Shown piece by piece: positions 1 to 35,645 of a stretch of DNA of 35,645 nt. The stretch spans positions 1 through 35,645 of IMG/VR virus record IMGVR_UViG_3300032087_000913; one strand, written 5' to 3'. Position 1 is the stretch's first letter. Each line of letters begins with the position of its first letter. The notes below the pieces were generated by a model. The model was not told the origin of the DNA. It saw only the letters and a program-made list of their open reading frames with translations, and searched no databases. Source of the DNA: a virus. Position numbers and translations under genes: made by a program.

Positions 1-166
1 CTTGGCTTCCGTAGACTGTAGCAGTCTGTGGATTACCATCCGCATCGTTGTTAGCATCATCAGTTGCTGTTAGTCTCCAATGTACGTTATAAACGACATC
101 ACTATTGCTGTCTTTTGTTGGGTATGTATCGACAGTACTCACATCCCATGCATAATTAATTGCCAT
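1..166 (-). CDS. 5' part of second copy of the 114-aa fibre-associated protein (partial)
   Basis: The window edge cuts this gene, leaving its first 55 codons, read leftwards from ATG at 166. The DNA is about 95% identical to positions 1346-1511, the start of the intact 114-aa gene. The main coding change is at residues 49-50, Ser-Ser there and Ala-Thr here; most other differences are silent. Its Shine-Dalgarno GGAG lies inside the last codons (Lys-Gly-Glu-stop) of the 325-aa fibre gene, so the two are translationally coupled exactly as in the upstream fibre/114-aa pair. Function is unknown. Its fixed place directly after an S74 fibre suggests a fibre-associated or fibre-capping role (inference). 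Confidence 0.85.
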   Translation of the reverse strand, partial: MAINYAWDVSTVDTYPTKDSNSDVVYNVHWRLTATDDANNDADGNPQTATVYGSQ

Positions 167-168
167 TG

Positions 169-1146
169 TTATTCTCCTTTGAGAGTTTGTATTTCAGTTT
201 TTAGTTGTTCTATTTGTTCTTGTTGTTCTTGGATTGCTTTGACAAGTAATGGAGTTATACGACCATAATCCATGCCTTGCATTTCTTCTCCGTCTTTTTC
301 ACCTGTTACTGCATCTGGAAATACCTCTTGTGCTTCGTGTGCTATAAAGCCTTCGCTTGATGTGTCTTTATCTTTCCAATCAAACTTAACTGGATTGAGC
401 TTGTTAAGTCTTTCTAAACCATTTTCTATAGGAGTAATATTTTCTTTTAATCTATAGTCTGATGAGGTGCTAAAAGTTGTGGCAGTATTAGAATATTGAA
501 TGTAGCCAACTCTGCCGCCAGAAGAATTATAGAATTGCAATGCCATATGTGCAGAAGTGTTTGGTGCTAGGAATGATATTCCGTTTTTACCAGTAGCATG
601 ATGAATTGCAATATGAGAAGAATCTAAGTCTACTGTACCTGCTATCAAAAGATTACCAGAAGAATTAATACGCATTCTTTCTGTGCCATCAGTAGTAGAA
701 CTTGCTCCTGTACCAGTTTTCCAAATATGATTTTGATATGTTCTGTAAGTTAAATCATTAGAATCAGCAGCACCAGTTATAGTTTGATAGCCGTTTTGCC
801 ATTGCAGTGCTGCACCACCAGTTTGTAATAATGTATTTCCAGAAGTATCAATACGCATTGTTTCGCTAGTACCAATTTTCCAAGCATGACTTGCGGCTCT
901 AGTTTCTGAGTTTATATAAACAGCAGCAGTTGGGTCATAGTGCTGTGTTAAATTAGTGTCTGTAGATATTTCAGGAAAGAATTGTATTTGTGAATTTGCA
1001 CCATCACAAATTGCAAATTTAGAGCCTGTAGTTGTGGTATGTCCAATTGCAACATTTTCAGAACTATCAATAGTTATAGCAGTCGCATTAGAATTATCTA
1101 CTATGCCTGTATTAAGCATATTACGTGTTACTTTAGTTGTTGCCAT
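169..1146 (-). CDS. Short tail fibre with C-terminal S74 intramolecular chaperone
   Basis: The protein has 325 residues. Residues 1-225 are Ser/Thr/Gly/Asn-rich beta-type repeats such as MRI(D/N)SSGN, typical of a fibre shaft. Residues 229-305 match the Peptidase_S74 chaperone domain: the motif SDYRLKENI gives the Ser229/Lys234 pair at the +5 spacing used for self-cleavage in endosialidase-type fibres, followed by GFIAHEAQEVFPDAV and PLLVKAIQE. The last 25 residues form a Gln/Glu-rich coiled coil. In this family the domain drives trimer folding and is then released by autoproteolysis. Compared with the 1385-aa fibre upstream it is nearly all shaft end plus chaperone, so it is either a short accessory fibre or a spare C-terminal cassette. 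The gene follows the 114-aa gene by 20 bp and its 3' end carries the ribosome-binding site of the next gene. Confidence 0.88.
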   Translation of the reverse strand: MATTKVTRNMLNTGIVDNSNATAITIDSSENVAIGHTTTTGSKFAICDGANSQIQFFPEISTDTNLTQHYDPTAAVYINSETRAASHAWKIGTSETMRIDTSGNTLLQTGGAALQWQNGYQTITGAADSNDLTYRTYQNHIWKTGTGASSTTDGTERMRINSSGNLLIAGTVDLDSSHIAIHHATGKNGISFLAPNTSAHMALQFYNSSGGRVGYIQYSNTATTFSTSSDYRLKENITPIENGLERLNKLNPVKFDWKDKDTSSEGFIAHEAQEVFPDAVTGEKDGEEMQGMDYGRITPLLVKAIQEQQEQIEQLKTEIQTLKGE

Positions 1147-1166
1147 TGTTAGTTCCTATTAATTTT

Positions 1167-1511
1167 TTAACCGATTTGTTTTGTAACAGATGTTGGTGTT
1201 ATCTTCTCTGCTATCTGAGCATCTAAGCCTGATTTAAGTTCAGTAACTTTCTCTTCAGTCAAAGCTGCTTCAACCCAACCTTGAACGTCAGAGCTTGTTA
1301 AGTCTGCAAAGGCTGTGAAGCTTGAGATATCATCAGTATCTAAACTTTGGCTTCCGTAGACACTTGAAGTCTGTGGATTACCATCCGCATCGTTGTTAGC
1401 ATCATCAGTTGCTGTTAGTCTCCAATGTACGTTATAAACGACATCACTATTACTGTCTTTAGTTGGGTACGTGTCGACAGTACTCACATCCCATGCATAA
1501 TTAATTGCCAT
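1167..1511 (-). CDS. Conserved 114-aa protein, probably fibre-associated
   Basis: The protein is small and acidic (114 residues), starts MAINYAWDVS and carries a Trp-containing core (VYNVHWRLTATD). The second half (ISSFTAFADLTSSDVQGWVEAAL and onward) looks helical. No signal peptide or membrane segment is visible. I cannot place it in a family with a known function; similar small proteins sit beside fibres in marine phages. It begins 3 bp after the 1385-aa fibre, using a GGAG inside that gene's last codons, and precedes the short S74 fibre. A second copy starts at 166. Such positioning suggests a fibre chaperone, cap or adhesin (inference). Confidence 0.85.
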   Translation of the reverse strand: MAINYAWDVSTVDTYPTKDSNSDVVYNVHWRLTATDDANNDADGNPQTSSVYGSQSLDTDDISSFTAFADLTSSDVQGWVEAALTEEKVTELKSGLDAQIAEKITPTSVTKQIG

Positions 1512-1514
1512 TTT

Positions 1515-4500
1515 TTATTCTCCTTCTAAGGTTGTTATTCTTGCTTCTAGTTCTTGTATTGTTTTTACAAGCAACGGAACTAATTTACTGTGGTCTATTC
1601 CTTGATATTCAGGATTGCCTTCACTATCAACTGCATCCTTTTCACCTGAGATAGCTTCTGGAACAATGCTTGCTACTTCGTGTGCTAAGAAACCATCTAT
1701 TGTATTACTAGGATGATTCTTAAAATTAAATCTTGAAGGTTTTAATTGTTTTAATCTTGTGGTTGCATCCCACTCAGTAACTACGTTTTCTTTTAATCTA
1801 TAATCAGAAGAGGTGTTATATCTTACTAGACCTCCGTTTAAGTCTATATCGCCTTGAAAAACGCCATCTAAAGCAAATATAATCATATTATTATTAGTAG
1901 TAACACTATTAGTTTTATTTACTTGAATAACTGCATCGGTAGCTGCCGCAGGGTCTCCAGCTACAGATAGTCTATTACCATTCCAAAAAACACCTGTTGT
2001 GTTAGCTCCTGAGTTTGCAACATCTGTTGTCGTTCCTATGCCTACGTCTCCAGAAGAATTAATACGCATTCTTTCTGTTGCGTTACCTGAAGTTCCTCTA
2101 CTTCCAAATATTAATGAAGTATTAAAATTAGAAGAATAATCACCTAGTGCCTGAACATAAGCACCTAGATAATCAGTACCGCTTGATTCTGTAGAAAATC
2201 CTAATCCCCAAACTTCGTTTTGTGTACCTGCATCTTTGTTAGTAAGTTTTATATAGTTACTATCATTCGCTGTTGAATCTGTTCCAACAGAACTATCTGA
2301 AATTTGTAATTTATTATCTGGTGCTGTGTCTCCTATGCCTACGTTTCCAGAAGAATCAATGCGCATGGCTTCACTAAGAGCATCGGTGCTCGTAACAGAA
2401 GGATGAGTCCAAAAAGCTAAACCTGTTTCATTTGGGTCTGTTCCTGTTTGTACTACTGAAATAGCAGAATGTTTATGGTCTTGATTTGCTGTGTCGGAAT
2501 CACAACTTCCAAAAACTAAAGCAGGTCCATAATTACCATTACCTGATGTTCCATTTCCTCTAATAAAAAGACCAACTCCATCGTAATTGTTATAAGTTGA
2601 ACTAAAGTTACCTGATTCAGGGTCAGTTGTTAATACTGCGTTAGGACTGTTAGTTCCTATACCTACACCAGTACTGTCAATAATCATACGTTCAGTACCA
2701 CCAGTATCAAAACGTATCTTATCTTCGTCAGAGCTTTCTTCTACTTGTATCTTTGTATCACTGTCCGCATCCAACAACAAGTTAGCTGTTGTGCTTGAAG
2801 TTGTAGTTGCTGTAATAGCTTCTACAGCTACACCACTTGGAGGTGCTGTAGAAAATGTAAGAGTTGTACCAGATATACTATAGTTTGATTTGCTTTGATA
2901 AACACCATCAAAATAAACTTGTACGTTGTTCTCATGTACTGGTGCAACCGATAGTGTTAATGTTGTATCACTACCATCACCAGTCATTGTAGCTATTGAG
3001 TTGTTAGAACCACCAACAGTTGTTGTGCTGTGATAGACTGTTATAACTCTGCCACTAGCCGGAGCAGTTGCAAAGGTTAATGTAGTTCCTGAAACTGAGT
3101 AAACATTCTGAGCTTGGAATACACCATCAATAAAGACCATAAGATTATTCTCATCGTCTGCACCTGTGCTTAATGTAAAGGCTGTTGTAGAACCATCACC
3201 TGTGTAGATGTTGGTATCCATGTTTGTGCCTGAACCACCACCGATACTTCCCCATTCATCTGTGTAGCCTTCAAACTTACCGGTTGTTGTATTGTATCTG
3301 AAGTAACCTGCAGCAGGACTTCCCGGTCTTTGTGCTGTAGTTCCAACAGGAACGTGTATAGCATCTGTTAAAGAACCAATGTCTAAACTAACATCTGGAG
3401 TTGCATTACCAATACCTACTCTATTGTTTGTAGAGTCTACTTTAAGTGTAGAAGTATCTACTGTAACGTCACCTGAAACTGTTAAAGAACTTAATGTACC
3501 TACTGAAGTTACGTTAGTCTGTGCTGCTGTAGCTAATGTACCTGTAATAGATGTATTAGCTGTTAATGTAGTAAATGTACCTGCAGCAGGAGTTGTACCA
3601 CCAATAACTGAATTATCAACAGTACCACCTGAAATAGTTAGATTATTATCTACGTAAGCATCTGCAATTGAAGTAGCATTCCATGTTCCTGTAGTTAATG
3701 TACCTACAGCAGTAATCTGAGTTTGTGAAGCATCAACAGAAAGTGAGTGTGCAATACCTTCACCTGAAGTTGCTCCAGTAGATGTTAAACCTGTACCGGC
3801 TGTAACTGTACCTACGTAGTCTCCAGTTGTGTCTGTACCTAAAGCAACTGAGTTAGCTTGTATAGTTGCAACACCAGTATCAGCAATTGTAATATCACCA
3901 CTGACTACATTATCAATCCATTTAGATGTAGCAGTATCATAAAACAATAATGAAGCATCAGCAGGTGTCGTAATATTAACATCTGTAAGTTCTGATAGTT
4001 CATTAGCTGTAGCTACTTGTGAGTCTACATAAGCCTTAACAGATTGTTGTGTAGGTACTAATGTAGCACTATCAGAAGACATATCATCTTCATCAACAAA
4101 TGCTGTAATGGTTATTGTACCATCGCTTAGTGAACCATAGGTTACTGTGCCTGTTGTAGTAATAGCAGATGAACCATTGTCAATAGCACCGAAGCCTGAA
4201 GTAATACTTCCTGCATTTAATGCTCCAACTGTTGTAACATTGCTTAAAGTATCTAAAGCACTTTCAAAATAAGTTTCAAAGTCAGTCAATGCAACTTGGA
4301 CCATAGTGCCACCATCGTTGACAACTACTCTGTCTGCATCGGCTAATGTTGTTAAAGTAGCTGATGTATTACCATCAACTATGTTTAGTTCTGTTGCTGT
4401 TGATGTAACTCCGTCAAGTATGTTGAGTTCTGCTGTTGTAGCTGTTACACCATCTAATAAATTTAATTCGGCTGCTGTAGATGTAACACCATCAAGGATG

Positions 4501-5672
4501 TTTAATTCAGCAGCAGTTGAAGTGATTGCTGTACCATTGAAGTTAATACCATCTAGGTAAGCTACACCATCAACGTATAAGTCTTTCCATTCTTGTGAAG
4601 AACTTCCTAAGTCGTATGTGTTGTCTGTATTAGGAATAATGTTTGAGTTGACATCTGCACCAAAGACTACGTTATCGTCTGCTGCATCACCTAATGTTAA
4701 TGTACCACCATTAAATGTAGTCGTACCAGTAACTGTTAAGTTTCCTCCAACACTAACATTACCTGTAGTTGTAATCGCATCTATGTAACCATGCGACCAG
4801 TAGTTTGATGAATCACCTAAACTATAAGTGCTATCTGCACTTGGTATAAGATTAGAAGCTACATCGGCTGTAACCGTTACTGTGTCTGTAGCAGCATTAC
4901 CAAGTGTAGTATTCCCACTTACTGTTAAGTTTGTGCTAACTGTTGCAGCACCTGTAAGAGCCAGTGTGCTACCATCAAAAGTTAAATTAGAACTGTCTTC
5001 TAGTTCTCCACTTGTACCTGCTAGTACTACACGTCCTGAAGTTAAGTCTCCAATCGCAGCAGTGTCAGCAGATAATGTATCGATGTTGGCTGTTCCATCG
5101 ATGTATAAATCTTTCCATTCTTGGGATGAGCTACCAAGGTCATAAGTATTATCGGTGTTAGGTATAATGTTTGAATTAACGTCAGCACCGAATACTACAT
5201 TATCATCAGCAGCATCACCAAGTGTAAGTGTGCCACCATTAAAAGTTGTTGTTCCTGTTACTGTAAGGTTACCACCAACAGCTACATTGCCTGTTGTGGT
5301 TATTGAATCTATGTATGCATCTTTAAAGTATAGTGAAGATGTTCCTAAATCTACATCACTATCTGTTACGGGTAATAAAGCTCCATCCTGCAGTCTTATT
5401 TGTTCTACTGCTGCAGAAGAAACTTCTACGTAAAAACCCCATCTATTGTTTGTGTCGTCTACGACAATCTTGTTTAAAAAATCTAAGTCACCTATTTGTG
5501 GTATGTTACCACCTTGTCCTGCTGTACCATCGTGTCTGTGTCCAGTAGAACTTGCACTACTTGAACTATAAGCAAACGCATTAACTAACTGATTGTACTC
5601 ATCATTAAATAACGCAGCAGTTATAGTATCCCCATCTGCGAACGAACTTTGTCGTGTGTAAGTTTGTGCCAT
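1515..5672 (-). CDS. Long tail fibre with internal repeats and C-terminal S74 chaperone
   Basis: This is the largest gene in the window (1385 aa) and the likely main receptor-binding fibre. Residues 1-80 are the virion-attachment type N-terminus, with the phage-fibre signature SSTGHRHDGT. Residues 125-193 and 301-369 are two copies of a 69-aa unit differing at only two positions. Residues 387-434 are tandem 13-14-residue LDGVT-type repeats. A pair of DGSTTAFTL/IDGVFQ-type beta domains of about 65 residues follows near the middle. Residues 1289-1370 are an S74 intramolecular chaperone with Ser1289 and Lys1294 in SDYRLKENV, ending in a coiled coil. The protein should trimerise, cleave off its C-terminus and sit on the tail. 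The start at 5672 directly follows the nozzle gene (3 bp gap). A perfect internal promoter at 6304-6332 could raise its expression. Confidence 0.92.
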   Translation of the reverse strand: MAQTYTRQSSFADGDTITAALFNDEYNQLVNAFAYSSSSASSTGHRHDGTAGQGGNIPQIGDLDFLNKIVVDDTNNRWGFYVEVSSAAVEQIRLQDGALLPVTDSDVDLGTSSLYFKDAYIDSITTTGNVAVGGNLTVTGTTTFNGGTLTLGDAADDNVVFGADVNSNIIPNTDNTYDLGSSSQEWKDLYIDGTANIDTLSADTAAIGDLTSGRVVLAGTSGELEDSSNLTFDGSTLALTGAATVSTNLTVSGNTTLGNAATDTVTVTADVASNLIPSADSTYSLGDSSNYWSHGYIDAITTTGNVSVGGNLTVTGTTTFNGGTLTLGDAADDNVVFGADVNSNIIPNTDNTYDLGSSSQEWKDLYVDGVAYLDGINFNGTAITSTAAELNILDGVTSTAAELNLLDGVTATTAELNILDGVTSTATELNIVDGNTSATLTTLADADRVVVNDGGTMVQVALTDFETYFESALDTLSNVTTVGALNAGSITSGFGAIDNGSSAITTTGTVTYGSLSDGTITITAFVDEDDMSSDSATLVPTQQSVKAYVDSQVATANELSELTDVNITTPADASLLFYDTATSKWIDNVVSGDITIADTGVATIQANSVALGTDTTGDYVGTVTAGTGLTSTGATSGEGIAHSLSVDASQTQITAVGTLTTGTWNATSIADAYVDNNLTISGGTVDNSVIGGTTPAAGTFTTLTANTSITGTLATAAQTNVTSVGTLSSLTVSGDVTVDTSTLKVDSTNNRVGIGNATPDVSLDIGSLTDAIHVPVGTTAQRPGSPAAGYFRYNTTTGKFEGYTDEWGSIGGGSGTNMDTNIYTGDGSTTAFTLSTGADDENNLMVFIDGVFQAQNVYSVSGTTLTFATAPASGRVITVYHSTTTVGGSNNSIATMTGDGSDTTLTLSVAPVHENNVQVYFDGVYQSKSNYSISGTTLTFSTAPPSGVAVEAITATTTSSTTANLLLDADSDTKIQVEESSDEDKIRFDTGGTERMIIDSTGVGIGTNSPNAVLTTDPESGNFSSTYNNYDGVGLFIRGNGTSGNGNYGPALVFGSCDSDTANQDHKHSAISVVQTGTDPNETGLAFWTHPSVTSTDALSEAMRIDSSGNVGIGDTAPDNKLQISDSSVGTDSTANDSNYIKLTNKDAGTQNEVWGLGFSTESSGTDYLGAYVQALGDYSSNFNTSLIFGSRGTSGNATERMRINSSGDVGIGTTTDVANSGANTTGVFWNGNRLSVAGDPAAATDAVIQVNKTNSVTTNNNMIIFALDGVFQGDIDLNGGLVRYNTSSDYRLKENVVTEWDATTRLKQLKPSRFNFKNHPSNTIDGFLAHEVASIVPEAISGEKDAVDSEGNPEYQGIDHSKLVPLLVKTIQELEARITTLEGE
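4371..4514 (-). repeat. Tandem 13-14-residue LDGVT repeats in the fibre shaft
   Basis: Residues 387-434 are successive copies of a short unit of the form (S/T)TAAELN(I/L)LDGVT, with small changes between copies. Such short repeats are common in trimeric phage fibre shafts. The codons again vary between copies. Confidence 0.85.
4566..4772 (-). repeat. Fibre repeat unit 2 (residues 301-369)
   Basis: This is the second copy of the 69-residue unit, running from TTTGNVSVGG to DLYVDG. It is nearly identical in protein to 5094-5300 but recoded with different synonymous codons. Each unit probably forms one register of the trimeric beta shaft (inference). Confidence 0.9.
5094..5300 (-). repeat. Fibre repeat unit 1 (residues 125-193)
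   Basis: This segment encodes a 69-residue unit running from TTTGNVAVGG to DLYIDG. The unit at 4566-4772 encodes the same residues except Ala to Ser and Ile to Val. The DNA of the two copies differs at many third codon positions, so they are protein repeats and not recent DNA duplicates. A more distant third unit lies between them (residues 246-299). Confidence 0.9.
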
Positions 5673-5675
5673 TTA

Positions 5676-7283
5676 TTATCTCCTACCTGAAGGTACAAAG
5701 TTTATGTAAAGACCATTAATGGTGTATGGTGCTTTCGTATCTTCACTAATTATTGTAAAATTATTACTGTGTCCACTGCCTTGTAATGCAACTCTAACTA
5801 ATGGACTTTCTGCTCCACCAAATACGTTTGTATTGAATATCGCTTCACCGAATAATGCCGGTGGGTCAATTATTCCTAAATCAAATAATTCTGGTGGTTG
5901 AGGTATATCTGTACTACCATAATCAAATCTAACTTGAACATTAGGCTCTACGACACCTTCTGCACTTGCAGAAACTTTTAAGTAATGTAAAGTCTTTAAT
6001 GTTCCTAAATCTCCATAATCGTAATCTGGAGTTGCATAACGTGCTAAGACTGTAGAACCATCAAAGTCATTACCAGAATCGTGAACATGAACATAACCAT
6101 CAGTATCACCATGATAGTATTGTTCAACACCATTTTGGTCAAAGCCTGAACCTATTTCAGTTACTTCTATTCCTCTTGTTTCTGACCATTGAAATCCATT
6201 AGGTCTTAATGTGCCTATAATACCTCTTTGTGAAGAGTTTTGTATTGTTGTATCGGTATAAAATAATCGATACTGAGATTTTTCTCTTAATACAATACTA
6301 GATATTATATAGCTATTTATGCTTTCTGTCAAGTCCGTAACGAGAGGTTGTATCTCTTTACTAACTGTACCTAGCTCAACGTCACCAATTCTTGCTGTAC
6401 CGGCTACTGTTCTTAATCCATCCGGTGCTAAAAATATTAAGTCACCACCAATCTCTTGAATACTATATCCGCTTAGACAACCTACGTTTTCAGTGATAGG
6501 GTCAATACGAATATTACTACTGTCATTTATATTAACAAGTTTATGTATACTGTTTTCTGCAAAGACTATTAAATCTTCACGGAAACCTTTAATGCCTTCT
6601 ATTTGGTCAGATATAGTTACTGAACCTGCTCCAGTTCCTGTAAAGTTATCAGGGTCATTATAGACACTGTAATAAACTGTACTTAAATTATCTTCAACTC
6701 CTGCAGCTATTAAGTGATGGTCATGTACAGTAATATACTTAACATGCTTTGTGCCTGTAACTGTTATTTCTGCAGCAAAAAATGTTCTTGTTGTAAGAGC
6801 ACCAGTACCTTCCATACGAAAGCTATACAGTTTATTTGCACCATCAGCTATAATTACTTCACCATAATCATAGTCTGGTCCTTCAAATAAAACAAACTGG
6901 CATTGTGCTTGTCCAGTTCTAGCGAGTGTGCTACGTCCTGTAAAGGTTGTGTAGTTATCACCACCAACTGCAACAGAATCTCTATTTATCTGTAACCAAC
7001 TTGTACCTGTATTACTAAAATAAATATTTGTACCGGCTGTTACAATAACTCCATCAGCATATGGAAACACACCAAGGATAGTTGCTGTACCTCCTGTAGG
7101 TTGTACTGCACTACCTCCTCCATACTTAGCAAACCCATTAATACGTCTGTATCCACCTTCTGTAGATACTTCGAAGTTTCTGAGTTCTCTTGCTACACCG
7201 GGAGTTCTTAATAAGTCTATTGAGTTAGCAGACTTAACTAATCCTCCATCACATGCAACTGTATACGGCTGTGATGCTGCCAT
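5676..7283 (-). CDS. Putative tail nozzle / DNA-stabilisation protein
   Basis: The protein has 535 residues and starts MAASQPYTVACDGG, followed by LRNFEVSTEGGYRRINGFAKYGGG. Its body is beta-rich with repeated Gly/Asp turns, for example GVFPYADGVIVTAG, HDHHLIAAGV and DGYVHVHDSGND. This looks like the propeller-like nozzle proteins of short-tailed phages (T7 gp12 or P22 gp10 type), which close the tail tube and hold packaged DNA. It lies between the adaptor and the fibre, where a nozzle gene is expected. I assign it by fold impression and context and not by a diagnostic motif. A perfect sigma70 promoter lies inside the coding sequence. Confidence 0.65.
   Translation of the reverse strand: MAASQPYTVACDGGLVKSANSIDLLRTPGVARELRNFEVSTEGGYRRINGFAKYGGGSAVQPTGGTATILGVFPYADGVIVTAGTNIYFSNTGTSWLQINRDSVAVGGDNYTTFTGRSTLARTGQAQCQFVLFEGPDYDYGEVIIADGANKLYSFRMEGTGALTTRTFFAAEITVTGTKHVKYITVHDHHLIAAGVEDNLSTVYYSVYNDPDNFTGTGAGSVTISDQIEGIKGFREDLIVFAENSIHKLVNINDSSNIRIDPITENVGCLSGYSIQEIGGDLIFLAPDGLRTVAGTARIGDVELGTVSKEIQPLVTDLTESINSYIISSIVLREKSQYRLFYTDTTIQNSSQRGIIGTLRPNGFQWSETRGIEVTEIGSGFDQNGVEQYYHGDTDGYVHVHDSGNDFDGSTVLARYATPDYDYGDLGTLKTLHYLKVSASAEGVVEPNVQVRFDYGSTDIPQPPELFDLGIIDPPALFGEAIFNTNVFGGAESPLVRVALQGSGHSNNFTIISEDTKAPYTINGLYINFVPSGRR
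6304..6332 (-). promoter_or_regulatory. Perfect sigma70-type promoter inside the nozzle gene
   Basis: On the minus strand TTGACA (6332-6327) is followed after exactly 17 nt by TATAAT (6309-6304). Transcription would begin near 6297, inside the 535-aa gene, and run into the 1385-aa fibre gene. It lies in codons for an ordinary protein segment (LTESINSYIISS), so chance is possible. Two other exact promoters in this window make function more likely. Confidence 0.55.
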
Positions 7284-7285
7284 TG

Positions 7286-8053
7286 TTAGAAGTATCTCCT
7301 GTCGTCACTCATGTATTTTGGTGCCGGATTAATAAGGTTTGATTTCATTTGTCGCATACCTTTTTTATAATCCTCTAAAGCAAAAGCTGCTTGTTGTGGA
7401 CTTTCTTTAAACTGCCATACATAGTATCTTGCTCTAGCAGTTATTACATTAGAGTACTGGTCTGGTAAAACCATTGTATCTCCAAAAGCTGATAAAGCTG
7501 TAGGTGCATTGTATGCGTAAAAATGCACATTGTAAACTTTATCAGGTATTGGACTTAATCCAAACTTTCGATGGTCTGGACTACGAATAACGTATTTTGG
7601 TTCACCATAGTTTTGTGAATTAGCATCATCTTCATTTTCAGAATCTCTAAAATATCTTGTCCAATCATCTAATGTAATAAATTCTAAACCTTGAGAAACA
7701 TAAGGTGCAGATTCTCCACTTACATTTATAGTTGTTACATAAAAGTCATCCCAATCAACTGATGCATAATCTGTGGTAATTCCAGAGCTTCCTGCTTTTA
7801 ATAAATACCATCGAGTCCCGGCAACTGTTTCAACAGTCACATTACCATAAAATGGGTCTGTACCTCCGCTTGCTGCAACTGCAAAAAAAGGTAATTGAGG
7901 TTCTTCGTTTGCAACATCTTTTAAAGATTTATTTATTGCATCTTTTACAAAACTCTGTATTCCTTTTGCACTAGCAAAGGTTGAAGATGTTAATTCAATT
8001 TCGTTGAGTTCTCTAAGAACATCGTTTGTTAGTGTTAGGAATGTTGTTGCCAT
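7286..8053 (-). CDS. Head-tail adaptor (tail tubular protein A-like)
   Basis: The protein has 255 residues. The N-terminus (FLTLTNDVLRELNEIEL) and the early helix (FVKDAINKSLKDVANEE) match the N-terminal helical bundle usual in adaptor proteins of short-tailed phages. A central beta part (TRWYLLKAGSSGI) and a C-terminal helical region (RARYYVWQFKESPQQAAFAL) follow. In T7-like and related phages this protein forms the 12-subunit ring under the portal. It lies 2 bp upstream of the nozzle gene, the normal order. Family call is by pattern; confidence is fairly high. Confidence 0.75.
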   Translation of the reverse strand: MATTFLTLTNDVLRELNEIELTSSTFASAKGIQSFVKDAINKSLKDVANEEPQLPFFAVAASGGTDPFYGNVTVETVAGTRWYLLKAGSSGITTDYASVDWDDFYVTTINVSGESAPYVSQGLEFITLDDWTRYFRDSENEDDANSQNYGEPKYVIRSPDHRKFGLSPIPDKVYNVHFYAYNAPTALSAFGDTMVLPDQYSNVITARARYYVWQFKESPQQAAFALEDYKKGMRQMKSNLINPAPKYMSDDRRYF

Positions 8054-8199
8054 TATTTCTTATGTACTTTTTGTATTGCAAAGTTAGCAGTAAGACTTGC
8101 ACCTTTATGTTTTACAAAATTACCAGTGTGCTTCATCAGTTTATAACTACCATTTTTTTGTTTCATCCAATGATAGCCTTTTGGAGCTTTTACTTTCAT
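8053..8199 (-). CDS. 48-aa basic micro-protein
   Basis: The ORF reads MKVKAPKGYHWMKQKNGSYK and onward and is rich in Lys, His and Gly, ending VHKK. Its stop overlaps the adaptor start as TAATG, a typical translational-coupling junction, which strongly supports it as a real gene. No domain is recognised. The (A)PKGYHWMK..G.Y opening suggests a conserved small phage protein, perhaps a minor virion component (inference). Confidence 0.75.
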   Translation of the reverse strand: MKVKAPKGYHWMKQKNGSYKLMKHTGNFVKHKGASLTANFAIQKVHKK

Positions 8200-8201
8200 G
8201 T

Positions 8202-8345
8202 TTAGTTAGGCTTTTGAACTTCCATAGCACCGCCCATAGCCATGCTTACTCTATCCTTTTTTTTGTGAGGACCACCATGAGCCATTTTTTTTCTTGACCC
8301 GTACATTCCACCGCCCATCATTTTTTTTCTTTTTCCGTACATCAT
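8202..8345 (-). CDS. 47-aa Met/Gly/Lys-rich micro-protein
   Basis: The protein starts MMYGKRKKMMGGGMYGSRKK and ends MAMGGAMEVQKPN. It is very rich in Met, Gly and Lys, with two MYG(K/S)RKK repeats. The first ATG (8345) overlaps the stop of the 53-aa gene as ATGA and has an AGGGGAA Shine-Dalgarno; a second ATG follows immediately. Short Met/Gly/Lys-rich proteins of this kind occur among structural genes of marine phages; function is unknown. Confidence 0.75.
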   Translation of the reverse strand: MMYGKRKKMMGGGMYGSRKKMAHGGPHKKKDRVSMAMGGAMEVQKPN

Positions 8346-8503
8346 TTCCGTTCCCCTATTTTTTTAGTTTTTGCAATATAGCTACCAACAACTAAACTGT
8401 CATTGTAACCGGTCATTTCTTTACATTTTTCTTCCTTTTCCTCAATAGACATATAGTAATCTATATTTCCACTTGGTCTAGGATTTCCTTTTAACTGTTC
8501 CAT
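8342..8503 (-). CDS. 53-aa micro-protein after the capsid gene
   Basis: The ORF starts MEQLKGNPRPSGNIDYYM, then a Glu/Lys-rich helix, then a short C-terminal part (SLVVGSYIAKTKKIGERK). It is the first gene after the capsid gene and lies beyond a hairpin, so it may be expressed at a lower level. Its stop overlaps the next start (ATGA). No family recognised; its ribosome-binding site is weak. Confidence 0.7.
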   Translation of the reverse strand: MEQLKGNPRPSGNIDYYMSIEEKEEKCKEMTGYNDSLVVGSYIAKTKKIGERK

Positions 8504-8525
8504 ATTTTATCTCAATAAAAGTAGA

Positions 8526-8541
8526 GGAGCCCGAAGGCTCC
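8526..8541 (-). terminator. UUCG-loop hairpin after the major capsid gene
   Basis: On the minus strand the RNA reads GGAGCC-UUCG-GGCUCC, a 6-bp all-matched stem with the very stable UUCG tetraloop, 15 nt past the capsid stop codon. The following tract (TCTACTTTTATT) is only partly U-rich. This is probably a leaky terminator or an mRNA-end stabiliser that keeps capsid mRNA more abundant than the downstream transcript. Confidence 0.75.
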
Positions 8542-8556
8542 CCCACAGTGACAATA

Positions 8557-9531
8557 TTAGTCAATTCCGTAGAAAGCTGAGACTAATGCTTCACCTCTTA
8601 GTACTTTCGCACCATAAACGTGAAGACCTCTAACTATGTCACCAAACGAACTTGGGTCTCTAAGGACTTCAGTTGAGATGATAGTTTGAGCAGTCGCAGT
8701 AGACGAGATATGACCTGCCAAACATTTACCTGCAGCATTAGTTGTTGCAGCAATGTTATTAGACTTGTACATATCAAATCCTCTTAGTTTTCCACTGGAT
8801 ACTAACCCGTTTCTAATTGAACCTTGACCTGCGTTGAAGTCAACAGATAACAATTTAGAAGAAGCTTGACCTAGTTGCTCGTAGAAGTCAGGACTTGCAA
8901 CGAACCATCTTCCTTCTTCAGGAACATTTTGCTCGTCAAGTAGTCTTGCCATTCTAGCCATAACGTCAATTGGGTCATGTTCACTAGAACCAAAACCTAT
9001 GTCAAGGTTACCTGTTCCGTCAAAAGTACCGGCTGCTAAATCTGTAGCATTGTCAGCACCGAGAACGTGGTCAGGTGAAGAACTTGACACACCAGAGAAC
9101 ATAGTAGCTATAACAGCAGCATCATACGAATCTCTAAGAGCGTAAGCTGCAGAGCTAGAAGCTACTTCTTTGAAGTTGACATGTGACATGTTAGTTTCAA
9201 TATCATCTACGATGAATTTGAAAGCTTTCGCACTATCAACAACCAAAGTAAGTTCTTGGTCTGTTAGTTTTGTTTGTGTAGTATCGCTACCTCTTGTGTA
9301 GTCATACACAGTGATAACGGGTTCTTTTATGATTTTAACTGAGTCTCCGTAAGCAGAAATCTCACCGGCATAGTCGGTGTTCGTAATAGCTTCTACAACC
9401 GAGGCTTTTCTAAAAAAGTTTAAAACCTTTTTAGAGTAAACCGAAGGTAAAAAGAAACTATTAGCCTGTCCACTTACGGAGTTTGCAAAGTTAGCATCAG
9501 TATCAGTACTCGGTTCAAAATATTGAGCCAT
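8557..9531 (-). CDS. Major capsid protein
   Basis: The protein has 324 residues and follows the scaffold gene by 29 bp with a strong GGAG ribosome-binding site. The sequence fits an HK97-fold coat protein: N-terminal arm (residues 1-45), helix and strand region with VYDYTRGSDTTQTKLTDQEL and VDSAKAFKFIVDDIE, a spine-like helical segment with YALRDSYDAAVIATMFSG, and a C-terminal region (FGDIVRGLHVYGAKVL). These segments resemble the coat proteins of T7-like and marine podoviruses. It would form the icosahedral shell. A stable hairpin follows its stop codon. Asp codons followed by C are GAC (Asp-Pro, Asp-His), in line with GATC avoidance in this half of the window. Confidence 0.88.
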   Translation of the reverse strand: MAQYFEPSTDTDANFANSVSGQANSFFLPSVYSKKVLNFFRKASVVEAITNTDYAGEISAYGDSVKIIKEPVITVYDYTRGSDTTQTKLTDQELTLVVDSAKAFKFIVDDIETNMSHVNFKEVASSSAAYALRDSYDAAVIATMFSGVSSSSPDHVLGADNATDLAAGTFDGTGNLDIGFGSSEHDPIDVMARMARLLDEQNVPEEGRWFVASPDFYEQLGQASSKLLSVDFNAGQGSIRNGLVSSGKLRGFDMYKSNNIAATTNAAGKCLAGHISSTATAQTIISTEVLRDPSSFGDIVRGLHVYGAKVLRGEALVSAFYGID

Positions 9532-9560
9532 GATATTACTCCTTTATAGTAGTTATAGTT

Positions 9561-10433
9561 TTATTTTGTGATTCTGCCTTCTTGCATAGCTAAACTGATA
9601 TCTTCTTCGAATTTATCAAATTCATCCATACTAAGGGCAGCAATCTCCCTTTCTGACCAAATCTTTTCCTGTTTAGGTTCTACACTTGTTGTTTTAGTAG
9701 AAACTAAATCAGCAGCAGATTGTCTGGTCGGTTTAGAAGATGACTTTTTATCTTGAGGAACGTCAAATCCTAAATCCTTTTTAAACAAATCAAGGGCTCT
9801 AGAGGCTAAGTCTGCATCATCGCTGTTACTGTATACCCAATCTTGGATAGACTGTGGCTGCTGTGTTGCCCACCCATGAAATTCATCACTGTTTCTGATA
9901 TCTTCAAAATCAGGATGCCTTTCCATTAACCTTTTTTCTGCATCTTGTCGTATTAAATCCTGCTCTCTTTGTTGGAGTTTACTAAGACGTTCTTCTAGAA
10001 CTTTTGCCTTAGATTCACTTTGTAAGTGAGCAACAGTCTCTACGACTTCATACACATCAGGATATTCTTTCTTAAATTGTTCTAACTCTTCTTCAGTTTT
10101 AGGAGCTTGGTAGTCAGTTCTATTTTTAGTAGCTTCATCCAATAACTCCTGTTCTCGAGCTTTAAACTCATTAAGTTTACTATCGTAATGTTTTTTTAAA
10201 TCGTCATAACGCTTTTTGTAGTTTGGTCGCTTGTAAGGTTTATCCTTACTTTCTGCTTCTACTTCTACTTCTACTTCTTCAACAGATTCTTCTGAAGGTT
10301 GTTCAGGAGTTTCTTCTTTGAAGAATAAACTTTCTGACGAAATAAAAGGTTTTGTATCCTCTTTATGCCAAGCTTTGTTTTGATTATAAGGATTAGCTTG
10401 AACTTCTTCCTCTTGTAAGACTTGTTCAGTCAT
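9561..10433 (-). CDS. Capsid assembly scaffold protein
   Basis: The protein has 290 residues, is very charged, and has no Cys. Residues 40-70 are Glu-rich (a run of VEVEVEAES type). Residues 70-170 form a long Lys/Glu/Arg coiled coil (KKRYDDLKKHYDSKLNEF, EERLSKLQQREQDLIRQDAE). The C-terminal region is basic and polar (KKDLGFDVPQDKKSSSKP) and ends with a short helix. Position directly before the capsid gene, charge and coiled coil are the usual marks of a scaffold that templates the procapsid and is then lost. Confidence 0.85.
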   Translation of the reverse strand: MTEQVLQEEEVQANPYNQNKAWHKEDTKPFISSESLFFKEETPEQPSEESVEEVEVEVEAESKDKPYKRPNYKKRYDDLKKHYDSKLNEFKAREQELLDEATKNRTDYQAPKTEEELEQFKKEYPDVYEVVETVAHLQSESKAKVLEERLSKLQQREQDLIRQDAEKRLMERHPDFEDIRNSDEFHGWATQQPQSIQDWVYSNSDDADLASRALDLFKKDLGFDVPQDKKSSSKPTRQSAADLVSTKTTSVEPKQEKIWSEREIAALSMDEFDKFEEDISLAMQEGRITK

Positions 10434-10561
10434 TTTCTTTTCTCCTACTCAGGGCTTCGTTTAACAAGGTAGCTGCGTGTGCACTTGCAGGGCTTGTCTT
10501 GTAAAGGTAGCCTTTCGGTTAATATATGATAAAGTGCCTATGCCTAGGGTAGCTTTATCGC
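10434..10561 (-). other. 128-nt intergenic region with a stem-loop
   Basis: This is the only long gap inside the compact late operon. No ORF with a start codon lies here on the minus strand. Just after the 222-aa stop, GATAAAG (10528-10534) pairs with CTTTATC (10553-10559), and CCTA pairs with TAGG inside it, giving a 32-nt stem-loop. There is no U-tract, so it is more likely a processing or stability element than a terminator. The rest of the gap may be the scaffold leader. Confidence 0.6.
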
Positions 10562-11230
10562 TTAGCTCCGAACGTAGGGTCTAGTAGAAAGCATAGACTT
10601 TTTGAGTTCTTCATCGACTAAGTCAGATTGCTCTTGCATTGCTGCTTGAGAACCAACTGTCTCTTTAGTAACTCTAATGTCCTGTTCCACTGGCTGTTTT
10701 TCAACAGGCATAGTAACAGTTTCTTCCTCTTCTATTAGCCCACCTTCTTGAGCTTGTAGTCTTTCATCTGCTTCACGTTCTGCTTCTTTCATCATTGACA
10801 TTAAATTGTCAGCTCCGATTTCTTCAGTCGCTTTAGCAGTAAAGACAAACTCACCATCCGATAGCCTTGCCGGTATCGAATCGGACCTACCAGTTCCGGG
10901 ACCTTCTACAGTTCCAGAACCTGTAAATTCTGTTGCGCTCTCGACTACTTGGTCGAATATTTCACTTAGTCTGTCGTCTTTCTCGAGAGCATCTATTAAA
11001 TAATTTCTATCTTGATTAGACAATGTTTCTTGTACAACATAGTCTACGTAATCTTCTTCCATCTGTTCGTCAGGAACCATAGGTGCGTTTATCTCTTCAA
11101 CTCCTCCGAGCATCATTTCCATTTGAGTATCTACGTCACCGCCTTCTTGGAAAACACCTCTACCTTTAAGTACATCAGCTCTAGTAACTTTACCATCACC
11201 TGTTAAATCTGGAAAATCTTTTTTTGCCAT
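10562..11230 (-). CDS. Structural protein with dockerin/EF-hand-like calcium loop
   Basis: The protein has 222 residues and is acidic. Residues 8-19 (DLTGDGKVTRAD) match a 12-residue EF-hand/dockerin calcium loop with ligands at positions 1, 3, 5 and 12. Residues around 108-140 carry GPGTGRSDSIPARLSDGEFV, a motif seen in many phage virion-associated proteins. The C-terminal third is helical and Glu/Gln-rich. It lies between the portal and scaffold and could be a minor head protein. It starts 1 bp after the 76-aa stop with an AGAGGA ribosome-binding site. Calcium binding is predicted only from the motif. Confidence 0.7.
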   Translation of the reverse strand: MAKKDFPDLTGDGKVTRADVLKGRGVFQEGGDVDTQMEMMLGGVEEINAPMVPDEQMEEDYVDYVVQETLSNQDRNYLIDALEKDDRLSEIFDQVVESATEFTGSGTVEGPGTGRSDSIPARLSDGEFVFTAKATEEIGADNLMSMMKEAEREADERLQAQEGGLIEEEETVTMPVEKQPVEQDIRVTKETVGSQAAMQEQSDLVDEELKKSMLSTRPYVRS

Positions 11231-11231
11231 T

Positions 11232-11462
11232 TTAATCCTCTATTCTATTCAGGGCTTCCTTCACCTGTTCCGCCAACTGCTCTAGGTGTACCAGAGAACG
11301 TAGTTTCCCCTGCAACCGGAACATTTCCGATTCCGATGTTGCCACCACCAGTGCCTGTTGGTCCAAGTTCTTGAGGTGATTGAGGTGCTCCTTCAGGGCT
11401 TCCCATACCTCCGGGTTGTGGACTACCGGTGTTAGCTTCTTCGCCTGTTGTTTGGTTAGCAT
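11232..11462 (-). CDS. 76-aa protein overprinted on the portal 3' end
   Basis: This helical protein starts MLTKQQAKKLTPVVHNPEVW and continues with amphipathic helices (EMFRLQGKLRSLVHLEQLAE). The NPEVWEALKEHL and RLQGKL elements resemble small proteins encoded near portal and terminase genes of other phages. It has its own ribosome-binding site (AGGA, 7 nt before ATG) and its stop is 1 bp from the next start. It lies in another frame over the last 72 codons of the portal, where the portal is Gly/Pro/Ser-rich and probably disordered. This pattern indicates a genuine overlapping gene. Function is unknown; a head-completion role is possible. Confidence 0.75.
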   Translation of the reverse strand: MLTKQQAKKLTPVVHNPEVWEALKEHLNHLKNLDQQALVVATSESEMFRLQGKLRSLVHLEQLAEQVKEALNRIED

Positions 11463-13428
11463 TTTGCATTCCTATTATCTGTGCCATGATAGCTGCTTCT
11501 TCAGGGTCATTGAGTATTTCATCAGGGTCTAAATCTAAGCTATAGGCTAATTCACTTACGAGTTTAGAAATTTTAACGAAAGGAGCTATAGCCGGACTTT
11601 GTGCAGTTTGTAAGAACATAGTCAACCTTTGGCTTCGTACTTCTTTTTGCATCAAGCTATTTGTTCCTGTAGCTCTAACTTCTAAATCACCTTTAACATC
11701 AAGACCACCTTCAAAGAATTGCATGTTCCATTGGAAATACGATTCTCCTAAAGGTTTCAATAAAAAATCATCAAGATTCTTTATCACAGTCTTAATATTT
11801 AAACTAGATGCCCCTAATAACATGGACATACCAGAGGCTGTCCTTGTCATACTTTGTACACCCGTTTGCCCGTGAGAGTAACTAGGTATGCCTGTTTGCT
11901 CGTCTGCAAGTTGTCTAAACTTGTCAAACATCATCATATTTTCGGGAGCAGTGTTGGGGAACTTCAAGCCATATATTGACTGTCCGGGCATCCCTGCCTG
12001 TCTTCTAAAGACTTTCCCCGGATAGACCTCCATTGACTGCCCACCGACTAAAGCTGATTCATCTACGTCAAAAACAAGAGAACCTGCTAAAGCTAGATTA
12101 TCAATTGCCATTCTAGCATGACCATTCATAATCTGTTGAGAATCATCCATGTTCTCAGCAACTCCAATACCAAAGAAGTTATAAGGATTTCTTTCGTATG
12201 GAAAAGCGTTGTATGGTATGCGGTATGGAGTAAATGGATTAACAACAGCTCTTAGCAATTTATCTCCACATACCCATGCATTTATTTGTACTTCGTCTAG
12301 GTCGTCAACAGAATCATCTAACTCTATTCCAACCTCTCTAGCATATTCAGCATCCATGATGCCCCAATATTCTAGAACCTCAAAGTTGCTTCCGTAATCA
12401 TCTTCTCTAGCATCGTCTTTGAGTTGACTTTCAAAATCTTTTTCTACGTAGTTTGCTCCCATTTGGATACAACTACGGATTGCTTCTTCGTCAAAGTAAG
12501 GCATATTTCTTAATTGCCTTAATTGACTTTTGTTCATTTTGTGTCTATGGATTACATATTCACATTCTTCTATGTTTGTAGCTGCAGGGTCTGGATAAAA
12601 ATCCCAACAACTAACAAACTCAATTCGAGGGACTCTAACCTCTAAAGGATTATAATTTCTCTCGCCCCCTTCATCTGACCACTTGTGTAACTTTTTGTTA
12701 AAGTTAAAAGGTCCCTTTACGATTCCTGTTCCTAATAAGGCTGCTTCTAGCAAAGCATTTCGTATTTCAGAAGAACCGTTTGATTCTTCGATTTGGTCAT
12801 GTATAAGTTTTTCCATTCGTCTTGCAGCTTTTTCTGCAGGACTTATTTCAGGTATTTCTGGTATAGCACTTAAACCTTCAGCTAGTATACCATCAGCTTT
12901 TTGTTCTATACTTTCAAGTGTCGGGTAAGTAGAACCGGCAGGTAATGTACGACCATCTCCTTCAAAACCTACATCAAATGGGTCACCTACAACATTACCT
13001 AAGTTATCTTCGTTTATTTCTAAACTAGGTGTAGGATTTTGTGGGTCTAGATATGCGTTTTCTTTTTCACCTTCAGGTAATTTAGTTTCTGCAATACCTA
13101 TAGGAAACTTTCCTGTTCCAAAAATAACATCAACTAATTGACCAAAAGCAGCTAGTACTTTTGTTTTAGTTATCTTAACAAAGACTCTAGACTTTTCAGA
13201 GTCTCTAAACTTGACTGATTTTTTATAGAGTCCTCTGTAGTTTTCGTAGGCTCTTAGCCATCTTCTTTCATCAGTCTCTCTAGAATCTTCAGCTTTAGCA
13301 TAGCGACTATTAATAATACCAACTAAGTTAAGCTTCTGGTCTAATTCTAAATCTAGAGTTTTTCCAGACTCACCTTCAACATCCGTGTAGATGTTGTCAG
13401 CATTTAAAAATGTATTTTCTTCTGCCAT
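11245..13428 (-). CDS. Portal protein
   Basis: The protein has 727 residues, close to the P22 portal (725 aa) and much longer than T7 gp8. An N-terminal helical region (INSRYAKAEDSRETDERRW) is followed by the wing/stem segments; AFPYERNPYNFFGIGVAENM and GHARMAIDNLALAGSLVF are typical of the portal core, and TRTASGMSMLLGASSLNIK belongs to the stem region. The last 72 residues are Gly/Pro/Ser/Thr-rich and overlap the 76-aa gene. It forms the 12-subunit ring through which terminase packages DNA. Its own ribosome-binding site is weak, in an A/T-rich junction after the 95-aa gene. Confidence 0.9.
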   Translation of the reverse strand: MAEENTFLNADNIYTDVEGESGKTLDLELDQKLNLVGIINSRYAKAEDSRETDERRWLRAYENYRGLYKKSVKFRDSEKSRVFVKITKTKVLAAFGQLVDVIFGTGKFPIGIAETKLPEGEKENAYLDPQNPTPSLEINEDNLGNVVGDPFDVGFEGDGRTLPAGSTYPTLESIEQKADGILAEGLSAIPEIPEISPAEKAARRMEKLIHDQIEESNGSSEIRNALLEAALLGTGIVKGPFNFNKKLHKWSDEGGERNYNPLEVRVPRIEFVSCWDFYPDPAATNIEECEYVIHRHKMNKSQLRQLRNMPYFDEEAIRSCIQMGANYVEKDFESQLKDDAREDDYGSNFEVLEYWGIMDAEYAREVGIELDDSVDDLDEVQINAWVCGDKLLRAVVNPFTPYRIPYNAFPYERNPYNFFGIGVAENMDDSQQIMNGHARMAIDNLALAGSLVFDVDESALVGGQSMEVYPGKVFRRQAGMPGQSIYGLKFPNTAPENMMMFDKFRQLADEQTGIPSYSHGQTGVQSMTRTASGMSMLLGASSLNIKTVIKNLDDFLLKPLGESYFQWNMQFFEGGLDVKGDLEVRATGTNSLMQKEVRSQRLTMFLQTAQSPAIAPFVKISKLVSELAYSLDLDPDEILNDPEEAAIMAQIIGMQNANQTTGEEANTGSPQPGGMGSPEGAPQSPQELGPTGTGGGNIGIGNVPVAGETTFSGTPRAVGGTGEGSPE

Positions 13429-13434
13429 ATAATT

Positions 13435-13722
13435 TTAAAATCTTTTTAAAAAATTAATGCCATATTGAGGCTTTTGTTTTTTACTCTTACTAACCCCAAT
13501 AGAAAAACCTTTCCCTAAGTTTTTATTTACATTATATGTAGTTGAAGATTTACCTCCAAATTTATTTAATTGTGCTCCAACTGAAAATCCTTTAGGTAAT
13601 TGTTTATTTGCACCAAGATTAAATGAACCTTTTTGAATATTGAGATTTGTATTTAAACTATCAAAATTTTTAAAATAATTTAAACTGCCACCATTTTTAA
13701 ATTGTAATCTTTTATTTTTCAT
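13435..13722 (-). CDS. 95-aa basic Asn/Lys/Gly-rich protein
   Basis: The protein reads MKNKRLQFKNGGSLNYFKNF and onward and contains repeated strands ending in Gly-Phe-Ser-(V/I)-Gly (KGFSVGAQL, KGFSIGVSK). This resembles a small beta-barrel or hairpin-repeat protein. It is much richer in A/T, Asn, Lys and Phe than the terminase and portal genes on each side, which suggests a later insertion. It sits between terL (2 bp) and the portal (6 bp). No family recognised. Confidence 0.7.
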   Translation of the reverse strand: MKNKRLQFKNGGSLNYFKNFDSLNTNLNIQKGSFNLGANKQLPKGFSVGAQLNKFGGKSSTTYNVNKNLGKGFSIGVSKSKKQKPQYGINFLKRF

Positions 13723-13724
13723 TT

Positions 13725-15518
13725 TTAATATCCAAAGTCTGAGTCAGCAGGTTTAAACATATCTCGTTTAAAACCTCGCATTCGCTCTAATGGATTTTCC
13801 ATTCGAGGTCTACTCATAATCATATAACGCAATGCATCATATGCGTGGTCTGAAGCGTGAGTATCCACATCTTCAGGATTATTTTTGGACAGAGGAATAC
13901 TTTGCAATTCTCTTATCAAGTTAGGACACGTATTAAATATCTGTAACTTCGGTCTGCCACTTTCTCTTGTTTTTAAATATTCGTGTATTTGAATTTTACC
14001 TTGTATTCTATTTTTATCTGCCCTTCTAAGCTTATGTCCGGCTTTAAGTAAAGCTTCACCTACAGTTGGACCAGTCGTACCTGTGTTAGCCCATGCTGCA
14101 GTATCTAATACACCATTTACGGAGAAAGGGTCTTCTATCTCCATATCGGTTATTATAGCCCCTAATTCTTCTCCTGTCAAGCCTTTTCTATACAATTCGC
14201 GATAAATAATCAAAGTATTGTCGTTCATATCGATAATTCCCCACAAACAACAGCTTTCTGAAGCATATCCGTAGTCAATTCCTTTTACTCTTTCCCAAGC
14301 AACCGGAAGCTCAAATGGAGTGATAACATGAACAGTTGGGTCAAATTCTACAAATGCAGCTCCCTCTGCAACATCCCAATTCCCTTCTAAGAGTTGTTTA
14401 CGTTGTAGAGGTGGTAAGGATTTTAGCATCTGCTCATAGATACCATCCTTTGCTAAGTATGGATTGTCTATTAACTTAGCCGGGATAAACTTTCGTGTTA
14501 AACCATCAGCACCTAAAAAGCTTTGATTAGATTCGTTTGGTTCTATGTAACGTTTTTTAACCCAATGAGAACCAACCCCTCCCGGGTTTGCAGTGCAACG
14601 AAGATATGTTTTTATTTCAGGGTCGGTTGTTCTTAAACGAGAGGCTAAATAGTTCCATGAGAACTCTGTAGGTAGGTGTGTAATTTCATCAAAACCAATC
14701 CATGAATAGGCTTGTCCTTGATATCTGTATACATCAGCATCTCGCTCAAGAAAACCAAACTCCACTTTTGCACCTGAAGGGAAGTTCCAAAGTTTTTCTA
14801 CTTCTCTAAACTTAGCACCGGGAAATGCTTGTGGATAAAGCTCTCTGGATTTATCTATCATCTCTCGGAGTTCTGGCATCGACCTTCTTAATATTAAAGC
14901 TCGGTGTGCCGGACGATGTGCGTAGCGTAGTGGGTCAACTATCATTGCATAGCTTTTACCACCACCGGCAGCACCGCCATATAAAACATCTTTTTCGTCT
15001 GCTGCTAAGAATTCTGTTTGCGGTCCCTCATTAGGATGAAAGATTACTTTCGCATCTTTTAAAACCTCTTGAACAGAAGGAGCGACTTTTTCTAAATCAC
15101 TATCGATAACAACAGTATTCTTTGTAGGCTCTGTTGCTTTTTTAATTATTTCTTTTTCTTCTTTTACTTTCTTTTCTTTAGCTGCAAGCTTGGCTTTGGC
15201 TTTTTGTATTTCTTTTTCTTTCTTTGCTAAAGCTCTTTTACGTTGTGTAGCCACAGTAAAACGACTCCTTGGCTCTGGAGGAGTTACTTTCTTGATAATC
15301 TTGGATAGTCCTACGTGACTGATTTTTCTATCTGCTTCTAGCGAGAGTTGCTCTGCTGCTTCACGTAGAGAGTATTTCTTGTCTTGAACCAAAGCAATAT
15401 ATTTGAGAAGAAGCTCTTGTTGCTTTGGAATTGGCTTAAGATAGCCTTTGATTTCGGATTGCTCGTAACCAAACGGTATGGTTACACCTTTCTTTTTAAT
15501 ATAGCCTTCTTGGGGCAT
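13725..15518 (-). CDS. terL: Terminase large subunit with an N-terminal DNA-binding extension
   Basis: This is the DNA-packaging motor (597 aa). The ATPase domain has Walker A GGAAGGGKS (181-189), Walker B WIGFDEI (273-279, catalytic Glu278) and coupling motif CTANPGG (308-314). The nuclease domain has Asp415 (GIDYG), Asp472 (VLDTAAW) and Asp557/Asp561 (SDHAYDALRY), the usual acidic cluster. Ahead of these is an unusual extension of about 160 residues. Residues 48-76 (YSLREAAEQLSLEADRKISH and onward) look like a helix-turn-helix, and residues 90-130 are a Lys/Glu/Ala coiled coil. The gene starts with a TAATG overlap with the 50-aa gene. The extension may assist the small subunit in DNA recognition (inference). 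Confidence 0.95.
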   Translation of the reverse strand: MPQEGYIKKKGVTIPFGYEQSEIKGYLKPIPKQQELLLKYIALVQDKKYSLREAAEQLSLEADRKISHVGLSKIIKKVTPPEPRSRFTVATQRKRALAKKEKEIQKAKAKLAAKEKKVKEEKEIIKKATEPTKNTVVIDSDLEKVAPSVQEVLKDAKVIFHPNEGPQTEFLAADEKDVLYGGAAGGGKSYAMIVDPLRYAHRPAHRALILRRSMPELREMIDKSRELYPQAFPGAKFREVEKLWNFPSGAKVEFGFLERDADVYRYQGQAYSWIGFDEITHLPTEFSWNYLASRLRTTDPEIKTYLRCTANPGGVGSHWVKKRYIEPNESNQSFLGADGLTRKFIPAKLIDNPYLAKDGIYEQMLKSLPPLQRKQLLEGNWDVAEGAAFVEFDPTVHVITPFELPVAWERVKGIDYGYASESCCLWGIIDMNDNTLIIYRELYRKGLTGEELGAIITDMEIEDPFSVNGVLDTAAWANTGTTGPTVGEALLKAGHKLRRADKNRIQGKIQIHEYLKTRESGRPKLQIFNTCPNLIRELQSIPLSKNNPEDVDTHASDHAYDALRYMIMSRPRMENPLERMRGFKRDMFKPADSDFGY

Positions 15519-15670
15519 TATTCTTTATCTTTGTTAAATATTCTATCCCAATTCTTTTCGAATTGCTTTTGGTCTCGAATACCTTTACCCCTCATAGATA
15601 AACGTCCCTTTTGCTTTGCAAGGGCTTTAAACTTTACTGGATGTTGGTCAGTGCCAATTTGCCTACCCAT
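15518..15670 (-). CDS. 50-aa basic protein between terS and terL
   Basis: The protein starts MGRQIGTDQHPVKFKALAKQ, is Lys/Arg/Gln-rich, and ends NWDRIFNKDKE. Its stop overlaps the terL start (TAATG) and its ATG directly follows the 96-aa stop, so it is well tied into the operon. No domain recognised. It is one of four basic mini-proteins in a row here. Confidence 0.75.
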   Translation of the reverse strand: MGRQIGTDQHPVKFKALAKQKGRLSMRGKGIRDQKQFEKNWDRIFNKDKE

Positions 15671-15961
15671 TTACCACTTAACCTTGTCAGCCCAATATGC
15701 TGCTGACATTTTTCCTTTTGCTATGTTCTTAGCATGACGTGCTTTGAAAGATTTACGTTTAGCTTTCATTCTAGCTGATTCACCTGCTTTGGGCTTTCCG
15801 GCTGTACTGGCTCCTTGTTCACCAAAACGAATAGTCTTAACCTTGTCACCAACTTTAGCAACAACAACATGAGACTTCTTAGGATGGCTAGGAGTACGTT
15901 TAGGTTTATTATAACCAGATACACCGGCTCTAGCAAGTCTTGGGTCTTTTTTCTTAGGCAT
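15671..15961 (-). CDS. 96-aa conserved basic protein
   Basis: The protein starts MPKKKDPRLARAGVSGYNKP, includes KRTPSHPKKSHVVVAKVGDK, and ends SFKARHAKNIAKGKMSAAYW plus six residues. Such a sequence is recurrent in marine phages (a DUF-type family; I am not sure of the number). It is strongly basic with no catalytic motif. The TPSHP-KKSHVVVA segment and the aromatic C-terminus look like a folded core with basic arms, perhaps nucleic-acid binding (inference). It overlaps the 80-aa stop by one base. Confidence 0.8.
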   Translation of the reverse strand: MPKKKDPRLARAGVSGYNKPKRTPSHPKKSHVVVAKVGDKVKTIRFGEQGASTAGKPKAGESARMKAKRKSFKARHAKNIAKGKMSAAYWADKVKW

Positions 15962-16203
15962 TATCTTTTCTTTCCTTTATGTAGTCCATGCTTCGCATGT
16001 TGCTTACCTTTCTTTGTAGCTTCTCTTTTCTTTTTATTAGCTGCTGCTAGTTTCTTTCTTCCTGCTGCAGTTGATTTAAGTTTCTTTATAGTAGCTGCAG
16101 GTGCGTAGACTTCTCCAGTCTCTGAAGACTTTTTACCACTAGGAGTTCTCCATTTTTGTTTAGTCCACTTCTTTAAAGACTTCTGAGACTTTTTAAGTGC
16201 CAT
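15961..16203 (-). CDS. 80-aa histone-tail-like Lys-rich protein
   Basis: About 24 of 80 residues are Lys, with many Ala, as in TAAGRKKLAAANKKKREA and GKQHAKHGLHKGKKR. The N-terminal part (SLKKWTKQKWRT) followed by SGKKSSETGEVYAPAATIKK is a signature shared by small proteins of marine phages and some large algal viruses. This charge points to DNA or RNA binding, possibly DNA compaction or packaging help (inference). It overlaps its neighbours by one base on each side. Confidence 0.8.
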   Translation of the reverse strand: MALKKSQKSLKKWTKQKWRTPSGKKSSETGEVYAPAATIKKLKSTAAGRKKLAAANKKKREATKKGKQHAKHGLHKGKKR

Positions 16204-16400
16204 TACTTATAACCTCCACCTTTAGCCTTATACTCTTTAGCCAACATCTGTGCCTTTCTAGCACTCCACTGTCCGGGCTTACCACCTTTACTTCCTGCTT
16301 TGATCTTATTAAAAAGATTCTTACGCATAGTAGGCTTGGTATAGTTACCGGCTTTATTGACTGTAGATTTCTTTTTAGGTGCTGCTTTCTTTCTTGGCAT
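16203..16400 (-). CDS. 65-aa conserved basic protein
   Basis: The sequence has a basic start (MPRKKAAPKKKSTVNKAG), then the conserved core NYTKPTMRKNLFNKIKAG and GKPGQWSARKAQMLAKEYKA, ending GGGYK. I recognise this core from marine phages and other environmental viruses as a protein of unknown function. The first GATC of the window lies inside this gene (about 16301). It follows terS with a one-base overlap. Confidence 0.8.
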   Translation of the reverse strand: MPRKKAAPKKKSTVNKAGNYTKPTMRKNLFNKIKAGSKGGKPGQWSARKAQMLAKEYKAKGGGYK

Positions 16401-16903
16401 TATTCTTCCTCCTCGCTTCCATCAGTTTCTCCCACATCAGGTTGTTGGAGTCTATCTTCTGCTTCATCGAAGGTGCTTTCTTCTTCATATGTTATATCCT
16501 GTGCTTCTACTTCAATAGGTGCTTTCTCAGGAAGTATAAATATACCTCCGGCAGCAGTATGAGTTACATCAAGTTTATCACTCTTAGTTACTCCTACACG
16601 ATCCAATATGGTCTGAGCAGCAGTTAGCTTGTTGCTAACCTGCGGTATAGGTGCATCACTATTCATGATATCTACGAGTTTGAAGGCTGCTTGGGGTGCA
16701 GAACGAGCTAGTACGTCCGAGGCTAATTCAATCACTTCTTGTTTTAATGCTTTTATAACTTGATGATAATTGCCTGAGTATCCTGCAAGCTCGGCTGCTT
16801 TCTTCGGATCACCTCCTGTCTGGATCAAATTGTCCAGAAAAGATTGTTGTTTCTCCGTAAGAACTTTATTCTTTTTCTCTGTAGTTTGAGGTAAATAACT
16901 CAT
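16400..16903 (-). CDS. terS: Terminase small subunit, probably leaderless
   Basis: From ATG at 16903 the protein has 167 residues. Residues 14-60 (VLTEKQQSFLDNLIQTGGDP, then KKAAELAGYSGNYHQVIKAL) form the helix-turn-helix region typical of small terminase subunits, and a helical oligomerisation part follows (APQAAFKLVDIMNSDAPIPQ, ILDRVGVTK). The C-terminal 50 residues are acidic and end in EEE. It recognises phage DNA and hands it to TerL. An open frame extends upstream to 17089, but it runs through the promoter and its extra sequence is atypical. ATG 16903 lies 8 nt from an exact TATAAT and has no Shine-Dalgarno, so translation is probably leaderless. ATG 16909 is an alternative. Confidence 0.82.
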   Translation of the reverse strand: MSYLPQTTEKKNKVLTEKQQSFLDNLIQTGGDPKKAAELAGYSGNYHQVIKALKQEVIELASDVLARSAPQAAFKLVDIMNSDAPIPQVSNKLTAAQTILDRVGVTKSDKLDVTHTAAGGIFILPEKAPIEVEAQDITYEEESTFDEAEDRLQQPDVGETDGSEEEE

Positions 16904-16910
16904 AATCATA

Positions 16911-16938
16911 ATTATAGGACCATATACAAACTTGTCAA
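16911..16938 (-). promoter_or_regulatory. Late-operon promoter, exact sigma70 consensus
   Basis: On the minus strand TTGACA (16938-16933), a 16-nt spacer, and TATAAT (16916-16911). The predicted start at about 16904-16903 coincides with the terS ATG. The -35 lies in a perfect CTTGTCAAG palindrome (16931-16939). It should drive terS and the whole leftward late operon. Confidence 0.8.
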
Positions 16939-16961
16939 GTCTTTGAAAGTTGAAATAATAC

Positions 16962-16990
16962 TTGACAAAATGGATATACGACTGTACAAT
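16962..16990 (+). promoter_or_regulatory. Rightward promoter back to back with the late promoter
   Basis: TTGACA (16962-16967), a 17-nt spacer, and TACAAT (16985-16990). Predicted start is about 16997. The -35 is in CTTGACAAA, one base from the repeated CTTGWCAAG motif, and 23 bp separates it from the leftward -35. No gene follows for 830 bp; a structured segment and a terminator do. Confidence 0.7.
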
Positions 16991-16996
16991 ATACTT

Positions 16997-17209
16997 TGTT
17001 AAGTCCCCCCGGTTAAATACATACCTACCTAGCCTGTCTAGCCCCTGTAAAGTCTTATGAAGTGAGGGGGCGATAAAACTAGTAAACATCCATTTAGGCT
17101 AGAAATGTATGTGATTGCTATATATACCGGTGTACCCCCCCTGTACATCCTGCCCTCCCCTACTTACCATACTTAGCAGACTCTGCGAGACTTCCTAAGA
17201 GTTTTTTTT
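16997..17209 (+). ncRNA. Candidate structured untranslated RNA of about 210 nt
   Basis: Between the rightward promoter and a T-tract there is no credible ORF (longest 23 codons, no ribosome-binding site). The sequence contains a nested series of pairings: CCGGT 17009-17013 with ACCGG 17126-17130; ACATAC 17019-17024 with GTATGT 17107-17112; CTAGCCTG 17029-17036 with TAGGCTAG 17095-17102; CTAG 17038-17041 with CTAG 17079-17082; CCCCT 17042-17046 with AGGGG 17065-17069. All are in consistent order and form one long rod. A small hairpin, TGTAC/GTACA (17131-17147), follows. It may be an sRNA or an antitermination leader like the put RNA of phage HK022 (inference). Confidence 0.5.
17178..17209 (+). 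terminator. Intrinsic terminator of the candidate RNA
   Basis: AGACTCT (17178-17184) can pair with AGAGTTT (17198-17204, one G-U pair), and the run of eight T continues to 17209. An alternative stem is CTTAG/CTAAG (17172-17176, 17195-17199). The stem is modest but the T-run is clear. It faces rightwards and would end transcripts from the 16962 promoter before the early genes. Confidence 0.55.
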
Positions 17210-17242
17210 CAAGCCCTGTCAAGTGGGCGAAAGCCTATCATA

Positions 17243-17397
17243 CTTGTCAAGAACTTGCAAGCTTTTTATTTACTTTTATTTTCCCTCGAATACTTGACAA
17301 GTCTTCGAAGTTTTGTTAAGTGTCAATCTAGTTAACAAGTCTTGACAAGTTTATTAAGTCTATCAAGTTTAATCTTGTACTTATCATACTTGACAAG
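17243..17397 (+). repeat. Regularly spaced CTTGWCAAG palindromes
   Basis: Exact copies of CTTG(A/T)CAAG start at 17243, 17293, 17341 and 17389, spaced 50, 48 and 48 bp, and a fifth overlaps the late -35 (16931). Near copies lie at 16961, 17215, 17690 and, as CTTGCAAG, 17254. The copies at 17243 and 17389 share a longer context (TATCATACTTG). The motif contains TTGACA, so a binding protein would cover the -35 boxes. It is a candidate operator or origin iteron set. Confidence 0.65.
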
Positions 17398-17819
17398 GTT
17401 TCGTATATCTTCTCAAATAATATCAATACTTTAGAATCAATAACCCTTTTATCCTTATATAGTTTTTTAAGTGTGTAATAGTGGGTAATTGTGTTACATG
17501 CTCTTAAAGCTTCATACTTCAATTCTAAGGCGTTTTTAGTCTTTCCCTTGTCTTTCTATTCCTTGCCCTCGTTTCGTTTAAAATCCATACTGTACATTTA
17601 TACAGCTATTTAGTTGCATCTTTTTATTGACTTGTTAGATTCTTTGTGCTACTTGTCAGAACTTCTTAGAACTTCACTACACTATAAAGCTTAACAAGTC
17701 AAGAAATTTATTTGTATTTATTTTATTTTTTTTCTTGCAAAGTGTTTATTTTTCTTTTAAAGTATGTAGCAAGTTAGTAAGGCAATTAAGTCATGAAAGC
17801 TTAAGAGGGTAACCAAATT
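17398..17819. other. Gene-free A/T-rich remainder of the control region
   Basis: I see no convincing gene here. It holds a small hairpin CTGTA/TACAG (about 17598-17614), a near copy of the CTTGWCAAG motif (17690), and T-rich runs (17711-17760). A promoter for the 99-aa gene is expected here but none with good -35 and -10 boxes stands out. Confidence 0.5.
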
Positions 17820-18119
17820 ATGCGTAAAGCAATGTTTGTTATAAATCCCAAAACTTTAACGCCAGAATTGAAAAATGTTTTTGTTGAAGTTGAAAGGGAG
17901 GAAATAAAAAAAGGGATGCGACCTTTTGAGAAGTCAAGCGACAAGATCAAAAGACAACGCACAAAGAAAGTAGCACAGAAGATTAATTATCTATATAAAC
18001 GTGGTACTGTTTGGACAAAGTCACAACAAGCAGACAAAATACATGCAATGCGACAATGTCACGACACATTAACAAAGATAATTCATCTTGAGAATATAGG
18101 GCAACTAGACACGATATAA
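17820..18119 (+). CDS. 99-aa basic early protein
   Basis: This is the first rightward gene. The protein reads MRKAMFVINPKTLTPELKNV, then a Lys/Arg-rich helical part (DKIKRQRTKKVAQKINYLYK) and a C-terminal helix. High charge and absence of hydrophobic segments suggest a small cytosolic, perhaps nucleic-acid-binding, protein. AGAGGG lies 9 nt before ATG 17820; ATG 17835 is an in-frame alternative. As the first early gene it is a candidate for a regulator or host-takeover protein. No family recognised. Confidence 0.75.
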   Translation: MRKAMFVINPKTLTPELKNVFVEVEREEIKKGMRPFEKSSDKIKRQRTKKVAQKINYLYKRGTVWTKSQQADKIHAMRQCHDTLTKIIHLENIGQLDTI

Positions 18120-18195
18120 ACCCCACAAGCTAAGCACCTTGTTAAACTGCTTACATTTCTTTATACGTTCTTGAAAAAGAATTTATAAAAAAGTG

Positions 18196-18224
18196 TTGAC
18201 AGATTAGAAATAATCAGATATGCT
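18196..18224 (+). promoter_or_regulatory. Early promoter upstream of the small-gene cluster
   Basis: TTGACA (18196-18201), 17-nt spacer, TATGCT (18219-18224, 4 of 6 consensus). Predicted start is about 18231, 140 nt before the 43-aa gene, with a strongly structured leader between. Confidence 0.65.
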
Positions 18225-18260
18225 ATGTTTTGAGAAGTAGGGCAGCAATGTCTTGAAAAT

Positions 18261-18351
18261 CAAAAGAATGAATAGTTGCTGTAGTAGTAACAGGGAGCAT
18301 GAGAAATTATATTTCTTTGTAAGTCTTGAACCTATAGCAGCTATTCTTTTG
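18261..18351 (+). ncRNA. Long stem-loop leader or small RNA
   Basis: CAAAAGAAT...AGTTGCTGTAG (18261-18284) pairs with CTATAGCAGCTATTCTTTTG (18332-18351): about 20 bp including two G-U pairs and one 4-nt bulge. Inside the loop AGAAAT (18302-18307) pairs with ATTTCT (18311-18316). The 3' arm runs into a T-rich stretch (TTCTTTTGTTT), so it could be a terminator that releases a ~120-nt RNA, or an attenuator before the early small genes. Confidence 0.55.
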
Positions 18352-18370
18352 TTTAATTAATAGGAGGGTT

Positions 18371-18502
18371 ATGAATTCTGAATTAATGAAAGAAACCATT
18401 GAAGAGATAGAAATAGCATCATTGTTATTATATTCGAATGGTATTGATATAAAAGAATTAAAACTAAAAGATATCAAAAAGGCATATGCTTTAATTAAAT
18501 AA
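18371..18502 (+). CDS. 43-aa early micro-protein
   Basis: The ORF starts MNSELMKETIEEIEIASLLL and ends IKKAYALIK. It is probably two amphipathic helices. It has a full AGGAGGG ribosome-binding site and ends two bases into the next cassette. No family recognised. Confidence 0.75.
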   Translation: MNSELMKETIEEIEIASLLLYSNGIDIKELKLKDIKKAYALIK

Positions 18503-18510
18503 GGAGGGTT

Positions 18511-18729
18511 ATGGATAAAATATATCATCACGTTATTAAAAATAGAAAATTTTTAGTTATCCCAAATTGGGAAGGAACTGAAAAAGAATATTTTCATATT
18601 TTAGAAAGCACAGAAAATGAAGAGGGTTATTATTATGATGAATGCATTACTGGTTTTCAGAATGAGCATAATATTAATACTTTACTAGATGCAAAAGATT
18701 TTATAATTAATTACATAAGAAAGAAATAA
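18511..18729 (+). CDS. 72-aa acidic early protein
   Basis: The protein starts MDKIYHHVIKNRKFLVIPNW, has a Glu/Tyr-rich middle (ENEEGYYYDECITGFQ), and ends with a helix (LLDAKDFIINYIRKK). A small alpha/beta fold is likely. It lies behind an AAGGAGGGTT site. No family recognised. Confidence 0.75.
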   Translation: MDKIYHHVIKNRKFLVIPNWEGTEKEYFHILESTENEEGYYYDECITGFQNEHNINTLLDAKDFIINYIRKK

Positions 18730-18738
18730 GGAGGGCTT

Positions 18739-18909
18739 ATGAAAAGATTCTTTAAAGTAAAAAGGTATGAGACTGAAATCTATACCATAACAATAGAAGC
18801 GGAATCAAGAAAAGATGCAGTTGAAAAAGCGGAGGAGCTTTCTAACGGACATTATGATTTTGATTCTATAGAGTGGCAATATAAAGTTAAACAAGTGGAG
18901 GACTTATGA
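18739..18909 (+). CDS. 56-aa DpnD/PcfM-like small protein
   Basis: The sequence MKRFFKVKRYETEIYTITIE followed by AESRKDAVEKAEELSNG and a short strand (FDSIEWQYKVKQVE) fits the strand-helix-strand pattern of the DpnD/PcfM-like small domain. Members occur on phages and plasmids and their function is not firmly known. It has the AAGGAGGGCTT site, and its stop overlaps the next start (ATGA). Confidence 0.7.
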   Translation: MKRFFKVKRYETEIYTITIEAESRKDAVEKAEELSNGHYDFDSIEWQYKVKQVEDL

Positions 18910-19142
18910 CATTTGATGAATTACAAGAACTAGAAAACTTATTTGGTGACATTAGACATGCACGAGATCAGTTAGAATCTAGAGGTTATAACGTGGGCGG
19001 TTACACTTTAAACAGTATAACAGATGCACAGAGGAGCATGTTACCTAACGAGGAAGAGTGCGAGGATTACCCAAAAGAAGAAAAGAAACTTAAAGAGGGT
19101 GAACTCGATCACCACGTATGGGCTGAATATTTTAAATTATAA
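18906..19142 (+). CDS. 78-aa acidic early protein
   Basis: The protein starts MTFDELQELENLFGDIRHAR, is acidic throughout (EECEDYPKEEKKLKEGELDH) and ends VWAEYFKL. It may be a DNA-mimic-like or regulatory protein, but this is only suggested by charge. Translation is coupled to the 56-aa gene by ATGA. Confidence 0.75.
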   Translation: MTFDELQELENLFGDIRHARDQLESRGYNVGGYTLNSITDAQRSMLPNEEECEDYPKEEKKLKEGELDHHVWAEYFKL

Positions 19143-19151
19143 GGAGGGCTT

Positions 19152-19328
19152 ATGGAGGCACTAGAAAATATTACAGATAAGAATATTGCTTTTACTGTAC
19201 AGGCTTTGATATTAGGAAAGGATATAGTAGGCGATAATTTTAATAATATTGATGCGATTCAAGCAGTATTTGGATTGACAAAAAAACAAGCTAAATTCTG
19301 TTTAGAGTTGGCTAATTCATATAAATAA
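19152..19328 (+). CDS. 58-aa early micro-protein
   Basis: The ORF starts MEALENITDKNIAFTVQALI and ends FGLTKKQAKFCLELANSYK. The C-terminal half (IDAIQAVFGLTKKQAKFCLE) resembles a helix-turn-helix-like pair of helices, but this is weak. It has an exact AAGGAGGGCTTATG site. Confidence 0.72.
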   Translation: MEALENITDKNIAFTVQALILGKDIVGDNFNNIDAIQAVFGLTKKQAKFCLELANSYK

Positions 19329-19337
19329 GGAGGGCTT

Positions 19338-20072
19338 ATGAAACTATTAGGAATTGGAAACAATTCTAAGACTATTAAAAGTGATAAAGGTGGAGAATAT
19401 CTAACTGGTATTCTTTACCTCGACCCACGTAATACAAAAGTGTGTCCGTATCAAGAGATAGCAAGGTGCAAGGTTGCTTGTCTTAATACTGCAGGGCGAG
19501 CAGGTATTATCAAGAAGGGCGAAATTACAAATAATATTCTTAGAGCGAGAGCAAGAAAAACAGATTTATTTTTTGAAGATCAAGCGGAGTTTATGCGGTT
19601 GATAGTCAAAGATATTCATGCATTGATTCGCAAAGCTGATCGGCTATCTGTTAAACCTTGTGTTAGGTTGAATGGTACAAGTGATATTCAATTTGAAAAG
19701 ATAAAACTTGACAATGGTAAAACAATCTTCGAAGAGTTTCCAGAAGTGCAGTTTTATGATTATACAAAGATACCTACAAGAAAGGTTGAGCATATCAAGA
19801 ACTATCATTTGACGTGGAGTTATAGTGAAGCTAACGAAAAATATGCTGAGTACTGGCAAGAAGCTCTAAACAGGGGCATGAATGTAGCAACAGTATTCAG
19901 AAAAGAATTACCGAAATCCTTCAAGAATGTTAAAGTTATTAATGGTGACAAAGACGATTTGAGATTCTTAGATGAACGAGGGGTGATAGTAGGACTCAAA
20001 GCTAAAGGCAAAGCAAGGCAAGATGATTCTGGTTTTGTGATAGACATTGAGAATGCAATAGCAATTAATTAG
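19338..20072 (+). CDS. Gp88-like conserved phage protein with a Cys cluster
   Basis: The protein has 244 residues. It starts MKLLGIGNNSKTIKSDKGGE, and Cys36, Cys44 and Cys48 (C-x7-C-x3-C, in CPYQEIARCKVAC) follow. Later conserved-looking segments are RLNGTSDIQFE (about 113-122), FPEVQFYDYTKIPTR, HLTWSYSEANE, and the C-terminal INGDKDDLRFLDERGVIVGL with KAKGKARQDDSGFV. This layout matches a widespread phage family related to Gp88 of mycobacteriophages, of unknown function. The cysteines could bind a metal or Fe-S cluster (inference). It is the largest early gene before the replication block and is followed by an own-promoter gap. Confidence 0.75.
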   Translation: MKLLGIGNNSKTIKSDKGGEYLTGILYLDPRNTKVCPYQEIARCKVACLNTAGRAGIIKKGEITNNILRARARKTDLFFEDQAEFMRLIVKDIHALIRKADRLSVKPCVRLNGTSDIQFEKIKLDNGKTIFEEFPEVQFYDYTKIPTRKVEHIKNYHLTWSYSEANEKYAEYWQEALNRGMNVATVFRKELPKSFKNVKVINGDKDDLRFLDERGVIVGLKAKGKARQDDSGFVIDIENAIAIN

Positions 20073-20115
20073 TGAGGTATGAAATGAAAAATGAAATAAA
20101 AGAGTTATTAGACAC

Positions 20116-20144
20116 TTGACACATGACTAAAGACGTGGTACAAT
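20116..20144 (+). promoter_or_regulatory. Early promoter before the A/T tract
   Basis: TTGACA (20116-20121), 17-nt spacer, TACAAT (20139-20144). This is the same -10 as the 16962 promoter. Predicted start is about 20151, giving an 86-nt almost pure A/U leader before the 61-aa gene. Confidence 0.75.
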
Positions 20145-20150
20145 ATTTTG

Positions 20151-20228
20151 TAATTATATATTTATTAATATATTTATATATTAAATATAATAATATTTAT
20201 ATAACTTTAAATATATAATATATATATA
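20151..20228. other. 78-bp tract with a single G/C base
   Basis: Only one base (C at 20205) is not A or T. Self-complementary pieces such as AATATAT-TT-ATATATT occur. This melts very easily and could be a DNA-unwinding element, or simply an unstructured leader before a strong ribosome-binding site. Confidence 0.6.
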
Positions 20229-20237
20229 GGAGGGCTT

Positions 20238-20423
20238 ATGGAAAATTTATATGTTAAAGATGTAAAGAATAAAGATGTATTACATGACATCTTTAAAAAC
20301 TTTTGGAATAAACTAGGCTACAAAGATGATCTGTTTATGTATATGTACACAGATAAATCAAAAGGTTTAGATTATTTTAAACATTCTCTTACTAGAGAAT
20401 ATAAATCAGTTGAGGAGGGCTAA
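20238..20423 (+). CDS. 61-aa early protein
   Basis: The protein starts MENLYVKDVKNKDVLHDIFK, is aromatic-rich in the middle (LFMYMYTDKSKG), and ends with a charged tail. It has a TAGGAGGGCTT ribosome-binding site, and its own 3' end carries the site of the next gene. No family recognised. Confidence 0.72.
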   Translation: MENLYVKDVKNKDVLHDIFKNFWNKLGYKDDLFMYMYTDKSKGLDYFKHSLTREYKSVEEG

Positions 20424-20690
20424 ATGACATTTTATAAAAACCAATTAGAAATAATTAATAGTGGGCTATTTCTACAGCTAGAGGGAAGTGTGGGTCGTTA
20501 CTATGTGCAGAACTTTTTAGACACAGGTATATTTAAACCTAGTGGACAAGAAGGCAGAACAGTAACAGATGGATACGGAAGAGAAATAACTTTACATGAT
20601 TTCATAATTGATGAAGAACGTATAGATGAATTATGGGATATGAATGAAGAATTTATGAGGGAGCTAGAAGAATATGACGAGATTACATAA
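20424..20690 (+). CDS. 88-aa early protein
   Basis: The protein starts MTFYKNQLEIINSGLFLQLE, includes GSVGRYYVQNFLDTGIFKPS, then an acidic C-terminal third (DEERIDELWDMNEEFMRELE). The start is preceded by GAGGAGGGCTAA, whose TAA is the stop of the previous gene. No family recognised. Confidence 0.75.
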   Translation: MTFYKNQLEIINSGLFLQLEGSVGRYYVQNFLDTGIFKPSGQEGRTVTDGYGREITLHDFIIDEERIDELWDMNEEFMRELEEYDEIT

Positions 20691-20835
20691 ACTAATTATA
20701 GATGCTAGACGACTAGAGAAAGAAGCACATGCTTGTCCTTTCAATGTAGATGGACTACGTGAGCATTACAAATTAAATTTACAGGATGCTCAATATGTAA
20801 AAGATTATTTAGATAGGGATAAAGAACGTGGATAG
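20674..20835 (+). CDS. 53-aa early micro-protein
   Basis: The ORF starts MTRLHKLIIDARRLEKEAHA and ends YVKDYLDRDKERG; it is mostly helical and charged. It overlaps the end of the 88-aa gene by 17 bp and the GTG start of the next gene by 8 bp. GAGGGAG upstream supports it. No family recognised. Confidence 0.68.
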   Translation: MTRLHKLIIDARRLEKEAHACPFNVDGLREHYKLNLQDAQYVKDYLDRDKERG

Positions 20836-21070
20836 ACCTATTTTTGGCTACGACTACAACGGACAGAATGTTGAATGGACTTGGCGAGTACGTGAGGTAG
20901 AGAAAATTTATTGGAAGACTTGGAAACCTAAACTAAGTGATGTCAAAATATTAAACTTGACAGATACAAAAGAAGTTTCTAAAGTACAACAAGAAATCTT
21001 TCAGGGTGTTATAGATTCCGAACATCCTAAGAAAGAGAAGTTAACCGGAATCTACAAAGTGAGGAAATAA
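20828..21070 (+). CDS. 80-aa early protein with GTG start
   Basis: The protein starts (GTG) MDRPIFGYDYNGQNVEWTWR and continues EVEKIYWKTWKPKLSDVKIL. It is Trp-rich (four Trp in the first 35 residues), suggesting a compact beta fold. No in-frame ATG is near the 5' end, so GTG at 20828 is the likely start. No family recognised. Confidence 0.68.
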   Translation: MDRPIFGYDYNGQNVEWTWRVREVEKIYWKTWKPKLSDVKILNLTDTKEVSKVQQEIFQGVIDSEHPKKEKLTGIYKVRK

Positions 21071-21071
21071 T

Positions 21072-21287
21072 ATGGCTAATTGGTTTAATTTTAGCGTAGG
21101 GAGCGTACTACTTTTAGTAAGTGGTATGGCTCATATTTTGGTGGTGTTTGCATACAGGGACTTTAGTTTCCCTTTAATGCTAATGTTCTTTTCACCAGTA
21201 GGAATAGCATTTGGTTGTTACTTAATGCAAGATGGGTTCTATCACAAAAGAACTAGACGTAATAGAAAAATGGCAACGAGGAAATAA
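21072..21287 (+). CDS. 71-aa inner-membrane protein
   Basis: Two hydrophobic segments, residues 6-27 (FSVGSVLLLVSGMAHILVVF) and 33-52 (FPLMLMFFSPVGIAFGCYLM), are followed by a basic tail (HKRTRRNRKMATRK), so the C-terminus should face the cytoplasm. It could alter the host envelope or exclude other phages (inference). It follows the previous stop by 1 bp with a GAGGAAATA site. Confidence 0.75.
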   Translation: MANWFNFSVGSVLLLVSGMAHILVVFAYRDFSFPLMLMFFSPVGIAFGCYLMQDGFYHKRTRRNRKMATRK

Positions 21288-21288
21288 T

Positions 21289-21600
21289 ATGGCAGCTAAA
21301 ATAAATAGAAGCAGAATAGGAGATATTGCAGAACACAAGGCGGTATCTTGGTTGTTTGATCAAGGCTACGAGGTGTTTAGAAATGCTAGTAGCGTAGGCT
21401 TTGCAGACTTAGTAATAGTTGATAAGACTGGTAAGAAAACTTTGATTGATGTTAAGACTTTAAAACTTGACAGGCGATATGGTTCTTACACGAGCTTTCA
21501 TTCTAGGACTAAAGCACAAGCTAAGTTAGGTGTACAAATTTTAAAAGTACATCCTTACAATTATGAATGTGAGTTTGTAAAACATAAGGAGGAAAGCTAA
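21289..21600 (+). CDS. Small PD-(D/E)XK nuclease
   Basis: From ATG 21289 the protein has 103 residues. The pattern RIGDIAEHKAVSWLFDQGYE (Glu15), then GFADLVIV (Asp40) and LIDVKT (Asp54-x-Lys56), is the alpha-beta-beta core of PD-(D/E)XK nucleases, like small resolvase or intron-type endonucleases. It probably cuts DNA junctions or host DNA. An ATG 57 bp upstream is in frame but overlaps the membrane gene; the chosen start has GAGGA at the right distance. It overlaps the next gene as TAATG. Confidence 0.78.
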   Translation: MAAKINRSRIGDIAEHKAVSWLFDQGYEVFRNASSVGFADLVIVDKTGKKTLIDVKTLKLDRRYGSYTSFHSRTKAQAKLGVQILKVHPYNYECEFVKHKEES

Positions 21601-21743
21601 TGAGCAACTTAATACAACAAGAACTAGAAGAAAGATGGTATGAGGAAGGACTTGAGATTGCACAGATCAAAGAGTATTCACCGGCATCATGGGATCTTTT
21701 TGCTATGAGTTATGTTGCTAGTATGAAAAACATATACTCATGA
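21600..21743 (+). CDS. 47-aa acidic micro-protein
   Basis: The ORF starts MSNLIQQELEERWYEEGLEI and ends MSYVASMKNIYS. It begins as TAATG with the nuclease stop, with AAGGAGG in the end of that gene, and ends as ATGA with the next gene. This tight linkage supports it. Helical, function unknown. Confidence 0.72.
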   Translation: MSNLIQQELEERWYEEGLEIAQIKEYSPASWDLFAMSYVASMKNIYS

Positions 21744-21889
21744 GAAAAGCAACACAGAACATACAACATACCTCGAAGACAGGAATACGTGGTAAAAAGA
21801 CTTGGCAAGGTCGAAGGAATGTAGGCACTTCAACAATGCCAAAGAGAACTAAACAGACCTACAAAAAATATAGAGGGCAAGGAAAATGA
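21740..21889 (+). CDS. 49-aa very basic micro-protein
   Basis: The sequence starts MRKATQNIQHTSKTGIRGKK and ends TKQTYKKYRGQGK, with GTSTMPKRTK in between. It is rich in Lys, Arg, Thr and Gly and probably binds nucleic acid. It is linked by ATGA overlaps on both sides. I have seen this type of short sequence in marine phages but know no function. Confidence 0.72.
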   Translation: MRKATQNIQHTSKTGIRGKKTWQGRRNVGTSTMPKRTKQTYKKYRGQGK

Positions 21890-22119
21890 AAGTAAAACAT
21901 TTAAAAACTAAAACAACTATAGAATTATCTGCAGAAGAGTTAGAAAACTATAGAAAACTTACGAATGATTTAGATCATCTTTTAACTGGCTTATATGAGT
22001 CTCAAGATATATGGTTAAGTGATGTTCGTAATCTAGATACATTGAGGTGGAGACTAACAGAATTGTTAGGACTTAAATGGAATAGGGATACATATAGTTA
22101 CATTAAGGAGGAGAAATGA
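21886..22119 (+). CDS. 77-aa early protein
   Basis: The protein starts MKVKHLKTKTTIELSAEELE and continues with helices (LDHLLTGLYESQDIWLSDVR). It is probably an all-helical small protein. It overlaps the previous stop (ATGA) and the next start (ATGA). No family recognised. Confidence 0.72.
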   Translation: MKVKHLKTKTTIELSAEELENYRKLTNDLDHLLTGLYESQDIWLSDVRNLDTLRWRLTELLGLKWNRDTYSYIKEEK

Positions 22120-22511
22120 CAGTAGATATATCACAAGTTACATTAGATGTAATAGAAGCAGTTAAACAAAATAAAACTGTTAGCTTTAAGTATGGTGGGC
22201 ATGAGCCTATCAGAGTAATCAAACCTCAAGGTTTCTATGGAGACTTTGCAGGCTTTGAAGGGACTGACGAAACCACAGAAGAAAGAGAGTTTAGACGTTT
22301 TGGTTTAGAAAAAGTCAGCGAGTGGATGGGTATTGAGCAAACAGTTAAAGTTCACATTGAACCTATTGTCTTTACCTTTCATCCTACATGGTCGGAAGTC
22401 AAACAAAGACTACAAGAACTTATAGACTTTGAAGACTTAGAGTATGGAGTAGAAATAGTAGACGATGAAAACTACAGAGAAACAGACGGAACAACTGAGG
22501 AAGAACTATGA
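22116..22511 (+). CDS. Minimal WYL-like domain protein
   Basis: The protein has 131 residues. Residues 8-60 (VIEAVKQNKTVSFKYGGHEP, then IRVIKPQGFYGDFAGFEGTD) followed by REFRRFGLEKVSEW have the spacing of a WYL domain: a strand ending in (F/I)xY, a Pro-x-Gly strand, and a final RRFxLxKI-type strand. WYL domains bind nucleotides, oligonucleotides or other ligands and often regulate defence or repair genes. There is no helix-turn-helix here, so it may act by binding a ligand or partner. The C-terminal third is acidic. Family call is tentative. Confidence 0.5.
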   Translation: MTVDISQVTLDVIEAVKQNKTVSFKYGGHEPIRVIKPQGFYGDFAGFEGTDETTEEREFRRFGLEKVSEWMGIEQTVKVHIEPIVFTFHPTWSEVKQRLQELIDFEDLEYGVEIVDDENYRETDGTTEEEL

Positions 22512-22996
22512 ACATATTTTATTTTTATGATTGTCCAATCAAATCAGCACAAGCACAGCCTGATAAGATGCTAGTGAAGATGCCATTGGAAACAGCACAG
22601 ATGTTATGTACTGCTCATAGAGAGCTTGATGGTGATGACTATGCAGATGCAACAGGCTTATATAAACGAGCATACTGGAATCATCCCTGTACAATATGGG
22701 CTAGAGAAAGTAGTGTGAATTATGTTTGGTTATACAAACATTTCCTAGCTCTTGGTAAAGAGTATGCTTACAGGTATGGAAGAGAACATGCAAGTATAAC
22801 GAAACTTGGTGATGCTCTTTCTAAAATACCTGATAATATAAATATAAATATGGCTACACCAGTAGCACAGGCAATGCCTGATGAATACAAAAATGAAGAC
22901 CCAATCAAAGCGTATAGAGATTACTGTATTAATGAAAAACATTACGCTAAGTGGGAGAAAGGTAGGGATAAACCTGAGTGGTGGACACATGACTGA
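22508..22996 (+). CDS. Conserved 162-aa phage protein
   Basis: The protein starts MNIFYFYDCPIKSAQAQPDK, then LVKMPLETAQMLCTAHRELD, HPCTIWARESSVNYVWLYKH, and PVAQAMPDEYKNEDPIKAYR. I recognise this pattern as a family recurrent in phages, especially T4-like marine ones, where (H/K)VVKM.LETAQLL.TAHR and NY.WL...H are conserved. No proven function is known to me. The His, Arg and Trp pattern suggests an enzyme. The gene overlaps its neighbours by 4 and 8 bp. Confidence 0.72.
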   Translation: MNIFYFYDCPIKSAQAQPDKMLVKMPLETAQMLCTAHRELDGDDYADATGLYKRAYWNHPCTIWARESSVNYVWLYKHFLALGKEYAYRYGREHASITKLGDALSKIPDNININMATPVAQAMPDEYKNEDPIKAYRDYCINEKHYAKWEKGRDKPEWWTHD

Positions 22997-23162
22997 GTAT
23001 GATGTACAGAAAATGTATGAGGAGCAGCAATCTAAAGATCAAGTGACTGCTCTTCATGCAGACAAAGGAGTTCTTGAAGTGAGATATGCAGATGGAACAA
23101 TGGAGATATTTAAAAAAAGAAAAGTATTAAAAGGTTTTAAATTAATTAAAAAAAGAGGTTGA
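22989..23162 (+). CDS. 57-aa early micro-protein
   Basis: The ORF starts MTEYDVQKMYEEQQSKDQVT and ends with a basic tail (KGFKLIKKRG). A helix is followed by strands (VLEVRYADGTMEIFKKR). The reading frame opens further upstream, but ATG 22989 is chosen because it fits the junction with the 162-aa gene. Its end overlaps the -35 box of the next promoter. Confidence 0.68.
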   Translation: MTEYDVQKMYEEQQSKDQVTALHADKGVLEVRYADGTMEIFKKRKVLKGFKLIKKRG

Positions 23163-23187
23163 CAAGATTATTCAATTCATATATAAT
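23159..23187 (+). promoter_or_regulatory. Exact sigma70 promoter before the 70-aa gene
   Basis: TTGACA (23159-23164), 17-nt spacer, TATAAT (23182-23187). The predicted start, about 23194, is 3 nt before ATG 23197. It should drive the 70-aa gene, SSB and possibly the replication genes. Confidence 0.8.
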
Positions 23188-23196
23188 TCACACTTT

Positions 23197-23409
23197 ATGG
23201 AAAAGATAAGCAATACAGAATTTAAATTATCACGAGAACAATACTTGAAGTTAGGTTCAAACTATAATATCATGAATGATATGTATGAAATGAAACTAGG
23301 ACATGAACTGAGAGCAAGTGGTTCTGATTTTATTTTAAAGTTTTTAGATGAACATAACTTAGAAATGTTCATAGGCTACATTTATAATCAATACTTGAGG
23401 GAAATCTAA
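23197..23409 (+). CDS. 70-aa early protein, probably leaderless
   Basis: The protein starts MEKISNTEFKLSREQYLKLG and ends FIGYIYNQYLREI. It looks helical with a small hydrophobic core. Between the promoter -10 box and ATG there are only 9 nt and no Shine-Dalgarno, which predicts a leaderless or near-leaderless mRNA. No family recognised. Confidence 0.72.
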   Translation: MEKISNTEFKLSREQYLKLGSNYNIMNDMYEMKLGHELRASGSDFILKFLDEHNLEMFIGYIYNQYLREI

Positions 23410-23552
23410 CCTCCTATGAGTTATACTACTAACGCATGTAGCCCTCACTATACACCTAAACAGTTAGATAGTAGGTCAGTACAAGCTGATGTTAGTTTGA
23501 GGTCTAACGACTCACATAAAACCTCACAGATTTTTACTAAAGGAGAAATACT
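23410..23552 (+). other. Structured gap before SSB
   Basis: The gap has no gene. Several inverted repeats can form: TGAGGT with ACCTCA (the latter about 23521-23526, followed by CAGATTTTT), GTTAG with CTAAC around the loop TTTGAGGT, and CTACT/AGTAG. The first could be a weak terminator; together they could fold as a leader of the SSB mRNA, which has an AAAGGAGAAA ribosome-binding site. Confidence 0.5.
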
Positions 23553-23972
23553 ATGCCAATAATTGGACCAGTACCTGTAAATTGGGCACAGGTTAAAACA
23601 CCCAATAAATATGGTGAGTACTCTGTTACTTTATTAGTTGATGATAAGACTGCTGATAGTTTTTCTAGCAGGGGTTTTAGAATCAGAGATAATGATGGAC
23701 AGAAAGAACTCATTATAAAAAGAAAAGTAGCAAGGAAAGATGGAACACCTAATCAAACTCCTAAACTTCTTGATGCTAATAAAGAACCCTTGGATGTTGC
23801 AGTAGGCAATGGCTCTAAAGTAAATGTTCAATACAGGGAATGGGAAACTTCTAATAACTATGGAGACTTCAAAGGTCTTGATCTACAAGCAGTGCAAGTA
23901 GTAGACTTAGTAGAGTATACAGGTTCAGACGGAAGTGAATTACAACCGATTGATGATGACTTGGAGTTTTAA
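23553..23972 (+). CDS. Single-stranded DNA-binding protein (gp2.5-like)
   Basis: The protein has 139 residues. The beta pattern (MPIIGPVPVNWAQVKTPNKY, then GEYSVTLLVDD) with basic strands (ELIIKRKVARKDG) fits an OB-fold. GSKVNVQYREWETSNNYGDF and FKGLDLQAVQVVDLVEY follow. It ends in an acidic tail with terminal aromatic, PIDDDLEF, the hallmark of SSB and T7 gp2.5 tails that contact polymerase and helicase. It lies just ahead of primase-helicase and polymerase genes, as expected. It protects single strands during replication. Confidence 0.85.
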   Translation: MPIIGPVPVNWAQVKTPNKYGEYSVTLLVDDKTADSFSSRGFRIRDNDGQKELIIKRKVARKDGTPNQTPKLLDANKEPLDVAVGNGSKVNVQYREWETSNNYGDFKGLDLQAVQVVDLVEYTGSDGSELQPIDDDLEF

Positions 23973-23974
23973 TC

Positions 23975-24259
23975 ATGAATGACGAAATAAATAACACAGA
24001 AAATAAACCTTTCATAACTATTGATGGGGTTCAAATTTTTGTAGAAGACTTACCTGAAGAAGGACAAGGAGTATTTGGAAGATTGCAACGACTTAATTCA
24101 AAAAAAGTAGATGCAACTTTAGACCTTGAAGAGATTCAGGCAGGTATTAACTTTTTCTCAAATAGAATTGTTGAGATAGTTAATAATGATGGACAAGACA
24201 CAGAAGCACAAGATGCTGAAGTGGTCGAAGAACTATCTGAGTCTACCGACTCCGACTAG
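23975..24259 (+). CDS. 94-aa acidic protein next to SSB
   Basis: The protein starts MNDEINNTENKPFITIDGVQ, has IFVEDLPEEGQGVFGRLQRL and a helix, and ends in a very acidic tail (DTEAQDAEVVEELSESTDSD). The layout ITIDG...DLPEE...L..L followed by a helix resembles small phage proteins of the DUF6447 kind, but this is uncertain. It follows SSB by 2 bp, so is cotranslated. Confidence 0.7.
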   Translation: MNDEINNTENKPFITIDGVQIFVEDLPEEGQGVFGRLQRLNSKKVDATLDLEEIQAGINFFSNRIVEIVNNDGQDTEAQDAEVVEELSESTDSD

Positions 24260-24509
24260 TGTGCCTAAACTCTCCAGTTCCTAGCGTGTGAGTATAATCT
24301 TAGAGTAGGAGTAGGTTGATAGTCCTTCTTAAAAAACTATCACGTGTAGCTAGGTGGGAGTGAGCTTTTGTAAAATCCTATACGAGTGAATGCAAGTTTA
24401 ATTACAAGCAAGAGGACTTAAGAAAGGTTAAAGTTGAAAGTAAATAAGAACTATACCACCATGCACTACCTAGCTACACACTTTTATTAACTTTAAGTGA
24501 GGAATAAAA
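24260..24509 (+). other. 250-nt gap with a perfect 12-bp inverted repeat
   Basis: No gene is visible. GTGTAGCTAGGT (24344-24355) is perfectly repeated in inverse as ACCTAGCTACAC (24468-24479), enclosing 112 nt. Immediately before it, TGATAGT (24317-24323) pairs with ACTATCA (24336-24342). The whole could be a structured RNA leader of the primase-helicase gene, or an origin-type element. No U-tract follows, so it is not an ordinary terminator. The gap ends in GTGAGGAATAAAA before ATG 24510. Confidence 0.65.
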
Positions 24510-26165
24510 ATGGCATTTGTAAAACACAAATTATCCTGCCCCTCCTGTGGAGGAAGTGACCCTGTATCTTTAAATGAAGATGGATCAGCAAAATGTTTTA
24601 GTTGTGAAACTTATTTTCTAAACTATAATCAAGCGATAACAGGAGAGGAAGTGACACAGAAAAAAGAGACACCACCAGTCAATCCAAATGGTGGCGACTA
24701 CGTAGCATTAACTGATCGAAGAATATCGGAGGCAACTGCTCGTAAATATGGAGTGAAATCTATCCTATCTAGCAATGGAGAGATTGTTCAGCATTTGTAT
24801 CCATATTTCAACAAACATGAGCTATCTGCTACGAAAGTACGCTATGTTCGAGATAAGAATTTCTCAGTTCAAGGCAGTTTTGAAGGTACTGGATTGTTTG
24901 GAGAACAGATTTTTCAGACTGGAGGTAAGTCAATTACCCTAGTTGAAGGTGAATGTGATGCAATGGCTTGCTACGAATTGATGGGTAGTAAGTGGGCAGC
25001 AGTTTCAATAAAGAGAGGTTCATCAGGTGCAGTCAAAGATGTAAAAGAAAGTTTAGAATTTCTTGAAAGCTTTGAGAATGTTGTGATCTGTTTTGATAGT
25101 GATAAACAAGGACAGGAAGCGGCTAAGAAAGTAGCAATGCTTTTCCAACCTAGTAAAGCTAAGATCATGACACTACCTAGTGGATTCAAAGATGCTAACG
25201 ACATGCTTCGTCAGAACAAACATAAAGAATTTGTTGAAGCTTGGTGGTCAGCAAAAGTTTATACTCCTAGTGGTGTTATCAATGTATCCGAATCAAGGCA
25301 AGACTTTTTTGATAGAGTTCAGAAAGAAAGTATTGCTTATCCTTGGCAAGGTTTAAACGACAAGCTATATGGATTACGTGCCGGAGAGTTGGTAACACTT
25401 ACTGGAGGTACAGGACTTGGTAAGTCTTCTGTGACTAGAGAACTAGAACATTGGCTTATCAAAGAAACTACGGATAACGTAGGAATTATTGCTCTTGAAG
25501 AAGACTGGAGAAGAACAGTTGATGGTATCTTATCTATCGAAGCTAATGCTCGATTGTATATAGATCAAGAACGAGAAAACTTTTCGCAAGAAGAGTTGGA
25601 TAAATTCTTTGACATTCTTTATGATGGAGATAATAAAAATAGAGTATGGATACATGCTCATTTTGGAACGAATAGTATTGATGAAATATTTAATAAGATT
25701 CGTTTTATGATTGTAGCCTGTGACTGTAAATGGGTAGTGGTAGATCACTTACATATGTTAGTGTCTGCTTTATCCGAAGGTGATGAACGTAGAGCAATCG
25801 ACAACATCATGACTAGACTGAGAAGTATAGTTGAAGAGACAGGAGCAGGCTTAATCTTAGTATCACATCTACGAAGAGTGGATGGAAACAAAGGACATGA
25901 GAATGGTATTGAAGTGTCTCTCTCACACTTGAGAGGTTCACAGAGTATTGCTCAACTGTCCGACTGTGTTATTGCTCTTGAAAGGAATCAACAATCAGAT
26001 GATATTGAGGAATCTAATACAACTAAAATGCGTGTCTTAAAATCTAGATACACAGGGGATGTTGGATTAGCAAGTCACTTGCTTTACGATAGAGAAACAG
26101 GTAGGCTACGAGAAGTTCCTAAAGATCAATTTGAAGATGATGCAGATGAACTACTAGAGTTATAA
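24510..26165 (+). CDS. Primase-helicase (T7 gp4-like)
   Basis: The protein has 551 residues. An N-terminal zinc ribbon has Cys10, Cys13, Cys29 and Cys32 (CPSC...CFSC). The TOPRIM primase has VEGECDAMA (Glu146) and VVICFDSDKQG (Asp196, Asp198). The hexameric helicase has Walker A GGTGLGKS (299-306), Glu330/331 in ALEED, Walker B WVVVDHLHML (408-417), the SHLRR motif (452-456) and LSHLRGSQSIAQLSD (471-485). It primes and unwinds DNA at the fork. It is near the length of T7 gp4 (566 aa) and has a full zinc ribbon, so it should be primase-active. The acidic C-terminus (DDADELLEL) may contact the polymerase. It follows a structured 250-nt gap. Confidence 0.95.
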   Translation: MAFVKHKLSCPSCGGSDPVSLNEDGSAKCFSCETYFLNYNQAITGEEVTQKKETPPVNPNGGDYVALTDRRISEATARKYGVKSILSSNGEIVQHLYPYFNKHELSATKVRYVRDKNFSVQGSFEGTGLFGEQIFQTGGKSITLVEGECDAMACYELMGSKWAAVSIKRGSSGAVKDVKESLEFLESFENVVICFDSDKQGQEAAKKVAMLFQPSKAKIMTLPSGFKDANDMLRQNKHKEFVEAWWSAKVYTPSGVINVSESRQDFFDRVQKESIAYPWQGLNDKLYGLRAGELVTLTGGTGLGKSSVTRELEHWLIKETTDNVGIIALEEDWRRTVDGILSIEANARLYIDQERENFSQEELDKFFDILYDGDNKNRVWIHAHFGTNSIDEIFNKIRFMIVACDCKWVVVDHLHMLVSALSEGDERRAIDNIMTRLRSIVEETGAGLILVSHLRRVDGNKGHENGIEVSLSHLRGSQSIAQLSDCVIALERNQQSDDIEESNTTKMRVLKSRYTGDVGLASHLLYDRETGRLREVPKDQFEDDADELLEL

Positions 26166-26178
26166 TTAAAGGAGTATC

Positions 26179-26769
26179 ATGAGAAATATAATAATTAGAA
26201 TTAGAAATTATATTATTTTATTTGCAAAATATTTTATAGTTTTCATTATAAAAAATAATCCTTATAAAAAATATGCTATTGAAGGTGATACATATTTAAA
26301 TGATGGAGTTTGGATGGCTCAACAAATAACTGAATTTGATAGTTTATTAGAAGGATGTAATTCGAGTTCGTGGGTATATGATTCCTACGATGGGGAATAT
26401 CAAAATTTAAGATGGATATGGAGTGAGAGACATACTAATAGTCTTTATTCGCTACCTTCACTTCATTATAGTAATGATGATAAACAAAGAGAGCAAACAC
26501 ATAAAATGGAAGACAATTTTTATGATTATTTTCATAAAGTTCAAAAAGAAAACATAAATAAAAACTTGAAAAAATTAGAAAAAAAAGGTGTGTTTGAGGA
26601 AAGTTTCTTTTCTAAAAAGGAACATGAACTTATTGATAAATCTTATTATGATTTAGACGAGTTACTCGAGAAATTAAGAGAAGAAAATTATTGGAAAAGC
26701 GAACAAGACTATAGAGATTTGTCCTATGCTTTAGATGTAATACACGATTTTTATTATCGAACCAAATAA
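26179..26769 (+). CDS. 196-aa membrane-anchored protein between helicase and polymerase
   Basis: Residues 9-26 are one hydrophobic segment (RNYIILFAKYFIVFIIK), followed by a soluble domain rich in Asp, Tyr, Trp and Ser (VWMAQQITEFDSLLEGCNSS) and a charged helical end (KKLEKKGVFEESFFSKKEHE). The gene is clearly more A/T- and Lys/Asn/Tyr-rich than its neighbours, consistent with an accessory insertion. It has an AAAGGAG site and ends 4 bp before polA. It may modify the host membrane or block competing phages (inference). No family recognised. Confidence 0.75.
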   Translation: MRNIIIRIRNYIILFAKYFIVFIIKNNPYKKYAIEGDTYLNDGVWMAQQITEFDSLLEGCNSSSWVYDSYDGEYQNLRWIWSERHTNSLYSLPSLHYSNDDKQREQTHKMEDNFYDYFHKVQKENINKNLKKLEKKGVFEESFFSKKEHELIDKSYYDLDELLEKLREENYWKSEQDYRDLSYALDVIHDFYYRTK

Positions 26770-26773
26770 AATT

Positions 26774-28504
26774 ATGAATTTAGTATTTGATATAGAGACA
26801 GACGATCTTAAAGCAACTAAGATACATTGTGTTGTTGCTCAAGACCCTGATACAGGAACACTATATAAGTATCCTCCGGATAAATTAGAGGAAGGTTATG
26901 CTTTACTTGAAAAGGCAGATAAACTTATTGGTCATAATATTATAGGTTTTGATATACCTATGGTTGAGAAGTTTGGGAATGTAAAACTTTCTCACAAACC
27001 AGTTGTAGATACATTAGTTATGTCAAGACTCTTCAATCCGGTTCGTGAAGGAGGACATAGTTTAGAAAAGTGGGGTTTTCGTTTAGGCTTTAGGAAGATA
27101 GAGTTTGATGATTACCTTAATTATTCTAAAGAAATGTTGGACTATTGTGTTCGTGATGTTCAACTTAATACTGTCCTCTTTCAACACCTGCGTAATGAAG
27201 GCAAAGGCTTTGCTAAAGAATGTGTTTCTTTAGAGCAAGCAGTAGCCTCAGTTATTAAAGAACAAGAACTTAATGGATTTAAGTTTGATTCTAAACACGC
27301 TGATATGTTACTTGCTGAACTTCGTCAACTCATGCAGAAAGCAGAAGATGAAGTACATAAGGTGTTTAAACCTAAGATGATTGATCTTAAAGATGTACAA
27401 CCTAAATTAAAGAAAGATGGAACTTTATCAAAGCAAGGACTGACTCCTGAAGAATTTGAAGAACGCTCACCTACTAATGACATCACCCCTTTTACCAGAA
27501 GAAAGTTACAAGACTTTAATCTCGGATCACGAAAACAAATAGGAGAATACCTAGTTGAGTTTGGTTGGAAACCTAAGAAGTTTACTCCTACCGGTCAACC
27601 TATAGTAGATGAAACTACATTAGCTCGTATTGATTCTATTCCACAAGCAAAATTAATTGCTGACTACTTACTGTATCAAAAACGTATAGCACAAGTAGAT
27701 TCTTGGATATCAGCTTTAGATGAAGATGGTCGTGTGCATGGTTTTGTTATTCCGAATGGTACTATCACAGGAAGAATGAGTCATAGAAATCCTAACATGG
27801 CTCAAGTACCTAACATTCATAGCCCTTTCGGTGCTGAATGTAGAGCCTGTTGGACAGTTGAAGAAGGATACAAACTAGTAGGTATCGATGCTTCTAGTTT
27901 AGAATTAAGAATGCTTGCTCACTACATGCAAGACGAGGAGTTTATAAATGAAATCATTGACGGAGATATACACACCCTTAATCAGAAAGCTGCAGGACTT
28001 GAATCTAGAGATCAGGCGAAGACTTTCATCTATGCCCTCATATACGGAGCAGGAGATGCAAAACTTGGAAGAGTGGTTGGAGGAAACCAAAAAGATGGTA
28101 AGCGACTTAGAGAACAATTTTTTGATAGTAACCCATCATTTAAATCTCTTCGAGATAAAGTTCAAAGAGCATCAGCAAAAAATTACCTCAAAGGATTAGA
28201 TGGAAGAAAACTTTTAATTCGTACACAACATGCGGCTCTCAATACTTTATTACAAGGTGGAGGAGCTATTGTTATGAAACGTGGATTAGTTATGTTAGAC
28301 TCAGTAATAAAACTAAATACACTTGATGCGAAGTTTGTAGCTAACATTCATGACGAATGGCAGATGGAAGTTAGAGAAGACCTAGCAGACTTTGTAGGAG
28401 AGTTAGCAGTCAACTGTATTATTAAAGCCGGAGAGTATTATAATCTTCGCTGTCCAATGGATGGAGAATACAAGATAGGAGACAACTGGAGTGAAACACA
28501 TTAA
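26774..28504 (+). CDS. polA: DNA polymerase I family (T7-like PolA)
   Basis: The protein has 576 residues. The 3'-5' exonuclease has Asp6/Glu8 (FDIETD), Asp60 (GFDIP) and Tyr124-x3-Asp128. The polymerase has TGRMSHRNPNMAQVP (332-346), motif A IDASSLELR (Asp372, Glu377), motif B RDQAKTFIYALIYG (412-425) and motif C NIHDE (Asp527). Position equivalent to E. coli Phe762 (T7 Tyr526) is Tyr420. Survey work on viral PolA links Tyr or Phe here to virulent phages, Leu to temperate ones, so a lytic life is suggested. A stretch around 200-235 (KDVQPKLKKDGTLSKQGL) is phage-specific. It is smaller than T7 polymerase (704 aa). The gene overlaps the HNH gene by 14 bp. Confidence 0.95.
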   Translation: MNLVFDIETDDLKATKIHCVVAQDPDTGTLYKYPPDKLEEGYALLEKADKLIGHNIIGFDIPMVEKFGNVKLSHKPVVDTLVMSRLFNPVREGGHSLEKWGFRLGFRKIEFDDYLNYSKEMLDYCVRDVQLNTVLFQHLRNEGKGFAKECVSLEQAVASVIKEQELNGFKFDSKHADMLLAELRQLMQKAEDEVHKVFKPKMIDLKDVQPKLKKDGTLSKQGLTPEEFEERSPTNDITPFTRRKLQDFNLGSRKQIGEYLVEFGWKPKKFTPTGQPIVDETTLARIDSIPQAKLIADYLLYQKRIAQVDSWISALDEDGRVHGFVIPNGTITGRMSHRNPNMAQVPNIHSPFGAECRACWTVEEGYKLVGIDASSLELRMLAHYMQDEEFINEIIDGDIHTLNQKAAGLESRDQAKTFIYALIYGAGDAKLGRVVGGNQKDGKRLREQFFDSNPSFKSLRDKVQRASAKNYLKGLDGRKLLIRTQHAALNTLLQGGGAIVMKRGLVMLDSVIKLNTLDAKFVANIHDEWQMEVREDLADFVGELAVNCIIKAGEYYNLRCPMDGEYKIGDNWSETH

Positions 28505-29036
28505 ACAACTTGATTTTTTTGAATCAGAAAGCTCGGATGAAATTGTAAAAGAAACTACTAAAGATATTTCTAAATCTTTTATTTTTTTTGGTGAAGGAGG
28601 TCAACGACTGAAAGACTTAAATAGAACTTCAGAGTTTATTAAATCTATTCCTAAAGGAAAATATACAATTTTTAAAACTGGAGGGCAACATCATTTACCT
28701 GAGTTTAAAGGTCGGAATGACTTTCCTTATGTATTAAATAATGATAATGGACTTATTGTTAAACCTAGTTTTAGTAGATCAGTTTACCCTTGTTTTAAAC
28801 TTTTTAATCAAGATAAAGGAGTAACTATTTATTGTCATAGATTATTTGCAATGTGCTTTATAAAAAATAAATATCCAAATAAAACTTATACTGTTGATCA
28901 TATTAACGAAAATAAATTAGATTATGCTATAGCTAATTTAACTTGGGTTACAGCTTCTACAAATCAAAAAAATATTCAGAACAAGGCATCAAATAAAAAA
29001 ACGAAATACAAAGTGTATTCCGAAAAATATATTTAA
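28491..29036 (+). CDS. HNH homing endonuclease
   Basis: The protein has 181 residues with a GTG start at 28491 inside the end of polA. The C-terminal half has the HNH fold: IYCHRLFAMCFI (His around 116), YTVDHINENKLDYAIANLTW (about 133-152) and VTASTNQKNIQNK, the pattern of HNH_3-type free-standing homing enzymes. It nicks or cuts related phage DNA lacking it. It is A/T-rich relative to polA, consistent with mobile origin. Start: GTG at 28491 preceded by GGAG; an upstream ATG is not in frame. A homing site in or near polA is likely (inference). Confidence 0.85.
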   Translation: MKHIKQLDFFESESSDEIVKETTKDISKSFIFFGEGGQRLKDLNRTSEFIKSIPKGKYTIFKTGGQHHLPEFKGRNDFPYVLNNDNGLIVKPSFSRSVYPCFKLFNQDKGVTIYCHRLFAMCFIKNKYPNKTYTVDHINENKLDYAIANLTWVTASTNQKNIQNKASNKKTKYKVYSEKYI

Positions 29037-29951
29037 ATGAAAAAGAAAAAATTAAATACATTAGTAGATGATATCTACAAAAAACTTTCTGTACTTGGCG
29101 AGGGTAAATCACTTAACCTATCTGACGAAGTTATCGATAAGTTTGGTGAAGACATGAAAGAAGTCTTACGTCATTGGTCTACACCTACAGAAAGATCAGA
29201 AGGAACATTACGTATGTCAAACATTGGTAGACCTAATAGGCAACTATGGTATGACATGAAAGCTGAACCACAAGAAAGTTCTATTACTCCTAATACATTT
29301 ATAAAGTTTCTTTATGGTCATATGTTAGAAGAGGTAGTCTTATTATTAGTTAGACTAGCAGGACACAATGTAGAACATGAACAAAAGAATGTTAAAGTAA
29401 AAGGTATTGAAGGACACATGGATTGTGTTATCGATGGTGAAGTGGTGGATGTTAAGACTGCATCAGGCTATGCCTTTAAGAAGTTCAAGGATGGAACATT
29501 AGCTCAAGATGATACCTTCGGATACCTCGCTCAACTTGCCGGATATGAGGCAGGTCATGGTACTTCCGAAGGTGGATTCTTAGCAATGAACAAAGAAAAT
29601 GGAGAACTTGCACTTTATATACCGGAAGAACTTGACAAACCCAACATAGAGAGTAAAATAAATACAGTCAAGAAATCTTTACGCAAGTCAGCACCGCCTG
29701 AACTTTGCTATCAACCTATCCCTGACGGACAATCAGGTAACATGAAGCTACCTAGAGGATGCTTTTTCTGTAGGCATAAAGTGGAATGTCATAAAGATTC
29801 AAACAATGGTAAAGGTCTTCGAGTATTTAAATATGCGAAAGGTCTTTCCTATTTAACACAAGTAGTTAAAGAACCTAAAGTAGAGGAAATTACACATGAA
29901 TTCAAAAAAAGAAAAGCTAATAAGAAGACACGCCAAACAGCTAATGCTTGA
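29037..29951 (+). CDS. RecB/Cas4-like PD-(D/E)XK exonuclease
   Basis: The protein has 304 residues. GHMLEE (His95, Glu98-99), GHMDCV (Asp129), VVDVKTAS (Asp138-x-Lys140) and YLAQLAGY (Gln166-x3-Tyr170) are the nuclease core motifs. The C-terminal Cys242, Cys245 and Cys251 (GCFFCRHKVEC) match the Fe-S cluster ligands of Cas4/AddB-like nucleases, but the usual N-terminal Cys (motif C-x-R) is Asn67 here (GRPNRQLWY); Cys224 might substitute. It probably degrades host DNA or processes ends during recombination, like T7 gp6. It follows the HNH gene with no gap. Confidence 0.85.
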   Translation: MKKKKLNTLVDDIYKKLSVLGEGKSLNLSDEVIDKFGEDMKEVLRHWSTPTERSEGTLRMSNIGRPNRQLWYDMKAEPQESSITPNTFIKFLYGHMLEEVVLLLVRLAGHNVEHEQKNVKVKGIEGHMDCVIDGEVVDVKTASGYAFKKFKDGTLAQDDTFGYLAQLAGYEAGHGTSEGGFLAMNKENGELALYIPEELDKPNIESKINTVKKSLRKSAPPELCYQPIPDGQSGNMKLPRGCFFCRHKVECHKDSNNGKGLRVFKYAKGLSYLTQVVKEPKVEEITHEFKKRKANKKTRQTANA

Positions 29952-30168
29952 TTGGTTAAGGAGTGTAGTACCTGATGATGAAAAAGATAAAGTTCAAATT
30001 AATAACTTGGAAGAATATTTGCCGGATCAAACTCATATTTATGCTAATAGGCATCTCCGAGTTTCTGCGTACACTTTACGATGGTTTATTAAAGGTATTA
30101 AGAAAGTTGTCAAATCAACTGGCAAAGACATCACAGAGGTTCAAGTTCAGGAGTTAGAACGTGCCTGA
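29896..30168 (+). CDS. 90-aa conserved phage protein
   Basis: The protein starts MNSKKEKLIRRHAKQLMLDW, contains SVVPDDEKDKVQINNLEEYL and ends VQVQELERA. It has a basic helical head and tail around VSAYTLRWFIKGIKKVVKST, which looks like a helix-turn-helix-like or DNA-contact helix. It overlaps the exonuclease by 56 bp and has GAGGA before ATG. Its end overlaps the next GTG. Function is unknown. Confidence 0.75.
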   Translation: MNSKKEKLIRRHAKQLMLDWLRSVVPDDEKDKVQINNLEEYLPDQTHIYANRHLRVSAYTLRWFIKGIKKVVKSTGKDITEVQVQELERA

Positions 30169-30367
30169 GTTTAAAGATACAATCGTCACTTGGAACTTAG
30201 AGGATATAGATTTAAGTGAACTGATTATGATCATAGGAAGTTTTATTTTTTCTGGACATCAAATCAAAGAAGTTGATACTGAAGTGATTGAAAAGATGCA
30301 AGACTTAATTGAAATAGAATACAAAAGAAGATTGACAGGAATATCCGAAGAGGACACAATACATTAA
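30161..30367 (+). CDS. 68-aa acidic protein with GTG start
   Basis: The protein starts (GTG) MPEFKDTIVTWNLEDIDLSE and is helical and acidic. It overlaps the previous gene by 8 bp, and AGGAG lies 8 nt before the GTG. No family recognised. Confidence 0.7.
   Translation: MPEFKDTIVTWNLEDIDLSELIMIIGSFIFSGHQIKEVDTEVIEKMQDLIEIEYKRRLTGISEEDTIH
30332..30360 (+). promoter_or_regulatory. Possible weak promoter before the nucleotide-metabolism genes
   Basis: TTGACA (30332-30337), 17-nt spacer, CACAAT (30355-30360; 4 of 6). It lies inside the end of the 68-aa gene and just before the 90-aa/NrdA/NrdB block, a sensible place, but chance is possible. Confidence 0.35.
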
Positions 30368-30376
30368 GGAAGAGAT

Positions 30377-30649
30377 ATGGATTATAAGTTTAATGAGAAT
30401 TTGAATATTAGAGCAGTACATCAGTATATAGATAATACTTATACACAACACTACGCTCATTCAAAGTATCAAGCAACTGATATGATTATAGATGCCGGAC
30501 ATGGAGAGGGATTTTGTGTAGGTAATATCATGAAGTATGCAATGAGGTATGGTAAGAAAGATGGGAAGTCTCAAAAAGATTTACTTAAAATAATTCACTA
30601 CGCATTGATTGCTTTGCATTTAAATCAAGAGGAAATCGAGAATGATTGA
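30377..30649 (+). CDS. DUF3310-like small protein
   Basis: The protein has 90 residues. HYAHSKYQATDMIIDAGHGE, GFCVGNIMKYAMRYGKKDGK and SQKDLLKIIHYALIAL fit the DUF3310 (SaV-like) pattern with GN-IKY--R-G-K-G---DL-K--HY. These proteins are frequent in phages beside nucleotide genes and have been called nucleotide-kinase-like, but function is not established. It overlaps nrdA by 8 bp. Confidence 0.75.
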   Translation: MDYKFNENLNIRAVHQYIDNTYTQHYAHSKYQATDMIIDAGHGEGFCVGNIMKYAMRYGKKDGKSQKDLLKIIHYALIALHLNQEEIEND

Positions 30650-32537
30650 AGATAAGATAGGCAAGAAGCCTTACTTAGGAATAGTCATAGATTATGACAA
30701 AGAAAAAAAGCTAGATAAGTTTAGTTTAGATACATTAAAGGATAGATATTTTTGGGAGGAAGAAACTCATGCTCAAGAAGCTTTTGCAAGGGCTAGTGTT
30801 TTTGGTGCGACTTATAAAGGTGAGACTGACTTCGATCTTGCACAGAGACTTTATGAGTACAGTTCCGATTTATGGTTTATGTTTAGTACTCCTATACTTT
30901 CTAACGGAGGAACGACTCGTGGCTTACCTATTAGCTGCTTTCTCAACTACGTACCTGACAGTAGGCGTGGGTTATCTGATCACTATGATGAAAACATTTG
31001 GCTCGCGAGTTCAGGTGGAGGCATCGGTGGATATTGGGGAAGTGTTAGAAGCAATGGTATTGGTACTTCTAACCATTCTCGTTCTACTGGATCAATCCCA
31101 TTCATGCATGTAGTAGATTCGCAAATGCTTGCCTTTAATCAAGGCGTAACAAGACGTGGTTCGTATGCTGCGTATATGGATATATCACATCCAGAAGTAG
31201 AAGAGTTTATAAACATGCGAAAAGAATCTGGTGGAGATATAAATAGAAAGTGTTTAAACATACACAATGCTATTAATCTTACCAACGAATATTTAGAAGC
31301 AGTTAAGAATGATGAAGAGTGGAGACTAATTGATCCTAAGAGTGGTGAAGCAGTTAAGATTCTAAATGCTCGAGATTTATGGTGGCAGATGTTAAACGCA
31401 AGAGCCGAAACTGGCGAACCTTACATGATTAACATTGACACCTGTAATGAACACTTACCAAAACAACAGAAGGATTTAGGATTACGAGTTAATCAAAGTA
31501 ATTTATGTTCCGAGATTGTCTTAGCAACAAACGAAGAACGTACCGCAGTATGTTGTTTATCGAGTGTAAATTTAGAACACTTTGACAAGTGGAAAAAGAA
31601 CGAACAGTTTATTGATGATCTAATTACCATGTTAGATAATGTTCTTGAACACTTTATAGAAGCTATTGTAGACACCAGTAGACTTGGTGGATATAGTGCA
31701 AATTTTGAGAGGTTTAAAAAATATGTTAGAGAAGAAAAAGAAGGACTACTTAAAGCTGCTTATTCAGCGTATAGAGAAAGGTCGGTGGGTCTTGGAGCGA
31801 TGGGCTTTCATGCTTTACTCCAAAGTAAAGGACTACCTTTCCATGGGTTACGATCTACTAGTATCAATAATGTCGCCTTCTCCCACATCAAAGAACGATC
31901 TATGGAATCGACTAAAAGATTGGCTCATGAACGTGGGGAAGCTCCTGATATACACGGTAGCAATAAGCGTAACGCTCATCTTTTGGCTATTGCTCCTAAT
32001 GCCAGTAGTAGTATTATATGTGGTGGTACTTCCCCTAGTATTGAACCATATCGTGCTAACGTATATACGCACAAAACTTTATCCGGTTCTTACCAAGTTA
32101 GGAATAAATATTTAGAAAAACTTCTCAAGAAAAAAGGCTTGAGTATGGACACGAGAGAGCAAATCTGGAAAGAGATGGCTATAGCTAATGGCTCGGTACA
32201 AGATATAGATATCCTCTCTGATGAAGAAAAAGAAATATTTAAAACTGCTACAGAGATTAATCAAATCTATATAGTAGAACATGCACATATGAGACAAGAG
32301 TATGTCTGTCAAAGTCAAAGTGTAAATTTATTTTTTACTATGCCTAAAGCTACCGAGTCTCAAACGGTACATGATGAATACTTACAGTATGTCAATGATG
32401 TACATTGGTATGCTATGAATAAATTAAAATCATTATATTATTTTAGATCAGATGCTGCTCGTAGTGCTGAGAATGTTAATGTCAAAATACAACGAGTCAA
32501 GCTTGAAGATGTAGAATGTTTAAGTTGTGAAGGATAA
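30642..32537 (+). CDS. nrdA: Ribonucleotide reductase, class I alpha subunit
   Basis: The protein has 631 residues. It has Cys99 (LPISCF), the active-site loop NLCSEI (Asn287, Cys289, Glu291), second redox Cys at 304/305 (TAVCCLSSVNL), the radical-path Tyr pair in SLYYFRSD, and the C-terminal thioredoxin/glutaredoxin-reactive pair CLSC. It reduces ribonucleotides to dNTP precursors for phage DNA synthesis. It lacks the N-terminal ATP-cone (about 100 residues) of E. coli NrdA, so it should not be shut off by dATP (inference). ATG 30642 overlaps the 90-aa gene; NrdB follows after two small genes. Confidence 0.95.
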   Translation: MIEDKIGKKPYLGIVIDYDKEKKLDKFSLDTLKDRYFWEEETHAQEAFARASVFGATYKGETDFDLAQRLYEYSSDLWFMFSTPILSNGGTTRGLPISCFLNYVPDSRRGLSDHYDENIWLASSGGGIGGYWGSVRSNGIGTSNHSRSTGSIPFMHVVDSQMLAFNQGVTRRGSYAAYMDISHPEVEEFINMRKESGGDINRKCLNIHNAINLTNEYLEAVKNDEEWRLIDPKSGEAVKILNARDLWWQMLNARAETGEPYMINIDTCNEHLPKQQKDLGLRVNQSNLCSEIVLATNEERTAVCCLSSVNLEHFDKWKKNEQFIDDLITMLDNVLEHFIEAIVDTSRLGGYSANFERFKKYVREEKEGLLKAAYSAYRERSVGLGAMGFHALLQSKGLPFHGLRSTSINNVAFSHIKERSMESTKRLAHERGEAPDIHGSNKRNAHLLAIAPNASSSIICGGTSPSIEPYRANVYTHKTLSGSYQVRNKYLEKLLKKKGLSMDTREQIWKEMAIANGSVQDIDILSDEEKEIFKTATEINQIYIVEHAHMRQEYVCQSQSVNLFFTMPKATESQTVHDEYLQYVNDVHWYAMNKLKSLYYFRSDAARSAENVNVKIQRVKLEDVECLSCEG

Positions 32538-32539
32538 CT

Positions 32540-32758
32540 ATGGAAGATAAATTTGATAACATGTACGAAGGAAGATTTGATGCACTTAAAAAAAAGTATG
32601 AAGCTGAAATAGCTATTGCTAAATCAGAACTTGATACATACTTTTCATTAGGTATGGGAGTCGCAGAACATCCTCATATTATAGAGTCTATGGATTTACT
32701 TTTAGATAAGATGGCTACTGCTCAAGAGAAGTTAGACTTACTTCTCAAGGAGTTTTAG
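32540..32758 (+). CDS. 72-aa coiled-coil protein between nrdA and nrdB
   Basis: The protein starts MEDKFDNMYEGRFDALKKKY and is helical throughout, with HPHIIESMDLLLDKMATAQE in the second half. It probably forms a small coiled coil. It begins 2 bp after nrdA and overlaps the next GTG by one base. Placement between the two reductase subunits suggests a linked role (inference). No family recognised. Confidence 0.75.
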   Translation: MEDKFDNMYEGRFDALKKKYEAEIAIAKSELDTYFSLGMGVAEHPHIIESMDLLLDKMATAQEKLDLLLKEF

Positions 32759-32931
32759 TGTCCAATACGTTTTATAGTTTCTGCACTAGAATGTGGTTAG
32801 ACTACTGTGATGAACATTCGTCTTTTGGTTCAGAAACATTAAATAAAGAAGAATACATAAAGCAATATAACAAATGGCTACTACAAGAGTATGCCAAACA
32901 CGTGGAGAAAAGGAATGAGTCTACTAAGTAA
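32758..32931 (+). CDS. 57-aa protein with GTG start, before nrdB
   Basis: The ORF starts (GTG) with VSNTFYSFCTRMWLDYCDEH and ends AKHVEKRNESTK. An AAGGAG lies 8 nt before GTG and the start overlaps the previous stop (TAGTG). The TFYSFC.RMW.DYCDE pattern is familiar from the same spot in other marine phages with reductase genes. It overlaps nrdB by 17 bp. Function unknown. Confidence 0.75.
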   Translation: MSNTFYSFCTRMWLDYCDEHSSFGSETLNKEEYIKQYNKWLLQEYAKHVEKRNESTK

Positions 32932-33883
32932 CAGAGAATATTATAAACCATTTGATCATCCTTGGATGTTTGATAAGTACGTTGAACAGAATCAGATGCA
33001 TTGGTTGCCAGAGTCTGTGCCCTTACATACAGATGTAAAGGACTGGCAAGAACTAACAGACGAAGAAAAAAATTTACTAACACAAATCTTTAGATTGTTT
33101 ACGCAATCAGATGTAGATGTTGGTTCAGGATATATCGATAAGTATATGAGAATATTCAAGAAACCTGAAGCAAGAATGATGATGTGTTCATTTGCGAACA
33201 TGGAATCAATACATCAACATGCTTATAGTTTATTATTAGACACAGTTGGGATGCCGGAAATAGAATACAAAGCCTTTGCTGAGTACGAAGAAATGGCGAA
33301 CAAACATGACTACATTAAAGATTTTAAACCTACTCGTAGAGACAAGAAGGCTATTGCTAAAACCCTAGCAGTATATTCAGGATTTACAGAAGGTCTACAA
33401 TTATTTAGCAGCTTTGCAATCTTGTTAAACTTCCCAAGGTTTGGAAGAATGAAAGGCATGGGGCAGATTGTAACGTATTCTATACGTGACGAGTCACTTC
33501 ATGTAGAAGCTATGACTAAACTATTCAGAGAGTTCATACAAGAAAACATTGATATATGGACTGATGATTTTAAAAAAGAACTTTACAATATTTGTAGAGA
33601 AATGGTTGAATTAGAAGATAAGTTTCTTGACCTAGTATTTGAACTAGGAGATATGCAAGGACTTACAAAGAAAGATATGTATGCTTACAACAGATACATA
33701 GCTGATAGAAGGTTATTACAACTTGGATTAAAAACAAACTTTGATCAGAAAGATAACCCTCTTCCGTGGTTAGATGAAGTACTTGGAGTTGAGCACCAAA
33801 ACTTTTTTGAGGGGCGAGCAACTGCTTATATGAAAGCAGGACTTAGAGGAAAGCAAGACAAAGTTTCATTTGCGGAGATATAA
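32915..33883 (+). CDS. nrdB: Ribonucleotide reductase, class I beta subunit
   Basis: From ATG 32915 the protein has 322 residues. It is a di-iron protein: Asp66, Glu97/His100 (ANMESIHQHAY), Glu159 (GFTEG) and Glu193/His196 (RDESLHVEAM). Tyr104, the radical Tyr, sits at the correct spacing (Glu-x2-His-x3-Tyr). So the Tyr radical type of class Ia is predicted. It supplies the radical to NrdA. An in-frame ATG 24 bp earlier is less likely, since GGAGAAAAGGA lies directly before 32915. It is followed by the 75-aa gene after one base. Confidence 0.95.
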   Translation: MSLLSNREYYKPFDHPWMFDKYVEQNQMHWLPESVPLHTDVKDWQELTDEEKNLLTQIFRLFTQSDVDVGSGYIDKYMRIFKKPEARMMMCSFANMESIHQHAYSLLLDTVGMPEIEYKAFAEYEEMANKHDYIKDFKPTRRDKKAIAKTLAVYSGFTEGLQLFSSFAILLNFPRFGRMKGMGQIVTYSIRDESLHVEAMTKLFREFIQENIDIWTDDFKKELYNICREMVELEDKFLDLVFELGDMQGLTKKDMYAYNRYIADRRLLQLGLKTNFDQKDNPLPWLDEVLGVEHQNFFEGRATAYMKAGLRGKQDKVSFAEI

Positions 33884-33884
33884 A

Positions 33885-34112
33885 ATGAAAGCACAGGAAG
33901 CGAACATACTATCCTTCCATATATTATTTGATACTAAAGGTCGATTAGTTACAGAAACAAGCGGACTACCTTTAAAGGATGCTAAGAAAATATTTAAAGG
34001 TTCTGATTTAAAAATAGTAGAAACAGTTATAAGAGAAGCAAGGCAAAAGATACTTGCTATACACAACGAACTTGAATCCGAACTTGATGCCCTGAATGCT
34101 ACTATTAATTAG
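33885..34112 (+). CDS. 75-aa last early gene
   Basis: The protein starts MKAQEANILSFHILFDTKGR and ends with a long helix (ETVIREARQKILAIHNELES). A strand-strand-helix order is likely. ATG 33885 has GGAG 9 nt upstream, inside the nrdB end; a TTG 15 bp earlier is possible but weaker. Its 3' end overlaps the leftward 122-aa gene by 8 bp (convergent), and no terminator is visible there. Confidence 0.75.
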   Translation: MKAQEANILSFHILFDTKGRLVTETSGLPLKDAKKIFKGSDLKIVETVIREARQKILAIHNELESELDALNATIN

Positions 34113-34473
34113 CTAAAGGATTTTTATTATCTTCTTTGAGTACACTTACATCATTTTGTAAGTACTGTACTTCTGTCTGTAATGATGCTACGTCTTTGCT
34201 AGTTCCATTGTAAGCTTCTGATATCTTTTTAAGTGACGGGTTGATACCTTCATCAATACTTTTGTTGATATACTCTACGGACGTTTCAATAGCTACGAAT
34301 CTTTCTTCAATAACTTTTTGAGCATCTTCTGTGTCACTTACACTTCCAATAGCTGCTTCAAGATTTTCAAGTCTATTTACATAAGTAGCACCGGTATATC
34401 CAAAACCTGCTAGTGTTCCTACAATACCTACTAGGGCAATTAGTTGTGTTGTTTTATTTTCAAACCATTCCAT
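34105..34473 (-). CDS. 122-aa membrane-anchored coiled-coil protein
   Basis: Residues 9-31 are one hydrophobic segment (TQLIALVGIVGTLAGFGYTG), with a short N-terminus (MEWFENK). The remaining 90 residues are coiled coil (NRLENLEAAIGSVSDTEDAQ; VASLQTEVQYLQNDVSVLKE). It could be a spanin- or holin-like lysis accessory or a virion/membrane protein, but no diagnostic motif (lipobox, dual-start) is visible. It is in the late orientation. Confidence 0.7.
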   Translation of the reverse strand: MEWFENKTTQLIALVGIVGTLAGFGYTGATYVNRLENLEAAIGSVSDTEDAQKVIEERFVAIETSVEYINKSIDEGINPSLKKISEAYNGTSKDVASLQTEVQYLQNDVSVLKEDNKNPLAN

Positions 34474-34484
34474 ATTTTTCTCCG

Positions 34485-35645
34485 TTATAAATTTGGTTGC
34501 ATGTTTATCATGTCACCTAATGTTTCAAGACTAGCACCGGCTAATCCATAAAAAGCTTGTGTGTTATCATCTAACATTACTCCTGCATAGATTGCTCTAG
34601 GTTCATACCAAGTTTCTTGCTGTGGTATTTGAGCTTCTCTGTACGCATCAAAGCCTGCAACGTATCCTAAGTAAGCTACAAGAGTTGTACTGTCGGCGTA
34701 CTGTCCTGTTTCTTCTTGTTGTTGTTCAGCTTCTTCTTGTTGTTCTTTAATATTGTTTGCAATTATTTGATCAGCTACTTGGTCAGCTTCACTAGCTGTC
34801 ATGACTCCTGATATAGCTGTGTCAATCTCTCCTTGCATATCTTGTACTTGTACATCTGCCATTGCAATTTGTGGAGTTCCATCAATATCTGGTAGAATAT
34901 TTATAGTTACACTGGTTGAGGATGTATCTACATCAGAACTCATGGACAACACTTGTTGATTTTGTGCTGATGCAGATACAACTTGATCAGAAATACTAGG
35001 CGAGCTTGTCGTACTTATCCCACCAGTAGATGACATAGACGAGCCTGAAGCCCCACTTGTACTATTACTAACTGCAGCTACTGATGAGTTTCTATTCGTT
35101 CCACCAGAGCCACGTATGGAGCTAGAAACACTATTCCTAGCAGACTGTATAGTACTAGCTACAACGTCTAGTGCAGATACTCTTACTGAGCTTTTTTCTT
35201 CGTTGACTTCTTCCGTACTTTCTTCTTCGGCTTCGGCATATAACTCTTCAGGTTCTTCTTCCATGATTTCATCATCTTCTTGAACTTCTTCCAGTTCTTC
35301 TTCAAACCACTCTTCGATTTCTTCCAACGCTTCAACAAGTTCTTCTTCATCTGTTTCATCATTTCTAAGTTCATCTTCTAATTCCTCTCTTATAATTTCA
35401 AATTCAAATACTTCTAATAGATCAGGTGTATGTGTAATGAGAATAGGATCATCAAGTACATCAAAGCTTACTAAGTATTCTTCTTCTATACTTGGCAGAG
35501 CTTCATAAGATTCTTCTACAAATATTTCTTCAAAGTATACTTCGTCTTCGTATTGTTCCTCAAACATAAGAACAAAGACTTCTTCTTCGTATTGAGGTTC
35601 AACAAATACATAATCATCTACCGGTTCTTCATACCATTCTTCTTC
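34485..35645 (-). CDS. Very acidic partial protein, probably virion-associated
   Basis: The frame is open to the window edge, so the 5' end is missing; 386 residues are visible. The first ~150 are extremely Glu/Asp-rich (EELEDELRNDETDEEELVEA), with Tyr/Phe between the acids (FEEQYEDEVYFEEIFVEESY). A Ser/Thr/Gly-rich linker follows (about 155-235). The C-terminal part is a compact domain, from STTLVAYLGYVAGFDAYREA to LAGASLETLGDMINMQP. The acidic stretch mimics DNA charge and could protect from host proteins or act as an internal virion filler (inference). An ATG at 35567 exists but the frame clearly continues upstream. Confidence 0.7.
   Translation of the reverse strand, partial: EEEWYEEPVDDYVFVEPQYEEEVFVLMFEEQYEDEVYFEEIFVEESYEALPSIEEEYLVSFDVLDDPILITHTPDLLEVFEFEIIREELEDELRNDETDEEELVEALEEIEEWFEEELEEVQEDDEIMEEEPEELYAEAEEESTEEVNEEKSSVRVSALDVVASTIQSARNSVSSSIRGSGGTNRNSSVAAVSNSTSGASGSSMSSTGGISTTSSPSISDQVVSASAQNQQVLSMSSDVDTSSTSVTINILPDIDGTPQIAMADVQVQDMQGEIDTAISGVMTASEADQVADQIIANNIKEQQEEAEQQQEETGQYADSTTLVAYLGYVAGFDAYREAQIPQQETWYEPRAIYAGVMLDDNTQAFYGLAGASLETLGDMINMQPNL

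Follow-up and report, generated by a model that had tools for sequence, protein, structure and literature searches.

Complete loss of GATC from part of a mosaic marine podovirus fragment, and its coupling across phages to a small gene that probably encodes a GATC-cutting enzyme

Introduction

Bacteriophage T7 is without GATC sites, or nearly so, and chloroviruses encode site-specific endonucleases that are thought to degrade host DNA. In a survey of restriction-site avoidance, GATC was among the most consistently avoided phage sites and was under-represented in 46 of 46 phages whose hosts encode GATC-cutting enzymes (Rusinov et al. 2018, PMC6286503). For SAR11, the part of PMC9516812 that bears on the point reports no restriction-modification (R-M) system. 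The prevailing view that restriction systems are lacking in SAR11 hosts heightens the interest of a word missing from phages.

The DNA analyzed here, hereafter the window, is the 35,645-nucleotide virus record IMGVR_UViG_3300032087_000913. Judged by its gene order and the hallmark genes present, the window comes from a marine podovirus of HMO-2011 type, as a fragment of 35.6 kb. It resembles the described HMO-2011-type podoviruses (PMC9038755) in gene order, in its capsid and in TerL, the last of which reaches up to 68% to isolates. Unlike them, it is an uncultured relative, and its polymerase is ~51% identical to those of HTVC103P, HTVC104P and HTVC115P, the Pelagibacter phages of 54-55 kb that are its closest isolates.

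Results

GATC is absent from the left part of the window

The left part of the window carries, on the minus strand, genes for tail fibre, tail, capsid, portal and TerL. The right part encodes a primase/helicase, a DNA polymerase, a Cas4-type exonuclease and a ribonucleotide reductase. The features used below are:

1..16301, no strand: GATC-free part of the late (structural) module; 0 GATC, 45.4 expected in coding sequence
16302..35645, no strand: GATC-bearing part, with the 65-aa gene and TerS and the early/replication module, to the contig end; 46 sites
8557..9531, minus strand: major capsid protein, left lineage
11245..13428, minus strand: portal protein, left lineage; 96-98% (amino acid) to GATC-free G024 and G025, 79% to GATC-bearing G022
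13725..15518, minus strand: terminase large subunit (TerL), left lineage
15950..16083, no strand: junction zone, at the start of the 80-aa gene and near-identical in both parent lineages, from 100-bp tiles and alignment
15961..16203, minus strand: gene for an 80-aa basic protein; junction inside the gene or at its end
16203..16400, minus strand: 65-aa gene with the first GATC (16302); one base different in GATC-free relatives
16400..17089, minus strand: probable terminase small subunit (TerS) of the GATC-bearing lineage; shows which parent gave the right part
21232..21600, plus strand: PDDEXK_5-like nuclease, below the Pfam cut-off
26774..28504, plus strand: DNA polymerase, right lineage; 100% to G018, 91% to G022
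28491..29036, plus strand: HNH endonuclease in the slot between polymerase and exonuclease, which holds PHROG 13596 in many GATC-free relatives
29037..29951, plus strand: Cas4-type exonuclease, downstream of the slot

The first-pass annotation had reported no GATC in positions 1-16300, about 38 sites in the replication part and four in each of two flanking regions. A direct count agrees exactly: there is no GATC in 1-16301 and there are 46 in 16302-35447, namely 4 in 16.3-16.9 kb (16302, 16600, 16807 and 16823), 38 between, and 4 in 34.1-35.6 kb (34769, 34985, 35420 and 35447). The maximum-likelihood change-point lies at 16300 (0 vs 46 GATC; log-likelihood gain 28.1). The annotation spoke of the structural half of the genome; the region is indeed structural, but since complete relatives measure 50-55 kb and the window 35.6 kb, the window is a fragment, and 1-16.3 kb represents a portion of the late module, not half of a complete genome.

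As a null model, codons were shuffled among synonymous positions in 1000 shuffles. For the 15.3 kb of left coding sequence this gave 45.4 expected GATC (sd 4.8, minimum 32) against 0 observed, and for the 16.3 kb of right coding sequence 50.2 against 41. Neither of the outcomes that the annotation had named as counter-evidence, several sites in 1-16300 or a null that often falls to zero, was seen. The left part avoids GATC by synonymous change. Aspartate before C is encoded by GAC 35 times and by GAT never on the left, as the annotation had noticed for the capsid gene, and by GAC 8 times and GAT 28 times on the right; in the left part, serine after xGA uses no codons but AGY. When all 4-mers, 5-mers, 6-base palindromes and gapped palindromes were compared, GATC was the strongest left depletion (z -9.5), and the largest left-right contrast among the tested words was for GATC and its extension GATCA. 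Base composition is similar in the two parts. Chance, codon usage or the amino-acid composition of structural genes might be suspected, since only a single word of four bases is concerned and the proteins encoded on the left are of other kinds than those on the right. However, the shuffles never fell below 32, GATC stands out among the words compared, and GATC-bearing relatives carry it throughout their structural modules; we regard such an explanation as ruled out for practical purposes. The earlier proposal that the left module was long under strong selection against the word is supported.

The two parts of the window have different relatives

In 500-bp tiles, the GATC-free G024 is the closest relative almost throughout ~6-16 kb (87-99% nucleotide identity), with G025, also GATC-free, often second. 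Left of 6 kb, in the tail-fibre region, there are only weaker relatives, both GATC-free and GATC-bearing, and the origin of that region is therefore less sure. From 16.0 kb rightward the closest are G018 (99-100%), L096 and G022, all of which carry GATC. Tiles of 100 bp and alignment place an abrupt change of nearest relatives at 15.95-16.03 kb, at most 0.35 kb from the first GATC, at 16302, which differs from the GATC-free relatives by a single base inside the site. By its nearest relatives, then, the window is a mosaic of a GATC-free left lineage and a GATC-bearing right lineage. The annotation had proposed separate histories for the two parts and a possible change of phylogeny near the 80-aa gene; both are borne out, the second by a switch in or at the end of that gene. 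Its reading of the 16.3-kb boundary as a recombination junction stands as far as the nearby switch of relatives goes, while the join rests on one contig.

The 80 TerS relatives divide by identity: above ~58%, each one with at least 1 kb of late side carries GATC there, and at or below 57% none does. None of these other TerS-containing contigs joins both GATC states, and when the junction pattern was searched for exactly, no viral contig other than the window proved to contain it. The window could thus be an assembly chimera, with sequence from two co-occurring phages fused in the conserved start of the 80-aa gene. The same reading is favored by the end of the 100%-identical G018 at ~16028 and of L212 nearby, which suggests that assemblies tend to break there. 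Yet G018 comes from another sample and runs from the right into the 80-aa gene without any difference, and the window lacks the nuclease gene described below, as a viable recombinant must. Natural exchange is also supported by G017, a second GATC mosaic with its changes at other places (18 sites in 14.2-23.5 kb, GATC-free elsewhere). On balance we consider an assembly chimera unlikely, though deserving of real weight. Were the window a chimera, the GATC contrast between lineages would be real and the recombinant would not.

Over 9.8 kb of the left part, the window and G024 differ at 543 positions. Given that 1.64% of random substitutions would create a GATC, ~4.5 gains would be expected on the window side if the word had been neutral throughout. 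None is seen, which probably makes the junction recent compared with the window-G024 split.

GATC loss is coupled to PHROG 13596

There are no GATC sites in G001, G003, G026, G027, G028, HTVC103P, HTVC104P and HTVC115P and one each in G029 and G032, against an expected range of 123-164; HMO-2011 has 0 of 170 expected. Five unrelated Autographiviridae pelagiphages (HTVC109P, 168P, 031P, 142P and Eistla) also have none. Near-normal counts occur in the same groups (G007 147, G011 143, G031 169, HTVC033P 155 and CRP-738 177). SAR11 host DNA is rich in the word, with 1345 GATC in 592 kb vs 1369 expected.

All ORFs were clustered, and each cluster was tested for co-occurrence with GATC absence. The strongest of all gene-by-palindrome associations, over all clusters and the 4-base and gapped 5-base palindromes, joined GATC to a cluster identified as PHROG 13596, an uncharacterised family of ~120-150 aa; its profile matches three members in relatives over nearly the whole protein (E values of 9e-43, 3e-42 and 7e-21). 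The cluster is present in 11 of 11 near-complete GATC-free HMO-type genomes and 5 of 5 GATC-free Autographiviridae genomes, and in none of the GATC-bearing ones (0/6 complete, 0/10 partial). GATC-free to GATC-bearing genomes number 19:0 with the gene and 6:15 without it, most of the six free non-carriers being fragments (Fisher 1.3e-6, a nominal value from a scan of many pairs that ignores relatedness). This near-perfect coupling, like the absence of GATC and the switch of relatives, is a computed result. On a polymerase tree, with gene-less incomplete contigs left out, GATC state and gene each need 4 changes; the 2 supported independent contrasts both agree and are too few for a sign test. 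Beyond that tree, further lineages are represented by XacN1 and C72C1/C75C1.

In most carriers the gene directly follows that for DNA polymerase; it lies elsewhere in HTVC103P, HTVC104P, HTVC115P and HMO-2011. The gene could not be present in the window, given its 46 GATC, and a six-frame search indeed gave no match to it (best score 4.5 bits). The partial GATC-free contigs G010 and G013 have no copy in their sequenced part. Seven GATC-bearing loci with family matches (L092, L093, L094, L099 and L109-L111), among the window's relatives, proved to be distant paralogs, not true exceptions: they score ~40 bits vs at least 82, and PSALLTT replaces KPSGI. As a judgment made after seeing them, these paralogs presumably have another specificity. 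No copy of the family turned up when 385 genomes from the class of the hosts were searched, at low sensitivity, nor in plasmids with one member as query, and a sequence search of the PDB returned nothing relevant. A search of the open-access literature brought up neither GATC loss in pelagiphages nor any function of PHROG 13596.

Further palindromes, among them GGCC, CCWGG and GCGC, are also lost from the same phages, in combinations that vary, and the gene-by-palindrome scan found no phage gene linked to these losses. Candidate genes for the lost GGNCC, GANTC and CGNCG were rejected as lineage-wide gene sets or weaker matches.

The coupling holds outside the original search and on shared hosts

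As the association came from a search, it was retested on sequences outside it. Eighty viral contigs retrieved by PHROG 13596 alone, a few of them previously included, hold 6 GATC in 799,070 bp vs 2360 expected. An unrelated carrier, the Xanthomonas jumbo phage XacN1, has 0 in 384,670 bp vs 1434 expected, with most other 4-base palindromes near expectation. Other carriers agree: C75C1 (0/108 expected), KT997847 (0/77), CRP-143 (0/133), C72C1 and HTVC011P (0/74 and 0/40 in 20 kb each), and the pelagiphages HTVC019P, HTVC105P, HTVC201P and Eyrgjafa (0 in 12 kb each). The non-carriers CRP-118 (182/207), HTVC010P (74/79 in 20 kb) and Atu_ph07 (48/63 in 15 kb) retain the word. HTVC008M, which is absent from the carriers found, has a reduced count of 10/54 expected in 20 kb.

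Phages of a single strain differ completely. On Roseobacter strain FZCC0023, carrier CRP-143 has 0 GATC and non-carrier CRP-118 has 182; on HTCC1062, HTVC031P, Eistla and HTVC011P have 0, HTVC010P has 74/79 and HTVC033P 155/189. Such opposite states on one host strain indicate that the strain is not the deciding factor, and the coupling spans SAR11, SAR116, Roseobacter and Xanthomonas hosts.

PHROG 13596 resembles a nuclease in motifs and position

An ExK motif is invariant in the family, and TGN and one more Glu are conserved, a pattern as in PD-(D/E)xK nucleases; K37 and E52 are among the conserved residues. Members include the HTVC109P gene at 12178-12570, HMO-2011 gp19 and XacN1 ORF419. 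One member matches Pfam PDDEXK_5 at E 0.038, below the cut-off, and AlphaFold models of members are poor. Frequent neighbors are a polymerase and an exonuclease. In non-carriers the same slot holds other nucleases: HNH in the window, PDDEXK_5 in G005, G008, G011, G021, G022 and others, and GIY-YIG in G007 and G034; the GIY-YIG slot nuclease also occurs in the GATC-free G010. PHROG 13596 has no profile similarity to the slot PDDEXK_5 proteins. Relatives of the window's own PDDEXK_5-like nuclease fill the polymerase slot in several other phages.

No D12 (Dam-type) methylase was found in 47 phage records, and a phage methylase of this type protecting the GATC-bearing relatives was accordingly rejected. 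In C75C1 and C72C1 a C5 methylase gene lies next to PHROG 13596 or ~1.3 kb from it. On the evidence of the D12 search, PHROG 13596 has no partner methylase of the same specificity, such as the endonuclease of a Type II R-M system would have. Based on its motifs and its coupling to the missing word, the small gene probably encodes a GATC-cutting enzyme.

Discussion

The first-pass annotation attributed the loss to GATC-directed host restriction or to mismatch-repair or methylation pressure, and neither cause is supported by the comparison of phages and hosts. A restriction account would have MboI/DpnII/Sau3AI enzymes, or methyl-dependent cleavage, purge the left module, with the right module coming from phages of unrestricted hosts and PHROG 13596 a mere marker. 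Site avoidance in phages of R-M hosts is well documented (PMC6286503), and the loss of GGCC, CCWGG and GCGC, for which no phage gene was found, fits it too. On the other side, 0 of 347 Pelagibacterales genomes had a DpnII-family enzyme over the cut-off, in a search of that family alone, and we reject host DpnII restriction on this count; SAR11 is described without R-M in the relevant part of PMC9516812. It would further have to accommodate opposite GATC states on the same host strain that match presence of the gene, and a coupling that holds across four kinds of host. We therefore judge restriction improbable as the cause, and the pressure on GATC was probably something other than host restriction. 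Host mismatch repair, or Dam-like methylation, selecting against GATC in the left module is more doubtful by far. Its strict Dam/MutH form is a gammaproteobacterial trait. Strong D12 methylases occur in ~10 of 347 Pelagibacterales genomes, and the one D12-type methylase read in context (L483) is solitary. The precedent is phiX174, whose lack of GATC the pertinent part of PMC5014478 links to mismatch repair; that process would leave unexplained both the coupling to a phage gene and the complete differences, following PHROG 13596, among phages of one strain.

We propose instead that PHROG 13596 is an endonuclease specific for GATC, probably PD-(D/E)xK-like, with no methylase to accompany it. Its targets would be host DNA (~2950 GATC per 1.3 Mb of SAR11) or that of rival phages, and the carrier would be immune only through having no GATC; the benefit might be nucleotide salvage or the killing of rivals. 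Its place beside an exonuclease and near ribonucleotide reductase leads us to favor host DNA degradation as the role of the candidate nuclease. An HMO-2011-like lineage would have purged every GATC from its genome and donated the late module of the window, from the left end to ~15.95-16.03 kb. A sister lineage that kept GATC would have donated the 65-aa gene, TerS and the early module; in this right-hand lineage, without PHROG 13596, GATC would be neutral. It seems quite likely that PHROG 13596 is such an unrecognised methylase-free GATC endonuclease, with carriers immune by purge and half-purged genomes arising by gene loss and recombination. That the window in particular joins a late module from a purged PHROG 13596 lineage, with its putative endonuclease, to a remainder from a GATC-keeping sister appears reasonably likely.

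This offers a testable cause for a word missing from the genomes of some of the sea's most numerous viruses, and predicts a function and an exact specificity for a widespread uncharacterised phage protein. If correct, loss of the site, not its modification, can protect a phage from its own cutter, and this would apply to carriers as different as abundant SAR11 phages and a Xanthomonas phage of 385 kb. The exchange of genes between phages with and without the site should then be limited, and a half-purged mosaic would show where that barrier was crossed after gene loss. Half-purged genomes such as the window would thus record loss of the gene and then recombination with non-carriers.

Among known systems, the chloroviruses are similar in having virus-encoded site-specific endonucleases. 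They protect themselves by methylation (PMC7248222), whereas here the search for a Dam-type methylase was negative and it is the site that has disappeared. The PhiPA3 intron endonuclease, as described in the pertinent part of PMC11620839, is likewise a phage nuclease that harms a co-infecting rival, but it is a rare-cutting homing enzyme acting on one gene, while the PHROG 13596 candidate would cut a 4-base site everywhere. The portion of PMC5014478 on phiX174 concerns, as here, a phage with no or nearly no GATC, and explains the loss by Dam-directed mismatch repair in E. coli. The GANTC depletion treated in the relevant part of PMC9516812 also divides pelagiphages into clades by palindrome loss, with no R-M in SAR11; there, however, the word is GANTC and the proposed cause is host methylation or past restriction. 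Restriction-site avoidance as surveyed by Rusinov et al. (2018, PMC6286503) shares with our case the genome-wide removal of a short palindrome by synonymous change; unlike it, the absence seen here is total, extends to genomes of up to 385 kb, and tracks a phage gene, not the host strain.

A second phage mosaic for GATC

The window is not the only mosaic with respect to GATC. The phage contig G017 is a second: 18 GATC sites lie within positions 14160-23505 of the contig, and the remaining 28 kb contain none (loci L189-L190).

A nuclease exchange site and DNA methylases

The features referred to here are as follows.

Window 28491-29036, nuclease slot between the DNA polymerase and exonuclease genes
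L621 16131-17923, C5 DNA methylase of phage C75C1
L646 11382-13978, C5 DNA methylase of phage C72C1
Window 2-195 and 1347-1540, 194-nt direct repeat
Window 18726-18754, 19139-19167 and 19325-19353, repeated leader ATAAGGAGGGCTTATG

The same slot is found in L092, L171, L174, L178, L182, L183 and L530. Across phages it is occupied by PHROG 13596 (the candidate GATC endonuclease), a distant paralog of PHROG 13596, or an HNH, PDDEXK_5 or GIY-YIG nuclease. The interval between polymerase and exonuclease is an exchange site for nucleases.

In phages C75C1 and C72C1, a gene for a C5 DNA methylase adjoins the PHROG 13596 gene or lies approximately 1.3 kb from it; GATC is nonetheless absent from both. 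Among hosts, a D12-type DNA methylase was found in approximately 10 of 347 Pelagibacterales genomes (L483; loci L488-L496), and the one examined in its gene context is solitary, flanked by groEL and a typA-like GTPase gene. Two DNA methylase-like genes lie side by side in the SAR11 genome G384 (L487), and this pair is possibly part of a restriction system.

The two copies of the direct repeat share 89% identity and are close to tail-fibre genes, and the repeated leader is positioned upstream of three small early genes.

Other rare words and missing palindromes

Shuffling of synonymous codons provided the expected word counts for the window. GACGC does not occur in either half (13 and 9 expected), and CCAGC has a single copy in the whole window (1 versus 20 and 0 versus 12 expected by half). 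These asymmetric words also appear to be avoided. AATT, AAAT and AAAA are far below expectation in both halves.

Word counts revealed no GGCC or CCWGG in either half of the window and almost no GCGC. The set of missing palindromes (GGCC, CCWGG, GCGC, CCGG, ACGT, GANTC) is individual to each phage compared and switches among close relatives. GANTC occurs 0-4 times in most Autographiviridae pelagiphages (L205, L207, L209, L210, L648-L652), an exception being the GATC-free HTVC109P with 60. This near-loss in pelagiphages has already been described, as GANTC depletion (PMC9516812).
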